A program made the translations under genes and the position numbers. The notes under the pieces are model-generated. The model had not been told where the DNA came from, did no database searches, and saw only the letters and a program-made list of their open reading frames with translations. Positions 1 to 64,000 of a stretch of DNA of 64,000 nt are shown here, piece by piece (within the stretch, counting starts at the first letter, position 1; each line of letters starts with the position of its first letter). The stretch is from Archivesica marissinica (taxonomy: Eukaryota > Mollusca > Bivalvia > Venerida > Vesicomyidae): the NCBI GenBank assembly GCA_014843695.1, contig CM026390.1:18782466-18846465 (forward strand). Direction: 5' to 3'.

Positions 1-242
1 GTTTTTTCATTTTTTTTTTCATTTTGAGGCCCCTATCCGGGTAACCCCATTTATTTCTATATACATGTACATTCACATATTATGGAAACACTTTTCATGA
101 ATCGAATTGTATACAATTATCTATATGTATAAAGAAATATAGTTTTTTGTTTAGAGTGTTGTGTCCCTTGATGATGAATGCATAACATAATTATTAGCTA
201 AGTTTATTTGAATAAATGTGTGAATCTGGGTATATCAGCTGA
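1..242. other. Unassigned sequence at the window edge
   Basis: T-rich opening and AT-rich DNA without a supported exon. It is presumably CP110 intron. Confidence 0.3.
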
Positions 243-391
243 AGTTGGCAGTTTCTTACGGAGGTTGGTGCACCCAAGTACTGGTTAACCGCTGGAGCCT
301 GCCCAGGAAAGGTGTTGTTAGGTAAACTGCCCGCCGGCGATATAGCCCGAAATGGTGCTGATGCAGGCGTAAAACCCGAAATATAACATAA
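243..391 (+). mobile_element. SINE family C, 5'-truncated copy
   Basis: This matches the body and tail of the two fuller copies at 37692-37975 and 38790-39048 (minus strand), including AGTACTGGTTAACCGCTGG and the GGGTTTTACGCC complement at the end. The tRNA-like head is missing. Confidence 0.75.
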
Positions 392-516
392 CAAAATATC
401 TGCATATAAAACTGGTTGTCTAATTTAGAGATAACTGTAGACTTTTGTGATGTTACAGTTTAAATGATGCTTGGTGCAATAATAATGACAGAAGCGAATG
501 ATCTTGTCTTTTGTAG

Positions 517-642
517 GTATACCATACACAGATTAAGGATGTAGATTCTCTACCGATGCCAGACCCGTTACAACCTCAGACCTCCGGGTCGATGCCAAAG
601 GCCACCCAGGCATGGCAGTCACAACCACACCACCCTGTTCAT
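517..642 (+). CDS. CCP110: CP110 exon a (internal, 42 codons)
   Basis: Acceptor ttttgtag and donor gtaagg bound 126 nt open in phase 0. The translation starts VYHTQIKDVDSLPMPDP and ends QPHHPVH, polar and rich in Pro, Gln and Ser, as in the disordered middle of CP110. It joins in phase 0 to the exon at 2419. No recognisable domain lies here, so membership rests on splice sites and phase. It is the first exon visible; the gene continues upstream of the window. Confidence 0.65.
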
Positions 643-3600
643 GTAAGGAAAAGTTGATGAATATGAAAAATGATTAGATATGAGATACACTAACATGTAC
701 TTAAAGCGACACTATATCGTATGGAATAACAATTTGAAATTTTATATACAATACATATTTGTCCATTATAATTTGAACAATTATTTTCAGTCAGCAAACA
801 GTGGTGTTGTTTTTGTAATATATCGAACTGAAAGTACGACTTTCCTGAACCAGTTCGCCACGGCCTGTGTACATTTAGAACACATGGTACTCTATCGGCA
901 AATAGGTCTTAAGACAGCTGTTATTTCAACATGCACATTAACACATTTATTGACAATTTGTGTATACAACGGTGCTATATTTATTTGATTTTTCGTTTTT
1001 GTTTGAATTCCGGTACTTTTCAGAAACACAGTCATTGGAAATTATATTCTTTAAATATTTGATACGTTTTACCAAAATCCTTTCTTCCGATACCTGTATT
1101 GGAATCACATATCACTAGGGATGGCAACGAATAGCAAAATATATTCGGTCGGGAAGGTATTCGAATATTCGATAGAATTCTTATCAAAAACTCAAAATCA
1201 CTCAAACTCTTATAAAAATTGCCAAATTAACCTACTTTCTGTTTTACGCATAAACGTTATCCTGTAAGGCGATGCAAATATGACGATGTGTTATATATGA
1301 TATGTTTTCACAAATGAAGACATTTTCACTTGAACTGCTTTCCGTTGAAGTGTGTTTGTTTTTCAAATGATTATTCAGATTGATGTTGTAGCCGAATATG
1401 TTAAATCCAATTTGCATATATTACACCTAGCAGTGTTCTTATTCTCAGAGCGATTGAAGTCTTTCCAAACGTGTGACTGAGCAGGAAACATTTTTGAGGA
1501 CAATATCATAAAAATCGTACATTAAATAGTACTTTTTTGGTAATATTGAGCTGTTAATTAAATATTTAAGATACATGGTGATGGATGTTGTTGCAAAGTG
1601 TCTGTAATATGTCAAAGGAATGTTCTCGTCTAAACGTGTGTGTGTTTTACGTTTATTTATCGTCGCTACCGGTTGCCCATATGAGCGACGCCTCCTGAAG
1701 AGATTAGTCATTTTAGATTTTGGAGGATAGTGCAATGATACAGACAGAGACCCATTCCAGAGTTTCCTCTGGTTCTTTTACGTGCACGGTGTACAGCACC
1801 GACACAAGACCTTGGTTTAATGTCCCCATCTGAAAGACTGTTAATTTTATTATGGTCAGACGGGGGATCGAACCTGCGATCCCTGGATTACCAGTCTAGC
1901 ATGTTACCACTGGACTACAGATCCATCTGTATGGAAATATAATAAGTGATTGGACTCTTTTTACCTTAGCACCTAGGCCTACTGTATAGTTAAACACTAC
2001 CTACCTTAACACCTACTGTAATCATCCGATTACATGGCAGAGTGTCAATTAACACCTGCCATGGATGCGACCACAACATGGTTTATTCACACATCCTGGG
2101 GCGATTTCTTTTGTATTGGAAGGTTTTATGATGGTTTCAAAAGAAAACAACGTCTCTGATTGATGACAGTTTATTACTTGAATAGTATTCGGATATTCAG
2201 ACGTCCGAATATTCAATGCCATCCCTACATATCACAAATGTATTCTATTAATGTAAAAATTCTGAGCACTTACACATGAAGAATATAACAGATGATGCAA
2301 TATTGAAAAGTAATTCCAGCAAAAGTAGTCCATTAAAAGTTAGTGTATCAACAATTATTAGATTTAAATTCCTTTCTTCGGATAAATAACTATTCAAAGG
2401 TCAGCAACTTCTTTTCAGAGTTCAGCAAAGAGCCCACCATTTTCAGTACAACCAGTTGCATCAGCCAATCCATACCAGCAGAACCCTCACTTGTCATACC
2501 AGAATTCCAACTTGTCATTCAACGATAGTTACAGCACCATTGCACCCTACCAGGACCCCAGAATGTGCATAATGCCCAGCATGGACCCTAGGGCAGGTGT
2601 CGGTTTGAACATGATGAACTGTCCAATGGGCTATGTTCTTGATCCAAATATCAGCGATATTAGTCATAACACTAGCTATATTACAATACCTCATAGAGAA
2701 CCAGGCATGTATCAAGGAAATCGGGCGTATCAACCTGCCCTAGGTGTGATTCACAGCCAGGACCCAGGTTTGAGTGGGGCAAGCAATCCTTTTATCTATC
2801 CCATGAGTCCAAGTTTGTATGTCAATCCAAAGGATCGAGACGATGCATCAGAATCCGATGTTAGTGGATTTGCAAAGGCAACTCCAAAGCAGCTTGTGTT
2901 CTCTAACCAGTCTACACCAGTACCATCAGCAAGAGTGTACAAGCCAATCCAACATTCACCAGTGAAGCAGATGCCAGCTCGCCATCAGGATTCTGGGAGA
3001 TATGTTATTCCTAAGAAGGTTTGTGCATGCATTGATTTTAAGTTTTTAACTGCGAGAACATGTAGCTCTTCAAGTGCTTTCTGGATGCTCCTCCAAAATT
3101 TAAAATGACTAATCTCTTCAGGAGGCGTCGCTCATATGGGCAACCGGTAGCGACGATAAATAAATGTAAAAACAAACAAAAAGGAAGTTTTTTATTAAAG
3201 TGACATGTGCACATTTCAACAAATATATATAGCATATATTAAACAACAACAAGACGCACTCGGCTCCATGGGCCTATAAGTCACCTAATAATATGCATTC
3301 AATAATAGTTATATAGTGTGAACAGAAGTAATCTGATCATTAGATTAATAAATTGAATGGCGCTATTCACAAATCATATGTGTTATCACTGTACAAAGTA
3401 ATTAAGAACATGTCCATAGGACACAGGTGCCCCAGCTTCTTCTCTTATCTACAATGACAAGGTCCATTACTGTGACCTAATAGCGCGGTAGTACAAACAA
3501 ACCAGTCGAGCACTCGCATATGACACATTGACCTACTTTTTTTAATATAACTAGCATTGAGTCTGACTGGCAAAGCTTTAAACTGTAGATATATTTCATT

Positions 3601-6600
3601 GTGGACACTGTTTGATACTTCATTTTAAATCCAGCCATTATTGTATCTGTGTACTGTAGGTGTTTGATCCAGCGATGAAGTGCAAGTTTGATCGTGTATC
3701 TGCTGTTGTGAAGGGCTATCTTACCAGACGTCTGCTAAGAACACCAAAGGTTCAGGAGATTATCAAAAAACTGTCTGTAAGTTTCCTGGAAAATCTTTCA
3801 AAAATATTCTTGTTAAATGATGTTTGTGTATTTTTTGTCAGGTTCATAAATGGGACTGTTTTTCTCAAGTGAGAGATATAGGGAGGGCCATCTTGTGTCG
3901 GTGCTTTGTCTAGTTAAAATGTCACACATATCTGTGATAATGTCAGATTTATTACACTTTTGTAAGGTTGCAGTTTGTTAACCTGGCCTTTTATGGAACA
4001 TTCTTCTTTTCCAGGATACTCGTAACTTTGCATTCAGTTTCCAAGCTGAGACCCCAATTAAGAAGGGATCATTTACACATGAGGATAGGACCCTGTTGGA
4101 ACGAATAATAGCTCAGGTACACCCGCTAGTCATTGTTCTCAAATTTAAACTAACTAGTCATTACTACCGACACTATATTTATATCTCAGAAAAAGAGAAT
4201 ATGTTATAATATGATCTATAGCAGTACATTGATGTTCTATAACAGTTTTATATATGATCTATAGCAGTACATTGATGTTCTATAACAGTTTTATATATGA
4301 TCTATAGCAGTATGTTGATGTTCTATAACAGTTTTATATATGATCTATAGCAGTACATTGATGTTCTATAACAGTTTTATATATGATCTATAGCAGTATG
4401 TTGATGTTCTATAACAGTTTTATATATGATCTATAGCAGTACATTGATGTTCTATAACAGTTTTATATATGATCTATAGCAGTATGTTGATGTTCTATAA
4501 CAGTTTTATATATGATCTATAGCAGTACATTGATGTTCTATAACAGTTTTATATATGATCTATAGCAGTATGTTGATGTTTCCTACATGATATATAGCAG
4601 TATGTTGATATTTCCTACATGATATATAGCAGTATGTTGATGTTTTATGCATGATATATAGCAGTATGTTGATGTTTCCTACATGATATATAGCAGTATG
4701 TTGATGTGTCCTACATGATATATATCAGTATGTTGATGTTTCCTACATGATATATAGCAGTATGTTGATGTTTTATACATGATATATAGCAGTATGTCGA
4801 TGTGTCCTACATGATATATAGCAGTATGTTGATATTTCCTACATGATATGTTTGCAGTATGTTGATATTTCCTACATATGTTTGCAGTATGTTGATATTT
4901 CCTACATGATATGTTTACAGTATGTTGATATTTCCTACATGATATATAGCAGTATGTTGATGTGTCCTACATGATATATAGCAGTATGTTGATGTTTCCT
5001 ACATGATATATAGCAGTATGTCGATGTTTCCTACATGATATATAGCAGTATGTTGATGTTTCCTACATGATATATAGCAGTATGTTGTTGTTCTATAACA
5101 GTTTTATACAAGTTATATAGCAGTATGTTGATGTTTCCTACATGATATATAACAGTATGTTGATATTTCCTACATGATTTATAGCAGTATGTTGATGTTT
5201 CCTACATGATATATAGCAGTATGTTGATGTTTCCTACATGATATATAGCAGTATGTTGATGTTTCCTACATGATATATAGCAGTATGTTGATATTTCCTA
5301 CATGATTTATAGCAGTATGTTGATGTTTCCTACATGATATATAGCAGTATGTTGATGTTTCCTACATGATATATAGCAGTATGTTGATGTTTTATGCATG
5401 ATATATAGCAGTATGTTGATGTTTCCTACATGATATATAGCAGTATGTTGATATTTCCTACATGATATATAGCAGTATGTTGATGTGTCCTACATGATAT
5501 ATAGCAGTATGTTGATATTTCCTACATGATATATAGCAGTATGTTGATATTTCCTACATGATATACAGCAGTATGATGATGTTTCCTACATGATATATAG
5601 CAGTATGTTGATATTTCCTACATGATATATAGCAGTATGTTGATGTTTCCTACATGATCTATAGCATTATGTTGATATTTCCTACATGATATACAGCAGT
5701 ATGTTGATGTTTCCTACATGATATATAGCAGTATGTTGTTGTTCTATAACAGTTTTATACAAGTTATATAGCAGTATGTTGATGTTTCCTACATGATATA
5801 TAACAGTATGTTGATATTTCCTACATGATTTATAGCAGTATGTTGATGTTTCCTACATGATATATAGCAGTATGTTGATGTTTCCTACATGATATATAGC
5901 AGTATGTTGATGTTTCCTACATGATATATAGCAGTATGTTGATATTTCCTACATGATTTATAGCAGTATGTTGATGTTTCCTACATGATATATAGCAGTA
6001 TGTTGATATTTCCTACATGATTTATAGCAGTATGTTGATGTTTCCTACATGATATATAGCAGTATGTTGATGTTTCCTACATGATATATAGCAGTATGTT
6101 GATGTTTTATGCATGATATATAGCAGTATGTTGATGTTTCCTACATGATATATAGCAGTATGTTGATATTTCCTACATGATATATAGCAGTATGTTGATG
6201 TGTCCTACATGATATATAGCAGTATGTTGATATTTCCTACATGATATATAGCAGTATGTTGATATTTCCTACATGATATACAGCAGTATGATGATGTTTC
6301 CTACATGATATATAGCAGTATGTTGATATTTCCTACATGATATACAGCAGTATGTTGATGTTTCCTACATGATATATAGCAGGATGGCGATATTTCCTAC
6401 ATGATATGTTTGCAGTATGTTGATATTTCCTACATGATATATAGCAGTATGTTGATGTTTCCTACATGATATATAGCAGTATGTTGATATTTCCTACATG
6501 ATATGTTTGCAGCTGCAGGCAGCTTTGTTGGATATTCATGAGATTTTCTTCGTCATCCCCCTGTCTGAGAGATTGGCAATCATCTCCTCTGCCAGGCAGC

Positions 6601-9600
6601 TTGAGGGAGAACGCAGCTTGAGGGAGTCCGTAAGTGAATCACTACTCTCTGATTACATTATTTCGGAGATATTATATTTCATTATAAAAGACATGTGCCA
6701 TCACTGTTAGACTTATGCTACTACATGTTTGCTAGCTATTGCGTCTTATGAAGACATCTTATTTAGCTTAGTAGAATCTGCTTCCAACTTTTTTAGTTTA
6801 TACAAATTTATTTTAGCTCGATTGCGAAACAAGTTCTTACAACTTATATTAATCACTCTCGAGACCTCATTCCTGATGGAATCCATCGTCACGAGCGAGA
6901 GAGAAGAGGCAACGTGGAATTGAAATTCCGTGCCTAAGGGCACAATCGTAACGGCTCCAGCTGGGCTCGAACTCTGGACATGAAGCAAACGGGCATCCAC
7001 TGCGCTATCACGACTTCCACAAATTCCAACTGGAGTCTGTGTTTGATACTACTTATGATGCCCTAAGCAAATAGCTAATATAGTCGTGATAGCTCAGTGG
7101 TAGCGCGTTCGCTTCACGTGCGAAAGGCCCGGAGTTCGAGCCCCGCTGGAGCCGTTACGATTGTGTCCTTAGGCAAGGCATTTAAATTCCACATGCCTCT
7201 TCTCTCTCCATCGTGGCGATGGATTCCATCAGGAATGAGGTCTCGAGAGTGATTAGTATAAGTTATAAGAACTTGTTTCGCAATCGAGCTAAAATAAATT
7301 TGTATAAACTAAATAGCTAATATTAACTGCAGTTAGTTTAAACATATTTTATTTTATCAATATTTAAATCATGTTGTAACATTAATATACAAGAACAAAT
7401 GGATTAAATCGGACGCTAGTAGCTTATTTAGATTTTCTCCATGACAAACATAATTTTCATAAACTATGGCAGAGTGTATATACATTTTATGAACGTGACA
7501 AGTTTTATTCAACTGTAATGATATAAATGTAAGTAAAAATAATATGGAGATGATGATGAAGTAATCAATCAGACTGGCTTACCAGTCGGATTACGTGCAG
7601 TCGATTTAGGCAATGGTGAGGGGATTACGTGCAGTCGATTTAGGAAATGGTGAGGCGAGAGAGGGGACGAGAGAGAGAGTGAGAGAGAGAGTGGGAGAAA
7701 GAGTGAGTGAGAGAGAATGAGGTGGAATCGTTTATACGAGGATGGAAGAGGAATATACACAAAGTAGCCGTTATCAAATCTCTTTGTTGCTGTAATAAAT
7801 AAACTGCAGTTGGTCAAACTAATACAGCTGCACTGGGTAGAGAGATTTTGGAGAAATTGTTTGTTGTTTTTTTAATATAGAGTCAACAAGCTTCTCCCTT
7901 CAAGATATTAAACATTGCCCTAATATATATCTTAAGTACTCTATGGTTAGCAGTTTATTTGGAGTGGACAACCGTAACATTAGACAGTTTCTATGGTTAG
8001 CAGTTTATTTGGAGTGGACAACTGTAACATTAGACAGTTTCTATGGTTAGCAGTTTATTTGGAGTGGACAACCATAACATTAGACAGTTTCTATGGTTAG
8101 CAGTTTATTTGGAGTGGACAACTGTAACATTAGACAGTTTCTATGGTTAGCAGTTTATTTGGAGTGGACAACCATAACATTAGACAGTTTCTATGGTTAG
8201 CAGTTTATTTGGAGTCGACCATGTTTTACCACATTTTACCATTATTACAGCAGAGACGTAGCCTGGATGGTGTGTCTTGCTCGCAGCCCAGGCTCAGTAC
8301 TGCCACCCTGAAAGCCATCGAAAGGAAGAAAAAGGCTCAGTATCCTTCACCTATATATTGGTTCCCCTGTTCATCATTACTTTTCATTGCTAATGGCATG
8401 GTTCCCCTGTTCATCATTACTTTTCATTGCTAATGGCATGGTTCCCCAGTTCATCATTACTTTTCATTGCTAATGGCATGGTTCCACAGTTCAACATTAC
8501 TTTTCATTGCTAATGGCATGGTTCCCCAGTTCAACATTACTTTTCATTGCTAATGGCATGGTTCCCCAGTTCAACATTACTTTTCATTGCTAATGGCATG
8601 GTTCCACAGTTCAACATTACTTTTCATTGCTAATGGCATGGTTCCACAGTTCAACATTACTTTTCATTGCTAATGGCATGGTTCCACAGTTCAACATTAC
8701 TTTTCATTGCTAATGGCATGGTTCCCCAGTTCATCATTACTTTTCATTGCTAATGGCATGTATATTATTTATGCACAAGATCAGATGCTGTTAGTGAAAT
8801 GGCGGCTTCCGATTGGTTAAAGGAGAGTAGGGAAACCCTTAAAGTGACACTACATCAGTGAAAACACAAATTTCTACAGAATGTATTTTCCTATTATATG
8901 GTATAATTTTTTACCCAAATATTTGCCTCAAATACTGAGTATTTCAACTAATAAACAAACGTCGTATACACGGTTTGTTGACAACAAAATAATGTAAACA
9001 TACATGCATAATACAACTAATGTATCCTGAATAACACGATTTATGGTACAGATTACCGCTATATCTCACATTTGTGCCTATTTATTTGTAGACTATTCTT
9101 TGTTAAATTATCGCTAAACGACATTATCTCACGTTTAGTTTTGACACGGATGACAAACAAACGTCAATTCCGGAGCATGGATGACCGTTATATGAAATCA
9201 TACTTTCAATCCACAAAAACACTGTTTATTGATTCAATGTTAGTGTTCGAATGTATTCAGATGAATTTGTGGTAGCAATGCATTTATACGTGAAAAAATG
9301 CATTTGATTTGCTTTTTGCGATGTAATGTCACTTTAAGAGTCGATGAAACATTAGTAGATATTGTCGACAAAGTGAAAATGATTTCTAAAAATTAAAATA
9401 CAATACATCAGCTGTATTCTGGAATATTTTCGAATAAAATGAAGGTGTTAGGGAGAACATTCAAAGAGTAGGGGGTGGGTGCATTTAGTAGGAAAATTAA
9501 AATAAACACAATTGCCCAACACTAAAAATTCAGTCTTTTGTACCAAACTATTTTTGGTGCTCATATAATGACACTATACTGGCTTCTCATGAGCCCACGA

Positions 9601-12600
9601 GAACCATACAATGGTCTGTACGTCGTGAAATGTTTACTCGACCGTAACCGCTGTCATAAAAGACCAGGCCAGTATAGATACCAGAAACGTTGGTTACCGA
9701 GTTACCGATACTGAAAGTAGTAAGTCATTAAATTTGAAGTAGTCTCACATACACCCTTCGTATATATACACTCAACAAAATTCCTAACCTGTCGCCTGTT
9801 GTTTTACAGTATTTGGAGTAAACTAATAACCATATAATATCAATATTCATATCATCTCATTGGTTATATTTTATTATAGATAGTTATGCGTGATTTTCTG
9901 TATAATCATTTCAGATACAATGCATTTAAATGACAATAACGATATTTGTATTGTATGATTATTAATTGGCTCCAAATATTATAAAATACCAGGTTACCGA
10001 TTAGGAATTTTGTGGAGTGTATATATGTCGATAGTGAACTTACAATAATCAAGTAATCCAGGGGTCGCAGGTTCGATCCCCCGTCTGACCCTAATAAAAT
10101 TAACAGTTTTTCAGATGGGACGTTAAACCGAGGTCTTGTGTCGGTGCTTTACACCGTGCACGTAAAATAACCAGAGGAGGCTTTGGAATGGGTCTCTGTC
10201 TGTATCATTGCACTATCCTCCAAAAATCTAAAATGACTAATCTCTTCAGGAGGCGTCGCTCATATGGGTAACCGGTAGCGACAATAAATAAACATAAAAC
10301 ACACACACAATAATCAATCACAGACCTGTAGTCCAGTGGTTAACACGCTGTTAAAAGCATCCATTTAATCTTAAATGATGATGTTAAAATCCACAACTAT
10401 CTTAACTAATGTATGGTGTGAAAGTTTTATTTCTTTTTGTGATTTAGCCAGGATGCCTACATGATTTCTGGTTTGCTATTTTTCCCTAACCATACATAGA
10501 TTAGCGGAGGAGGCTGTGTTTGGCAGTCTGGAGTTCAGACCGAAGACGGCCCCACCCGCTACTAGTAGTCCCCACCTCTCTACAGATATCAGGTACACAT
10601 TTCATGTCAATTTTTTTTTGCAGACCTCGGGTACAAACACACACTACGCCAGCTTCCACAGACATCATGTACATCCGTTGCTTCCAATTTCTAAACAAGA
10701 TGTACATCAGTTTCCACAGACATCATGTACAAACAATGTGTCCATTTCCGCAGACATCATGTACAAACAATGTGTCAGTTTCCACACACATCATGTACAA
10801 ACAATGTGTCTGTTTCCACATACATCATGTACAAACAATGTGTCTGTTTCCACAGACATCAGGTACAAACAATGTGTCAGTTTCCACACACATCATGTAC
10901 AAACAATGTGTCAGTTTCCACACAAATCATGTACATACAATGTGTCAGTTTCCACACAAATCATGTACATACAATGTGTCAGTTTCCACACACATCATGT
11001 ACAAACAATGTGTCAATTTCCACACACATCATGTACAAACAATGTGTCGGTTTCCACAGACATCAAGTATATACAATATGTCAGTTTCCACATACATAAT
11101 GTACAAACAATGTGTCCATTTCCGCAGACATCATGTACACACAATTTGTCAGTTTCCACATACATCATGTACAAACAATGTGTCAGTTTCCACACACATC
11201 ATGTACAACAATGTATGTGTCAGTTTCCACAGACATCAAGTATATACAATATGTCAGTTTCCACAGACATCATGTACAAACAATGTGTCAGTTTCCATAG
11301 ACATCATGTACAAACAATGTGTCAGTTTCCACATACATCATGTACAAACAATGTGTCAGTTTCCACATACATCATGTACAAACAATGTGTCTGTTTCCAC
11401 ATACATCATGTACAAACAATGTGTCTGTTTCCACAGACATCAGGTACAAACAATGTGTCAGTTTCCACAGACATTGTGTACAAACATATTTTATCAGTTT
11501 GTAGTGACATCAAGTACAAATTTTACATCAGTTGTCATGGACATCAAGTACAAACTTTACATCAGTTGTCATGGACATCAAGTACAAACTTTACATCAGT
11601 TGTCATGGACATCAAGTACAAACTTTACATCAGTTGTAATGGACATCAAGTACAAACTTTACATCAGTTGTCATGGACATCAAGTACAAACTTTACATCA
11701 GTTGTCATGGACATCAAGTACAAACTTTACATCAGTTGTCATGGACATCAAGTACAAACTTTACATCAGTTATCATGGATGGACATCAAGTACAAACTTT
11801 ACATCAGTTGTCATGGACATCAAGTACAAACTTTACATCAGTTGTCATGGACATCAAGTACAAACTTTACATCAGTTGTCATGGACATCAAGTACAAACT
11901 TTACATCAGTTATCATGGGACATCCAAACTTTACATCAGTGCATGGACATCAAAAAACCAGTCACCAAACAAACTTTACATTGACATCAAGTACAAACTT
12001 TACATCAGTTGTCATGGACATCAAGTACAAACTTTACATCAGTTATCATGGATGGACATCAAGTACAAACTTTACATCAGTTGTCATGGACATCAAGTAC
12101 AAACTTTACATCAGTTGTCATGGACATCAAGTACAAACTTTACATCAGTTGTCATGGACATCAAGTACAAACTTTACATCAGTTGTCATGGACATCAAGT
12201 ACAAACTTTACATCAGTTGTCATGGACATCAAGTACAAACTTTACATCAGTTGTCATGGACATCAAGTACAAACTTTACATCAGTTGTCATGGACATCAA
12301 GTACAAACTTTACATCAGTTGTCATGGACATCAAGTACAAACTTTACATCAGTTATCATGGATGGACATCAAGTACAAACTTTACATCAGTTGTCATGGA
12401 CATCAAGTACAAACTTTACATCAGTTGTCATGGACATCAAGTACAAACTTTACATCAGTTGTCATGGACATCAAGTACAAACTTTACATCAGTTGTCATG
12501 GACATCAAGTACAAACTTTACATCAGTTGTCATGGACATCAAGTACAAACTTTACATCAGTTGTCAATGGACATCAAGTACAAACTTTACATCAGTTGTC

Positions 12601-15600
12601 ATGGACATCAAGTACAAACTTTACATCAGTTGTCATGGACATCAAGTACAAACTTTACATCAGTTGTCAATGGACATCAAGTACAAACTTTACATCAGTT
12701 GTCAATGGACATCAAGTACAAACTTTACATCAGTTATCATGGATGGACATCAAGTACAAACTTTACATCAGTTGTCATGGACATCAAGTACAAACTTTAC
12801 ATCAGTTGTCAATGGACATCAAGTACAAACTTTACATCAGTTGTCATGGACATCAAGTACAAACTTTACATCAGTTGTCATGGACATCAAGTACAAACTT
12901 TACATCAGTTGTCATGGACATCAAGTACAAACTTTACATCAGTTGTCATGGATGGACATCAAGTACAAACTTTACATCAGTTGTCATGGACATCAAGTAC
13001 AAACTTTACATCAGTTGTAATGGACATCAAGTACAAACTTTACATTACATCAGTTGTCATGGACATCAAGTACAAACTTTACATCAGTTGTAATGGACAT
13101 CAAGTACAAACTTTACATCAGTTGTCATGGACATCAAGTTGAAACTATGCATCAGTTTCACAGACTATCAAGTATGAAGTTCGCGTCTGCTTACAACTAT
13201 TCCACTGACACTATTGAAGTTGACATTACTATTCTACCTGGCAAGATATTCTAGCTACAAGTTGACCATTCAGCATCAATGATTCAGTAATAATATACAT
13301 ACAGTGAAACCTGTGTTAGTGGTCACCTCCATTAAGCAGCCAACCTGTATTAAGCAGCCAGTTTCAAGATTCCCTATATGTTGTTTTACTATACATTTGA
13401 CCTCTATTGAGCAGCAACCTGTGCTAAGCAGCCACTTTCTCTGACTCCCTTGACTGGCTGCGTAAGACAGGTTTGACTGTACAGTGAAACCTGTCTTAAG
13501 CAGCCAGCCAAGGGAATCACAGAAAGTTGCTGCTTAGCACAGGTGCCTGCTTAATAGTGCTCAGATGTATAATAAAACAGCATATTGGGAATCTGAAAAC
13601 TGGCTGCTTAATACAGGTTGGCTGCTTAATAGAGGTTTAGTTTAATCATATTTTCATTCTATATATACAATGTACAGAACAAAACAAATGAACACACTTG
13701 TATAATTATGCATAGTATATACGATTTATGTCATTGTTGTGCACAAGAATTGTCAGCTTAATAGAGGTGACCACTAACACAGATTTGACTGTAGTTCTTT
13801 CATTGCATTGTGAAAAATCAGTGAATATAATTATATAATGGCCTTCGAGTATATAGAGGATATTTGTTTGTTTTGAGGGAATATGGAATATATCTCACTG
13901 AGAAGTGAGAAAATATGAAAATGTTCTCACTTCGAGATGATATATATTCCATATTCACTCAAAACAAACAAATTTTCTTTTTATTTTATGCTAATTGGTG
14001 AAAAACAAACACAAAATGAAGAAATTAAAATAGCTGGCCGCCGTGTTTTTGCGCGGATGAATACATTGACGACTATACGTCGTGAATCGATACACAAATC
14101 TGCCGCCATCTTGAATTTAAAGTTGAATCGAGGAAAAATACATGAAAAGATTTATTGGATTTATTGTTACAATTTGCAGTGACAAAATTCGAGACATTGT
14201 CAGTTGTATTTCGCTTTTGATTTGTTTCATAACAAAAACAATAATACAGGTAAATAGTGTCATTGAAGCCAGGTAAACGGTGAAAATTAAATGACATGTG
14301 TGACACGGTGAAGATTAGTGTACTGGGAATGGAGATAATAAAAAAAGTAGTCCGGCAAAATACAGTGAGTGATATGCAGTGAGTGATATGGATTATATCT
14401 CACTGATAGAACACTGTATTTCATCAATTAGCATAAAATAAATTCCAATAGCCGTTGAGAGAGTGTAGATATTGGGTGGGATAGTTAAGCTGTATGTGTG
14501 CTTCTTATTTTCTATCTCAGCGGTCCTTTACGCCGTCACTACCATTCTCTATTTGTCAGGGCTTTGCGACCTCTACAAGGTCAGATGTCACCAATCACAG
14601 GGGAGCATCAGCTCACAGTCAGGCAAGTACAACTACATATGCACCAACTTTCCAGTATGAGGACAGTGCAGGTTCGATCCCCCCCGTCTGACCCTAATAA
14701 AGTTAACAGTCTTTCAGATGGAACTTTAAACCGAGGTCTCGTGTCGGTGCTTTACACCGCGCACGTAAAAGAACCAGATGAGACTCTGGAATGGGTCTCT
14801 GTCTGTATCATTGCACTATCCGTCAACAATCTGAAATGACTAATCTCTTCAGGAGGCGTCGCTCATATGGTCAACCGGTAGCGACGATATATAAACGTAA
14901 AGCGCACGCACACATACACACAGGACAGTACTTTTGTAAATGATTTAATAGTAGATATAAATCACACCACTAAGCCGTTGATTATCGCCCGCCATTTCGT
15001 CGATAAATAATATTCTGGCATCGTCTGTCTGTGCATGCGTCTGTCTGGAGCCAATTCTCAGTAACCAATTAGTGGAATTTTATCAAATTTAAAATGATCA
15101 TGTATCACCATAGCGTCATCAACCAAGTAACACCAGAGTTATTGCCTGTTAATTGATTTTAAAAACCCCAAATGTGTCCGTCCAGCTCCAGTTAGGCAGA
15201 GGAGTAGTAGTAGTTTGTAACTATGCTATCAGTAGAAGTGATTCATACTTACTAAGTAGTAGTTTGCAACTATGCTATCAGTAGAAGTGATTCATACTTA
15301 CTAAGTAGCAGTTTGCAACTATGCTATCAGTAGAAGTGATTCATACTTACAAAGTAGCAGTTTGCAACTATGCTATCAGTGGCAGTGATTCATACTTACT
15401 AAGTAGTAGTTTGCAACTATGCTATCAGTAGAAGTGATTCATACTTACTAAGTAGCAGTTTGCAACTATGCTATCAGTAGAAGTGATTCATACTTACTAA
15501 GTAGCAGTTTGCAACTATGCTATCAGTAGAAGTGATTCATACTTACTAAGTAGTAGTTTGCAACTATGCTATCAGTAGAAGTGATTCATACTTACTAAGT

Positions 15601-18600
15601 AGCAGTTTGCAACTATGCTATCAGTAGCAGTGATTCATACTTACTATAGAGTTTGCAACTATGCTATCAGTAGAGTGATTCATACTTACTAAGTAGCAGT
15701 TTGCAACTATGCTATCAGTAGAGTGTTCATACTTACTAAGTAGCAGTTTGCAACTATGCTATCAGTGGCAGTGATTCATACTTACTAAGTAGCAGTTTGC
15801 AACTATGCTATCAGTAGCAGTGATTCATACTTACTAAGTAGCAGTTTGCAACTATGCTATCAGTAGCAGTGATTCATACTTACTAAGTAGCAGTTTGCAA
15901 CTATGCTATCAGTAGCAGTGATTCATACTTACTAAGTAGCAGTTTGCAACTATGCTATCAGTAGCAGTGATTCATACTTACTAAGTAGCAGTTTGCAACT
16001 ATGCTATCAGTAGCAGTGATTCATACTTACTAAGTAGCAGTTTGCAACTATGCTATCAGTAGCAGTGATTCATACTTACTAAGTAGCAGTTTGCAACTAT
16101 GCTATCAGTAGCAGTGATTCATACTTACTAAGTAGCAGTTTGCAACTATGCTATCAGTAGCAGTGATTCATACTTACTAAGTAGCAGTTTGCAACTATGC
16201 TATCAGTAGCAGTGATTCATACTTACTAAGTAGCAGTTTGCAACTATGCTATCAGTAGCAGTGATTCATACTTACTAAGTAGCAGTTTGCAACTATGCTA
16301 TCAGTGGCAGTGATTCATACTTACTAAGTAGCAGTTTGCAACTATGCTATCTGTAGCAGTGATTCATACTTACTAAGTAGCAGTTTGCAACTATGCTATC
16401 AGTAGCAGTGTTCATACTTACTAAGTAGCAGTTTGCAACTATGCTATCAGTAGCAGTGATTCATACTTACTAAGTAGCAGTTTGCAACTATGCTATCTGT
16501 AGCAGTGATTCATACTTACTAAGTAGCAGTTTGCAACTATGCTATCAGTAGCGGTGATTCATACTTACTAAGTAGCAGTTTGCAACTATGCTATCAGTAG
16601 CAGTGTTCATACTTACTAAGTAGCAGTTTGCAACTATGCTATCAGTAGCAGTGATTCATACTTACTAAGTAGCAGTTTGCAACTATGCTATCTGTAGCAG
16701 TGATTCATACTTACTAAGTAGCAGTTTGCAACTATGCTATCAGTAGCGGTGATTCATACTTACTAAGTAGCAGTTTGCAACTATGCTATCAGTAGCAGTG
16801 TTCATACTTACTAAGTAGCAGTTTGCAACTATGCTATCAGTAGCAGTGTTCATACTTACTAAGTAGCAGTTTGCAACTATGCTATCAGTAGCAGTGATTC
16901 ATACTTACTAAGTAGCAGTTTGCAACTATGCTATCTGTAGCAGTGATTCATACTTACTAAGTAGCAGTTTGCAACTATGCTATCTGTAGCAGTGATTCAT
17001 ACTTACTAAGTAGCAGTTTGCAACTATGCTATCAGTAGCGGTGATTCATACTTACTAAGTAGCAGTTTGCAATCATTAAAGCAGCATTACATTGTATGAA
17101 ATAAAAGATATTTGAAAAATTCAATTTTTACGTATGGGTAGCAATGCTGCTACACATTCTAACATACTTTGTATGCTTATGTTCATTTGGTAAACAGTGT
17201 TTTTTTGTGATAAAACAAACTCGAAACCGAAAGTAGGACTTTTTCGAGTCGATCGGTCACGCATTTGTTTACAACCGGATAGATAGATAGATAGTCTTTC
17301 ATGTTCAAAATATATACGTTGTTTTCTACATCCTCTGTTGTTTCACGCATGCGCGCTGTGCATGTTTACATTTCATGTGTTGATAAACAAATTTGCGTAT
17401 ACGACGGTTTAAATTTATTGGAATTTTATCATTTCTGAGCGACTATTTCGATTTTTGTAAACACACACACATTAGTATTTATATTTTACCCAAAACATCC
17501 TTTATTACGATGTAATGCTGCTTTAATATTTTTGGTAATTATGATTTTTTTCTGGGAAAAAATAGGCGAATGAAAAAAAGACTCTTGTGTCAAAATAAGA
17601 TTACATAGGTTTAAAATACATTGATGATGTCTTAGATTGCAGTTCTTCATTGAAACACTTGTATCATACAGGTAACTAGTACAATTACATGATAGCACCT
17701 GTTTTTGAATTGTTAATTTGAACAGGAATATACAGTCAAACCTGTCTTAAACAGCCAGCCAAGGGAATCACAGAAAGTGGCTGCTTAGCACAGGTGGCTG
17801 CTTAATAGAGGTCAAATGTATAACAAATCAACAAATTGGGAATCTGGCAACTGGCTGCTTAATACAGGTTGGCTGTTTAATAGAGGTGACCACTAACACA
17901 GGTTTGACTAACTTTAAACTGTTAAACATCATGCCTTGAATTGTCTTTCTGCAGAGAAATGAAGGAACGCCCAAGAACAGCCCCGGAGAAGAGAAAGTCG
18001 ACAGAAACAAACAATAAAATGAAGAGAACAACAGGTTAGAAATACTTGGAATTGTGATGGTATATTTTCTCAGAACTGGTTGTATAAGTATGTTTGTCGA
18101 CAAGTAAGACCTGAGAACAACATACATTTAATATTAAGGACAACTACACACCAGCCTAACACATGTGTGCAATAACATTCCATAGACTGGTCAACAGATA
18201 CTTTGTTTATACAAATTTATTTTAGCTCGATTGCGAAACAAGTTCTTACAACTTATCTTACAATTAATCAGTCTTGAGACCTCATTCCTGATGGAATCCA
18301 TCGCCACGAGGGAGAGAGATGATAAAGAGGCAATGTGGAATTTAAATACTTTGCATAAGGGCACAATCGTAATGGCTCCAGTGGAGCTCGAACTACGGAC
18401 ATTTCGCACCTGAAGCGAACGTGCTACCATTGCGCTATCACGACTTCCACATTGTAGCATAACGATCAGGCTTGGAAGTGTACGGTTCTCCAATCTATAA
18501 ATTGGTGTACAGCTGTATGATTGGATGAGCCAAGTGGAAAACTCAGTATCAACCAATCACAGTACTTAACTTGAGGATGGGATCTGAGAAGTTATATAAC

Positions 18601-20937
18601 CTCAGGGTATGGAATAGACTGTTCAGCTTTAGATCTGAGAAGTTATATAACCTCAGGGTATGGAATAGACTGTTCATGTTCCAGCTTTAGATCTGAGAAG
18701 TTATATAACCTCAGGGTATGGAATAGACTGTTCATGTTCCAGCTTTAGATCTGAGAAGTTATATAACCTCAGGGTATGGAATAGACTGTTCATGTTCCAG
18801 CTTTAGATCTGAGGAGTTATATAACCTCAGGGTATGGAATAGACTGTTCAGCTTTAGATCTGAGGAGTTATATAACCTCAGGGTATGGAATAGACTGATC
18901 ATGTTCAGCTTTAGATCTGAGGAGTTATATAACCTCAGGGTATGGAATAGACTGTTCAGCTTTAGATCTGAGGAGTTATATAACCTCAGGGTATGGAATA
19001 GACTGTTCATGTTCCAGCTTTAGATCTGAGAAGTTATATAACCTCAGGGTATGGAATAGACTGTTCAGCTTTAGATCTGAGAAGTTATATAACCTCAGGG
19101 TATGGAATAGACTGTTCATGTTCCAGCTTTAGATCTGAGAAGTTATATAACCTCAGGGTATGGAATAGACTGTTCATGTTCCAGCTTTAGATCTGAGGAG
19201 TTATATAACCTCAGGGTATGGAATAGACTGCTCAGCTTTATATCTGAGGAGTTATATAACCTCAGGGTATGGAATAGACTGATCATGTTCCAGCTTTAGA
19301 TCTGAGGAGTTATATAACCTCAGGGTATGGAATAGACTGCTCAGCTTTAGATCTGAGAAGTTATATAACCTCAGGGTATGGAATAGACTGTTCAGCTTTA
19401 GATCTGAGAAGTTATATAACCTCAGGGTATGGAATAGACTGTTCAGCTTTAGATCTGAGAAGTTATATAACCTTGGGGTATGGAATAGACTGATCATGTT
19501 CCAGCTTTACGATCTGAGGAGTTATATAACCTTGGGGTATGGAATAAACTGATCATGTTCCAGCTTTACGATCTGAGGAGTTATATAACATCAGGGTATG
19601 GAATAGACTGTTCAGCTTTAGATCTGAGGAGTTATATAACCTCAGGGTATGGAATAGACTGATCATGTTCCAGCTTTACGATCTAGTTTAGAGCATATAA
19701 CAGATGAACTCCTCATATTTTAACAGATGAACTCCTCATATTTTAACAGATGAACTGCTCTCACTAATTCTGTTGCTAAATGATGCTGTATAAATGATCT
19801 GACATATAAAACGTTCCAAATGAGATGAGTTATATAATAGGGAAGGCAATGAATGGTGATTTTGGCATTCGAATATTTGGATGATCTTCCGAAGAACTAT
19901 TCGCTAATTTCTTGAACGTTCAAAATTTACACTATTTCTACGTTATTTTATTTAAATTGTTAAACATTGAAATGAAATGTAATAGTATTACATGTATAGA
20001 CTGCATAAAATAAAATGCATGAAGTAAATAATAAAGTAAATCAAAATGAATAAATATAAAACTTTTAACAATCCCAAATTCGGAAAATATATTTTATTCA
20101 TTAATAACTCGAGTAAAAATATCATTTTAGATGACAAAAATGTTTTAATAAAATGAACATTATATATATTAAATGTACTCATGATTTCTTCAATGTACAA
20201 TGTTTCGAACTCGCACGGAACTGTGGTATTGTAACGCAGTGTGAAGTACTAGCACCTTAGACCGCTTGGCTATTACCACCTCGAATTGTGAAATCAATTT
20301 TATTCAATTAAACTGCGAAAATGCGTTGCAAATGAAGCGTGTAATTTTGATAATGTCTCAAGTAAATTTACGCATGCAATACTAAATGTACACGTCTTAA
20401 TAAACTTGTGTTCTGTTCACGCGGGGGACAACTTTCAACATTTCTGACCATTGTGGATGCAAACAACACATGCCATTAACAAATAAATACGGCTTGTATA
20501 GATTGTTCAATAACTCGTCTGAATCAATGTTGTTGGATTCGGTGGGTCTGAGAAACTAAGATCTCTCTGTATGGTAAAGTTTGACCTCAGATTTTGTACA
20601 TCAAAGAGAATTCATTAATCAATTAGTAGTCATTATTAATTGGAGCCATAACAATGAGAACTTTTCACACCTTAATTGATTGAAAATAAAGCAAGTTTTA
20701 TTTGAAACACATTGTAAAGGTGCCATTTTTTTATATATTCGAATACGACTACTATTCGAATACATTCAAATGAATTTCCAAATATTCAAACATTCGTTGC
20801 CATCCCTAGTTATATATATATATATGTTTACAGGTACAAAGAGTCATAATAAATCGTCCACCAACACAACTTTAAGCAAACAGAAAATAGCACCTGTGCC
20901 CACCAAAACAAAGAAGATGGACAAGGCATGGCGATGA
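517..20937 (+). CDS. CCP110: CP110 centriolar coiled-coil protein, C-terminal half, 10 exons
   Basis: Exons 517-642, 2419-3018, 3660-3776, 4015-4116, 6513-6629, 8251-8339, 10500-10592, 14521-14622, 17955-18034 and 20834-20937 sum to 1530 nt (509 codons plus stop) and join with every phase matching. CP110 caps the distal end of the mother centriole with CEP97, blocks ciliogenesis and binds calmodulin and centrin (known for the family). Seen here: an IQ-like segment (FDRVSAVVKGYLTRRLL), then FSFQAETPIKKG, then LQAALLDIHEIFFVIPLSER, then RALRPLQGQMSPI. As I remember vertebrate CP110, its C-terminal region has these blocks in this order. The N-terminal exons lie before the window. Introns are full of minisatellites; one looks U12-type and one is GC-AG. 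The name rests on remembered family sequence, not a search. Confidence 0.86.
705..1107. mobile_element. One-ended TTAA MITE fragment and adjacent unassigned DNA
   Basis: TTAA at 701-704 is followed by AGCGACACTATATCG, like the terminus of the TTAA/AGYGACAYTACAT MITE family (8843, 17080, 46692). No matching right end was seen before the hAT-like element at 1116. The ORF at 680-988 has no coding hallmark. Confidence 0.4.
1116..2227. mobile_element. hAT-type non-autonomous element, copy 1 (with SINE inside)
   Basis: Terminal inverted repeats TAGGGATGGCAACGAAT and ...ATTCAATGCCATCCCTA are flanked by a perfect 8-bp duplication, CATATCAC, at 1108-1115 and 2228-2235. Subterminal ATTCGAATATTCG palindromes are typical. 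There is no transposase. A SINE (1636-1930) lies within it. It sits in the first visible CP110 intron. Confidence 0.88.
1636..1930 (-). mobile_element. tRNA-Thr-derived SINE (family A)
   Basis: Read on the minus strand, a tRNA-like head with B box GGTTCGATCCCC and a Thr(GGT)-like anticodon loop is followed by a conserved body. The tail motif is GGAGGCGTCGCTCATATGG and it ends in an AC-rich repeat. It is nested inside the hAT-like element. Confidence 0.85.
2419..3018 (+). CDS. CCP110: CP110 exon b (200 codons, disordered region)
   Basis: This 600-nt exon starts after cttttcag, ends before gtttgt and is phase 0 at both ends. It encodes a low-complexity segment rich in Ser, Pro, Tyr, Met and Asn (for example MCIMPSMDPRAGVGLNMMNC) and then a more basic tail (SNQSTPVPSARVYKPIQHSP). 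No fold is apparent, fitting the central disordered part of CP110. The open frame runs past the donor to 3108, but that part reads into intron and a SINE fragment. Confidence 0.8.
3092..3172 (+). mobile_element. SINE family A, 3' fragment
   Basis: Only the 3' body is present (AATCTCTTCAGGAGGCGTCG to the ATAAATAAATG tail), about 75 nt downstream of the CP110 donor at 3018. Confidence 0.8.
3173..3659. other. Intronic sequence without recognised features
   Basis: AT-rich single-copy-looking DNA between the SINE fragment and the next CP110 exon. I see no repeat or ORF of note. Confidence 0.3.
3660..3776 (+). CDS. CCP110: CP110 exon c (IQ-like calmodulin-binding segment)
   Basis: Bounded by actgtag and gtaagt, 117 nt, phase 0. 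It encodes VFDPAMKCKFDRVSAVVKGY followed by LTRRLLRTPKVQEIIKKLS. The VSAVVKGYLTRR core fits an IQ-type pattern (hydrophobic, x, xxx, Lys-Gly, xxx, Arg). This is one of the segments that identify the gene, because vertebrate CP110 has a closely similar KFDR...VKGYLTRRL stretch. It probably binds calmodulin (inference). Confidence 0.9.
4015..4116 (+). CDS. CCP110: CP110 exon d
   Basis: Acceptor ttttccag, donor gtacac, 102 nt, phase 0. It encodes DTRNFAFSFQAETPIKKG, then SFTHEDRTLLERIIAQ. The vertebrate protein has a similar Phe-rich, then Glu-Ala-Pro-Leu-Lys-Arg-Gly, then Leu-Gln-Glu-Arg order at the same place between the IQ-like segment and the next helix. The downstream intron (4117-6512) is almost wholly minisatellite. 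Confidence 0.88.
4211..6512. repeat. 43-bp then 32-bp minisatellite reaching the splice acceptor of CP110 exon e
   Basis: About eight 43-bp units (ATGATCTATAGCAGTA...GTTCTATAACAG) pass into about sixty 32-bp units (CCTACATGATATATAGCAG + TATGTTGATGTTT). A marker unit with TATGTTGTTGTTCTATAAC recurs at 5081 and 5732, so a 651-bp block was duplicated. Variants with GATATGTTTGCAG recur near 4850-4920 and 6400. The last one supplies the real acceptor at 6511-6512. It fills nearly the whole intron. Confidence 0.95.
6513..6629 (+). CDS. CCP110: CP110 exon e (conserved helix)
   Basis: The acceptor is gtttgcag and lies inside the last unit of a 32-bp tandem array; the donor is gtaagt. The 117 nt are phase 0. 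It encodes LQAALLDIHEIFFVIPLSER and then LAIISSARQLEGERSLRES, the most recognisable CP110 block (vertebrate proteins have a similar L.AAL..IH.IFFV....ER). The same gtttgcag motif recurs in several upstream repeat units, so alternative acceptors are available. Confidence 0.92.
6793..7020 (-). mobile_element. tRNA-Val-derived SINE (family B), minus copy
   Basis: On the minus strand: tRNA-like head with TTCGAGCCC B box, then GGCTCCAGCC..., a body, and a tail ending AAATTTGTATAAACTA. It is oriented opposite to the copy at 7082, forming an inverted pair about 60 nt apart. Confidence 0.85.
7082..7316 (+). mobile_element. tRNA-Val-derived SINE (family B), plus copy
   Basis: The head GTCGTGATAGCTCAGTGGTA has a clear A box. 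The anticodon stem-loop TTCGC/TTCACGT/GCGAA places CAC, as in tRNA-Val, and the B box is GAGTTCGAGCC. The body ends at AAATAAATTTGTATAAAC. There is no folded tRNA gene: the acceptor stem is not paired to a proper 3' end. Confidence 0.87.
7334..7403. repeat. 70-bp dispersed repeat, copy 1
   Basis: AGTTTAAACATATTTTATTT through AAGAACAAATGGAT is found again, almost identical, inserted in a SINE at 27561-27629. Confidence 0.75.
7404..7938. repeat. Low-complexity intronic DNA with GA-rich tract
   Basis: A 35-bp near-duplication (ATTACGTGCAGTCGATTTAG twice, 7590-7650) and a GAGAGAG tract at about 7651-7722. The minus-strand ORF here is a by-product of the tract. Confidence 0.6.
7939..8218. repeat. 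50-bp minisatellite, about 5.5 copies
   Basis: The unit starts CTATGGTTAGCAGTTTATTT and contains AACATTAGACAGTTT. It ends about 30 nt before the acceptor of CP110 exon f. Confidence 0.93.
8251..8339 (+). CDS. CCP110: CP110 exon f, ending at a U12-type donor
   Basis: After attattacag, 89 nt encode QRRSLDGVSCSQPRLSTATL, then KAIERKKKA plus two bases of the next codon. The basic KAIERKKKA tail parallels the SLDRKKY stretch of vertebrate CP110. The exon ends in phase 2 at the donor GTATCCTT, the minor-spliceosome 5' splice-site consensus. A shift of 3 nt at the acceptor (cagcag) is possible. Confidence 0.83.
8361..8760. repeat. 40-bp minisatellite, 10 copies
   Basis: The unit is GTTCCCCAGTTCATCATTAC then TTTTCATTGCTAATGGCATG; ten copies in exact 40-bp register. 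It starts 20 nt after the start of the U12-type donor. Confidence 0.95.
8843..9333. mobile_element. TTAA-flanked MITE (AGTGACAYTACAT termini)
   Basis: Termini AGTGACACTACAT and ATGTAATGTCACT are flanked by TTAA at 8839-8842 and 9334-9337. Related copies are at 17080-17522 and 46692-47091. TTAA duplication suggests a piggyBac- or Kolobok-type transposase (inference). There is no transposase. Confidence 0.82.
9338..9768. other. Unassigned intronic DNA
   Basis: AT-rich and single-copy-looking. No feature was recognised. Confidence 0.3.
9769..10019. mobile_element. Mariner-like MITE with TA duplication
   Basis: Termini CACTCAACAAAATTCCTAAC and GATTAGGAATTTTGTGGAGTG are inverted repeats of about 20 nt, flanked by TA. 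About 251 bp, no ORF. Confidence 0.78.
10050..10312 (+). mobile_element. SINE family A
   Basis: Starts in the anticodon arm (GTAATCCAGGGGTCGC), B box GGTTCGATCCCC, full body, AC-rich tail. The A-box half is missing. Confidence 0.85.
10500..10592 (+). CDS. CCP110: CP110 exon g
   Basis: The first base completes a Gln codon left open by the exon at 8251. It then encodes LAEEAVFGSLEFRPKTAPPA and TSSPHLSTDI, with two bases carried over (phase 2). The donor is atatcag|gtacac. The same frame stays open far downstream, through a 34-bp tandem array to 13020, so intron retention would not terminate at once. The 34-bp unit resembles this exon-intron junction. Confidence 0.8.
10613..13160. repeat. 34-bp minisatellite (two variants) after CP110 exon g
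   Basis: Variant A (to about 11495): CACAGACATCATGTACAAAC then AATGTGTCAGTTTC. Variant B (to about 13160): TCATGGACATCAAGTACAAA then CTTTACATCAGTTG. Both are 34 bp and align, so B is a diverged daughter array. The unit has no stop in any forward frame, so long ORFs of 834 and 857 codons arise. The left edge decays into units that resemble the exon's donor junction. Confidence 0.95.
13302..13480 (-). mobile_element. CAGTCAAACCTG MITE (family P), minus copy
   Basis: Terminal inverted repeats CAGTGAAACCTGTGTTAGTG and CAGGTTTGACTG with TA at the ends. It abuts a second copy in the opposite orientation. Confidence 0.85.
13482..13793 (+). mobile_element. CAGTCAAACCTG MITE, plus copy with insertion
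   Basis: Starts CAGTGAAACCTGTCTTAAGC and ends CACAGATTTGACTG before TA. About 115 nt between roughly 13641 and 13755 interrupt it; GCTTAATAGAGGT stands on both sides of the interruption. Confidence 0.8.
13862..13973. repeat. Long imperfect hairpin
   Basis: ATTTGTTTGTTTTGAGGGAA at the left pairs with the reverse complement near 13950-13973. Inner arms GAGAAGTGAGAA and TTCTCACTTC surround an A-rich loop. It may be the end of a larger inverted element reaching 14446. Confidence 0.7.
13976..14446. mobile_element. Possible inverted-repeat element
   Basis: TTATTTTATGCTAATTGGTG at about 13980 is inverted at about 14415-14440 (ATCAATTAGCATAAAATAAA). The interior has no coding frame. The class is unknown. 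Confidence 0.5.
14521..14622 (+). CDS. CCP110: CP110 exon h, ending at a GC donor
   Basis: After ttctatctcag the phase-2 frame reads GPLRRHYHSLFVRALRPLQG and then QMSPITGEHQLTV. The RALRPLQGQMSPI stretch parallels a R.L.P.QGQ..P motif remembered from vertebrate CP110. That supports this frame over the longer ORF in the frame starting at 14521. The exon must end at 14622 before GCAAGT, a strong GC-AG donor, because only this keeps the next exon open. A GT at 14579 would cut the conserved QGQ and lead to a stop. Confidence 0.78.
14665..14920 (+). mobile_element. SINE family A, 5'-truncated
   Basis: Begins at the B box (GCAGGTTCGATCC) and runs to the ATATATAAACG tail, about 42 nt after the GC donor of CP110 exon h. 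ORFs at 14494-14839 are partly exon and partly this SINE. Confidence 0.8.
14921..15204. other. Unassigned intronic DNA
   Basis: No ORF or repeat recognised. Confidence 0.3.
15205..17072. repeat. 49-bp minisatellite, about 38 copies
   Basis: The unit is AGTAGCAGTTTGCAACTATG then CTATCAGTAGCAGTGATTCA and TACTTACTA. Sub-blocks with CTATCTGTAG or missing GA recur in order near 16330-17040, showing block duplication. Confidence 0.95.
17080..17522. mobile_element. TTAA-flanked MITE (AGCAGCATTACAT termini)
   Basis: Termini AGCAGCATTACATTG and GATGTAATGCTGCT with TTAA at 17076-17079 and 17523-17526. It lies next to the 49-bp array and contains a GATA microsatellite near 17280. Confidence 0.82.
17733..17911 (+). 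mobile_element. CAGTCAAACCTG MITE, full copy
   Basis: CAGTCAAACCTGTCTTAAAC to ACACAGGTTTGACT, about 180 bp, immediately upstream of CP110 exon i. Confidence 0.85.
17955..18034 (+). CDS. CCP110: CP110 exon i (basic tail)
   Basis: Acceptor tttctgcag, donor gttaga, 80 nt. With one base completing the previous codon it reads EMKERPRTAPEKRKSTETNN and KMKRTT, ending in phase 1. It is strongly basic and Ser/Thr-rich, like the C-terminal tail of CP110. The other forward frame meets a stop within the exon. Confidence 0.72.
18203..18452 (-). mobile_element. tRNA-Val-derived SINE (family B)
   Basis: Complete on the minus strand: head with GTCGTGATAGCGCAATGGTA, body, and tail to GTATAAACAAAG. One internal insertion (GATAAAG) near 18322. 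Confidence 0.83.
18466..18612. mobile_element. Inverted-repeat element with CCAAT/TATA-like ends, copy 1
   Basis: Contains CAGTATCAACCAATCACAG and ends GAGAAGTTATATAACCTCAG, like the copies at 23561-23704 and 63185-63300. Its right end grades into the tandem array that follows. Confidence 0.65.
18575..19690. repeat. 51/58-bp minisatellite, about 21 copies
   Basis: The unit is GATCTGAGAAGTTATATAAC then CTCAGGGTATGGAATAGACT and GTTCAGCTTTA, with or without an extra ATGTTCC. The first half of the unit equals the right terminus of the preceding inverted-repeat element. Minus-strand ORFs here are artefacts. Confidence 0.93.
19838..20808. mobile_element. hAT-type non-autonomous element, copy 2
   Basis: Ends TAGGGAAGGCAATGAATG and CATTCGTTGCCATCCCTA. 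GTTATATA stands on both sides (19829-19836 and 20809-20816), with one extra A at the left. The interior is AT-rich without transposase. Confidence 0.78.
20834..20937 (+). CDS. CCP110: CP110 last coding exon
   Basis: Acceptor tgtttacag at 20825-20833. It reads GTKSHNKSSTNTTLSKQKIA, then PVPTKTKKMDKAWR, then TGA at 20935-20937. It is Lys/Ser/Thr-rich and phase-matched to the previous exon. A GATGATTGT-type tandem array begins right at the stop codon and forms the start of the presumed 3' UTR. Confidence 0.72.
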
Positions 20938-21245
20938 TGATGAGGATTGTGATGATGATCAAAACTGTGATGCTGATTGTGATGATGATGAAGATGATTG
21001 TGATGATGATGATTGTGATGATGATTGTGATGATGATGATGATTGTGATGATTGTGATGATGATGATTGTGATGATGATCAAACTGTGGTGATGATGATG
21101 ACAATTGTGATGATGATTGTGATGATGATCATGAGGATTGTGATGATGATCAAACTGTGGTGATGATGATGACAATTGTGATGATGATTGTGATGATGAT
21201 GATTGTGATGATGATTGTGATGATGATCAAAACTGTGATGATGAC
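20938..21245. repeat. GATGATTGT-type tandem array at the CP110 stop codon
   Basis: Units of GATGATGATTGTGATGATG, with a longer unit containing CAAACTGTGGTG repeated near 21080 and 21160. The His- and Ile-rich minus-strand ORFs are by-products. It starts at the stop codon and probably belongs to the 3' UTR. Confidence 0.9.
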
Positions 21246-21489
21246 ACTATGCCTACAAGACAAACTCATAATTTGCGTATGTTTGGAAGGGCTCGTTTCA
21301 TACTTGCCTGAAAAGGCTGTCAAATACTGAGCACGGAACATAAAACTGTGTAAGAAAGGTGCTATTGTTTTCATGTGGGTTTTCGCTTCACATTACAAAC
21401 CTTGCATGTAAAGCAAGATGAAAATGACACCAGTGAAATATGGTACATTTGATATATACAGACCGTTGTTTTTACATGTGCAACATGTA
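21246..21489. other. Probable CP110 3' UTR or downstream DNA
   Basis: No AATAAA was seen until the SINE at about 21930. The transcript end is not defined. Confidence 0.3.
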
Positions 21490-21672
21490 TAGTTTATACA
21501 AATTTATTTTAGCTCGATTGCGAAACAAGTTCTTACAACTTATATTAATCACTCTCGAGACCTCATTCCTGATGGATTCCATCGCCACGAGGGAGAGAGA
21601 AGAGGCATGTGGAATTTAAAATGCCTTGCCTAAGGGCACAATCGTAACGGCTCCAGTGGGGCTAGAACTCCA
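21490..21672 (-). mobile_element. SINE family B, truncated
   Basis: Tail and body present; the tRNA-like head is cut near the B box (GGGGCTAGAACTCC). Confidence 0.8.
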
Positions 21673-21903
21673 TGTATGAAAGATGTTTGCACATTTTGGA
21701 ATTGTTACATTATATTTGTTAAATGTTCAGTGAGAGTTTGGTGTTCACAAACACAATGAGCCATAGCATACATGATGCTTGTGTATGCTTTATTTGCTCA
21801 AAGCACATTGGAAGAGGAACATTATTGTAAAATTACAAGTAGGCATATCATCTCTACCATCTGTTAACGTATATCAAGCACCTCATTTCAGTGAAACTCG
21901 TTT

Positions 21904-22135
21904 GCGCAGGTTCGATCCCCCCGTCTGACCCTAATAAAATGAAACAGTGTTTCAGATGGGACTTTAAACCGAGATCTTGTGTCGTTGCTTTACACTGTGC
22001 GCGTAAAAGAACCAGAGGTGACTCTGGAATGGGTCTCTGTATCATTGCACTATCCTCCAAAATGACTAATCTCTTCAGGAGGCATCGCTCATATGGGCAA
22101 CCAGTAGCGACGATAAATAAACGTAAAACACACAC
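21904..22135 (+). mobile_element. SINE family A, 5'-truncated
   Basis: From GCAGGTTCGATCC to CGTAAAACACACACA; a CTAAAATG body deletion is visible near 22060. Confidence 0.83.
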
Positions 22136-22373
22136 ATGAAACTGGAACTGTTTGTGTAAGAATCACTGTCCATTTCTTTTTGTAGGATGTAAAAAACTCT
22201 CCTCTGCTAAGATTATCAGAGTCATTGTGTAGAGGGGACAAATGGTAAAGATCATAAATTTCAAATCAAGTTTCTCAAATACGCTTTTATTTGACTCTGA
22301 TCTGCATCTTACTCTTCATTTGCAATCAACTCTTTTGTACACAATCAATCATATATATATATAGTTTATGTAT

Positions 22374-22428
22374 CAGTCAAACCTGTCTTAAGCAGCCAAC
22401 CATGGGAATCACAGAAAGTAACTACTGA
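22374..22428 (+). mobile_element. CAGTCAAACCTG MITE, 5' fragment
   Basis: CAGTCAAACCTGTCTTAAGC and about 35 more bases, then replaced by the 64-bp array. Confidence 0.75.
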
Positions 22429-22730
22429 GCATAGTCTCCCAGAGTTTCCTCACTTCTCCCTGCAGAGCCGAGGCTAGAAAGCAATTGGGGAGAAATTGTC
22501 TCCCTGAATTGCCTCACTTCTTCCTGCAGTCGTGGATAGAAAGTGCTTGAGGAGAAATTGTCTCCCTGAATTGCCTCACTTCTTCCTGCAGAGTCGTGGA
22601 TAGAAAGTGCTTGAGGAGAAATTGTCTCCCTGAATTGCCTCACGTCTTCCTGCAGACTGCCAGTCGTGGCTAGAAAGCGATTGGGGAGAAATTGTCTCCC
22701 AGAGTTGCCTCACTTCTATTCTAAGCTCGG
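22429..22730. repeat. About 64-bp tandem repeat, 4-5 copies
   Basis: The unit contains GGAGAAATTGTCTCCCTGAA and CCTCACTTCTTCCTGCAG, itself partly palindromic (GGAGA...TCTCC). Confidence 0.88.
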
Positions 22731-22762
22731 AGATAATTGTTTTCCGATATATTTTTGATATA

Positions 22763-23148
22763 CAGTCAAACCTGTCTTAAGCAGCCAGCCAAGGGAGTCG
22801 GAGAAAGTGGCTGTTTAGCACATGTGGCTGCTTAATAGAGGTCAAATGTATAGTAAAACAACATATAGGAAATCTTGAAACTGGCTGCTTAACCACTTGA
22901 CCACTAACACAGATTTGACTGTATGTTGAGTAACATACCGAGTCAACAGCATATTTTGAATCTGGAAACTGGCTGCTTAATACAGGTTGGCTGCTTAATG
23001 GAGGTGACCACTAACACAGGTTTGACTGTATGTTGAGTAACATACCGAGTCAACAGCATATTTTGAATCTGGAAACTGGCTGCTTAATACAGGTTGGCTG
23101 CTTAATGGAGGGGACCACTAACACAGGTTTGACTGTATGTTGAGTAGT
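22763..23148 (+). mobile_element. CAGTCAAACCTG MITE with its 3' half tandemly repeated
   Basis: A copy at 22763-22919 is followed by two further about 107-bp units, each made of TGTTGAGTA flank plus the MITE 3' half ending CACAGGTTTGACTGTA. Part of the element has become a short tandem array. Confidence 0.82.
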
Positions 23149-23218
23149 ATACCGAGTCAACAAGCTTCATAAATCCATGTGGTTTGAGCCATGAAGTGAG
23201 CGTGTTCCTACACATATT

Positions 23219-23455
23219 GTCTCCGTGGCCTAGTGGTTAAGGCATCCGCAGGGGTTCATTCTGATATGGCCGGTTGGTAAGCCGCCGGCTAGTTAAATAA
23301 TGGTTACCGATTATCTACCAGCCTGGCGCCTGGCATACAAGCATAGGATTCGGGAAGTACTGATGTTCATAAAAAGAGGTGTCTCATAAGTCAGAAATGG
23401 CTGGCCCTTTAAATAAGGGTGACACTTTAATAAACAAAACACACACACACTATTA
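23219..23455 (+). mobile_element. tRNA-derived SINE (family E)
   Basis: The head GTCTCCGTGGCCTAGTGGTT has an A box; then a body with GCATAGGATTCGGGAAGTAC and an AC-repeat tail. Confidence 0.7.
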
Positions 23456-23560
23456 TTATGTAGAAAACATTGTATTTATAAAGGTACTGTGATACAAATA
23501 TATCATTGAGTGTGAAACTATGCGGCGTGTTCTCATTGTAGTAGACATTCAAAAACCAGG

Positions 23561-23704
23561 CTCGGAGGTTATAAAACCTTTCTCCAATCTCAAACTCAGT
23601 CTCAAGCTTCTGATTGGTTCAGCCGACAGTAAAACTCAGAATCAACCAATCAAATAACTTGAGCTTGAGATCTGTAAAGAGTTTTATAACCTCAGACCCA
23701 GTTC
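23561..23704. mobile_element. Inverted-repeat element with CCAAT/TATA-like ends, copy 2
   Basis: Left GGAGGTTATAAAACC and right GTTTTATAACCTCAG are inverted. CTGATTGGTTCAGCC and CAACCAATCAAAT face each other inside. It is a long imperfect hairpin. Confidence 0.75.
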
Positions 23705-23772
23705 TCCATGTGCATTTTGTACGATCTTGTTTGATTATATTTCTTGTTAGTATTCTGTTTGATATTATTTAT

Positions 23773-24150
23773 GGGACCTCCTTGGCCGAGTGGTCGCTGA
23801 CTTCAAATCACTTGCCCCTCAGCTCTGTAGGTTCGAATCTCGAATTATTTCAAGTGAGGAAGGTTGATATATACAGACCGGTGTTTTTACATGTGCAACA
23901 TGTATAGTTTATACAAATTTATTTAGCTCGATTGCGAAACAAGTTCTTACACTAGCACAATACCCGCGAGGGGTTTGACATTAAAGGAACATACATACAT
24001 ACATTGGAGGTTCTACCCAGCACTTGACCGTGCCTGAAATACTGCTTGGAGGGGCACTGGGGGTCTTCCTCCACCGATAATAGCTGGAGAGTCACCATCT
24101 GACCTAAGCTGTCGGCCCGACTTTAAAACCCCAAAACAAACAAACATTGA
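23773..24150 (+). mobile_element. SINE family F pieces with SINE B and D tail fragments
   Basis: The head CCTTGGCCGAGTGGTCGCTG with B box GGTTCGAATC (23773-23845) is followed by a SINE B tail (about 23908-23950, minus), a SINE D tail (GAGGGGTTTGACATTAA, then CATA repeats, about 23962-24003) and a SINE F 3' part (CTTCCTCCACCGATAATAGC, about 24003-24150). A mosaic of insertions. Confidence 0.6.
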
Positions 24151-24390
24151 TGCTTTTGTGTTAGAATCGTTTAAGCAAATAAGTTGCTGCCATCGCATAG
24201 CTGTCATCCTGGTCACTAGCAATGCACACTGACCTATAATTTTGATGTGTGAACATTTTTCAAGATGAGAAACATGACTGCCGTACATTCACACAGGTGT
24301 GCGGTATTCTTGTTTTTTTTCAAACTAAATTGTTACTGTATCGGGGATTAATGGAAAAACAATGTTTCTGTGCCGGTGAATCAGCGTTGT

Positions 24391-24900
24391 TACCAATGCA
24401 TTGATCATAGGACGTGACCAATAATGCATTGATCATAGGACGTGACTAATAATGCATTGATCATAGGACTTGACCAATAATGCATTGATCATAGGACTTG
24501 ACCAATAATGCATTGATCATAGGACGTGACCAATAATGCATTGATCATAGGACGTTACCAATAATGCATTGATCATAGGACGTGACCAATAATGCATTGA
24601 TCATAGGATGTGACTAATAATGCATTGATCATAGGACGTGACCAATAATGCATTGATCATAGGACTTGACTAATAATGCATTGATCATAGGACTTGACTA
24701 ATAATGCATTGATCATAGGACTTGACTAATAATGCATTGATCATAGGACTTGACTAATAATGCATTGATCATAGGACGTGACCAATAATGCATTGATCAT
24801 AGGACTTGACTAATAATGCATTGATCATAGGACTTGACTAATAATGCATTGATCATAGGACTTGACTAATAATGCATTGATCATAGGACTTGACCAATAA
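24391..24900. repeat. 28-bp minisatellite, about 18 copies
   Basis: The unit is AATAATGCATTGATCATAGG then ACGTGACC or ACTTGACC. Contains the palindromes TGCATT-like and TGATCA. Confidence 0.94.
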
Positions 24901-25055
24901 AGGAGTATGAAAGCTGGATTCTGCTACAACTCTTGTTATTTCAGTAGATGGGAACGTTTCTCCTTATCTCACAAATTATATATGTATTGATCATAAGATG
25001 TGAAAGGAAACGTCTTAATCGTGTTAATGCATGATCAACCACTACCTTTAATACA

Positions 25056-25728
25056 ATGATCAAATTTCACATAATTCAACACCATTTATACTCATAATGA
25101 TCATTCATCATACAACACCATTTATACTCATAATGATCAGATTTCTTCACATAATTCAACACCATTTATACTCATAATGATCAAATTTCTGCAACACCAT
25201 TTATACTCATAATGATCAAATTTCACATAATTCAACACCATTCATATATCTCATAATGAAATCAGATTACTTGTTCACATAATTCAACACCATTTATACT
25301 CATAATGATCAAATTTCACATAATTCAACACCATTTATACTCATAATGATCAGATTTCACATAATTCAACACCATTTATACTCATAATGATCAGATTTCA
25401 CATAATTCAACACCATTTATACGTGTAATGATCAAATTGCACATAATTCAACACCTTTTATACGTGTAATGATCAAATTGCACATAATTCAACACCTTTT
25501 ATACGTGTAATGATCAAATTGCACATAATTCAACACCTTTTATACTCGTAATGATCAAATTTCACATAATTCAACACCTTTTATACGTGTAATGATCAAA
25601 TTTCACATAATTCAACACCTTTTATACATGTAATGATCAAATTTCACATAATTCAACACCTTTTATACGTGTAATGATCAAATTCCACATAATTCAACAC
25701 CATTTATACGTGTAATGATCAAATTTGT
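25056..25728. repeat. 41-bp minisatellite, about 16 copies
   Basis: The unit is ACATAATTCAACACCATTTA then TACTCATAATGATCAAATTTC, in two subtypes (ACTCAT and ACGTGT). Confidence 0.93.
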
Positions 25729-25823
25729 CATTTTTCTGCTGGATATTTTCCGTATTTGTCTGTTACGGTTATTTTGTTGCAATGTTTTGTGATGTTGAAT
25801 TATTGACCATGTTGTGTTCTTAG

Positions 25824-26490
25824 TAGGGATGGCAACGAATGCCCAAATATTCGAATATTCGTTCGAACGTCCGAATACTTTTAACATTCACGCCCATATG
25901 TATTTAATTTTTTTAATTAACTGCTCAATAGCCTGAGCATTCACTGATTCAGGATGTCCCAACTCGGAATTCGACACAACTCATGCTCGAACGACTAGTG
26001 AAACAACGTCGTGTAATCACGGATATAATGCTAGATACCAGAATCACTAAGAAATCCGACAGTGTGTTGTTGTTAAAGGATCATGAATGGGAGATCGTCA
26101 GTGATTTATCGGACGTTCTTCGTGTGCTGACAGACGTCACCACATACATTTAGTACACATTGAAATGTTTCCAAGTAATTGAATTTGAATAAAGTTTAGC
26201 ATGTTCTTATATAGAATTCTTCATTTATTATATATAGTAGCATAGGTATTAATTTGGTGTACTAACTTAAGTGTCATCGGGAATGGTAGCGTGTACAGTG
26301 GACGATAACAATAACTGATTGAGTCGTCGCCAAATTTGCAGGAAGAAGATATGACGTAGGGCATAAAACAGAAAGTAGATTAATTGTGAAAATTTATGTG
26401 TTTCAGATATTTTGAGTTTTTCACAGAATTACATCGAATATTCGAATATCTTCCCAACCAAATATTCGAATACCAAAATCGCTCAATATT
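25824..26490. mobile_element. hAT element, internally deleted, with transposase remnant
   Basis: The left end TAGGGATGGCAACGAATG matches copies at 1116 and 43963. ATTCGAATATTCG palindromes lie near both ends. The right terminus is missing, replaced by a SINE F piece. It holds a transposase fragment at 25941-26153, which ties the whole TIR family to hAT. Confidence 0.8.
25941..26153 (+). pseudogene. hAT (ZBED-like) transposase fragment
   Basis: 71 codons open in one frame: SLIQDVPTRNSTQLMLERLV, then KQRRVITDIMLDTR, then KDHEWEIVSDLSDVLRVL, then stop TAG. hAT transposases carry a DVPTRWNST..ML motif followed by D.EW.....L..VL; here the Trp of TRWN is missing. No catalytic Asp or Glu region survives, so it cannot be active. 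Confidence 0.8.
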
Positions 26491-26496
26491 ATATTC

Positions 26497-26697
26497 CCCT
26501 CACCACTGTAGGTTCGAATCCCACTGGGGTCCCATTCTTTCAATTGAGGGAGCTGTCCAGCTGGCTTGCAGAATGCTGGTGGTTCTTCCTGGGTGCCCGA
26601 CTGCCACCCATGGGGAGGGGGTCTTCCTCCACCAATAACAACTGGAGTCGCCATATGTTGTCGGTACAACGTTTAACCCAAAAATAAAGAAACAAAA
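26497..26697 (+). mobile_element. SINE family F, 5'-truncated
   Basis: B box GGTTCGAATCCCACTGGG, then CTTCCTCCACCAATAACAAC, then an ACCCAAAAATAAAG tail. ORFs on both strands here are SINE-derived. Confidence 0.75.
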
Positions 26698-26734
26698 ATG
26701 AGTAGAATAGTAGCTTGTGTAAATCATATAACTC

Positions 26735-26990
26735 TGCATAGGGTGTGATAGGCTCAGTGGAACTCTGATGGGAGAATGAAACAATAACACCTGAATGGTT
26801 GGTATGTACTGCTCGTACTCTAGCATAGGATGTGATAGGCTGAGTGGAACTCTGATGGGAGAATGAGACAATAAAACCTGAATGATTGGTATGTCCTGCT
26901 CGTACTAGGATGTGATAGGCTCAGTGGAACTCTGATGGGAGAATGAAACTATAAAACCTGAATGGTTGGTAAAGGACATATTTTATTTAA
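26735..26990. repeat. About 80-bp tandem repeat, 3 copies
   Basis: The unit includes GTGATAGGCTCAGTGGAACT and CTGATGGGAGAATGA. Confidence 0.85.
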
Positions 26991-27394
26991 ATGTCAGAAA
27001 AACATATATATACCGGTAGTTCTACAAATTAGTACCGTAAGTACAGAGCATACTAAACAAACTACTGCTAGTGATTTGCCCAAGGCTAATGATTGTTTCA
27101 GATAACCGTATCTGGGCAAACCAAAAACTGCAGTGTCACGTATCTATTGACCGAACAACAATAATAGTAAAAACAAATTGACCCGGTGGTGGACGAGGTG
27201 GTGGTCGTAATAACTAATATGTTTGTGCAACGTGCCCGTCTCGGTTAAAATATAAAGACGAATGGGCCCCTAGATGGTGATTGGCCTAGATGTGTCCCAT
27301 GACTCCACCGATATATACAGCGCTCTGATTCAGATTTCCACACACAGTATTGAGCAGCATATACGTAACATTGGATTGCAATGAAAGCTTGACA
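26991..27394. other. Unassigned DNA
   Basis: No ORF. GATATATACAG at about 27310 followed by CAGATTTCC could be a chance TATA-like site; I do not call a promoter. Confidence 0.25.
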
Positions 27395-27692
27395 ACACGT
27401 CTGACCCTAATAAAATTAACAGTCATTCAGATTGGACGTTAAACCGAGGTCTCGTGACGGTGCTTTACACCGTGCACGTAAAATTACCAGAGGAGACTCT
27501 GGAATGGGTCTCTGTCTGTATCATTGCACTATCCTCCAACAATCTAAAATGACTAATCTCTTAGTTTAAACATATTTTATTTTATCAATATTTACATCAT
27601 GTTGTAACATTAATATACAAGAACAAATGGATCTCTTCAGGAGGCGTCGCTCATATGGACAACCGGTAGCGACGATAAATAAATGTAAAACA
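27395..27692 (+). mobile_element. SINE family A carrying a 69-bp insertion
   Basis: The SINE body is interrupted at 27561-27629 by TAGTTTAAACATATTTTATT...ACAAATGG. ATCTCT stands on both sides and occurs once in uninterrupted copies, so it is a 6-bp target duplication. Confidence 0.8.
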
Positions 27693-28225
27693 CACGCTTG
27701 ATAACAACAATGGGCAGTAACTGGAGAAAATAATCGCAGCAAGATATATATATATATAGACCTAAACTAATTGCATAAATGTTGCATTTAAGCCACTATT
27801 TCTGTGCACACCTGCATTTGAGGGATATGGCCATAACTTGGGTTGCAGTCATTTATTACAGTAAACGTATTTATTCGTACATGTTTTGTTTTCACCCTAA
27901 TTTTCAAAAGATCCACCTTCATGAATTCAAGATTTCCATTTAAATATAATTGCTTGTCGTCTTCTATATCCTTGATTTCAAGGTGTCATCTCACATGCAT
28001 TTAAAATTCGGTGAAACAATCCTGACACTGGAATTTCATGCAGCGAAGCTGACATGGATAGTATGTAATTGACAGTAGTGTAATTTGTAAAAGTTCAGAG
28101 AGAATGGTTGCAACAGCATTATTTTGTGCAGTGAGATCAGTCTCTCCATACATGTAGTGTTTTATAGTGCATAAAGTTGTTATCATGCCAAACCTGCATT
28201 GAAGATCACTTCACTATCGCCTTTC
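27693..28225. other. Unassigned DNA
   Basis: AT-rich. A short TA microsatellite near 27750. Nothing coding was recognised. Confidence 0.3.
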
Positions 28226-28826
28226 TTTCCGCAGCCAGTCACTGTATTGTCGCAGCCGATCACTGGGTTGTTGCAGCCAGTCACTGGGTTGTCGCAGCTG
28301 ATCACTGGGTTGTTGCAGCCAGTCACTGGGTTGTCGCAGCCGATCACTGGGTTGTCGCTATGGCGCAGCCAGTCACTGGGTTGTCGCAGCCGGTCACTGG
28401 GTTGTCGCTATGGCGCAGCCAGTCACTGGGTTGTCGCAGCCGATCATTGGGTTGTCGCAGCCGATCACTGGGTTGTCGCTATGGCGCAGCCAGTCACTGG
28501 GTTGTCGCAGCCGGTCACTGGGTTGTAGCTATGGCGCAGCCAGTCACTGGGTTGTCGCTATGGCGCAGCCAGTCACTGGGTTGTCGCAGCCGGTCATTGG
28601 GTTGTCGCAGCATGTCACTGGGTTGTTGCAGCCGGTCACTGGGTTGTCGCTATGGTGCAGCCAGTCACTGGGTTGTCACAGCCAGTCACTGGGTTGTCGT
28701 AGACCGTCACTGGGTTGTCGCAGTCGATCACTGGGTTGTTGCAGCTGGTCACTGGGTTGTCGCAGCTGGTCACTGGGTTGTTGCAGCCGGTCACGGGTGT
28801 TGCTATGGCGCAGCCAGTCACTGGGT
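28226..28826. repeat. 21/29-bp minisatellite
   Basis: The unit is CAGCCAGTCACTGGGTTGTC plus G; every second or third unit has an extra GCTATGGC. It begins directly after CCTTTCTTTCCGCAG, which looks like a splice acceptor, but no exon is supported. The long ORFs are repeat artefacts. Confidence 0.93.
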
Positions 28827-28829
28827 TTG

Positions 28830-29186
28830 TCCAAAACCATGTATATAGAGTGGTATGGCGGCCCCAAACCATGTATATAGAGTGGTATGGCTGCCCAAAA
28901 CCATGTATATAGAGTGGTATGTCTGTCCAAAACCATGTATATAGAGTGGTATGTCTGTCCAAAACCATGTATATAGAGTGGTATGTCTGTCCAAAACCCA
29001 TGTATATAGAGTGGTATGTCTGTCCCAAGCCATGTATATAGAGTGGTATGGCAGCCCAAAACCATGTATATATAGTGGTATGGCTGTCCAAAACCCATGT
29101 ATATAGAGTGGTATGGCGGCCCCAAACCATGTATATAGAGTGGTATGGCGGCCCCAAACCATGTATATAGAGTGGTATGGCTGCAT
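28830..29186. repeat. 32-bp minisatellite, about 11 copies
   Basis: The unit is CCAAAACCATGTATATAGAG then TGGTATGTCTGT. Minus-strand HTTLYTW-type ORFs are artefacts. Confidence 0.93.
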
Positions 29187-29404
29187 GCTATATTAGGCTA
29201 GCTAGCCCAGTACTTGTCAATTACAATATTATTCAGTTAGAAATGTGTGATTCATTATTGGCAAAATAGAAGATGCATAATGTATAATATGTGAAATTGA
29301 GATGGAATTCAGTCTTGCATGTGGATTAACTTTCCCATATAGAAATTGTTTTTATTGCTGCCATTTTATTAAACTTGAAGACACACTTTCTGAATAAAAT
29401 CACA

Positions 29405-29652
29405 CGTCATAAATACAGTGTCTCCTGGCATAAATACAGTGTCTCCCGGAATATATACAGTGTCTCCTGGCATAAATACAGTGTCTCCCGGCATAAATAG
29501 TGTCTCCCAGCATAAATACAGTGTCTCCTGGTATAAATACAGTGTCTCCCGGCATAAATAGTGTCTCCCAGCATAAATACAGTGTCTCCTGGCATAAATA
29601 CAGTGCCTCCCGGAATATATACAGTGTCTCCCGGCATAAGTACAGTGTATGC
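29405..29652. repeat. 21-bp minisatellite, about 11-12 copies
   Basis: The unit is CATAAATACAGTGTCTCCCGG with variants CCAG, CTGG and a shorter unit lacking TACAG. Confidence 0.93.
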
Positions 29653-29828
29653 CGTAACTATTAACCACTTAATCCATTGATTAAAATTTGGTTCACTATT
29701 TCATAAAAACAAAATCATATTTTAATCATGTTGCATGCAAAATTTGAATAAAATAATACAAGAAAAACTGGTCTCCACAAAACTAGCAACTTATTTATAG
29801 TATGACACAGACTTCTTTTATTCCAAAG

Positions 29829-30160
29829 TGTAATCAGTGGTATGGTTAACTTATTCAGTGGTTAATGGTTTAATCAGTGGTATGGTTAACTTATTCAGTG
29901 GTTAATGGTTTAATCAGTGGTATGGTTAACTTATTCAGTGGTTAATGGTTTAATCAGTGGTATGGTTAACTTATTCAGTGGTTAGTGGTTTAACCAGTGG
30001 TATGGTAAACTTATTCAGTGGTTAGTGGTTTCCCAAGTTTAACCAGTGGTATGGTTAACTTATTCAGTGGTTAATGGTTTAACCAGTGGTATGGTTAACT
30101 TATTCAGTGGTTAGCAGTTTCCCAAGTTTAACCAGTGCTATGGTTAACTTAACAAGTGAT
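29829..30160. repeat. 40-bp minisatellite, about 8 copies
   Basis: The unit is TAATCAGTGGTATGGTTAAC then TTATTCAGTGGTTAATGGTT; the last copies carry a CCCAAG insertion. Confidence 0.92.
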
Positions 30161-30184
30161 TAACATCTTGAACAACTTCGTATG

Positions 30185-30305
30185 GTGGTATGGTGGTCGC
30201 CAGATTGGACAGGTGAGTTTTCTCCGGGTACTCCGGTTTCCTCCCACATATACGCTTTCATCCGCACTAACGAGAGTGATTAATATAAGTTGTTAAAACT
30301 TTTTA
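30185..30305 (+). mobile_element. SINE family S, 3' part
   Basis: GGTGGTCGCCAGATTGGACA, CTCCGGGTACTCCGGTTTCC, and a tail GAGTGATTAATATAAGTTGT that is shared with SINE family B. Confidence 0.7.
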
Positions 30306-30727
30306 AACTAACAACTTCGTACGTAGCACATCCATGTACATAACATGTTTAGGAACCAAGCAATACACAAGCCATAATCCTCTAGTAATTTATTCATAAT
30401 CCAACACTTCTACAGACATTTATACTAGCATGAAATACCTGCACACATTTTATTTTACAAAAGATGTTCAGTTTGGTGTAACGGCGCACCCTCTAGTCCT
30501 CCGCATATATTTCGACACCAGCCTACTGTAGTCTGTAACAGTGTAAGCTGCCATTATACAAATCCTTTTATTCAAAGATAGACAGACTACTTAATACATA
30601 GGAATGAAACATAAAAATTGATGTTTATAAAACAAGAAGTACATAATTATATATTATAAAGTTATTCTAATAAAATTGACACCATGATTATATATAGAGC
30701 ATGTATACAACAAATTACATAGCATGT
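30306..30727. other. Unassigned AT-rich DNA
   Basis: No ORF, exon or repeat recognised. Confidence 0.3.
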
Positions 30728-31912
30728 GAAGAATGGTAGCACAATTTGTACATATATACCAAATAGAGTATACATTAACAACATAAATACAACTTACAGC
30801 AATTCAATTAGGCTTGTGATGTTAATGGTAGCACAATTTGTACATATATACCAACTAGAGTATTCATTAACAACATAAATACAACTTACAGCAATTCAAT
30901 TAGGCTTGTGATGTTAATAGTAGCACAATTTGTACATATATACCAAATAGAGTATACATTAACAACATAAATACAACTTACAGCAATTCAATTAGGCTTG
31001 TGATGTTAATGGTAGCACAATTTGTACATATATACCAACTAGAGTATTCATTAACAACATAAATACAACTTACAGCAATTCAATTAGGCTTGTGATGTTA
31101 ATAGTAGCACAATTTGTACATATATACCAAATAGAGTATACATTAACAACATAAATACAACTTACAGCAATTCAATTAGGCTTGTGATGTTAATGGTAGC
31201 ACAATTTGTACATATATACCAACTAGAGTATTCATTAACAACATAAATACAACTTACAGCAATTCAATTAGGCTTGTGATGTTAATAGTAGCACAATTTG
31301 TACATATATACCAAATAGAGTATACATTAACAACATAAATACAACTTACAGCAATTCAATTAGGCTTGTGATGTTAATAGTAGCACAATTTGTACATATA
31401 TACCAAATAGAGTATACATTAACAACATAAATACAACTTTTCAGCAATTCAATTAGGCTTCTGATGTTAATGGTAGCACAATTTGTACATATATACCAAA
31501 TAGAGTATTCATTAACAACATAAATACAACTTACAGCAATTCAATTAGGCTTGTGATGTTAATAGTAGCACAATTTGTACATATATACCAAATAGAGTAT
31601 ACATTAACAACATAAATACAAATTTTCAGCAATTCAATTAGGCTTCTGATGTTAATGGTAGCACAATTTGTACATACAGTTAAACCTGTCTTAAGCAGCC
31701 AGCCAAGGGAATCACAAAAAGTGACTGCTTAGCACATGTGGCTGCTTAATAGAGGTCAAATGTATAATAGAACAACATATTGATAATCTGGAAACTGGCT
31801 GCTTAATACAGGTTGGCTGCTTAATGGAGGTGACCATGTTTGACTGTATATACATGTACATGTTATCAAATAGAGTATTCATTAACAACATAAATACAAC
31901 TTACAGCAATTC
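30728..31912. repeat. 92-bp satellite-like array with dimer structure
   Basis: About ten units starting GTAGCACAATTTGTACATAT. Two subtypes alternate (CCAAATAGAGTATAC and CCAACTAGAGTATTC), giving a 184-bp dimer period in the first part. The last unit is split by a MITE at 31678-31848. Confidence 0.93.
31678..31848 (+). mobile_element. CAGTCAAACCTG MITE inserted in the 92-bp array
   Basis: CAGTTAAACCTGTCTTAAGC to GTTTGACTG. It splits the TTTGTACATATATACC segment of a unit at TA, and intact neighbouring units show the empty site. Confidence 0.85.
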
Positions 31913-32405
31913 AGTTATGCATGTGATATGTAAAATCACATGTTCAGTTCCGTGACACACAGTCAGAAGAATTGATTATTGATGATAGTATAAAGTATTT
32001 TGAAAAAAGAAATACATCGACTTAGTAGCTTGTAACAATTCTTTGAACTCCTAATACGTTTGGTGTTTTCCAATAATATTTTTTTACTTAAAGAACTCTA
32101 ATTTCGTGATACAGAAGTCACTCTACCAAAAAGTGTCTTTTTCCAATAATATTTTTATGTAAAGAACTCTAATTACGTGATACAGAGGTTACATATATTC
32201 TACCAAAAAGTTCATCTTCTAAACTAAACTATTACATAATAAACATTTGCAATCTTATACATAAAATCTGGGACCAGTTGAAAACCATCATACAATTTTT
32301 TTGAACAATTCATTTTAAAACTATAAAAGTGGACATAATTCACGACAGATTTAGCGGACAAGTCTTGGTAATATGTGCCTCACTGGCTGTTGGAAGTATA
32401 TCCTG
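31913..32405. other. AT-rich DNA with a two-copy repeat
   Basis: CCAATAATATTTTT...AAAGAACTCTAATT...CTACCAAAAAGT occurs twice (32060-32140 and 32140-32215). Otherwise featureless. Confidence 0.5.
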
Positions 32406-32417
32406 TCCATTCAATTT

Positions 32418-32598
32418 GATGAAAACTGTAGATTGAATTGAATGATGAAAACTGTAGATTGAATTGAATGAATACTGTAGATTGAAATTTGATGAAAAAC
32501 TGTATAGATTGAAATTTGATGAATACTGTAGATTGAATTGTATATTGAAAACTGTAGATTGAATTGTATAATGTAAACTGTAGATTGAATTGAAGCCC
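32418..32598. repeat. Degenerate 25-30-bp repeat
   Basis: Irregular copies of GAAAACTGTAGATTGAATTG. Confidence 0.8.
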
Positions 32599-32764
32599 TA
32601 AGGTTCAGATAGGCATTTTGTTGTAATATAGTAATGTACAAAATAATGGCAACATTTGTGTGACATGCAAGTGCTGATAAACTTGTCCACTTGATCATGA
32701 AGATGATGTTAAAGACGTTTTGTCAATTCAATACGATGAAAACTGTAGGAATTTATGCCACACA

Positions 32765-33350
32765 GTTCAGACATGCTACATGTCTATTGCAGTGAACTAC
32801 TAACATGGTGGGGGGCATAACTCGTGAGGTGTGCTTGCCCACATGTCTATTGCAGTGAACTACTAACATGGTGGGGGGGGCATAACTCGTGAGGTGTGCT
32901 TGCCCACATGTCTATTGCAGTGAACTACTAACATAGTGAACTAACATGCATAACTCGTGAGGTGTGCTTGCCCACATGTCTATTGCAGTATAGTGAACTA
33001 CTAACATGGTGGGGGGCATGGTGGGTGGGGGGCATAACTCGTGAGGTGTGCTTGCCCACATGTCTATTGCAGTATAGTGAACTACTAACATGGTGGGGGG
33101 TATAACTCGTGAGGTGTGCTTGCCCACATGGCTATTGCAGTTTAGTGAACTACTAACATGGTGGGGGTATAACTTGTGAGGTGTGCTTGCCCACATGTCT
33201 ATTGCAGTATAGTGAACTACTAACATGGTGGGGGGGCATAACTCGTGAGGTGTGCTTGCCCACATGTCTATTGCAGTATAGTGAACTACTAACATGGTGG
33301 GGAGCATGGTGGGTGGGGGGCATAACTCGTGAGGTGTGCTTGCCCACATG
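32765..33350. repeat. About 68-bp minisatellite, 8 copies
   Basis: The unit contains CCACATGTCTATTGCAGTAT, AACTACTAACATGGTGGGGG and CATAACTCGTGAGGTGTGCT. The G-run varies in length. Confidence 0.92.
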
Positions 33351-33819
33351 TCTATAAAACATGTTCCTGTTAATGTAAGGTTTGTGGGTCCTATATCTAT
33401 AAAACATGTTCCAGTTAATGTAAGGTTTGTGGGTCCTATATCTATAAAACATGTTCCAGTTAATGTAAGGTTTGTGGGTCCTATATCTATAAAACATGTT
33501 CCAGTTAATGTAAGGTTTGTGGGTCCTATATCTATAAAACATGTTCCAGTTAATGTAAGGTTTGTGGGTCCTATATCTATAAAACATGTTCCAGTTAATG
33601 TAAGGTTTGTGGGTCCTATATCTATAAAACATGTTCCAGTTAATGTAAGGTTTGTGGGTCCTATATCTATAAAACATGTTCCAGTTAATGTAAGGTTTGT
33701 GGGTCCTATATCTATAAAACATGTTCCAGTTAATGTAAGGTTTGTGGGTCCTATATCTATAAAACATGTTCCAGTTAATGTAAGGTTTGTGGGTCCTATA
33801 TCTATAAAACATGTTCCAG
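33348..33819. repeat. 45-bp minisatellite, about 10.5 near-perfect copies, ending at a splice acceptor
   Basis: The unit is TCTATAAAACATGTTCCAGT then TAATGTAAGGTTTGTGGGTC and CTATA. 45 is a multiple of 3, so 15-residue repeats are open on both strands. Each unit holds a TTCCAG acceptor-like site and a GTAAGG donor-like site 9 nt later. The array stops at the acceptor of the candidate exon. Confidence 0.95.
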
Positions 33820-33952
33820 TTAGAATGTCCAAGTGGTTACGTTGTCGAGTTCAGTTATACAGAGAACCAAGACAGTCATGCTGCCAACACAGAACTAACA
33901 ACAATATGGAACCACCTGCTGGAGAAGTTAGTGTACCTTATAGCAGTGCAGG
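33820..33952 (+). CDS. Candidate exon of an unidentified gene
   Basis: 133 nt lie between acceptor atgttccag and donor gtaagg. The frame from the first base reads LECPSGYVVEFSYTENQDSH, then AANTELTTIWNHLLEKLV, then YLIAVQ, with an amphipathic helix-like end. A second frame is also open (ending MEPPAGEVSVPYSSA). I do not recognise the protein. It could be part of a gene between CP110 and the synthase or a chance ORF. The 45-bp array upstream ends exactly at the acceptor, and its unit resembles the junction. Confidence 0.4.
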
Positions 33953-34612
33953 GTAAGGCAGTGGGCCTAGTTCTAAATCACTTGGAAACAAACAGGGTTT
34001 TTGCAGTTCAGTAAATTGACGAGTATCCTGAATGGCCATGTTCATTAACCATGAATGTTTAGCTTACGTGCATAGTGTAAGCCCCAATATGAGCTTACTG
34101 AGAATGTGCTGTGCATGGATTAGAACTTGTGCTTAATGTCTCATGTTTTTGTTTTTATGCCCCCAAAGGAAGGAATATAGATTTTGCACTGTCTGCCTAA
34201 GTCATTATTTCCAATCCAGGTTGATACTTCTGGGCATTCATAACCTACGGTCATATTTCTTGTTCAATAATAATGTGTAGAGATTTTATGTAAACATTTG
34301 GTAATTTAACTGCGTACTAGTATTTTTATGAAATTAATATTTGTAAATTATCTCCCTTTATGGATTTTTATTTATAAAATCATCAATAACTGTAATGGCG
34401 GTTTACTAATGTAAACACGAGAATAATGTTTACATATATATATTAATGATTAGTTTCATTTTTACCTTTGAAGAAAAATAACATTGTATCATAGCCTGTG
34501 CAGAAATCCATCATACATGGCCCTTGTTACTTTACAGAAAATAACTTACTCGCTAAACACATACATTATCTGAATATATATATATAAATACACATTGGCA
34601 TCAATGATACAT
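33953..34612. other. Unassigned DNA after the candidate exon
   Basis: AT-rich; no exon or repeat recognised. Confidence 0.3.
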
Positions 34613-34815
34613 GAATCCGTGGTAGAGCGTCGGATTTGGAATTGAACGGTCTTGGTTCGATATTTGGTCAGGGCACGTATGTAGTGTTCTTGAGCAAGGC
34701 ACCTCACACACATTGCTTAGTACTGGTTAACCACTTAGGTCGGCTAAGCTTGCCCAGGAAAACATGTCTACGTCCCCGCAAGGGGTTTGACATTAATGGA
34801 ACATACATACATACA
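34613..34815 (+). mobile_element. tRNA-derived SINE (family D)
   Basis: Head CCGTGGTAGAGCGTCGGATT with B-box-like GGTTCGATAT, body AGTACTGGTTAACCACTTAG and GCCCAGGAAA (shared with SINE C), then CAAGGGGTTTGACATTAATG and a CATA repeat tail. Confidence 0.75.
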
Positions 34816-35096
34816 ATTCTACATTTACACAATTACAAAATGTATATATGCAAGTACATTCACAATGAATAACATGTAATTTGTAATGCTGCCCTGTTAT
34901 GTGTCAAATAATGCAATAATAGTAACATTTGACTGGAGACAATCATTTACAGCAGAACTGAACCCCCACCATCACTTGTTCTTAAAAAGAGTCGGATGGT
35001 ACCAAGCTTGTTGTAAATGTTGCATGACATACGTAGCTGTAGTAAACTGGCAGTTCTACCAAAATCCATGTTCTGCCTGAAGGATTAGCTTAGCAG
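34816..35096. other. Unassigned DNA
   Basis: Short ORFs only; none has splice sites and a protein-like translation that I trust. Confidence 0.3.
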
Positions 35097-35908
35097 TGGA
35101 ACAGCAACTCTAGTGTTATCTGGTCAGTGATTGGTGGAATACTTTACTGTTATCTGGTCAGTGATTGGTGGAATACTTTACTGTTATCTGGACAGTGATT
35201 GGTGGAATACTTTACAGGGAGTAACATCACTCTTGTAACAGCAACTCTAGTGTTATCTGGTCAGTGATTGGTGGAATACTTTACTGTTATCTGGTCAGTG
35301 ATTGGTGGAATACTTTACTGTTATCTGGACAGTGATTGGTGGAATACTTTACAGGGAGTAACATCACTCTTGTAACAGCAACTCTAGTGTTATCTGGTCA
35401 GTGATTGGTGGAATACTTTACTGTTATCTGGTCAGTGATTGGTGGAATACTTTACTGTTATCTGGACAGTGATTGGTGGAATACTTTACAGGGAGTAACA
35501 TCACTCTTGTAACAGCAACTCTAGTGTTATCTGGTCAGTGATTGGTGGAATACTTTACAAGTGGCAGTAACATCACTCTTGTAACAGCAACTCTAGTGTT
35601 ATCTGGTCAGTGATTCGTGGAATACTTTACGTTATCTGGACAGTGATTGGTGGAATATTTACATGTGGGAGTAATATCACTCTTGTAACAGCAACTTTAC
35701 TGTTATCTGGACAGTGATTGGTGGAATACTTTACATGTGGGAGTAATATCACTCTTGTAACAGCAACTCTAGTGTTATCTGGACAGTGATTCGTGGAATA
35801 CTTTACTGTTATCTGGACAGTGGTTGGTGGAATACTTTACTGTTATCTGGACAGTGGTTGGTGGAATACTTTACTGTTATCTGGACAGTGGTTGGTGGAA
35901 TACTTTAC
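35097..35908. repeat. 34-bp minisatellite with longer block structure
   Basis: The unit is TTATCTGGTCAGTGATTGGT then GGAATACTTTACTG. Every 2-3 units a spacer AGGGAGTAACATCACTCTTG + TAACAGCAACTCTAGTG recurs. Confidence 0.92.
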
Positions 35909-36324
35909 AAACTTCTCCCTATTATAGCAGAAACGTATCCCTATTTTGAAGGTTAGTATAAGCGATGCACCGGGAGCCCTACTGGGGTTCTGTATACTAG
36001 TACACACCCAGTATTCTAGGTGAATACAGACAGTGAATATCACACATTGATTATTGCACACTAGTAATACCTAATACACATACAACAGGTTAAATACGGT
36101 AACACAAAACATATGATGCCCAATGAACTTTTTACTGGTAAACCGATATTCACCACACATGGTGCTCCGGAACCAGACACACCTCTTTACTGGTAAACCG
36201 ATATTACTGTCGTCATCTTTATTCTCAGACCCCGACAGATTTCTATTTATTTATTGAAAATCATGCCTGCGATGCTTTTAGATCTATTTTAACTTCAGTA
36301 TACACCACACTTCCTAAAGTTTGA
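35909..36324. other. Unassigned DNA
   Basis: A TTTACTGGTAAACCGATATT stretch occurs twice (about 36130 and 36187). Nothing else recognised. Confidence 0.35.
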
Positions 36325-36590
36325 TCAATAGATTAGAGGGGATTCCATTTAACAGCAGTCAACTTTACCTATAGATTAGAGGGGATTCCATTTAACAGCA
36401 ATCAACTTTACCTATAGATTAGAGGGGATTCCATTTAACAGCAGTCAACTTTACCTATAGATTAGAGGGGATTCCATTTAACAGCAATCAACTTTACCTA
36501 TAGATTAGAGGGGATTCCATTTAACAGCAATCAACTTTACCTATAGATTAGAGGGGATTCCATTTAACAGCGATCAACTTTACAAGGTTA
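36325..36590. repeat. 43-bp minisatellite, about 6 copies
   Basis: The unit is TAGATTAGAGGGGATTCCAT then TTAACAGCAGTCAACTTTAC and CTA. Confidence 0.92.
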
Positions 36591-36639
36591 ACATTGATTT
36601 TGGTGGATCTTGTTAACTTGTACTGTATATCTTCATCCG

Positions 36640-37315
36640 ATTCAGGGATCTGGTTTACACGGGGACCAGTGTTGATTCAGGGATCTGGTTTACATGGGGA
36701 CCAGTGTTGATTCAGGGATCTGGTTTACATGCATGGGGACCAGTGTTGATTCAGGGACCTGGTTTACACGGGGACCAGTGTTGATTCAGGGATCTGGTTT
36801 ACACGGGGACCAGTGTTGATTCAGGGACCTGGTTTACACAGGGACCAGTGTTGATTCAGGGATCTGGTTTACACGAGGACCAGTGTTGATTCAGGGATCT
36901 GGTTTACACGAGGAGTGTTGATTCAGGGATCTGGTTTACACGGGGACCAGTGTTGATTCAGGGATTTGGTTTACATGCATGGGGACCAGTGTTGATTCAG
37001 GGATCTGGTTTACACGGGGACCAGTGTTGATTCAGGGATCTGGTTTACATGCATGGGGACCAGTGTTGATTCAGGGACCTGGTTTACATGGGGACCAGTG
37101 TTGATTCAGGGATCTGGTTTACACGAGGACCAGTGTTAATTCAGGGATTTGGTTTACACGAGGACCAGTGTTGATTCAGGGATCTGGTTTACACAGGGAC
37201 CAGTGTTGATTCAGGGATCTGGTTTACATGGGGACCAGTGTTGATTCAGGACCTGATTTACACGGGGACCAGTGTTGATTCAGGGATCTGGCTTACACAA
37301 GGACCAGTGTTGAGC
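36640..37315. repeat. 35-bp minisatellite, about 19 copies
   Basis: The unit is GTTGATTCAGGGATCTGGTT then TACACGGGGACCAGT; some units have an extra TGCA. Confidence 0.93.
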
Positions 37316-37382
37316 CACGTATCCTATATGTATTTAGCAACAAAGCTACGATTTATAATAAAATTTGGGAGTGGTTGATGAA

Positions 37383-37520
37383 TACGCAACACGATATCAC
37401 GGAACACGACTGGAATACACAACACGATATCACGGAACACGACTGGAATACACAACACGATATCACGGAACACGACTGGAATACACAACACGATATCACG
37501 GAACACGACTGGAATACATA
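37383..37520. repeat. 33-bp minisatellite, 4 copies
   Basis: The unit is ACACGATATCACGGAACACG then ACTGGAATACACA; the multiple-of-3 length gives an 11-residue minus-strand repeat. Confidence 0.92.
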
Positions 37521-37691
37521 ACATGAGCAGCTTACTGGATGGTGTTCATGGAAAATGTCCATTAAGTTGTGACATACAGTGTGTGTGAAAACCACACGCT
37601 GAATCAGAATTGGAAATTTATTTTCGCACGCATCGTATTCATTTCATCATACACCCTGTATTTTAGGGAAGTCACTTTATAAGTTATATAA

Positions 37692-37975
37692 TGTTATATG
37701 TTATATTTCGGGTTTTACGCCTGCATCAGCACCATTTCGGGCTATATCGCCGGCGGGCAGTTTACCTAACAACACCTTTCCTGGTCAGGCTCCAACGGTT
37801 AACCAGTACTTGGGTGCACCAACCTCCGTAAGAAACTGCCAACTTTTTCATATAAATGAGACACGGCCTGAGCGGGACTCGAACCCGTGACCATCAATGA
37901 TGATAGGTTACAGTGGTATACAAGTCAGCGACCGTAACCACTCGACAACGGAGGCTGAATATATAAGTTATATAA
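37692..37975 (-). mobile_element. SINE family C, full copy
   Basis: On the minus strand: head with GTCGAGTGGTTACGGTCGCT (A box) and GGTTCGAGTCC (B box), then the body shared with 243-391, ending CGAAATATAACAT. The region between the boxes is long, as in class II tRNAs. Confidence 0.85.
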
Positions 37976-38440
37976 TAAATGTTCTTCTGCGGGAACTAAC
38001 TTATTGTGATAACTGGAACATGTGTGGTATACAAGTATATAACTATACAAGTATATAAGTATACAAGTATATAAAATTAAAATAATCAATCACATATAAT
38101 TAATGCCTTAATATTCACCAAGAAATAAAAGAAATTGTGGTAAAGAAAACTTGGTAAGTTTAAAAATTAACTGGGGGCAGCAATCAAACACTAAAACTGA
38201 TTTAGTCTATCATATAATAAGTTCAAGATAACATCTTGGCCCCATTTAAAATATCACACGAACTGCAGAATATCGTTAATTTATAATACAAATTCAAACA
38301 ACAACTCTATCTATCTTCCTTTAATGTCGAACCCCTCGCGGGGATGTAGACATGTTTAACTCTCTACAGCAACATGGTATGGCAACGTTATGTTGTACAC
38401 GATGACCCTGGCTTACTCGACCAAGTCTTAGTACAACATT
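37976..38440. other. AT-rich DNA with a SINE D tail fragment
   Basis: TTAATGTCGAACCCCTCGCG at about 38320-38365 is the minus-strand tail of SINE D. ACAAGTATATAA repeats lie near 38030-38070. Confidence 0.55.
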
Positions 38441-38702
38441 TCTCTGGACTGGTAATCCAGGGATCGCAGGTTCGATCCCCCGTCTGACCACAATAAAATT
38501 AACAGTCTTTCAGATGGGACTTTAAACCGAGGTCTCGTGTCGGTGCTTTACACCGTGCACATAAAAGAACCAGAGGAGACTCTGGAATGGGTCTCTGTCT
38601 GTATCATTGCACTATCCTCCAAAAATCTAAAATGACTAATCTCTTCAGGAAGCATCGCTCATATGGGTAACCGGTAGCGATGATAAATAAATGTAAAACA
38701 CA
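38441..38702 (+). mobile_element. SINE family A
   Basis: CTGGACTGGTAATCCAGGGA anticodon arm, B box, full body, tail ATAAATAAATGTAAAACACA. Confidence 0.87.
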
Positions 38703-38789
38703 TGTCTTAGTACAACATTCTACAAGTAATGTTACAAGTATTCATAAACAACAGTGATAAACAGTTGTATTTGTAAAGTAGTTTATTTT

Positions 38790-39048
38790 TATTATATGTT
38801 ATATTTCGGGTTTTACGCCTGCATCAGCACCATTTCGGGCTATATCACCGGCGGGCAGTTTACTTAACAACACCTTTCCTGGGCAGGCTCCAGCGGTTAA
38901 CCAGTACTTAGGTGCACCAACCTCCGTAAGAAACTGCCAACTTTTTCATATAAATGAGACACGGCCTGAGCGGGGCTCGAACCCGTGACCATCAGTGATG
39001 ATAGGTTACAGTGGTATACAAGTCAGCGACCGTAACCACTCGAGGCGG
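38790..39048 (-). mobile_element. SINE family C, nearly full copy
   Basis: Very close to the copy at 37692; the 5' end of the head is cut at CTCGAG. Confidence 0.85.
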
Positions 39049-39667
39049 ATGAGTTTTTTTTGTTTTTTTAAACTAGTAATCTAGTTTTTTCACATAATTT
39101 GTGTCCAAGATTGAGCAAAACTGAATATTAAATACAGTTTTCCACAGAGCCTAGTTTATACACAGTTTTTCTTTGATTTGAAGAAGTGAACTAGTTTTTA
39201 ATGGCAATATCTGATTATAGAAAGGACAGGAGCTCTCTTAAAAACATAAAAACTGGACACCAAATTTGAACAAAATTTGATTTAAAAAATACAAAAGTGC
39301 TTAAAAGGATTTACTTTGACCTACTGACCTATGTTTTATAATAAAAAAAGCCTAGATTTGAAAGAATTTCATGAACATGTAACTTGCCACCACGTTTGAA
39401 TAAAATCCAATCAAAAAGTAAGACTAGCTATGATGCTTTTAAGAGGCAAACTTTGATGAATGGACAGTGGACAAATCTTCAACCACAACAGCTCACCTTT
39501 GACTAGGCAAGCTTATCAATGTTAAAAGCAATCATAAAACCAAAGTTAGAGGCTACCAATTCAGTGTTCACTCTGTCTGAATGTTTGTCTGCGCTAATTA
39601 AAACATCTTGGAGCCAACTAAGAGCCATATAGTTTGCAAATAAATATGTGAAGCCATGTATTTGACA
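39049..39667. other. Unassigned AT-rich DNA before the gap
   Basis: No ORF or repeat recognised. Confidence 0.3.
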
Positions 39668-40667
39668 NNNNNNNNNNNNNNNNNNNNNNNNNNNNNNNNN
39701 NNNNNNNNNNNNNNNNNNNNNNNNNNNNNNNNNNNNNNNNNNNNNNNNNNNNNNNNNNNNNNNNNNNNNNNNNNNNNNNNNNNNNNNNNNNNNNNNNNNN
39801 NNNNNNNNNNNNNNNNNNNNNNNNNNNNNNNNNNNNNNNNNNNNNNNNNNNNNNNNNNNNNNNNNNNNNNNNNNNNNNNNNNNNNNNNNNNNNNNNNNNN
39901 NNNNNNNNNNNNNNNNNNNNNNNNNNNNNNNNNNNNNNNNNNNNNNNNNNNNNNNNNNNNNNNNNNNNNNNNNNNNNNNNNNNNNNNNNNNNNNNNNNNN
40001 NNNNNNNNNNNNNNNNNNNNNNNNNNNNNNNNNNNNNNNNNNNNNNNNNNNNNNNNNNNNNNNNNNNNNNNNNNNNNNNNNNNNNNNNNNNNNNNNNNNN
40101 NNNNNNNNNNNNNNNNNNNNNNNNNNNNNNNNNNNNNNNNNNNNNNNNNNNNNNNNNNNNNNNNNNNNNNNNNNNNNNNNNNNNNNNNNNNNNNNNNNNN
40201 NNNNNNNNNNNNNNNNNNNNNNNNNNNNNNNNNNNNNNNNNNNNNNNNNNNNNNNNNNNNNNNNNNNNNNNNNNNNNNNNNNNNNNNNNNNNNNNNNNNN
40301 NNNNNNNNNNNNNNNNNNNNNNNNNNNNNNNNNNNNNNNNNNNNNNNNNNNNNNNNNNNNNNNNNNNNNNNNNNNNNNNNNNNNNNNNNNNNNNNNNNNN
40401 NNNNNNNNNNNNNNNNNNNNNNNNNNNNNNNNNNNNNNNNNNNNNNNNNNNNNNNNNNNNNNNNNNNNNNNNNNNNNNNNNNNNNNNNNNNNNNNNNNNN
40501 NNNNNNNNNNNNNNNNNNNNNNNNNNNNNNNNNNNNNNNNNNNNNNNNNNNNNNNNNNNNNNNNNNNNNNNNNNNNNNNNNNNNNNNNNNNNNNNNNNNN
40601 NNNNNNNNNNNNNNNNNNNNNNNNNNNNNNNNNNNNNNNNNNNNNNNNNNNNNNNNNNNNNNNNNNN
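39668..40667. other. Assembly gap, 1000 N
   Basis: Exactly 1000 N, a placeholder size. The 13-bp array starts at its right edge, so the gap is probably repeat-induced. Missing synthase exons could lie here. Confidence 0.99.
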
Positions 40668-40671
40668 TTAT

Positions 40672-41362
40672 TATTGAGTAACTTTATGACGTAACTTTAA
40701 GACGTAACTTTATGACGTAACTTTAAGACGTAACTTAAAGACGTAACTTTAATACGTAACTTTAAGACGTAACTTTATGACGTAACTTTAAGACGAACTT
40801 TATGACGTAACTTTAAGACGTAACTTTAGTAACTTTAAGACGTAACTTAAAGACGTAACTTTATTACGTAACTTTAAGACGTAACTTTAAGACGTAACTT
40901 TATGACGTAACTTTAAGACGAACTTTATGACGTAACTTTAAGACGTAACTTTAGTAACTTTAAGACGTAACTTAAAGACGTAACTTTAATACGTAACTTT
41001 AAGACGTAACTTTATGACGTAACTTTAAGACGTAACTTTATGACGTAACTTTAAGACGAACTTTATGACGTAACTTTAAGACTAACTTTAGTAACTTTAA
41101 GACGTAACTTTAAGACGTAACTTTAAGACGTAACTTTAAGACGTAACTTTATGACGTAACTTTAAGACGTAACTTTATGACGTAACTTTAAGACGAACTT
41201 TATGACGTAACTTTAAGACATAACTTTAGTAACTTTAAGACGTAACTTTAAGACGTAACTTTAGTAACTTTAAGACGTAACTTTATGACGTAACTTTAAG
41301 ACGTAACTTTAGTAACTTTAAGACGTAACTTTAGTAACTTTAAGACGTAACTTTAAGACGCC
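40672..41362. repeat. 13-bp minisatellite
   Basis: The unit is TAACTTTAAGACG, with TAACTTTATGACG as the second subtype, about 52 copies with small deletions. The second subtype makes TGACGTAA at the junction, an ATF/CREB-like core. Function is not implied. Confidence 0.95.
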
Positions 41363-41572
41363 CAGTGATATCATTCAGTAATATACTATGTGTTGGTGAT
41401 ATTAATTGATTCCGAGCATTTGTTTCCCATCAATATGCATGTATGTGTATTCACCGTTTACATAGCATATCAGTACAATGAAGGTATTAAAGTCATTAGA
41501 AGTCAAACGTTTTTATTGGCATAAACATATACACATGTCCATCGCCAAGGAACATGATTGGCGGTTACATAC

Positions 41573-41850
41573 AAAGTGTGTGTGTGTGTTTTACGTTTAT
41601 TAATCGTCGCTACCGGTTGCACATATGAGCGATGCCTCCTGAAGAGATTAGTCATTTTAGATTTCTGGAGAATAACAGAGACCCATTCCAGTGTCTCCTC
41701 TGGTGGTTTTACGTGCACGGTGTACAGCACCGACCCGAGACCTCGGTTTAGAGTCCCATCTGAATTTTATTAGGGTCAGACGGGGGGTCGAACCTGCGAT
41801 CGCTGGATTACCAGTCCAGCGTGTTACCACTGGACTACAGCTCCGTCTGT
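41573..41850 (-). mobile_element. SINE family A
   Basis: Complete on minus: head with CTGGACTGGTAATCCAGCGA and GGTTCGACCCC, body, AC tail. It ends about 30 nt before the Tc1-like element. Confidence 0.87.
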
Positions 41851-41883
41851 CATACAACACAGTTTACAGAAAAGCATGATATA

Positions 41884-43485
41884 TACACAAAGAAAAAAGT
41901 TAAGCACCCCTGGATATTTTGGATGATTGTCCCCCTCTGATTATTCGAAATAGTTAAAGAAGGTACAATTATGGGAAGAGTAGGGTTTGCACGATACGTT
42001 GTAACCAGTGATATGTGACAGTTGTGATTCATCGCTTGTGACATGCACGTGCAGCATGCTACCCTCGAGGATCACAAAAAGCAGTATGGACCAACTGTAT
42101 TTATGGGTATTTAACGTAGTGCGAAACGGGCATTTCAGCATAATCATTGAACATGGCACGGATACGAGTGTCAATGGAGATTAGGAATCAGATTATTGGT
42201 ATGCATTCCGCAGGAATGTCCTTTAAGGCGATAGGACGAAATCTGGGCTACCATTACACTGTTGTTAGCCGCTTAGTCCGGAAGCATGCGCAGACCGGAA
42301 GTGCAATGGACCGTCCAAGGTCGGGAAGACCTACTGTCACTACACCGCGAGAAGACAGGGATCTGATACGACTTGCTCGCCGAGAACCCTTCAATACAAG
42401 TTCTCAGATGAGAAGACTGTGGTTACCAAATCGCCCATCAGCACCAGAACAGTCCGTAATTGTCTCGAAGCGACAGGATTAAAGGCCAGAAGAGTCATTA
42501 AACGTCCCTTGTTAAGAGACCACCATAAACGTGCACGTTTGGCATGGTGTTTGGCCAGACGAGACTGGAATCTGGGGACCTGGAGGAAAATGCATTGGTC
42601 AGATGAAAATCGATTCTTACTGCACGTTACTGATGGACGTAGACGTGTTTGGAGACACAAGAACACAGCTTATACCCCCAGGAACATTCATCCAACTGCT
42701 GCGTATGGAGATGGCTCTGTTATGGTGTGGGGATGCCTGTCCCATGATTGCAAGCTGGATTTGGTCACCATCAGGGGCAACTTACAGGAGCTCAGTACAT
42801 CCGTGACGTCCTACAGCCAGTCGTTGTCCCACGACAACCACCCACTTGCTACACGACCTCAGTACATGGACGACAACGCCAGGTCTCACAGATCACGTGC
42901 CGTAGTGGATTTCATGAGGGCCAATGCAGTGACAACTCTACCCTGGCCAGCGGTAAGCCCAGATCTGAATCCACTGGAGCATGTGTGGGCGGCGAATGCA
43001 GGCACGGAACCCACCAGTACAGACTTTAGACAGTTGGAAGCAGCTCTTCATGGTGAATGGATGTTATTGACCCGAGATCAGATCCGACGTTTGACTGGAA
43101 GCATGAGACGTATGGTGGAGAGTGTCATCCATGTACGTGGCGGGCCCACCATATACTGATTATTCTTACTGAAGACGTACTCTAGTGTCTTCGAAGAACA
43201 TTTTTATGTGACAATAACAATGTTAACGCTCTTTCTGGGACTTGTCCATCCAAACTTTTGAGGGCTGTGTTTCATGGTAAAATCAGTACTTGTATATAAC
43301 ATGATGTAATATCTATTAAATTACAATCACAGCTAGCCATTGTTGCGTTTTAGTCTTGCCAGTTGATTGTTCTTTCAGATGACATTAGCTTTTTCGAGTA
43401 TTTCAGAGCTATTGCGGATTATACATGCTTTTGCCATTCGACATTGTGAACATATCCGGGGGTGCTTAACCTTTTTCTTTGTGTA
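41884..43485 (+). mobile_element. Tc1-like transposon, about 1.6 kb, inactive
   Basis: Inverted ends TACACAAAGAAAAAAGTTAA + GCACCCC at the left and GGGGTGCTTAACC + TTTTTCTTTGTGTA at the right, flanked by TATA-rich DNA (TA target). Length and content fit Tc1. It carries one transposase gene with frame breaks. Confidence 0.9.
42153..43159 (+). pseudogene. Tc1-like transposase (DD34E), frameshifted
   Basis: ATG at 42153 opens MARIRVSMEIRNQIIGMHSA with a helix-turn-helix region (MSFKAIGRNLGYHYTVVSRL) and GRP motif (RSGRPTV). The frame breaks near 42400 and resumes in the frame carrying HWSDENRF. It breaks again near 42780 (GQLTGAQYIRDVLQPVVVP is in another frame) and returns before MDDNARSHRS, ending SPDLNPLEHVW. 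Asp, Asp and Glu of the triad are present, and 34 residues separate the second Asp and the Glu. At least three indels make it non-functional. Confidence 0.9.
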
Positions 43486-43754
43486 TATATAACGCACGAG
43501 TAAGCATGGCAATAACATTTACGAAATACATGAATACATAAAAGAAGTTGTCAGCAGAGACAAAACTCCTAAAAACAATAGCCATGATCTAAGACAAAGG
43601 ACGCGTATACCTATTGTGTTAGTTCAGTTGAAACGTATTGTATTTCCTAATATTATATAGTTTGAACAATGCATACATTGCACATTATGTATATCAAAGT
43701 ACAGAAAAGGGATTAGAATGAACGACAGTCTTATATCAATCATTCTTCTGTAAT

Positions 43755-43925
43755 AGCATAGGCGTATCTACGGGTCCGGCCGTACGGCCATGGCCGGACC
43801 ACTTTTCGGACTTTTTTTTTTTTTCCCCTAGCGACTCGGGCCCTTCGGGCCCTTGTGCCCTGCGGGCCCTGGCGAAGATAGTAATTTGGCCGGACCACTT
43901 TCCAGAACCATCATACGCCTCTGAA
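43755..43925. mobile_element. GC-rich palindromic insertion
   Basis: GGCCGGACCACTTTTCGG and TTGGCCGGACCACTTTCC occur as direct copies. TCCGGCCGTACGGCC and GGGCCCTTCGGGCCC-like palindromes lie between, and AGGCGTAT and ATACGCCT stand at the two ends as inverted repeats. The class is unknown. Confidence 0.55.
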
Positions 43926-43962
43926 TAGGTAACATTATCAACTCATTGTTTTTGGTTTAAAT

Positions 43963-45645
43963 TAGGGATGGCAACGAATAGAGATTTTGGTATTCGAATA
44001 TTCGGTCGGGAAGGTATTCGAATATTCGAATATTTGATAGAATTCTATCAAAAACTAAACATCACTCAAATAAAAAGTGCGTAAACGTCATCTTTCTGTA
44101 AGGCCATGCTAATATGACGACGACTCATTCAGTTATTGTTATCGGGCACTGTACATTGGTTTAAACATTGTTTATTCTAACATTTTACATATAAATTAAC
44201 AGCAGTATACTGAAAGGGATTAGAACGAATGAAAACGTATATAGTTCTTTTCCCTATCAATTGCTTGATATACAATAGGCAGGAGAATAATATATATAAC
44301 AATGAATATACGTGAAATATATTCTAGGTATATGCTAAAGAATTTCAGAAGTTATTGTATTAGTGAGTCAATATAGTTTTGGATGTTAAAAGGAAAAGAT
44401 TAATATTTAAAGGAATATTTAAAGAAAGCTCAAGAACGTGAAATATAAAATCGGAGCACGAGAAGAAGAGATTAGTATAAAGAAAAGTGGTTGAATAGGA
44501 CATGTATACATTCATGGGTGTTTTCACAAATAAACCCACACGTTATTTAAAATTGTATGATACAGGTACGTGTGGGTAGATGTTGTTGCAAAGAGTCTGT
44601 AATATGTCAGTCTTAACACCATCTTCTCACAAGAAACAACGCAACACCAAGTTGCAAGAGCGAAACAGTGCGTTTATTTACCGTGAAGAAGCAAACATAC
44701 AGAACAAATACTACGTACAAACCAATATAACTATTGCACAAATATACAAAATCGTTAATAATAACTTTCAAAAATAACGTTATGCTACGATGCTAATGTT
44801 TGCGTTTCTCTATTTATACAATTCTGTGAAAACTGATATGTCACCTTTACTCAGTTAACTAATATGCGTAGTATTTGCCTCAACTATCCGTCATAGAAAC
44901 ACCTAAGCCGCACAGGCAAAACCACCCTCGTGGGATGGAAACCTGTACCCGTGGCCTGCAAAGCTACCTCTCTGGATAAAGGATGACGGGATATTCACAT
45001 CCTGAGGCTCTCTGTATGTGCTCAAACCCATTAACATTTGTATAAACATTTATTTATATAATATCCCTCATCTGCCATGACATCCCATCTGCATAAAATT
45101 ATAATGCTGGCAGTATCCGTTTACAAATATATAGAGATGTTGATACATGTACTATAAAATCCTAATTTGAATAGCTAAAATTCAATGTTCACGATAAGTC
45201 GTTTCGCCTAGAAGTGAATTCCACCGCGCCCATCGCTCAACATAAAAGGAACACTTTCCACCCGAGCGCACACTCACATACCGGTTTTAGTAAACCTTTG
45301 TGAACAGGTCGTGTTAAGACAAGTGTTCTCGGCTATACGTTGTAACACAGAGAACCGGTTATTCTCAATCACCTACTGTACTTAATCCGATTACATGGTG
45401 TGTCTATTAAAACATGCCATGGGTACAACCACAACATAATTTATTCACACTTCCTGGAGCAATTTCTTTTGTATTGGAAGGTGTTATGATGGTTTCAAAG
45501 GAAAATAAAGTATCTGATTTATGACAGTTTATTTCATTTTTGCAAATATAATATTTTTCCAGAATATTCGAATACTGGAATAGTATTCGGATATTCGGAC
45601 GTCCGAGCGAATATTCGAATATTCGCATATTCGTTGACATCCCTA
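43963..45645. mobile_element. hAT-type non-autonomous element, copy 3
   Basis: TAGGGATGGCAACGAATAG and CATATTCGTTGACATCCCTA ends with a perfect 8-bp duplication GTTTAAAT at 43955-43962 and 45646-45653. Several ATTCGAATATTCG palindromes at both ends. The interior has no transposase; its ORF at 44580-44777 is not recognisable. Confidence 0.9.
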
Positions 45646-45815
45646 GTTTAAATATATTTATTTATCAGGATACATGTAATATACATTGAGAAATATACAG
45701 AAACATACATTTATATCGTGGTATGTGGGTTGATTTAAACATATTTATTTATCAGGATACATGTGATATACATTGAGAAATATACAGAAACATACATTTA
45801 TATCGATATATGGAT
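45646..45815. repeat. About 88-bp direct duplication
   Basis: TTTAAACATATTTATTTATC to ACATACATTTATATCG occurs twice in tandem. Confidence 0.8.
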
Positions 45816-45902
45816 TGAACTGAAAACTAGAAGCTTAAGGTAATTCTTTCCACTGCGTACTAGATGTTGGTACCAGGTATATATTGCAATTTTAATAACT
45901 GT

Positions 45903-46187
45903 GGTAACACGCTGGACTGGTAATCCAGGGATCGCAGGTTCGATCCCCCGTCTGACCATAATAAAATTAACAGTCTTTCAGATGGGACTTTAAACCGAGG
46001 TCTCGTGTCGGTGCTTTACACCGTGCACATAAAAGAACCAGAGGAGACTCTGGAATGGGTCTCTGTCTGTATCATTGCACTATCCTCCAAAATCTAAAAT
46101 GAATAATCTCTTCAGGAGGCGTCGCTCATATGGGCAACCGGTAGTGATGATAAATAAACGTAAAACGCACGCACGCACACACACACG
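45903..46187 (+). mobile_element. SINE family A
   Basis: GGTAACACGCTGGACTGG, B box, full body, ACGCACGC/ACAC tail. Confidence 0.88.
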
Positions 46188-46435
46188 ATGACAATCATAT
46201 GTGTATAGACATATATATGTTATGTTTGAATAATTTTCACTATCTAAACGCAATAGAGGAATTTTATATTGCGGACATTTTGCACAATTAAGTTATTTTA
46301 TGCAAGCATTGGGTGTTATTAAATTATCATTTGTATCGTTATTGTAAAATCATTTTTGCTCACAAATAGAATAATGACACAGAACAGGGATCTAAAATAT
46401 GTTATTTAGGATTTGAGCCTCTGTACCTCAGTATT

Positions 46436-46680
46436 TGGCTGTCCGATTAGGGCAGTGGTTAGCGCGTTCGCTTCTCACCAATGCAAACCGGGTTCGATCA
46501 TCGGACCGGGAAGTAAGTGAAATGGTATGGTGGTCGCCAGATCGGACAGGTGGGTTTTCTCCGGGTACTCCGTTTTCCTCCTTACCACATTTACGCTTTC
46601 ATCCGCGCCAACGAGAGTGATTAATATAAGTTGTTAAAACTTGCTTTGCAATCATTGTAAAATAAGTAAAATAAATAAAG
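46436..46680 (+). mobile_element. tRNA-derived SINE (family S), full copy
   Basis: Head GCTGTCCGATTAGGGCAGTG with GGTTCGATCAT B box. Middle block GGTGGTCGCCAGATCGGACA and CTCCGGGTACTCCG. Tail GAGTGATTAATATAAGTTGT + TAAAACTTG that matches the tail of SINE family B. Confidence 0.85.
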
Positions 46681-46691
46681 TTTAAACTTAA

Positions 46692-47091
46692 AGCGACATT
46701 ACATTGCAAAATGCCCCAAAAATGCTTCTTGACGTATAAATAGCATTGCTAATACAAATTCGTCCGAAATAATTCGAAACCTAACTTTCTATACATAAAC
46801 ATTGTTGTTGTGGTATACAAACACTCAAAAGTGAAAGTAAGATTTCATATAACTGTCAGCTACGCTCCTGAATTGATGAGTGTATACTATTGGAGTCTAT
46901 ACCAAGCGCGTGCTACTGTCAGGATACACTCGATGTTACATTAGTTTGTTATGTCAACAAACGTCGTATACGACGTTAGTTTATTAGTTGAACTATTCAG
47001 CTTTTGAGGCAAATATTCGGAAAACATTTATACCATATAATAGGGAAATATATTCTGTAGAAATTTGCGTTTTCACCGAGGTAATGTCGCT
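46692..47091. mobile_element. TTAA-flanked MITE (AGCGACATTACAT termini)
   Basis: AGCGACATTACATTG and GAGGTAATGTCGCT, TTAA at 46688-46691 and 47092-47095; 400 bp. Confidence 0.85.
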
Positions 47092-47424
47092 TTAAACAAA
47101 CGGGACAGACATGTGTATTATCTCGGTAAGTTTTGTCAGCTCTCCCTCTAACTAAGAACTTGATCATGCATCTACCAAGTCTCGCCATTATAGCATCGTT
47201 TTTCCCTGTTTCCTTAGATCTGAAACTTTCTAGGAATATTTCTTGGACTATTCATGCAGCTGGTAGAAAAATCAGTGTTTAATCAAGAAAATGCAGTAAT
47301 ATGAGTAGATAACGACATTCACACATCGATTTTATGAAGACACAGTAAATACAGTAGCTAGTTTAGAATGACAGAAAAATTGTTTTCAACATTGTCTTTA
47401 CAATTATTGTGCTGGCAATTGACC
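47092..47424. other. Unassigned DNA before the satellite
   Basis: No feature recognised. Confidence 0.3.
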
Positions 47425-50400
47425 AATAATGCCGGCGGGATACTTAAACAGGGACAATAATTCAGATGGGATACTTAAACAGGGACAATACTGCCGGCGG
47501 GATACTTAAACAGGGACAATACTGCCGACGGGATACTTAAACAGGGACAATACTGCCGACGGGATACTTAAACAGGGACAATACTGCCGATAGGATACTT
47601 AAACAGGGACAATACTGCCGATAGGATACTTAAACAGGGACAATACTGCCGATGGGATACTTAAACAGGGACAATACTGCCGGCGGGAAACTTAAACAGG
47701 GACAATACTGCCGACGGGATACTTAAACAGGGACAATACTGCCGATGGGATACTTAAACAAGGACAATACTGCCGACGGGATACTTAAACAGGGACAATA
47801 ATGCCGACGGCATACTTAAACAGGGACAATACTGCCGACGGGATACTTAAACAGGGACAATAATGCCGACGGGATACTTAAACAGGGACAATACTCCGAC
47901 GGGATTTAAACAGGGACAATACTGCCGACGGTACTTAAACATGGACAATAATGCCGACGGGATACTGTTTAAACTTAAACAGGGGCAATAATGCCGACGG
48001 GATACTTAAACAGGGGCAAGAATGCCGACGGGATACTTAAACAGGGGCAAGAATGCCGACGGGATACTTAAACAGGGACAATACTGCCGGCGGGATACTT
48101 AAACAGGGACAATATTGCCAGCGGGATACTTAAACAGGGACAATACTGCCGGCGGGATACTTAAACAGGGACAATACTGCCGACCGGATACTTAAACAGG
48201 GACAATACTGCCGGCGGGATACTTAAACAGGGACAATAATTCCGATGGGATACTTAAACAGGGACAATACTGCCGGCGGGATACTTAAACAGGGACAATA
48301 CTGCCGACGGGATACTTAAACAGGGACAATACTGCCGACGGGATACTTAAACAGGGACAATACTGCCGATAGGATACTTAAACAGGGACAATACTGCCGG
48401 CGGGAAACTTAAACAGGACAATACTGCCGACGGGATACTTAAACAGGGACAATACTGCCGATGGGATACTTAAACAGGGACAATACTGCCGATGGGATAC
48501 TTAAACAAGGACAATACTGCCGACGGGATACTTAAACAGGGACAATAATGCCGACGAGATACTTAAACAGGGACAATACTGCCGAAGGGATACTTAAACA
48601 GGGACAATACTGTCGGCAGAATAATTAAACAGGGACAATACTGCCGACGGGATACTTAAACAGGGACAATACTGCCGGCGGGATACTTAAACAGGGACAA
48701 TACTGCCGGCGGGATACTTAAGCAGGGACAATTTCTGTAAGCTACATCTTTACTAAGATTAAATTAGTCTTCATTGACCAATACTGCCGGCGGGATACTT
48801 AAACAAGGACAATACTGCCGACGGGATACTTAAAAAGGGACAATACTGCCGACGGGATACTTAAACAGGGACAATACTGCCGATAGGATACTTAAACAGG
48901 GACAATACTGCCGATAGGATACTTAAACAGGGACAATACTGCCGATGGGATACTTAAACAGGGACAATACTGCCGGCGGGAAACTTAAACAGGGACAATA
49001 CTGCCGACGGGATACTTAAACAGGGACAATACTGCCGATGGGATACTTAAACAAGGACAATACTGCCGACGGGATACTTAAACAGGGACAATAATGCCGA
49101 CGGCATACTTAAACAGGGACAATACTGCCGACGGGATACTTAAACAGGGACAATAATGCCGACGGGATACTTAAACAGGGACAATACTGCCGACGGGATA
49201 CTTAAACAGGGACAATAATACCGACGGGATAATTAAACAGGGACAATACTGCCGACGGGATACTTAAACATGGACAATAATGCCGACGGGATACTGTTTA
49301 AACTTAAACAGGGGCAATAATGCCGACGGGATACTTAAACAGGGGCAAGAATGCCGACGGGATACTTAAACAGGGGCAAGAATGCCGACGGGATACTTAA
49401 ACAGGGACAATACTGCCGGCGGGATACTTAAACAGGGACAATATTGCCAGCGGGATACTTAAACAGGGACAATACTGCCGGCGGGATACTTAAACAGGGA
49501 CAATACTGCCGACCGGATACTTAAACAGGGACAATACTGCCGGCGGGATACTTAAACAGGGACAATAATTCCGATGGGATACTTAAACAGGGACAATACT
49601 GCCGGCGGGATACTTAAACAGGGACAATACTGCCGACGGGATACTTAAACAGGGACAATACTGCCGACGGGATACTTAAACAGGGACAATACTGCCGATA
49701 GGATACTTAAACAGGGACAATACTGCCGGCGGGAAACTTAAACAGGACAATACTGCCGACGGGATACTTAAACAGGGACAATACTGCCGATGGGATACTT
49801 AAACAGGGACAATACTGCCGATGGGATACTTAAACAAGGACAATACTGCCGACGGGATACTTAAACAGGGACAATAATGCCGACGAGATACTTAAACAGG
49901 GACAATACTGCCGAAGGGATACTTAAACAGGGACAATACTGTCGGCAGAATAATTAAACAGGGACAATACTGCCGACGGGATACTTAAACAGGGACAATA
50001 CTGCCGGCGGGATACTTAAACAGGGACAATACTGCCGGCGGGATACTTAAGCAGGGACAATTTCTGTAAGCTACATCTTTACTAAGATTAAATTAGTCTT
50101 CATTGACCAATACTGCCGGCGGGATACTTAAACAAGGACAATACTGTCGACGGGATACTTAAAAAGGGACAATACTGCCGATGGGATACTTAAACAAGGA
50201 CAATACTGCCGACGGGATACTTAAACAGGGACAATAATGCCGACGGGATACTTAAACTGGGACAATACTGCCGGCGGGATACTTAAACAGGGACAATACT
50301 GCCGACGGGATACTTAAACAGGGACTTAAACAGGGACAATAATGCCGACGGGATACTTAAACAGGGACAATACTGCCGGCGGGATACTTAAACAGGGACA

Positions 50401-52925
50401 ATACTGCCGACGGGATACTTAAACAGGGACATACTGCCGATGGGATACTTAAACAAGGACAATACTGCCGACGGGATACTTAAACAGGGACAATAATGCC
50501 GACGGGATACTTAAACAGGGACAATACTGCCGACGGGATACTTAAACAGGGACAATAATAACGACGGGATAATTAAACAGGGACAATACTGCCGACGGGA
50601 TACTTAAACATGGACAATAATGCCGACGGTTGGGTTGGGGGTTTGGTGGGGATACTTAAACAGGGACAATACTGCCGGCGGGATACTTAAACAGGGACAA
50701 TACTGCCGGCGGGATACTTAAACAGGGACAATACTGCCGGCGGGATACTTAAACAGGGACAATACTGCCGGCGGGATACTTAAACAGGGACAATACTGCC
50801 GGCGGGATACTTAAACAGGGACAATACTGCCGGCGGGTACTTAAACAGGGAAATTTAAACTACATTACTAAGATTAAATTAGTCTTCATTGACCAATACT
50901 GCCGGCGGGATACTTAAACAGGGACAATACTGCCGGCGGGATACCTAAACAGGGACAATACTGCCGGCGGGATACTTAAACAGGGAAAATACTGCCGGCG
51001 TGATACTTAAACAGGGACAATATTGCTGGCGGGATACTTAAACAGGGACAATAATGCCGACGGGATACTTAAACAGGGAAAATACTGCCGGCGGGATGCT
51101 TAAACAGGGACAATACTGCCGACGGGATACTTAAACAGGGACAATACTGCCGACGGGATACTTAAACAGGGACAATAATGCCGACGGGATACTTAAACAG
51201 GGACAATACTGCCGGCGGGATACTTAAACAGGGACAATACTGTCGGCAGAATAATTAAACAGGACAATACTGCCGACGGGATACTTAAACAGGGACAATA
51301 CTGCCGACGGGATACTTAAACAGGGACAATACTGCCGACGGGATACTTAAACAGGGACAATACTGCCGACGGGATACTTAAACAGGGACAATACTGCCGA
51401 CGGGATACTTAAACAGGGACAATACTGCCGATGGGATATTAAACAGGGACAATACTGCCGACGGGATACTTAAACATGGACATAATGCCGACGGGATACT
51501 TAAACAGGGACAATACTGCCGGCGGGATACTTAAACAGGGACAATAATGCCGACGGGATAATTAAACAGGGACAATACTGCCGACGGGATACTTAAATAT
51601 GGACAATAATGCCGACGGGATACTGTTTTTAAACAGGGGCAATAATGCCGGCGGGATACTTAAACAGGGACAATAATGCCGACGGGATACTTAAACAGGG
51701 ACATTACTGCCGGCGGGATACTTAAACAGGGACAATACTGCCGGCGGGATACTTAAACAGGGACAATACTGCCGACGGGATACTTAAACAGGGACAATAC
51801 TGCCGGCGGGATACTTAAACAGGGACAATATTGCCAGCGGGATACTTAAACAGGGACAATACTGCCGGCGGGATACTTAAACAGGGACAATACTGTCGGC
51901 AGAATAATTAAACAGGGACAATACTGCCGACGGGATACTTAAACAGGGAAACAGGGACAATACTGCCGGCGGGATACTTAAACAGGGACAATAATGCCGG
52001 CGGGATACTTAACAGGGACAATACTGCCGGCGGGATACTTAAACAGGGACAATACTGCTGGCGGGATACTTAAACAGGGACATATTGCCGGCGGGATACT
52101 TAAACAGGGACAATAATGCCGGCGGGATACTTAAACAGGGACAATATTGCCGGCGGGATACTTAAACAGGGACAATACTGTCGGCGGGATAATTAAACAG
52201 GGACAATACTGCCGACGGGATACTTAAACAGGGACAATACTGCCGGCGGGATACTTAAACAGGGACAATATTGCCGGCGGGTTACTTAAACAGGGACAAT
52301 ACTGTCGGCGGGATAATTAAACAGGGACAATACTGCCGGCGGGATACTTAAACAGGGACAATACTGCCAGCGGGATATTTAAACAGTGACAATACTGCCG
52401 ACGGGTTACTTAAACAGGGACAATATTGCCGGCGGGATACTTAAACAGGGACAATACTGCCGGCGGGAAACTTAAACAGGACAAACTGCCGACGGGATAC
52501 TTAAACAGGGACAATACTGCCGATGGGATACTTAAACAAGGACAATACTGCCGACGGGATACTTAAACAGGGACAATAATGCCGACGGCATACTTAAACA
52601 GGGACAATACTGCCGATGGGATACTTAAACAGGGACAATAATGCCGATGGGATACTTAAACAGGGACAATACTGCCGACGGGATACTTAAACAGGGACAA
52701 TAATACCGACGGGATAATTAAACAGGGACAATACTGCCGACGGGATACTTAAACATGGACAATAATGCCGACGGGATACTGTTTAAACTTAAACAGGGGC
52801 AATAATGCCGACGGGATACTTAAACAGGGGCAAGAATGCCGACGGGATACTTAAACAGGGGCAAGAATGCCGACGGGATACTTAAACAGGGACAATACTG
52901 CCGGCGGGATACTTAAACAGGGACA
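47425..52925. repeat. 31-bp satellite with 1329-bp higher-order repeat, running into a gap
   Basis: The unit is GATACTTAAACAGGGACAAT then ACTGCCGACGG, roughly 175 copies. Two markers recur 1329 bp apart: GATACTGTTTAAACTTAAAC (47961, 49290, again about 52774) and ATTTCTGTAAGCTACATCTT (48731, 50060; a shorter relative near 50850). Unit variants between the markers also repeat in order. Many CpGs and GCCGGC sites. True length unknown because it ends in N. Confidence 0.96.
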
Positions 52926-53925
52926 NNNNNNNNNNNNNNNNNNNNNNNNNNNNNNNNNNNNNNNNNNNNNNNNNNNNNNNNNNNNNNNNNNNNNNNNNNN
53001 NNNNNNNNNNNNNNNNNNNNNNNNNNNNNNNNNNNNNNNNNNNNNNNNNNNNNNNNNNNNNNNNNNNNNNNNNNNNNNNNNNNNNNNNNNNNNNNNNNNN
53101 NNNNNNNNNNNNNNNNNNNNNNNNNNNNNNNNNNNNNNNNNNNNNNNNNNNNNNNNNNNNNNNNNNNNNNNNNNNNNNNNNNNNNNNNNNNNNNNNNNNN
53201 NNNNNNNNNNNNNNNNNNNNNNNNNNNNNNNNNNNNNNNNNNNNNNNNNNNNNNNNNNNNNNNNNNNNNNNNNNNNNNNNNNNNNNNNNNNNNNNNNNNN
53301 NNNNNNNNNNNNNNNNNNNNNNNNNNNNNNNNNNNNNNNNNNNNNNNNNNNNNNNNNNNNNNNNNNNNNNNNNNNNNNNNNNNNNNNNNNNNNNNNNNNN
53401 NNNNNNNNNNNNNNNNNNNNNNNNNNNNNNNNNNNNNNNNNNNNNNNNNNNNNNNNNNNNNNNNNNNNNNNNNNNNNNNNNNNNNNNNNNNNNNNNNNNN
53501 NNNNNNNNNNNNNNNNNNNNNNNNNNNNNNNNNNNNNNNNNNNNNNNNNNNNNNNNNNNNNNNNNNNNNNNNNNNNNNNNNNNNNNNNNNNNNNNNNNNN
53601 NNNNNNNNNNNNNNNNNNNNNNNNNNNNNNNNNNNNNNNNNNNNNNNNNNNNNNNNNNNNNNNNNNNNNNNNNNNNNNNNNNNNNNNNNNNNNNNNNNNN
53701 NNNNNNNNNNNNNNNNNNNNNNNNNNNNNNNNNNNNNNNNNNNNNNNNNNNNNNNNNNNNNNNNNNNNNNNNNNNNNNNNNNNNNNNNNNNNNNNNNNNN
53801 NNNNNNNNNNNNNNNNNNNNNNNNNNNNNNNNNNNNNNNNNNNNNNNNNNNNNNNNNNNNNNNNNNNNNNNNNNNNNNNNNNNNNNNNNNNNNNNNNNNN
53901 NNNNNNNNNNNNNNNNNNNNNNNNN
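52926..53925. other. Assembly gap, 1000 N
   Basis: Placeholder-size gap entered from the 31-bp satellite. Sequence on the right is unrelated to the satellite, so the array ends inside. Confidence 0.99.
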
Positions 53926-56900
53926 AAACAATAGTATTTAGCAAATCATTAATTGAAAATCCCCAAGCGATTAAGCTTGTAAACATGTATATGGGAACAT
54001 ACTTGTCTGAGAAATTTAAAATTTAAATTGGGACCCAGAGCCCCTGGTCCAAATTACCCGGATTGGTAGTATGACTGCGCGCAGAGCAACTAGCGAGCTC
54101 AGTCCGGCCGGGTAAAGCCCATACTGCCGGTGTTTTGTGACTAAGAAACTCTAAAACTAAATAAAGCTAGTTTAAATTGTATTGGTAGTGATCTACAAGA
54201 TCACTTCAATACAATGGTAAATTCTGGAAATTTTCATCTAAATTTTTTTTTTGTAACAAGGATTGATAAATCCTATATATTTATAACTTTCTAGTAACTT
54301 CATACTGTTGTTTATCCAAAACAAACATCAACATTTTCCTTGATCCACCAATATTCAAATTGAGGCCCTTATGCTACGTCATAAGCGAAATGCTTAATTT
54401 GTACAATTTTGGCCGGTTTTTGGTCAATTTCAAAGTCAAAAAAAAAAAAATCAAGGATCTATATTCATAATCTACATGTAAAGTTCTATTTCGAACTCTA
54501 ACTACATCAATATCACACCCTTAGTACAATATATACAAAAAAAAAAAAATTATCTGAAAATTTTAAATATGTTTAGCTGGAGCGGATTACCATCCTGGTA
54601 TAGTCTCAACAACTACATATTCACCTAAAACCTAAATATTCTTGTACATGAGTATGCTTCATTAGATACTCAAGTTCCTAAGTCAAGGTTATGTAATTAT
54701 CGACCTCATTCATCTGGTTAGGACACTCAACTTGACCAGGTGGTTGAATTGAGGCCCTAACTTTCCTACAGTACGACAGAAATGTCTAATTTCTGTAAAT
54801 TCGGGCCAAAAATTTCCAAACTTCTGGTGGTTGCAATTTAATTTTTTAAAGAATTCTCTATATCACTAGTAACATTAACATGTTATTGACTTGGACAGAA
54901 CTATTATTCTGACCAGGCCCTGTCAGTATTCACCTAGAGGCCCTCCTCCTATGGCACAAGGAAATATCCTAAATCACAAATTTTCCATAGTAATTTGGTA
55001 AATTCCACTACCATACATGGATATTACTATTTTCATACACCTTGGTATATTGAACCTACTATCCTGTAGACTATCTACCACATAGTTGTTATATCAACAC
55101 AGTATTTGGAAGAAATGCCATCTGAAGTGTCAATATGCAGTTGGACATTTCTATTTACCAACTCTGTGCAGCCATACGGCAAAATTGTGTAATTTCTATC
55201 AATGATCTAATGACCATCTGATTAAATTATCTAGAGATTTTAGTGTTCTTTATTAAAGTCAACATTATGTTAACAAAGCTTGATCAACTTCAAGAAGTAA
55301 TCTTCAGTAATTCTAAAACTGAAGCTCAAATGCTACGACACTAGTCATTAGCCCAAACGTCTAATTTCTGTAAATTTGGGCCAAAAATTACTAAATTTCT
55401 GGTGGTTGTAATTTAATTTTTTAAAGACTTCTCTACATTACTAGTAACATTAACATGTTATTGACTTGGACATAACTATTATTCTGACCACGCCCTGTCA
55501 GTATTCACCTTGAGGCCCCTCTCCTATGGCACAAGGAAATATCCAAAATCACAAATTTTCCATAGTAATTTGGTAAATCCCACTACAATACATGGATATT
55601 ACTATTTTCATACACCTTGGTACATTGAACCTACTATCCTGTAGACTATCTACCACATAGTTGTTATATCAACACAGTATTTGGAAAAAATGCCATCTGA
55701 AGTGTCAATATGCAGTTGAACATTTCTATTTACAGATATTTCTATGTGCAGCCATATGGCAAAATTGTGTAATTTCTATCAATGATCTAATAATCATCTG
55801 ATTAAATTATCTAGAGTTTTTAGTGTTCTTTATTAAAGTCAACATTATGTTAACAAAGTTTGATCAACTTCAAGAAGTAATTCTCAGCAATTCTACAACT
55901 GAAGCTCAAATGCTACGACACTAGTCATTAGCCCAAATTTACGTCTTTTCTAACAATTCTTCATTACTCTTAATAACACTTCAATAGGTATTAGACTGTA
56001 AAACTTAACCTATAAATATACATAAGTTATGAATAAGCTTAACAACAAACTTAAAACAAACAAGGACACCCTACAACATCCTCAACTTTAATTAAGGTCA
56101 TCAGACACCCTCAAGTCGCATGCGTAACCTGGCCGGCGGAGTAGTCATATGAGCAATTACTGCGTGCGGTCGGTCGTTCTCCGAAATCACCGAGTAAACA
56201 ACGGAACCGGTACTCCTGTCATGAAATCTTCGTCTCGCGAGCGATCGCTAATCTTTATTAGTTTGGCATTCCCCTGTGTGACTAAGTTTTATTGTAAATA
56301 GCCAAGATCTGATAGTTTTTTAAACTTAAATGTAATCTTAAAAGGCCCTACGAAGGTGACCGTTGTTTGTACGGAAGTGTATTTTACCACATTATTTTTA
56401 AACGTTGTCACCCAGGGGTCAAGCCGCCTTTTTTTAGATGTAATTTTTATGATCCCAGTACACGGGGGTATATAGGGGGGGTATTATTTGTTTGGTACAC
56501 ATATCACACATTGTACAACCTACTATGGAATTAGTTTTATGTAAATATTTTCAGGGGCAACCCATGATAGTTTAGTTTGGTGATACTTATATATGTTAAA
56601 AAAGTTGACCAAACATCATAGTAGGCTGACACCTCTAACGGTTTAGTCGTTTGTGATATGTGAAGTTCTCTATCCTGTTGACATTTTCCATAACTATGGA
56701 AGCTATTTTACTACCAGTTATATATCTGTATTACTGGTAGTAACTATATGTACTTGGGATCAATCAACTAAATGTCTTAGTACAGATACATATTAAGATA
56801 GTCCACGAATTTTAATCTTCGTAGCTACCTCGATACTGCTGTGCACTATACAAGGTTATCTTCTACACTGGTTTGAATGCTACTTAGAATCAAATATTTG

Positions 56901-57300
56901 TACGGTTTTTATCTCAGCTAGGACACGGTATAAATCGGACTAACAAACGATTTACTAACCAACTTATGTCTAAATCTTCTTAGAATTAGTAATTGCACCG
57001 GGTAATTTCTTCACCCGGTCTACCTCCGACCCCCGTTGGTACACAATAGTGTGCGAGCGGGGGTGGGAGATATGAAAACCGAACACACTCTGAGATTATT
57101 GCAACCCACATAGCCCTCTAAACACCATAGCATTGTAATTGTATTAGTTTATTAACTATCTATTTGTCTTCCGCTAATGTCGAAACCCTCGCGGTTCTTT
57201 GAATCATCTTAGCTTATTTAGTCGCCCAAATGCATTTATGCGGTGGCGACTTTAAATAAACCTATATAGTTAGTCTTTAAAAAAAAGAAAAACAGAAATA
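53926..57300. other. Non-coding 3.4-kb stretch with a 575-bp duplication
   Basis: No ORF over 60 codons. About 54778-55352 and 55353-55935 are diverged direct copies (both contain TATGGCACAAGGAAATATCC and CATAGTTGTTATATCAACAC). A SINE D tail complement (CTAATGTCGAAACCCTCGCG) lies near 57173. It may be one large non-autonomous element; no termini recognised. Confidence 0.5.
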
Positions 57301-58157
57301 GAATTAAAGAATATAATAATAACAGCTAAATATTAGAAATTAATAACAAACCTGTGTGTAAATTTTAGGACTATACTTTGTGTTAAAGAACTTTGTGGAA
57401 ATAAATTAACTTTGTGATACACTATATATATTTAAACTGGAATAAAGTGTTAAGAATCATAACTGAACTTTGTGAAATTGGACAAAACCCATTGTTAGAT
57501 AAAATTGTTATAACCTTCTGAAAATAAATTGTTATAAACTTCAACAAGTCTTTGTGACTAAATAACTATAAAATAAATAAGTGCTCCAAAGCTTGAGCAG
57601 CATCGTCGTTACCAAGTAAAGTAAACGTTCGCTGTACGCGAAATAATAAAAAACACCACTGTATAATAGTAGCATTGGGTTTATGTAATGTTGATCCTAA
57701 ACAGAACCAGTGTACATCAACGCAACATTTGCAGTAATACATTATTTGTATCATTTTTTTCCTTCAAATTAACGTGTATGAATTCATTTTGAAAGGAAGT
57801 ATGTTGTATATACAATTGTTCCAGTTTAAATACAAATTTTTGCAATATTAGTATTGAATTTCTTACATGAATCATTAAATCCCAAGACAACAAATATCAC
57901 TTGGAGAAATGCAATCACCCGCGCTATGCACTTAATTTATAATAGCATCTTTTGTCAGTATTTGCAGAACAATAAACATGATTTACAATGCTGTCATTAC
58001 TTCCGGTAAACAAGCTTGCATGATTCTACGACTGGCTGTCAATTTTATATACACGGCATACATGTAGGCACTGAAATAATTGGTAAACCCATCAGATAAA
58101 TTTAGTCACGACCACAGAATGTTACCTTGACCCCAAGTAATTTTCCATAAATAGCTG
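57301..58157. other. Unassigned AT-rich DNA upstream of the synthase exon
   Basis: No upstream synthase exon recognised. The minus-strand ORF at 57566-57754 has no coding support. Confidence 0.35.
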
Positions 58158-58516
58158 TTAAGCAGTGTGTATGATTTCAGGACTTTGGAGATACTATCTC
58201 CTTACAGAAAGTAGTTCATTGCCTAAAGTAGTTCCTTTGTTCAGCAGTGTGTATGATTTCAGGACTTTGGAGATACTATCCCCTTACAGAAAGTAGTTCA
58301 TTGCCTAAAGTAGTTCCTCTGTTAAGCAGTGTGTATGATTTCCGGACTTTGGAGATACTATCCCTTTACAGAAAGTAGTTCATGGCCTAAAGTAGTTCCT
58401 CTGTTAATTAAGCAGTGTGTATGATTTCCGGACTTTGGAGATACTATCCCTTTACAGAAAGTAGTTCATGGCCTAAAGTAGTTCCTCTGTTAATTAAGCA
58501 GTGTGTATGATTTCAG
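58158..58516. repeat. Four tandem copies of the synthase acceptor and exon start
   Basis: Units of about 83-86 bp hold AAGCAGTGTGTATGATTTCAG, GACTTTGGAGATACTATCCC (the first 20 coding nt) and TTACAGAAAGTAGTTCATTG. Copies 1 and 2 keep TTTCAG; copies 3 and 4 have TTTCCG. Splicing into any copy would read to an in-frame TAG about 17 codons later. Confidence 0.95.
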
Positions 58517-58620
58517 GACTTTGGAGATACTATCCCCGGTCATGGAGGAATAATGGACAGATTTGACTGCCAGTTTCTCATGGCAACTTTCGTACATGTG
58601 TACCACTCCAGCTTTATCAA
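58517..58620 (+). CDS. CDS2: CDP-DAG synthase signature exon
   Basis: Acceptor atgatttcag, donor gtaagt, 104 nt, phase 0 to phase 2. It reads [18 protein letters not shown], then [16 protein letters not shown]. The S..DFG...PGHGG..DR.D pattern is the diagnostic cytidylyltransferase signature. Four upstream tandem copies repeat the acceptor and the first 20 nt of this exon. Two keep the AG; two have it changed to CG. Confidence 0.9.
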
Positions 58621-61107
58621 GTAAGTATTGATAAAATTCCTTGTATATCATGTATTCCCCCATTACAACTGAGACAAAATTCGAATTCTCTGTCTGATTG
58701 TCATATATTGCCATAATTCAATTATTTGCCATAATGAGGGAAGTGAAGTTGTAAATAACAAATCATAGGTAAAATTAATGGAATATTTTGACAATTATTT
58801 GACATAGTTTGGTTAACTCTTTCAACACCAAGTAACTCACATGGACTGGTCCATGATATTTTTAGACCAATAAATTAATAACAAAATTACATTTGGATCA
58901 GTTCATTTATCAAAATGGGTAATATTTTTTCTAAATATAGTTATATTACTTGAAAAAAGTGCAGATCCTGATGAGACGGCTCGTCACGAGCCGGCTCATC
59001 TGGATCTACACTTTTTTGTAAGCCAATTTAGAGGTCTGTGGTGTTGAAAGGGTTAATGAACAATTGTAAAAGATATTCGATGTCAAACAGTCAAACCTGT
59101 GTTAGTGGTCACCTCTATTAACCCATTTCATTCTGGATACATTTAAAGGCCTTTGCAAACAACATAGATCCAGATCAGCCACAGCGTGACGCTGAGTGCT
59201 GATCAGGATCTATGTTGTTTGCTACATAGCCAAGTGTCTTAGCAAGATCATCTGAATAGCAAACAGCAAACTCTATGTTCTTTGCAAATACTGTTTGAAT
59301 AGTATCCAGAATGAAATGGGTTAGGCAGCCAACCTGTATTAAGCAACCAGTTTCCAGATTTCCAATCGGTTGTTTTATTATACATTTGACTTCTATTAAG
59401 AAGCCACCTGTGCTAAGCAGCCACTTTCTGTGATTCCCTTGGCTGGCTGCTTAAGACAGGTTTGACTGTATATAATACTGTTTACCTACACCTGCTATGC
59501 CTGTATCAGGGCTTATTCTATAGGGCAAAAAAGTCATCCTAGGGACCCTGAAATATATTTTTGAATTAAACTATTTCTTTACAATTCAATTTTCATACAA
59601 AATTGTGTCAAGTATCTTAGACTGGGCGTTGTAAAGCACTCCTGGTGAAATGTAGTTCATGCCCATATTGTGTATTTTATACCAATTCTGACGAAAGGAT
59701 GAGCGCTGTTTTATACATGCACTGAGTATGAGTGGAAGTCGTGATAGCGCAGTGGATTCAGGGTTAATGTTACTACATGTAGCTTTGGGCTGTATTGAGA
59801 CCACTTTGTGATTGTTATACCATGTAGTGTATAAGTTTGATACCAAAAAGGTAGTCAATATCGCTTGTTTGATTCTTACTAAAATCAACACAGATTGTCT
59901 TCATCTGTTTCTCCCAGGACTGCATTGATCACCCCTGAAGTAATGGCTAGCATGTCTGTGACTATAGCTAGGTCATATTCAGTGTTTAGTTTATACAAAT
60001 TAATTTTAGCTCGATTACAAAACAAGTTCTTTCAACTTGTATTGATCACTCTCGAGACCTCATTCCTGATAGAATCCATCACCACGAGGGAGAGAGAAGA
60101 GGCAATGTGGAATTTAAAAGCCTTGCCTAAGGGCACAATCGTAACGGCTCCAGCTGGGCACGAACTCCGAACCTTTCGCACCTGAAGCGAACGCGCATCC
60201 ACTGCGCTATCACGACTTCCACGAGTGGTTAAGATCATTGGTTCCATATCACGTGCCATGCACCGCTGCTTGTTTGAATCCCACCATAGGGGCTGGGGTG
60301 TATCATGTGCAGATATGATCCCAATGACTTACAGAAAGCTGTTGTTCTACGGTGATACTTGGAATACTGCTCCGAGGGTCACCTGGCATCTTGCGCAAAC
60401 CAAATACAAACTGGGGGTTCACCAATATGACCCATGCTCTAGGTGTGACTTTCAGCCCCCACCCTAGCCTGGGAACAGGCGTCGATATATTTTGCCCGGT
60501 CAGTCAAATAAATATATTTTAACACCGAGACTATTAATTGGGCCATTGAGTTTCTGATGATATCAGTGTCATTTTGCCAGAAGTTATAAATCGACAAAAT
60601 GGAACCCTCCAATAATCAATCATTCAGGGATCATTCTAGAGGGCGATCTGGGCGAAATTGTCGCCCTAGGGACCCTGACTTCGCCCTCTGCCCACTTCTC
60701 CCTAAACAATTTTTTTAAATATTTATTTTTGGGTTTTTACGATTTTCAAACAAAATTGTGTCTAGTAAGATACACTGGCCCATTATAAAGCACTCCTTCT
60801 ATTCAAATGTTGTATTTAATGGTCATACTGTGTATTTTAACCTTATTTTGCAGAAGTATATTAAAGAACACCATTTAAGGAAGCGATCACGCGCTTTCTC
60901 ACTTCTCCCAAAAATTCTGACCTAGAATGAACCCTGAACATTATTTTGTATTACCAATATTGATTGTGTTTATTCAGATTACCAAATCCGACCAAAGTGA
61001 TTCAAAGTGTTTTACTGATGACCACGGAAGAACAGCGCAAAGTATTCTATTTATTGCAAGACAAACTCGCCAATCGAGGGGTGATAGACATACCGCAGTC
61101 AACGTAG
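58517..61107 (+). CDS. CDS2: CDP-diacylglycerol synthase (phosphatidate cytidylyltransferase), C-terminal exons
   Basis: Two exons, 58517-58620 and 60978-61107, join in phase 2 and encode the last 77 residues. This ER integral-membrane enzyme makes CDP-diacylglycerol from phosphatidic acid and CTP, feeding phosphatidylinositol and cardiolipin synthesis. The first exon holds the family signature [18 protein letters not shown], which contains the catalytic and metal-binding Asp region. The second begins [13 protein letters not shown], like the PNPSK stretch of animal CDS1/CDS2. CDS1 versus CDS2 cannot be settled from this piece. The upstream transmembrane exons were not found; they may be in a gap, or this may be a partial copy. 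Confidence 0.85.
58817..59052. mobile_element. Palindromic MITE with TTAA duplication (CTCTTTCAACACC ends)
   Basis: Ends CTCTTTCAACACC and GGTGTTGAAAGGG, TTAA at 58813-58816 and 59053-59056. An internal hairpin surrounds GGCTCGTCACGAGCCGG. TTAA plus C-Y-C-T-T-T ends suggests piggyBac (inference). Confidence 0.85.
59090..59471 (-). mobile_element. CAGTCAAACCTG MITE, split by a second MITE
   Basis: CAGTCAAACCTGTGTTAGTG at the left, AAGACAGGTTTGACTG at the right. It is interrupted at 59122-59320. Confidence 0.85.
59122..59320. mobile_element. Palindromic MITE nested in the CAGTCAAACCTG MITE
   Basis: Ends CCCATTTCATTCTGGATAC and GTATCCAGAATGAAATGGG. The target is TTAA on the left and TTAG (one change) on the right. 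The uninterrupted sister at 13322-13345 has a single TTAA there. The core hairpin has AACATAGATCC and GGATCTATGTT arms. Confidence 0.9.
59512..59700. mobile_element. CAGGGATCATTCTAGA element (family Q), diverged partial copy
   Basis: CAGGGCTTATTCTATAGGGC, then CTAGGGACCCTGA and TAAAGCACTCCT, as in the fuller copies at 60631 and 61752. Right end missing. Confidence 0.65.
59734..59756 (+). mobile_element. SINE B head fragment
   Basis: GGAAGTCGTGATAGCGCAGT only. Confidence 0.55.
59988..60222 (-). mobile_element. tRNA-Val-derived SINE (family B)
   Basis: Complete on minus, in the last intron of the synthase gene. The overlapping ORF at 59895-60185 is SINE-derived. Confidence 0.87.
60223..60480 (+). 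mobile_element. Possible degenerate tRNA-derived SINE
   Basis: GAGTGGTTAAGATCATTGG and TTGAATCCCACC resemble A and B boxes. Single copy in the window, so uncertain. Confidence 0.4.
60631..60932. mobile_element. CAGGGATCATTCTAGA element (family Q), copy 1
   Basis: CAGGGATCATTCTAGAGGGC at the left and CTGACCTAGAATGAACCCTG at the right are inverted ends. About 300 bp, no ORF. It ends about 45 nt before the last synthase exon. Confidence 0.82.
60978..61107 (+). CDS. CDS2: CDP-DAG synthase last coding exon
   Basis: Acceptor gtttattcag. One base completes a Lys codon, then [34 protein letters not shown] and VIDIPQST, stop TAG at 61105-61107. This matches the cytosolic tail of animal CDS enzymes in length and pattern (GPNPSK, then an amphipathic helix, then a Lys-Gly/Arg-Gly turn). 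A longer ORF in another frame (60927-61214) overlaps and is a shadow. Confidence 0.87.
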
Positions 61108-61351
61108 TCAACATCAGTTCTTCACATGAATATTTTACGATACCAGTCAGCCCCAAGGATGTTTTAGATCGGCTTGTGTTGGATGGGCCAGGAAAGATAT
61201 GTGAACATGGGTAAATTTGGCAAATATTGCACGATTTGTAATTGTGCATATTGTCAGTTGATATTGATAACATAGATCGTTAGATGTAATACCGTCACCG
61301 ACTTGTTCAATGAGCTTTGTGGTGTTCTAATGTGCAATTTATGTAGATTTA

Positions 61352-61392
<41 letters not shown>
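61352..61392. repeat. TG microsatellite in the synthase 3' UTR region
   Basis: About 18 TG repeats followed by CGCGCG. Confidence 0.95.
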
Positions 61393-61396
<4 letters not shown>

Positions 61397-61549
61397 GGGA
61401 GGCACTGTTTTACGATTGATAGTTACAGTACACGAAAAGATAAATAGTCACATAAAGGTCTCCCACAAGAATGACAAAAATTGTTGTCTTTCTTAACAGG
61501 TTGTCTTCTGCAGCAGGTAAAATGCACTGATAATGGCATATTCCAGGAC

Positions 61550-61692
61550 TTATTCTAGAGGGCAATTTGGGAGGTGAAATAGATAGCCTAGGGAACCTGA
61601 CCTCGCCCCCTAGGGCCCCACTTCTCCCTAAATAATAAAATTTATACAAGATTTTGTCCAGTACTTGTCAAGATACACTGGCCCATTATCAA
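61550..61692. mobile_element. Family Q element, partial copy
   Basis: CAGGACTTATTCTAGAGGGC to AGATACACTGGCCCATTATC. Confidence 0.7.
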
Positions 61693-61751
61693 CTTCAACT
61701 TCTTACTGCCGAACAATCAGTCACGATTATGATTGGCAGGCACAGTCTACA

Positions 61752-62061
61752 GGGATCATTCTAGAGGGCGATGTGGGCGAAATAGTCGCCTTAGGGACCC
61801 TGACTTTGCCCTCTGGGGGCCCCACTTCTTCCTTAAAAAAAATTAATATATTTTTTGGTTTTTACGATTTTCAAACAAAATTTGGTCTAGTAAGATACAC
61901 TGGCCCATTATAAAGCACTCCTTCTATTCAAATGTTGTATTTAATGGTTGTACTGTGCATTTTAACCCTATTTTGCTGAAGTATATTAAAGAACACGATT
62001 TAAGGAAGCGATCACGCGCTTTCTCACTTCTTCCAAAAATTCTGACCTAGAATGAACCCTG
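61752..62061. mobile_element. Family Q element, copy 2
   Basis: Very similar to 60631-60932. AGTCTA stands directly on both sides (61746-61751 and just after the right end CCCTG). Confidence 0.85.
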
Positions 62062-62065
62062 AGTC

Positions 62066-63022
62066 TAGAACAGTTAGTTAATCTAAAATGTTATGTGCAA
62101 GTTGAAAAGATAAAAGGATCTACAAAGATATAGTTAAAAGCAGACAGTACATAGATTAGAGAGAGTTCTTGTCCAGTCGGCTAACAAAGTTCAGCAGATT
62201 GGAACTCGACTGTATATATGTCGGTAGACTGTTCCATAGCCTGATTGTTCTTGGGTTGGCATGGTATTGGGTTTTTGACTGTGGGATTAGATAGTTAATG
62301 TTTCTTGTGGGTATAAGGTGATGGTGATCTACAGCAACTAGTTCATTTCTTATTTTGAAAAACATGATTATTGAGGCTTGGTTTCGTCTATGTTCTAAAG
62401 TTGTCCAGTTGAGGGTGGATACCATTTGTGATACACTACTAGTGTAGTTGTAATCATTGAATATATATCTGGCTGCAGATCTTTGGACCATTTCTATTTT
62501 GTAGGTACAGTGTTTCTGCCTGGGGTATCAGACTGTAGAGCAGTATTCAACCTGTGGGCAGACATCAGTGATATATGTGTTTTCTTTGACCTGTTTGTTA
62601 TTTTGTTTTGACATTCCTTTTGTTGAAGCGGAGGGTGTTGTTAGCTTTTGAGGTGATATTATTGATATGTTCGGCCCAGTTAATGTTCTTAATAATGGAG
62701 TGTTCAGTTGACCATAATTGTGTGTTATGTAACACGTATGGGTAAATGATGGGGTTTCTTTTTCTATGGATTCTTAATATTTCACATTTATCAGGGTTGA
62801 ATTCCAATTGACCATTCCTTTTCCCAAGATTCTAAGAGGTGTAGGTCATGTTTTATAGCTTCTGCTGAGGACTGGGATTTGATGGTGAGGTAGACCGTGC
62901 GGGACCGACTTTTGATACTGTTTGGTAGGTCATTTATATAAGATAGAAAGAGATAGGGCCCCAGGACCGACCCTTAGGGGACACCTGAGAGAACTGGTAA
63001 CCTGTCGGAGCATTTACCTGTT
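62066..63022 (-). mobile_element. LINE (non-LTR retrotransposon) 3' end, 5'-truncated
   Basis: The minus strand carries the end of a reverse-transcriptase ORF and a short 3' UTR. The domain order and motifs fit CR1/Jockey-like elements. It lies between two family Q copies. Confidence 0.82.
62156..63020 (-). pseudogene. Non-LTR reverse transcriptase, C-terminal part, disabled
   Basis: Reading from 63020 downwards: LPVLSGVPKGSVLGPYLFLS then YINDLPNSIKS, then SRTVYLTIKSQ, then HDLHLLESWEKEWS. A frame change leads to MEFNPDKCEILRI, then EHINNITSKANNTLRF, another break, CPQVEYCSTV-stop-YPRQKH, then MVQRSAARYIFNDY to DKNSL. The RT block expected between NSI and VYL (normally holding FADD) is missing. 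That deletion, frameshifts and a stop disable it. Confidence 0.83.
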
Positions 63023-63037
63023 GTGACCTGTTGCTAT

Positions 63038-63172
63038 TCAAAGTATGTATTTAATGGTCATACTGTGTATTTTAACCCTACTTTGCAGAAATTTATTACA
63101 GAACACCTTTTAAGGACACAATCGTGCGCTTTCTCACTTCTCCCAAAAAATCTGACCTATAATGAGCCGTGT
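63038..63172. mobile_element. Family Q element, 3' part
   Basis: TATTTAATGGTCATACTGTG to CTGACCTATAATGAGCC. Confidence 0.75.
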
Positions 63173-63184
63173 ATTCAGAGGTCA

Positions 63185-63300
63185 ATATGTTGGCAGTTAG
63201 AGACCAGCAGTCTGATTGGTTCAGCTGACAGTAACACTCAGAATCAACCAATCAGATCATTTGAGCTTGAGATCTGAGAACAGTTTTATAACCTCAGGGC
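63185..63300. mobile_element. Inverted-repeat element with CCAAT/TATA-like ends, copy 3
   Basis: CTGATTGGTTCAGCTGACAG, CAACCAATCAGAT, and right end GTTTTATAACCTCAGGG. The left end is shorter than in copy 2. Confidence 0.7.
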
Positions 63301-63339
63301 CAGTAGTCTTTCTTCGGAGCTGGTCTTTATTTGGAACTG

Positions 63340-63455
63340 CTTTTATTTAGAGGTGGTCTCTTGAGCACAGATTTAGAGGTGGTCTCTTGAACACAGATTT
63401 AGAGGTGGTCTCTTGAGCACAGATTTAGAGGTGGTCTCTTGAGCACAGATTTGAT
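63340..63455. repeat. 26/27-bp tandem repeat, 4 copies
   Basis: The unit is TTTAGAGGTGGTCTCTTGAG then CACAGA. Confidence 0.9.
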
Positions 63456-63595
63456 ATTGGAATCGGTGTAGATAAATGACATTGCATGTTCAGGTAAGCT
63501 TTGTTAGTTATGTTGTTGATATTGTGTTTCCACTAAGTTATTTTTTCAAATTTGGTCTCACTTTTGTATATTATTTATTATCATCCTTTCGTTTT

Positions 63596-64000
63596 ACCAG
63601 CCTCTATCCAGGTACCGGTATACAGCCTCTATCTGGGTATACAGCCTCTATCTGGGTATACAGCCTCTATCTGGGTATACAGCCTCTATCTGGGTATACA
63701 GCCTCTATCTGGGTATACAGCCTCTATCTGGGTATACAGCCTCTATCCAGGTATACAGCCTCTATCCGGGTATACAGCCTCTATCCGGGTATACAGCCTC
63801 TATCCGGGTATACAGCCTCTATCCAGGTATACAGCCTCTATCCGGGTATACCGCCTCTATCCTGGTATACAGCCTCTATCCAGGTATACAGCCTCTATCC
63901 AGGTATACAGCCTCTATCTGGGTATACAGCTTCTATCCAGGTATACAGCCTCTATCCGGGTATACCGCCTCTATCCGGGTATACAGCTTCTATCCTGGTA
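63596..64000. repeat. 19-bp minisatellite, at least 21 copies, continuing past the window
   Basis: The unit is TACAGCCTCTATCCGGGTA; subtypes CTGGG and CCAGG. Confidence 0.95.

Follow-up and report, generated by a model that had tools for sequence, protein, structure and literature searches.

Tandem arrays that copy splice junctions in bivalve genes are probably by-products of position-blind duplication filtered by splicing

Tandem repeats that span exon–intron boundaries have been described in amphioxus (PMC3087553, PMC3902484) and in human (PMC2812944), as far as the available passages of these accounts go. The amphioxus 'mirages' are tandem duplications across an intron–exon boundary (Canestro et al. 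2002, as cited in PMC3902484), and the same excerpts state that not all of the repeats retain their AG or GT signals. Human genes in segmental duplications carry internal tandem repeats at exon–intron boundaries, with altered splicing, according to the abridged account (PMC2812944). Intron gain has been linked to tandem duplications in the genome of exon segments that carry AGGT (Gao and Lynch 2009; Hellsten 2011; Zhuo 2007, in passages of PMC3443670 and PMC3087553 that cite them), and an excerpt on the CeRep25B minisatellite describes its enrichment in C. elegans introns adjoining alternative exons (PMC4039745). Here, we describe arrays in bivalve genes whose units contain the end of an exon together with the adjoining intron. 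We put at about 65% the probability that these junction-made arrays are mirages of the amphioxus kind, that is, by-products of a tandem duplication process that is blind to position and is filtered by splicing.

The window, meaning the whole stretch of 64,000 nucleotides analysed, is bivalve DNA with a molluscan gene on the left (CP110 according to the original prediction) and a CTP_transf_1 gene. Arrays, called with TRF, make up 38% of it; arrays and gene models were each checked individually. The original prediction held that four arrays, with units of 32, 34, 45 and about 84 bp, abut splice sites and resemble them. The 84-bp array bears this out exactly. The features concerned are as follows.

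58158 to 58537, plus strand: array of 82-86 bp units across the acceptor of a CTP_transf_1 exon, with five acceptor copies
58517 to 58620, plus strand: exon of the CTP_transf_1 family (gene model and Pfam match)
60978 to 61107, plus strand: last coding exon of the CTP_transf_1 gene, with the stop codon (gene model)

The units carry the acceptor followed by GACTTTGGAGATACTATCCCC, identical to the first 21 coding bases of exon 58517–58620, and the exon starts fall at 58181, 58263, 58345, 58431 and 58517, the last being the real one. The exon-side score of 42 was reached by 0 of 2000 shuffles and likewise by 0 of 2000 random segments. In the Pfam scan, exon 60978–61107 was joined to the preceding exon and the match spans exon 58517–58620 only; a window scan with a few CTP_transf_1-family motifs found none that fitted.

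The left gene contains arrays of several unit lengths:

4204 to 6504, plus strand: array of 43-bp and then 32-bp units, occupying most of an intron; the last unit holds the acceptor of the next exon
6513 to 6629, plus strand: exon e, LQAALLDIHEIFF..., 3' of the 32-bp array
7940 to 8219, plus strand: array of 50-bp units, stopping 31 bp upstream of acceptor 8250/8251
8251 to 8339, plus strand: exon f; the next intron opens with GTATCCTT
8359 to 8760, plus strand: array of 40-bp units, beginning 19 bp past the donor of exon f
10500 to 10592, plus strand: exon g, with donor ACAGATATCAG/GTACA, similar to the 34-bp units
10641 to 13174, plus strand: array of 34-bp donor-like units (from 10707 in TRF; 10641 was read by eye)
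20834 to 20937, plus strand: terminal exon of the left gene; its stop codon is TGA
20933 to 21227, plus strand: GAT trinucleotide repeat, beginning at the stop codon 20935-20937

The 32-bp array does extend to its acceptor (6512/6513). A 19-base word with this acceptor occurs twice more within the array, and 8 of the 81 upstream CAGs reach the score of the real site; similarity to the exon side of the junction is not significant (P = 0.22). The 34-bp array stands off from donor 10592/10593 by 50 to 115 bp, by its by-eye or its TRF start, with degenerate units from about 10641. Its unit matches the donor junction at 17 of 19 positions (P = 0.006 for the whole junction, P = 0.07 for the exon side alone), and 0 of 65 decoys reach the score of the real donor. 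A fifth array, said to start at the stop codon, does so, but it is a trinucleotide repeat and holds no copy of the junction (P = 0.53). At a cut-off of 35 bp, three of the eight merged arrays of the left gene count as adjacent to a splice site, where 0.44 would be expected (P = 0.007). This adjacency varies with the distance cut-off chosen: at 10, 25, 50, 100 and 120 bp, P was 0.12, 0.04, 0.02, 0.09 and 0.03, respectively.

Further arrays of the window lie near putative sites:

28231 to 28798, plus strand: array of 21/42-bp units, following an acceptor-like sequence
33351 to 33822, plus strand: array of 45-bp units, terminating in an acceptor-like site
33820 to 33952, plus strand: putative exon (gene model only)
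35107 to 35908, plus strand: array of 34-bp units, stopping about 23 bp before the acceptor-like site of a putative exon

The 45-bp array, the last of the four, abuts a putative exon; exon-side similarity was nil (P = 0.91), and searches, one of them limited to proteins of about 29-91 residues, found no protein homologue of exon 33820–33952. The array at 28231–28798, predicted as a sixth case, has an acceptor-like start (P = 0.05 against its 30 upstream bases), in a region where the ORF listing and reading by eye found no gene evidence. We also considered an origin of all arrays from acceptor-like sites. Sense-strand CAG is enriched in the window units (41 against 24.2 in shuffled units, z = 5.1, 27 of 33 units). 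The enrichment was not repeated in seven chaperonin gene spans, whose 108 units after deduplication gave 58 CAG against 51.7 and 74 CTG against 62.5, and the idea was rejected.

Frequencies were estimated from 65 exons of the same genome, made up of exons from nine chaperonin loci and of 20 kinesin exons. The window (the finding itself) and the kinesin array L074, which had been noticed through repeated profile matches, were therefore kept outside the counts. We located splice sites with profile matches and a generic splice score, not with transcripts. Weak scores removed 5 of the 65 donors and 2 of the 65 acceptors, which leaves small counts of 60 and 63. We used 44 of 57 PF00118 matches (43 in the analysed spans plus L015) and added one exon by tblastn; the 13 omitted matches were six duplicates (four C11, two C8), three parts of long single-exon frames and four outside the spans. 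CCT5 exons on C1 were located with the Mercenaria protein. Kinesin matches numbered at least 125 (122 of 256 candidates were scored), and the exons used are the first 20 by E-value that lacked in-frame stops, two presumed duplicates being skipped. The chaperonin spans hold 131 arrays, covering 74,064 of 177,504 bp (42%). Expected counts came from the intronic rate and from matched random intron points.

Junction-copy arrays recur in both families, as the original prediction would have it. Donor-spanning arrays have units with 25-59 exon bases in 6-26 copies. The C18 unit of 76 bp combines 59 exon and 17 intron bases by its TRF edges (13.8 copies, 97%). C8 carries two such arrays, one with a 76-bp unit holding 38 exon bases (10 copies, 97%) and one with a 42-bp unit holding 35 (26 copies, 93%), and the C1 unit of 43 bp holds 25 (6.3 copies, 94%). 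In the C18 array and both C8 arrays, the last 30 exon bases are repeated without a mismatch (score 60). Among the duplicated C8 copies, which may be gene or assembly duplicates, one array measures 618 against 600 bp. The junction word was not found again in the array at C1 donor 8378, which adjoins the donor without copying the exon. One of the five donor cases counted below, on C14, reaches only four bases into its exon, which TRF edges alone could give.

Such copies bear on plain chance, by which dense arrays would merely fall near splice sites and share AG or GT words with them. The array loads of 38% and 42% speak for chance, as do three of the six originally predicted cases in which exon-side similarity is missing (the 32-bp, 45-bp and GAT arrays). 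Chance cannot yield units in which 21 exon bases (in the window) or 30 (at three donors) are identical, nor an 86-base near-identical exon piece, nor the pile-up of array ends described below. It is refuted for the exact cases and stands for the weaker window cases; as a general account it is quite improbable.

Of 60 donors, 5 have an array start within the final 57 bases of the exon; the intronic rate predicts 4.64 (P = 0.49) and matched points predict 3.17 (P = 0.21). There is no clear excess over introns, and a roughly twofold excess is compatible with the data. Within -60 to +10 of the donor, the count was 8 of 60 against 5.7 (P = 0.22) or 4.1 (P = 0.05), a borderline excess that would point to some junction bias. 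The original prediction considered chance unlikely and named, as speculation, array birth through R-loops or mRNA-templated repair. At donors, an excess pointing to such a birth is not supported, the rate coming close to that around random intron points, the outcome that would count against the prediction. Steering of array birth to junctions, whether transcription or splicing were responsible (through R-loops or through repair templated by mRNA or lariats), would fit the recurrence of junction copies, the borderline donor excess and the array ends close to the usual branch-site distance. Exon-end starts not clearly above the intronic level, the deficit at acceptors and the density of arrays throughout the sample (131 in 177.5 kb) all speak against it, and we consider it unlikely. 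As the units hold the unspliced junction, any template would have been DNA or pre-mRNA rather than mRNA.

At acceptors, the exon is avoided rather than favoured. The corresponding count at acceptors was 0 of 63, against 4.87 expected from the intronic rate (P = 0.008) or 3.25 from matched points (P = 0.035). In this small sample, donors and acceptors differ (5 of 60 against 0 of 63, Fisher P = 0.025); in the wider interval from -60 to +27 the avoidance is weak (3 of 63 against 4.98, P = 0.26). Since arrays shun running through exon starts, it seems that splicing determines the places at which arrays are tolerated. Array ends cluster 27-45 bp upstream of acceptors: the count is 8 of 63, where 1.54 would be expected from the intronic rate (P = 0.0002) or 1.03 from matched points. 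This pile-up was noticed post hoc; it persists when any single chaperonin locus, or all kinesins, are removed, and the splicing filter does not alone account for it. That these are decayed acceptor-spanning arrays was considered and set aside; it had weak support, with residual similarity at 2 of 16 acceptors (P = 0.015 and 0.01) and P of at least 0.11 at the others.

Two acceptor-spanning arrays were found, the one in the window and kinesin L074, both noticed before counting. In both, the decoy AGs adjoining the exon are destroyed and far decoys are intact. The window copies at 58345 and 58431, nearest the real site, read CCG in place of CAG; in the kinesin array, copies 3-5 read CAT, and the real and far copies read CAG. 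Two arrays are few for a claim of AG loss, and the intact far decoys count against it. Donor copies are different: counting the real site, GT is present in 13 of 13, 10 of 10, 25 of 25 and 27 of 36 junction copies (the other nine have GC).

Intact donor copies could also mean that junction arrays are retained as an aid to splicing, through redundant signals, regulated alternative use or dual-specific AG/GT sites. Indeed, 52 of 80 decoy donors score at or above the real donor, one of five junctions (C8 32203) scores well as an acceptor at 6.3 (the other four gave 0.7, 0.4, -4.2 and no AG), and human UBC is described, in the passages available, as using tandem dual-specific sites (PMC10809524). 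An aid to splicing is at odds with exon-adjoining acceptor decoys that are destroyed instead of kept, with the window 34-bp array, in which no decoy matches the real donor, and with unit lengths: in the six arrays that come up to a donor from within its exon, the units measure 31, 43, 76, 42, 76 and 26 bp, a multiple of three in one case where chance would give about a third. We regard this explanation as improbable.

We favour duplication that is blind to exon boundaries, followed by filtering through splicing. The genome would make tandem duplications in gene bodies at a very high rate. When a 5' splice site is duplicated, the first copy would retain the normal donor, and the extra copies of exon end and donor would land in the intron, where they may be tolerated, so that the array grows with intact decoy donors. 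Duplication of a 3' splice site would place complete competing acceptors upstream; selection would purge most of these arrays, or they would persist with the exon-nearest decoy AGs disabled, a selective difference that may underlie the donor/acceptor asymmetry. Other arrays would halt just before the usual region of the branch site and pyrimidine tract, if branch sites lie at their usual positions. Transcripts presumably use the outermost true sites, and protein continuity across the junctions would fit undisturbed splicing. More tentatively, splicing may be a one-way filter, letting 5' sites multiply into tens of copies whose decoys have full strength, and 3' sites only with their exon-nearest decoy AGs lost, arrays otherwise staying outside the branch-site module.

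On blind duplication with a splicing filter, the recurrence of junction arrays requires no junction-seeking mechanism, which corrects the earlier finding. Should this apply across the whole genome, there would be very many natural tests of how the spliceosome picks one splice site out of several identical ones, and a steady supply of raw material from which introns could grow or arise. The kind is already known; in the open-licence literature searched by title and passage, we found neither a boundary-spanning minisatellite in molluscs nor the asymmetry. Variable tandem repeats at exon–intron boundaries are common to the clam and human genes; the human repeats come from recent paralogue comparison, lie within exons and are retained or spliced out, and the passages available describe no donor/acceptor asymmetry. 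As in the excerpted intron-gain cases, exon sequence and splice signals are tandemly duplicated; unlike in those, the clam copies sit in existing introns. The tandem AG/GT copies are potentially donor or acceptor, as in the passages on UBC (PMC10809524), although the clam copies are intronic and, judged by splice score, one junction in five would serve well as an acceptor. CeRep25B, as excerpted, differs in being one dispersed family with regulatory motifs rather than local junction copies. Compared with amphioxus mirages, the host is a bivalve and not a chordate, the cases number 5 of 60 sampled donors plus two acceptor arrays found separately, and the donor/acceptor asymmetry, the ends at 27-45 bp and the loss of near-decoy AGs are features of the clam arrays that the available amphioxus passages do not mention. 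Units with exon and adjoining intron sequence, the hallmark of mirages, occur at window 58158–58537, on C18, twice on C8, on C1 and in kinesin L074, and both 5' and 3' boundaries are duplicated, the latter in the two arrays from outside the sample. With the mirages, as excerpted, the clam arrays share units that run across the exon–intron boundary at either the 5' or the 3' end and measure from tens of bp up to about 160 bp, splice signals that are retained in many of the copies, and one outer copy that preserves the coding of the exon.

The original prediction held that four tandem arrays of the window abut splice sites and have units resembling them, that a fifth begins at the CP110 stop codon and that a sixth follows an acceptor-like sequence at 28226. 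The 84-bp array (58158-58537) is the only unambiguous junction array among them. Its units carry gatttcag|GACTTTGGAGATACTATCCCC, in which the bar is followed by the first 21 bases of an exon matching CTP_transf_1 (E = 1.1e-11); we take this right gene to encode CDP-diacylglycerol synthase. The 32-bp array (4204-6504) finishes with the acceptor, past which exon and unit show no significant similarity (P = 0.22). In the 34-bp array (10641-13174) the units are donor-like (17/19 matches over TCTACAGATATCAG|GTACA, P = 0.006), but the array starts 50-115 bp downstream of the donor. An acceptor-like site does stand at the end of the 45-bp array (33351-33822), but the putative exon there had no homologue in our searches, and the array at the left gene's stop codon is a GAT repeat (20933-21227). 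At the 28226 array, open-reading-frame listing and reading by eye gave no gene evidence.

The window (G000:C5:18782466-18846465 of a 1.54-Gb genome) is ≈ 38% array (37 arrays of period 10 or more). Its left gene, presumably CP110, gave no match in a Pfam search; it is 49-59% identical to gastropod proteins without a given function, and the protein alignment is continuous over the acceptor of exon e (6513-6629) and the donor of exon g (10500-10592). Among 33 consensus units of the window, CAG/CAGT is in strong excess on the plus strand (CAG 41 versus 24.2 in shuffled units; present in 27/33); the excess was not found again among 108 units taken from seven further gene spans. Further features are as follows.

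Genes and other features of the window
532 to 20937: left gene, from its exons to the stop
8340-10499: intron opening GTATCCTT and closing ...TTTTCCCTAACCATACATAG, which we take to be minor (U12-type) intron ends; an array of 40-bp units begins 19 bp past its donor
14622: donor of exon h, a GC site (TCAG|gcaagt)
42144-43159: interrupted transposase frame, presumably Tc1/mariner-like
62156-62527, minus strand: reverse-transcriptase-like fragment, presumably a LINE piece

To sample other junctions, we used 177.5 kb spanning eight chaperonin loci (42% array, 131 arrays), plus 20 kinesin exons, each with 260-bp flanks. Of 65 exons, the window being left out of the counts, 60 had a usable donor and 63 a usable acceptor. 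Splice sites were profile matches with generic scores, checked against a relative's protein for CCT5 (exons placed by the Mercenaria protein) and the window's left gene. The T-complex protein 1 epsilon subunit of Mercenaria mercenaria shares 85% identity with a chaperonin translation of this genome, that of Ruditapes 84%, that of Mactra 83% and those of Mya and Dreissena 78-79%, which makes a heterodont bivalve the most likely source. Near-identical duplicated exon matches of chaperonin genes were seen at G000:C8:10263000-10302999 (same strand) and G000:C11:21754500-21814000 (opposite strands), either products of a recent duplication or haplotypes that were retained; between the C8 copies, one array differs in length by 18 bp.

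Four arrays of the sample run well through a donor.

Donor-spanning arrays
Array 1: 76-bp unit, 59 exon bases, 13.8 copies, 97%
Array 2: 76-bp unit, 38 exon bases, 10 copies
Array 3: 42-bp unit, 35 exon bases, 26 copies
Array 4: 43-bp unit, 25 exon bases, 6.3 copies, CCT5 gene

In arrays 1-3 the final 30 exon bases are repeated with zero mismatches. The exon parts of the units belong to the coding sequence of conserved genes, so most likely exon sequence was copied into the intron rather than the reverse. Counting the real site, junction copies keep GT in 13/13, 10/10, 25/25 and 27/36 cases, the other 9 of the 36 having GC; 52 of 80 decoy donors match or exceed the real site's score. At C1 8378, an array of 25 copies begins 2 bases inside the exon, and a search for copies of exon sequence in it found none.

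We next compared array frequency at junctions with that in introns. We estimated a background hazard of 0.00136 array starts per bp (105 in 77,351 bp of array-free sequence > 300 bp from sampled junctions). Arrays started in the final 57 exon bases at 5/60 donors, one of them only 4 bases into the exon, versus 4.64 expected from the hazard (P = 0.49) or 3.17 from random intron points with an array-free "exon side" (P = 0.21); the interval -60 to +10 had 8 starts versus 4.1 at random intron points (P = 0.05). These counts show no clear donor excess, though they are compatible with a twofold one.

Acceptors behaved differently (Fisher P = 0.025 for exon-reaching arrays at donors versus acceptors). 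No array ended in the first 57 exon bases of 63 acceptors, versus 4.87 expected from the hazard (P = 0.008) or 3.25 from random intron points (P = 0.035); over -60 to +27 the deficit weakens (3 versus 4.98, P = 0.26). Two acceptor-spanning arrays were found, the 84-bp array and one at a kinesin motor exon, L074 (G000:C6:90884340-90885230; 113-bp unit of 27 intron and 86 exon bases; six copies, 96%), where five tandem copies of the acceptor plus 86 exon bases lie upstream. The latter was spotted through repeated kinesin profile matches and stands outside the counts. In both, the AG is missing from copies adjoining the real exon and kept in the real and far copies: decoys read CCG in 2/4 (window) and CAT in 3/5 (L074, copies 3-5), and in L074 this loss is the sole change common to copies 3-5 versus the remaining copies. 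Rough hand calculation for the two arrays gives a chance of ∼ 2 in 113 that one change in 113 positions hits the AG and ∼ 6 in 86 that one of three shared substitutions in ∼ 86 positions does so. The 32-bp array fits such weakening loosely: of the 81 CAGs upstream, 73 have lower scores than the real acceptor and 8 do not.

These observations are best explained, with a probability of roughly 0.65, by tandem duplication that would be frequent and blind to position, its outcome then being filtered by splicing. Such a process would account for how often arrays start at donors, for donor decoys staying intact, for the lack of arrays running into exons at acceptors and for the loss of AGs close to the real exon; the fading of the acceptor deficit in the wider interval slightly lowers our confidence. 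The filter only partly explains a cluster, seen after the fact, of array ends 27-45 bp upstream of acceptors (8/63 versus 1.54 from the hazard, P = 0.0002, or 1.03 from random points; 5/44, P = 0.0007, without kinesins; 6/55, P = 0.0003, without the C8 locus). When the position of the interval was scanned in an earlier set (10/73, with the window counted in), P was 0.001 relative to acceptor-like intron points, and random points gave 0/2000. Selection may bar arrays from the presumed location of the branch site and pyrimidine tract. Ends might concentrate at the edge of that region either by array edges creeping forward until something halts them, or by divergence of the final unit, under constraint, of what were once acceptor arrays; bearing on divergence, residual array similarity was found at 2/16 acceptors before which arrays end.

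Tandem units that span exon–intron boundaries are known from amphioxus as "mirages" (PMC3902484). Tandem repeats at exon–intron boundaries, yielding novel introns, are described in human duplicated genes (PMC2812944), which narrows the novelty. By title, the open-licence literature searched showed no mollusc case of boundary-spanning repeats, and the available passages on such repeats gave no description of a donor/acceptor asymmetry. Judged by those passages, the mollusc arrays belong to an already described class of boundary repeats, to which the asymmetry is apparently an added feature.
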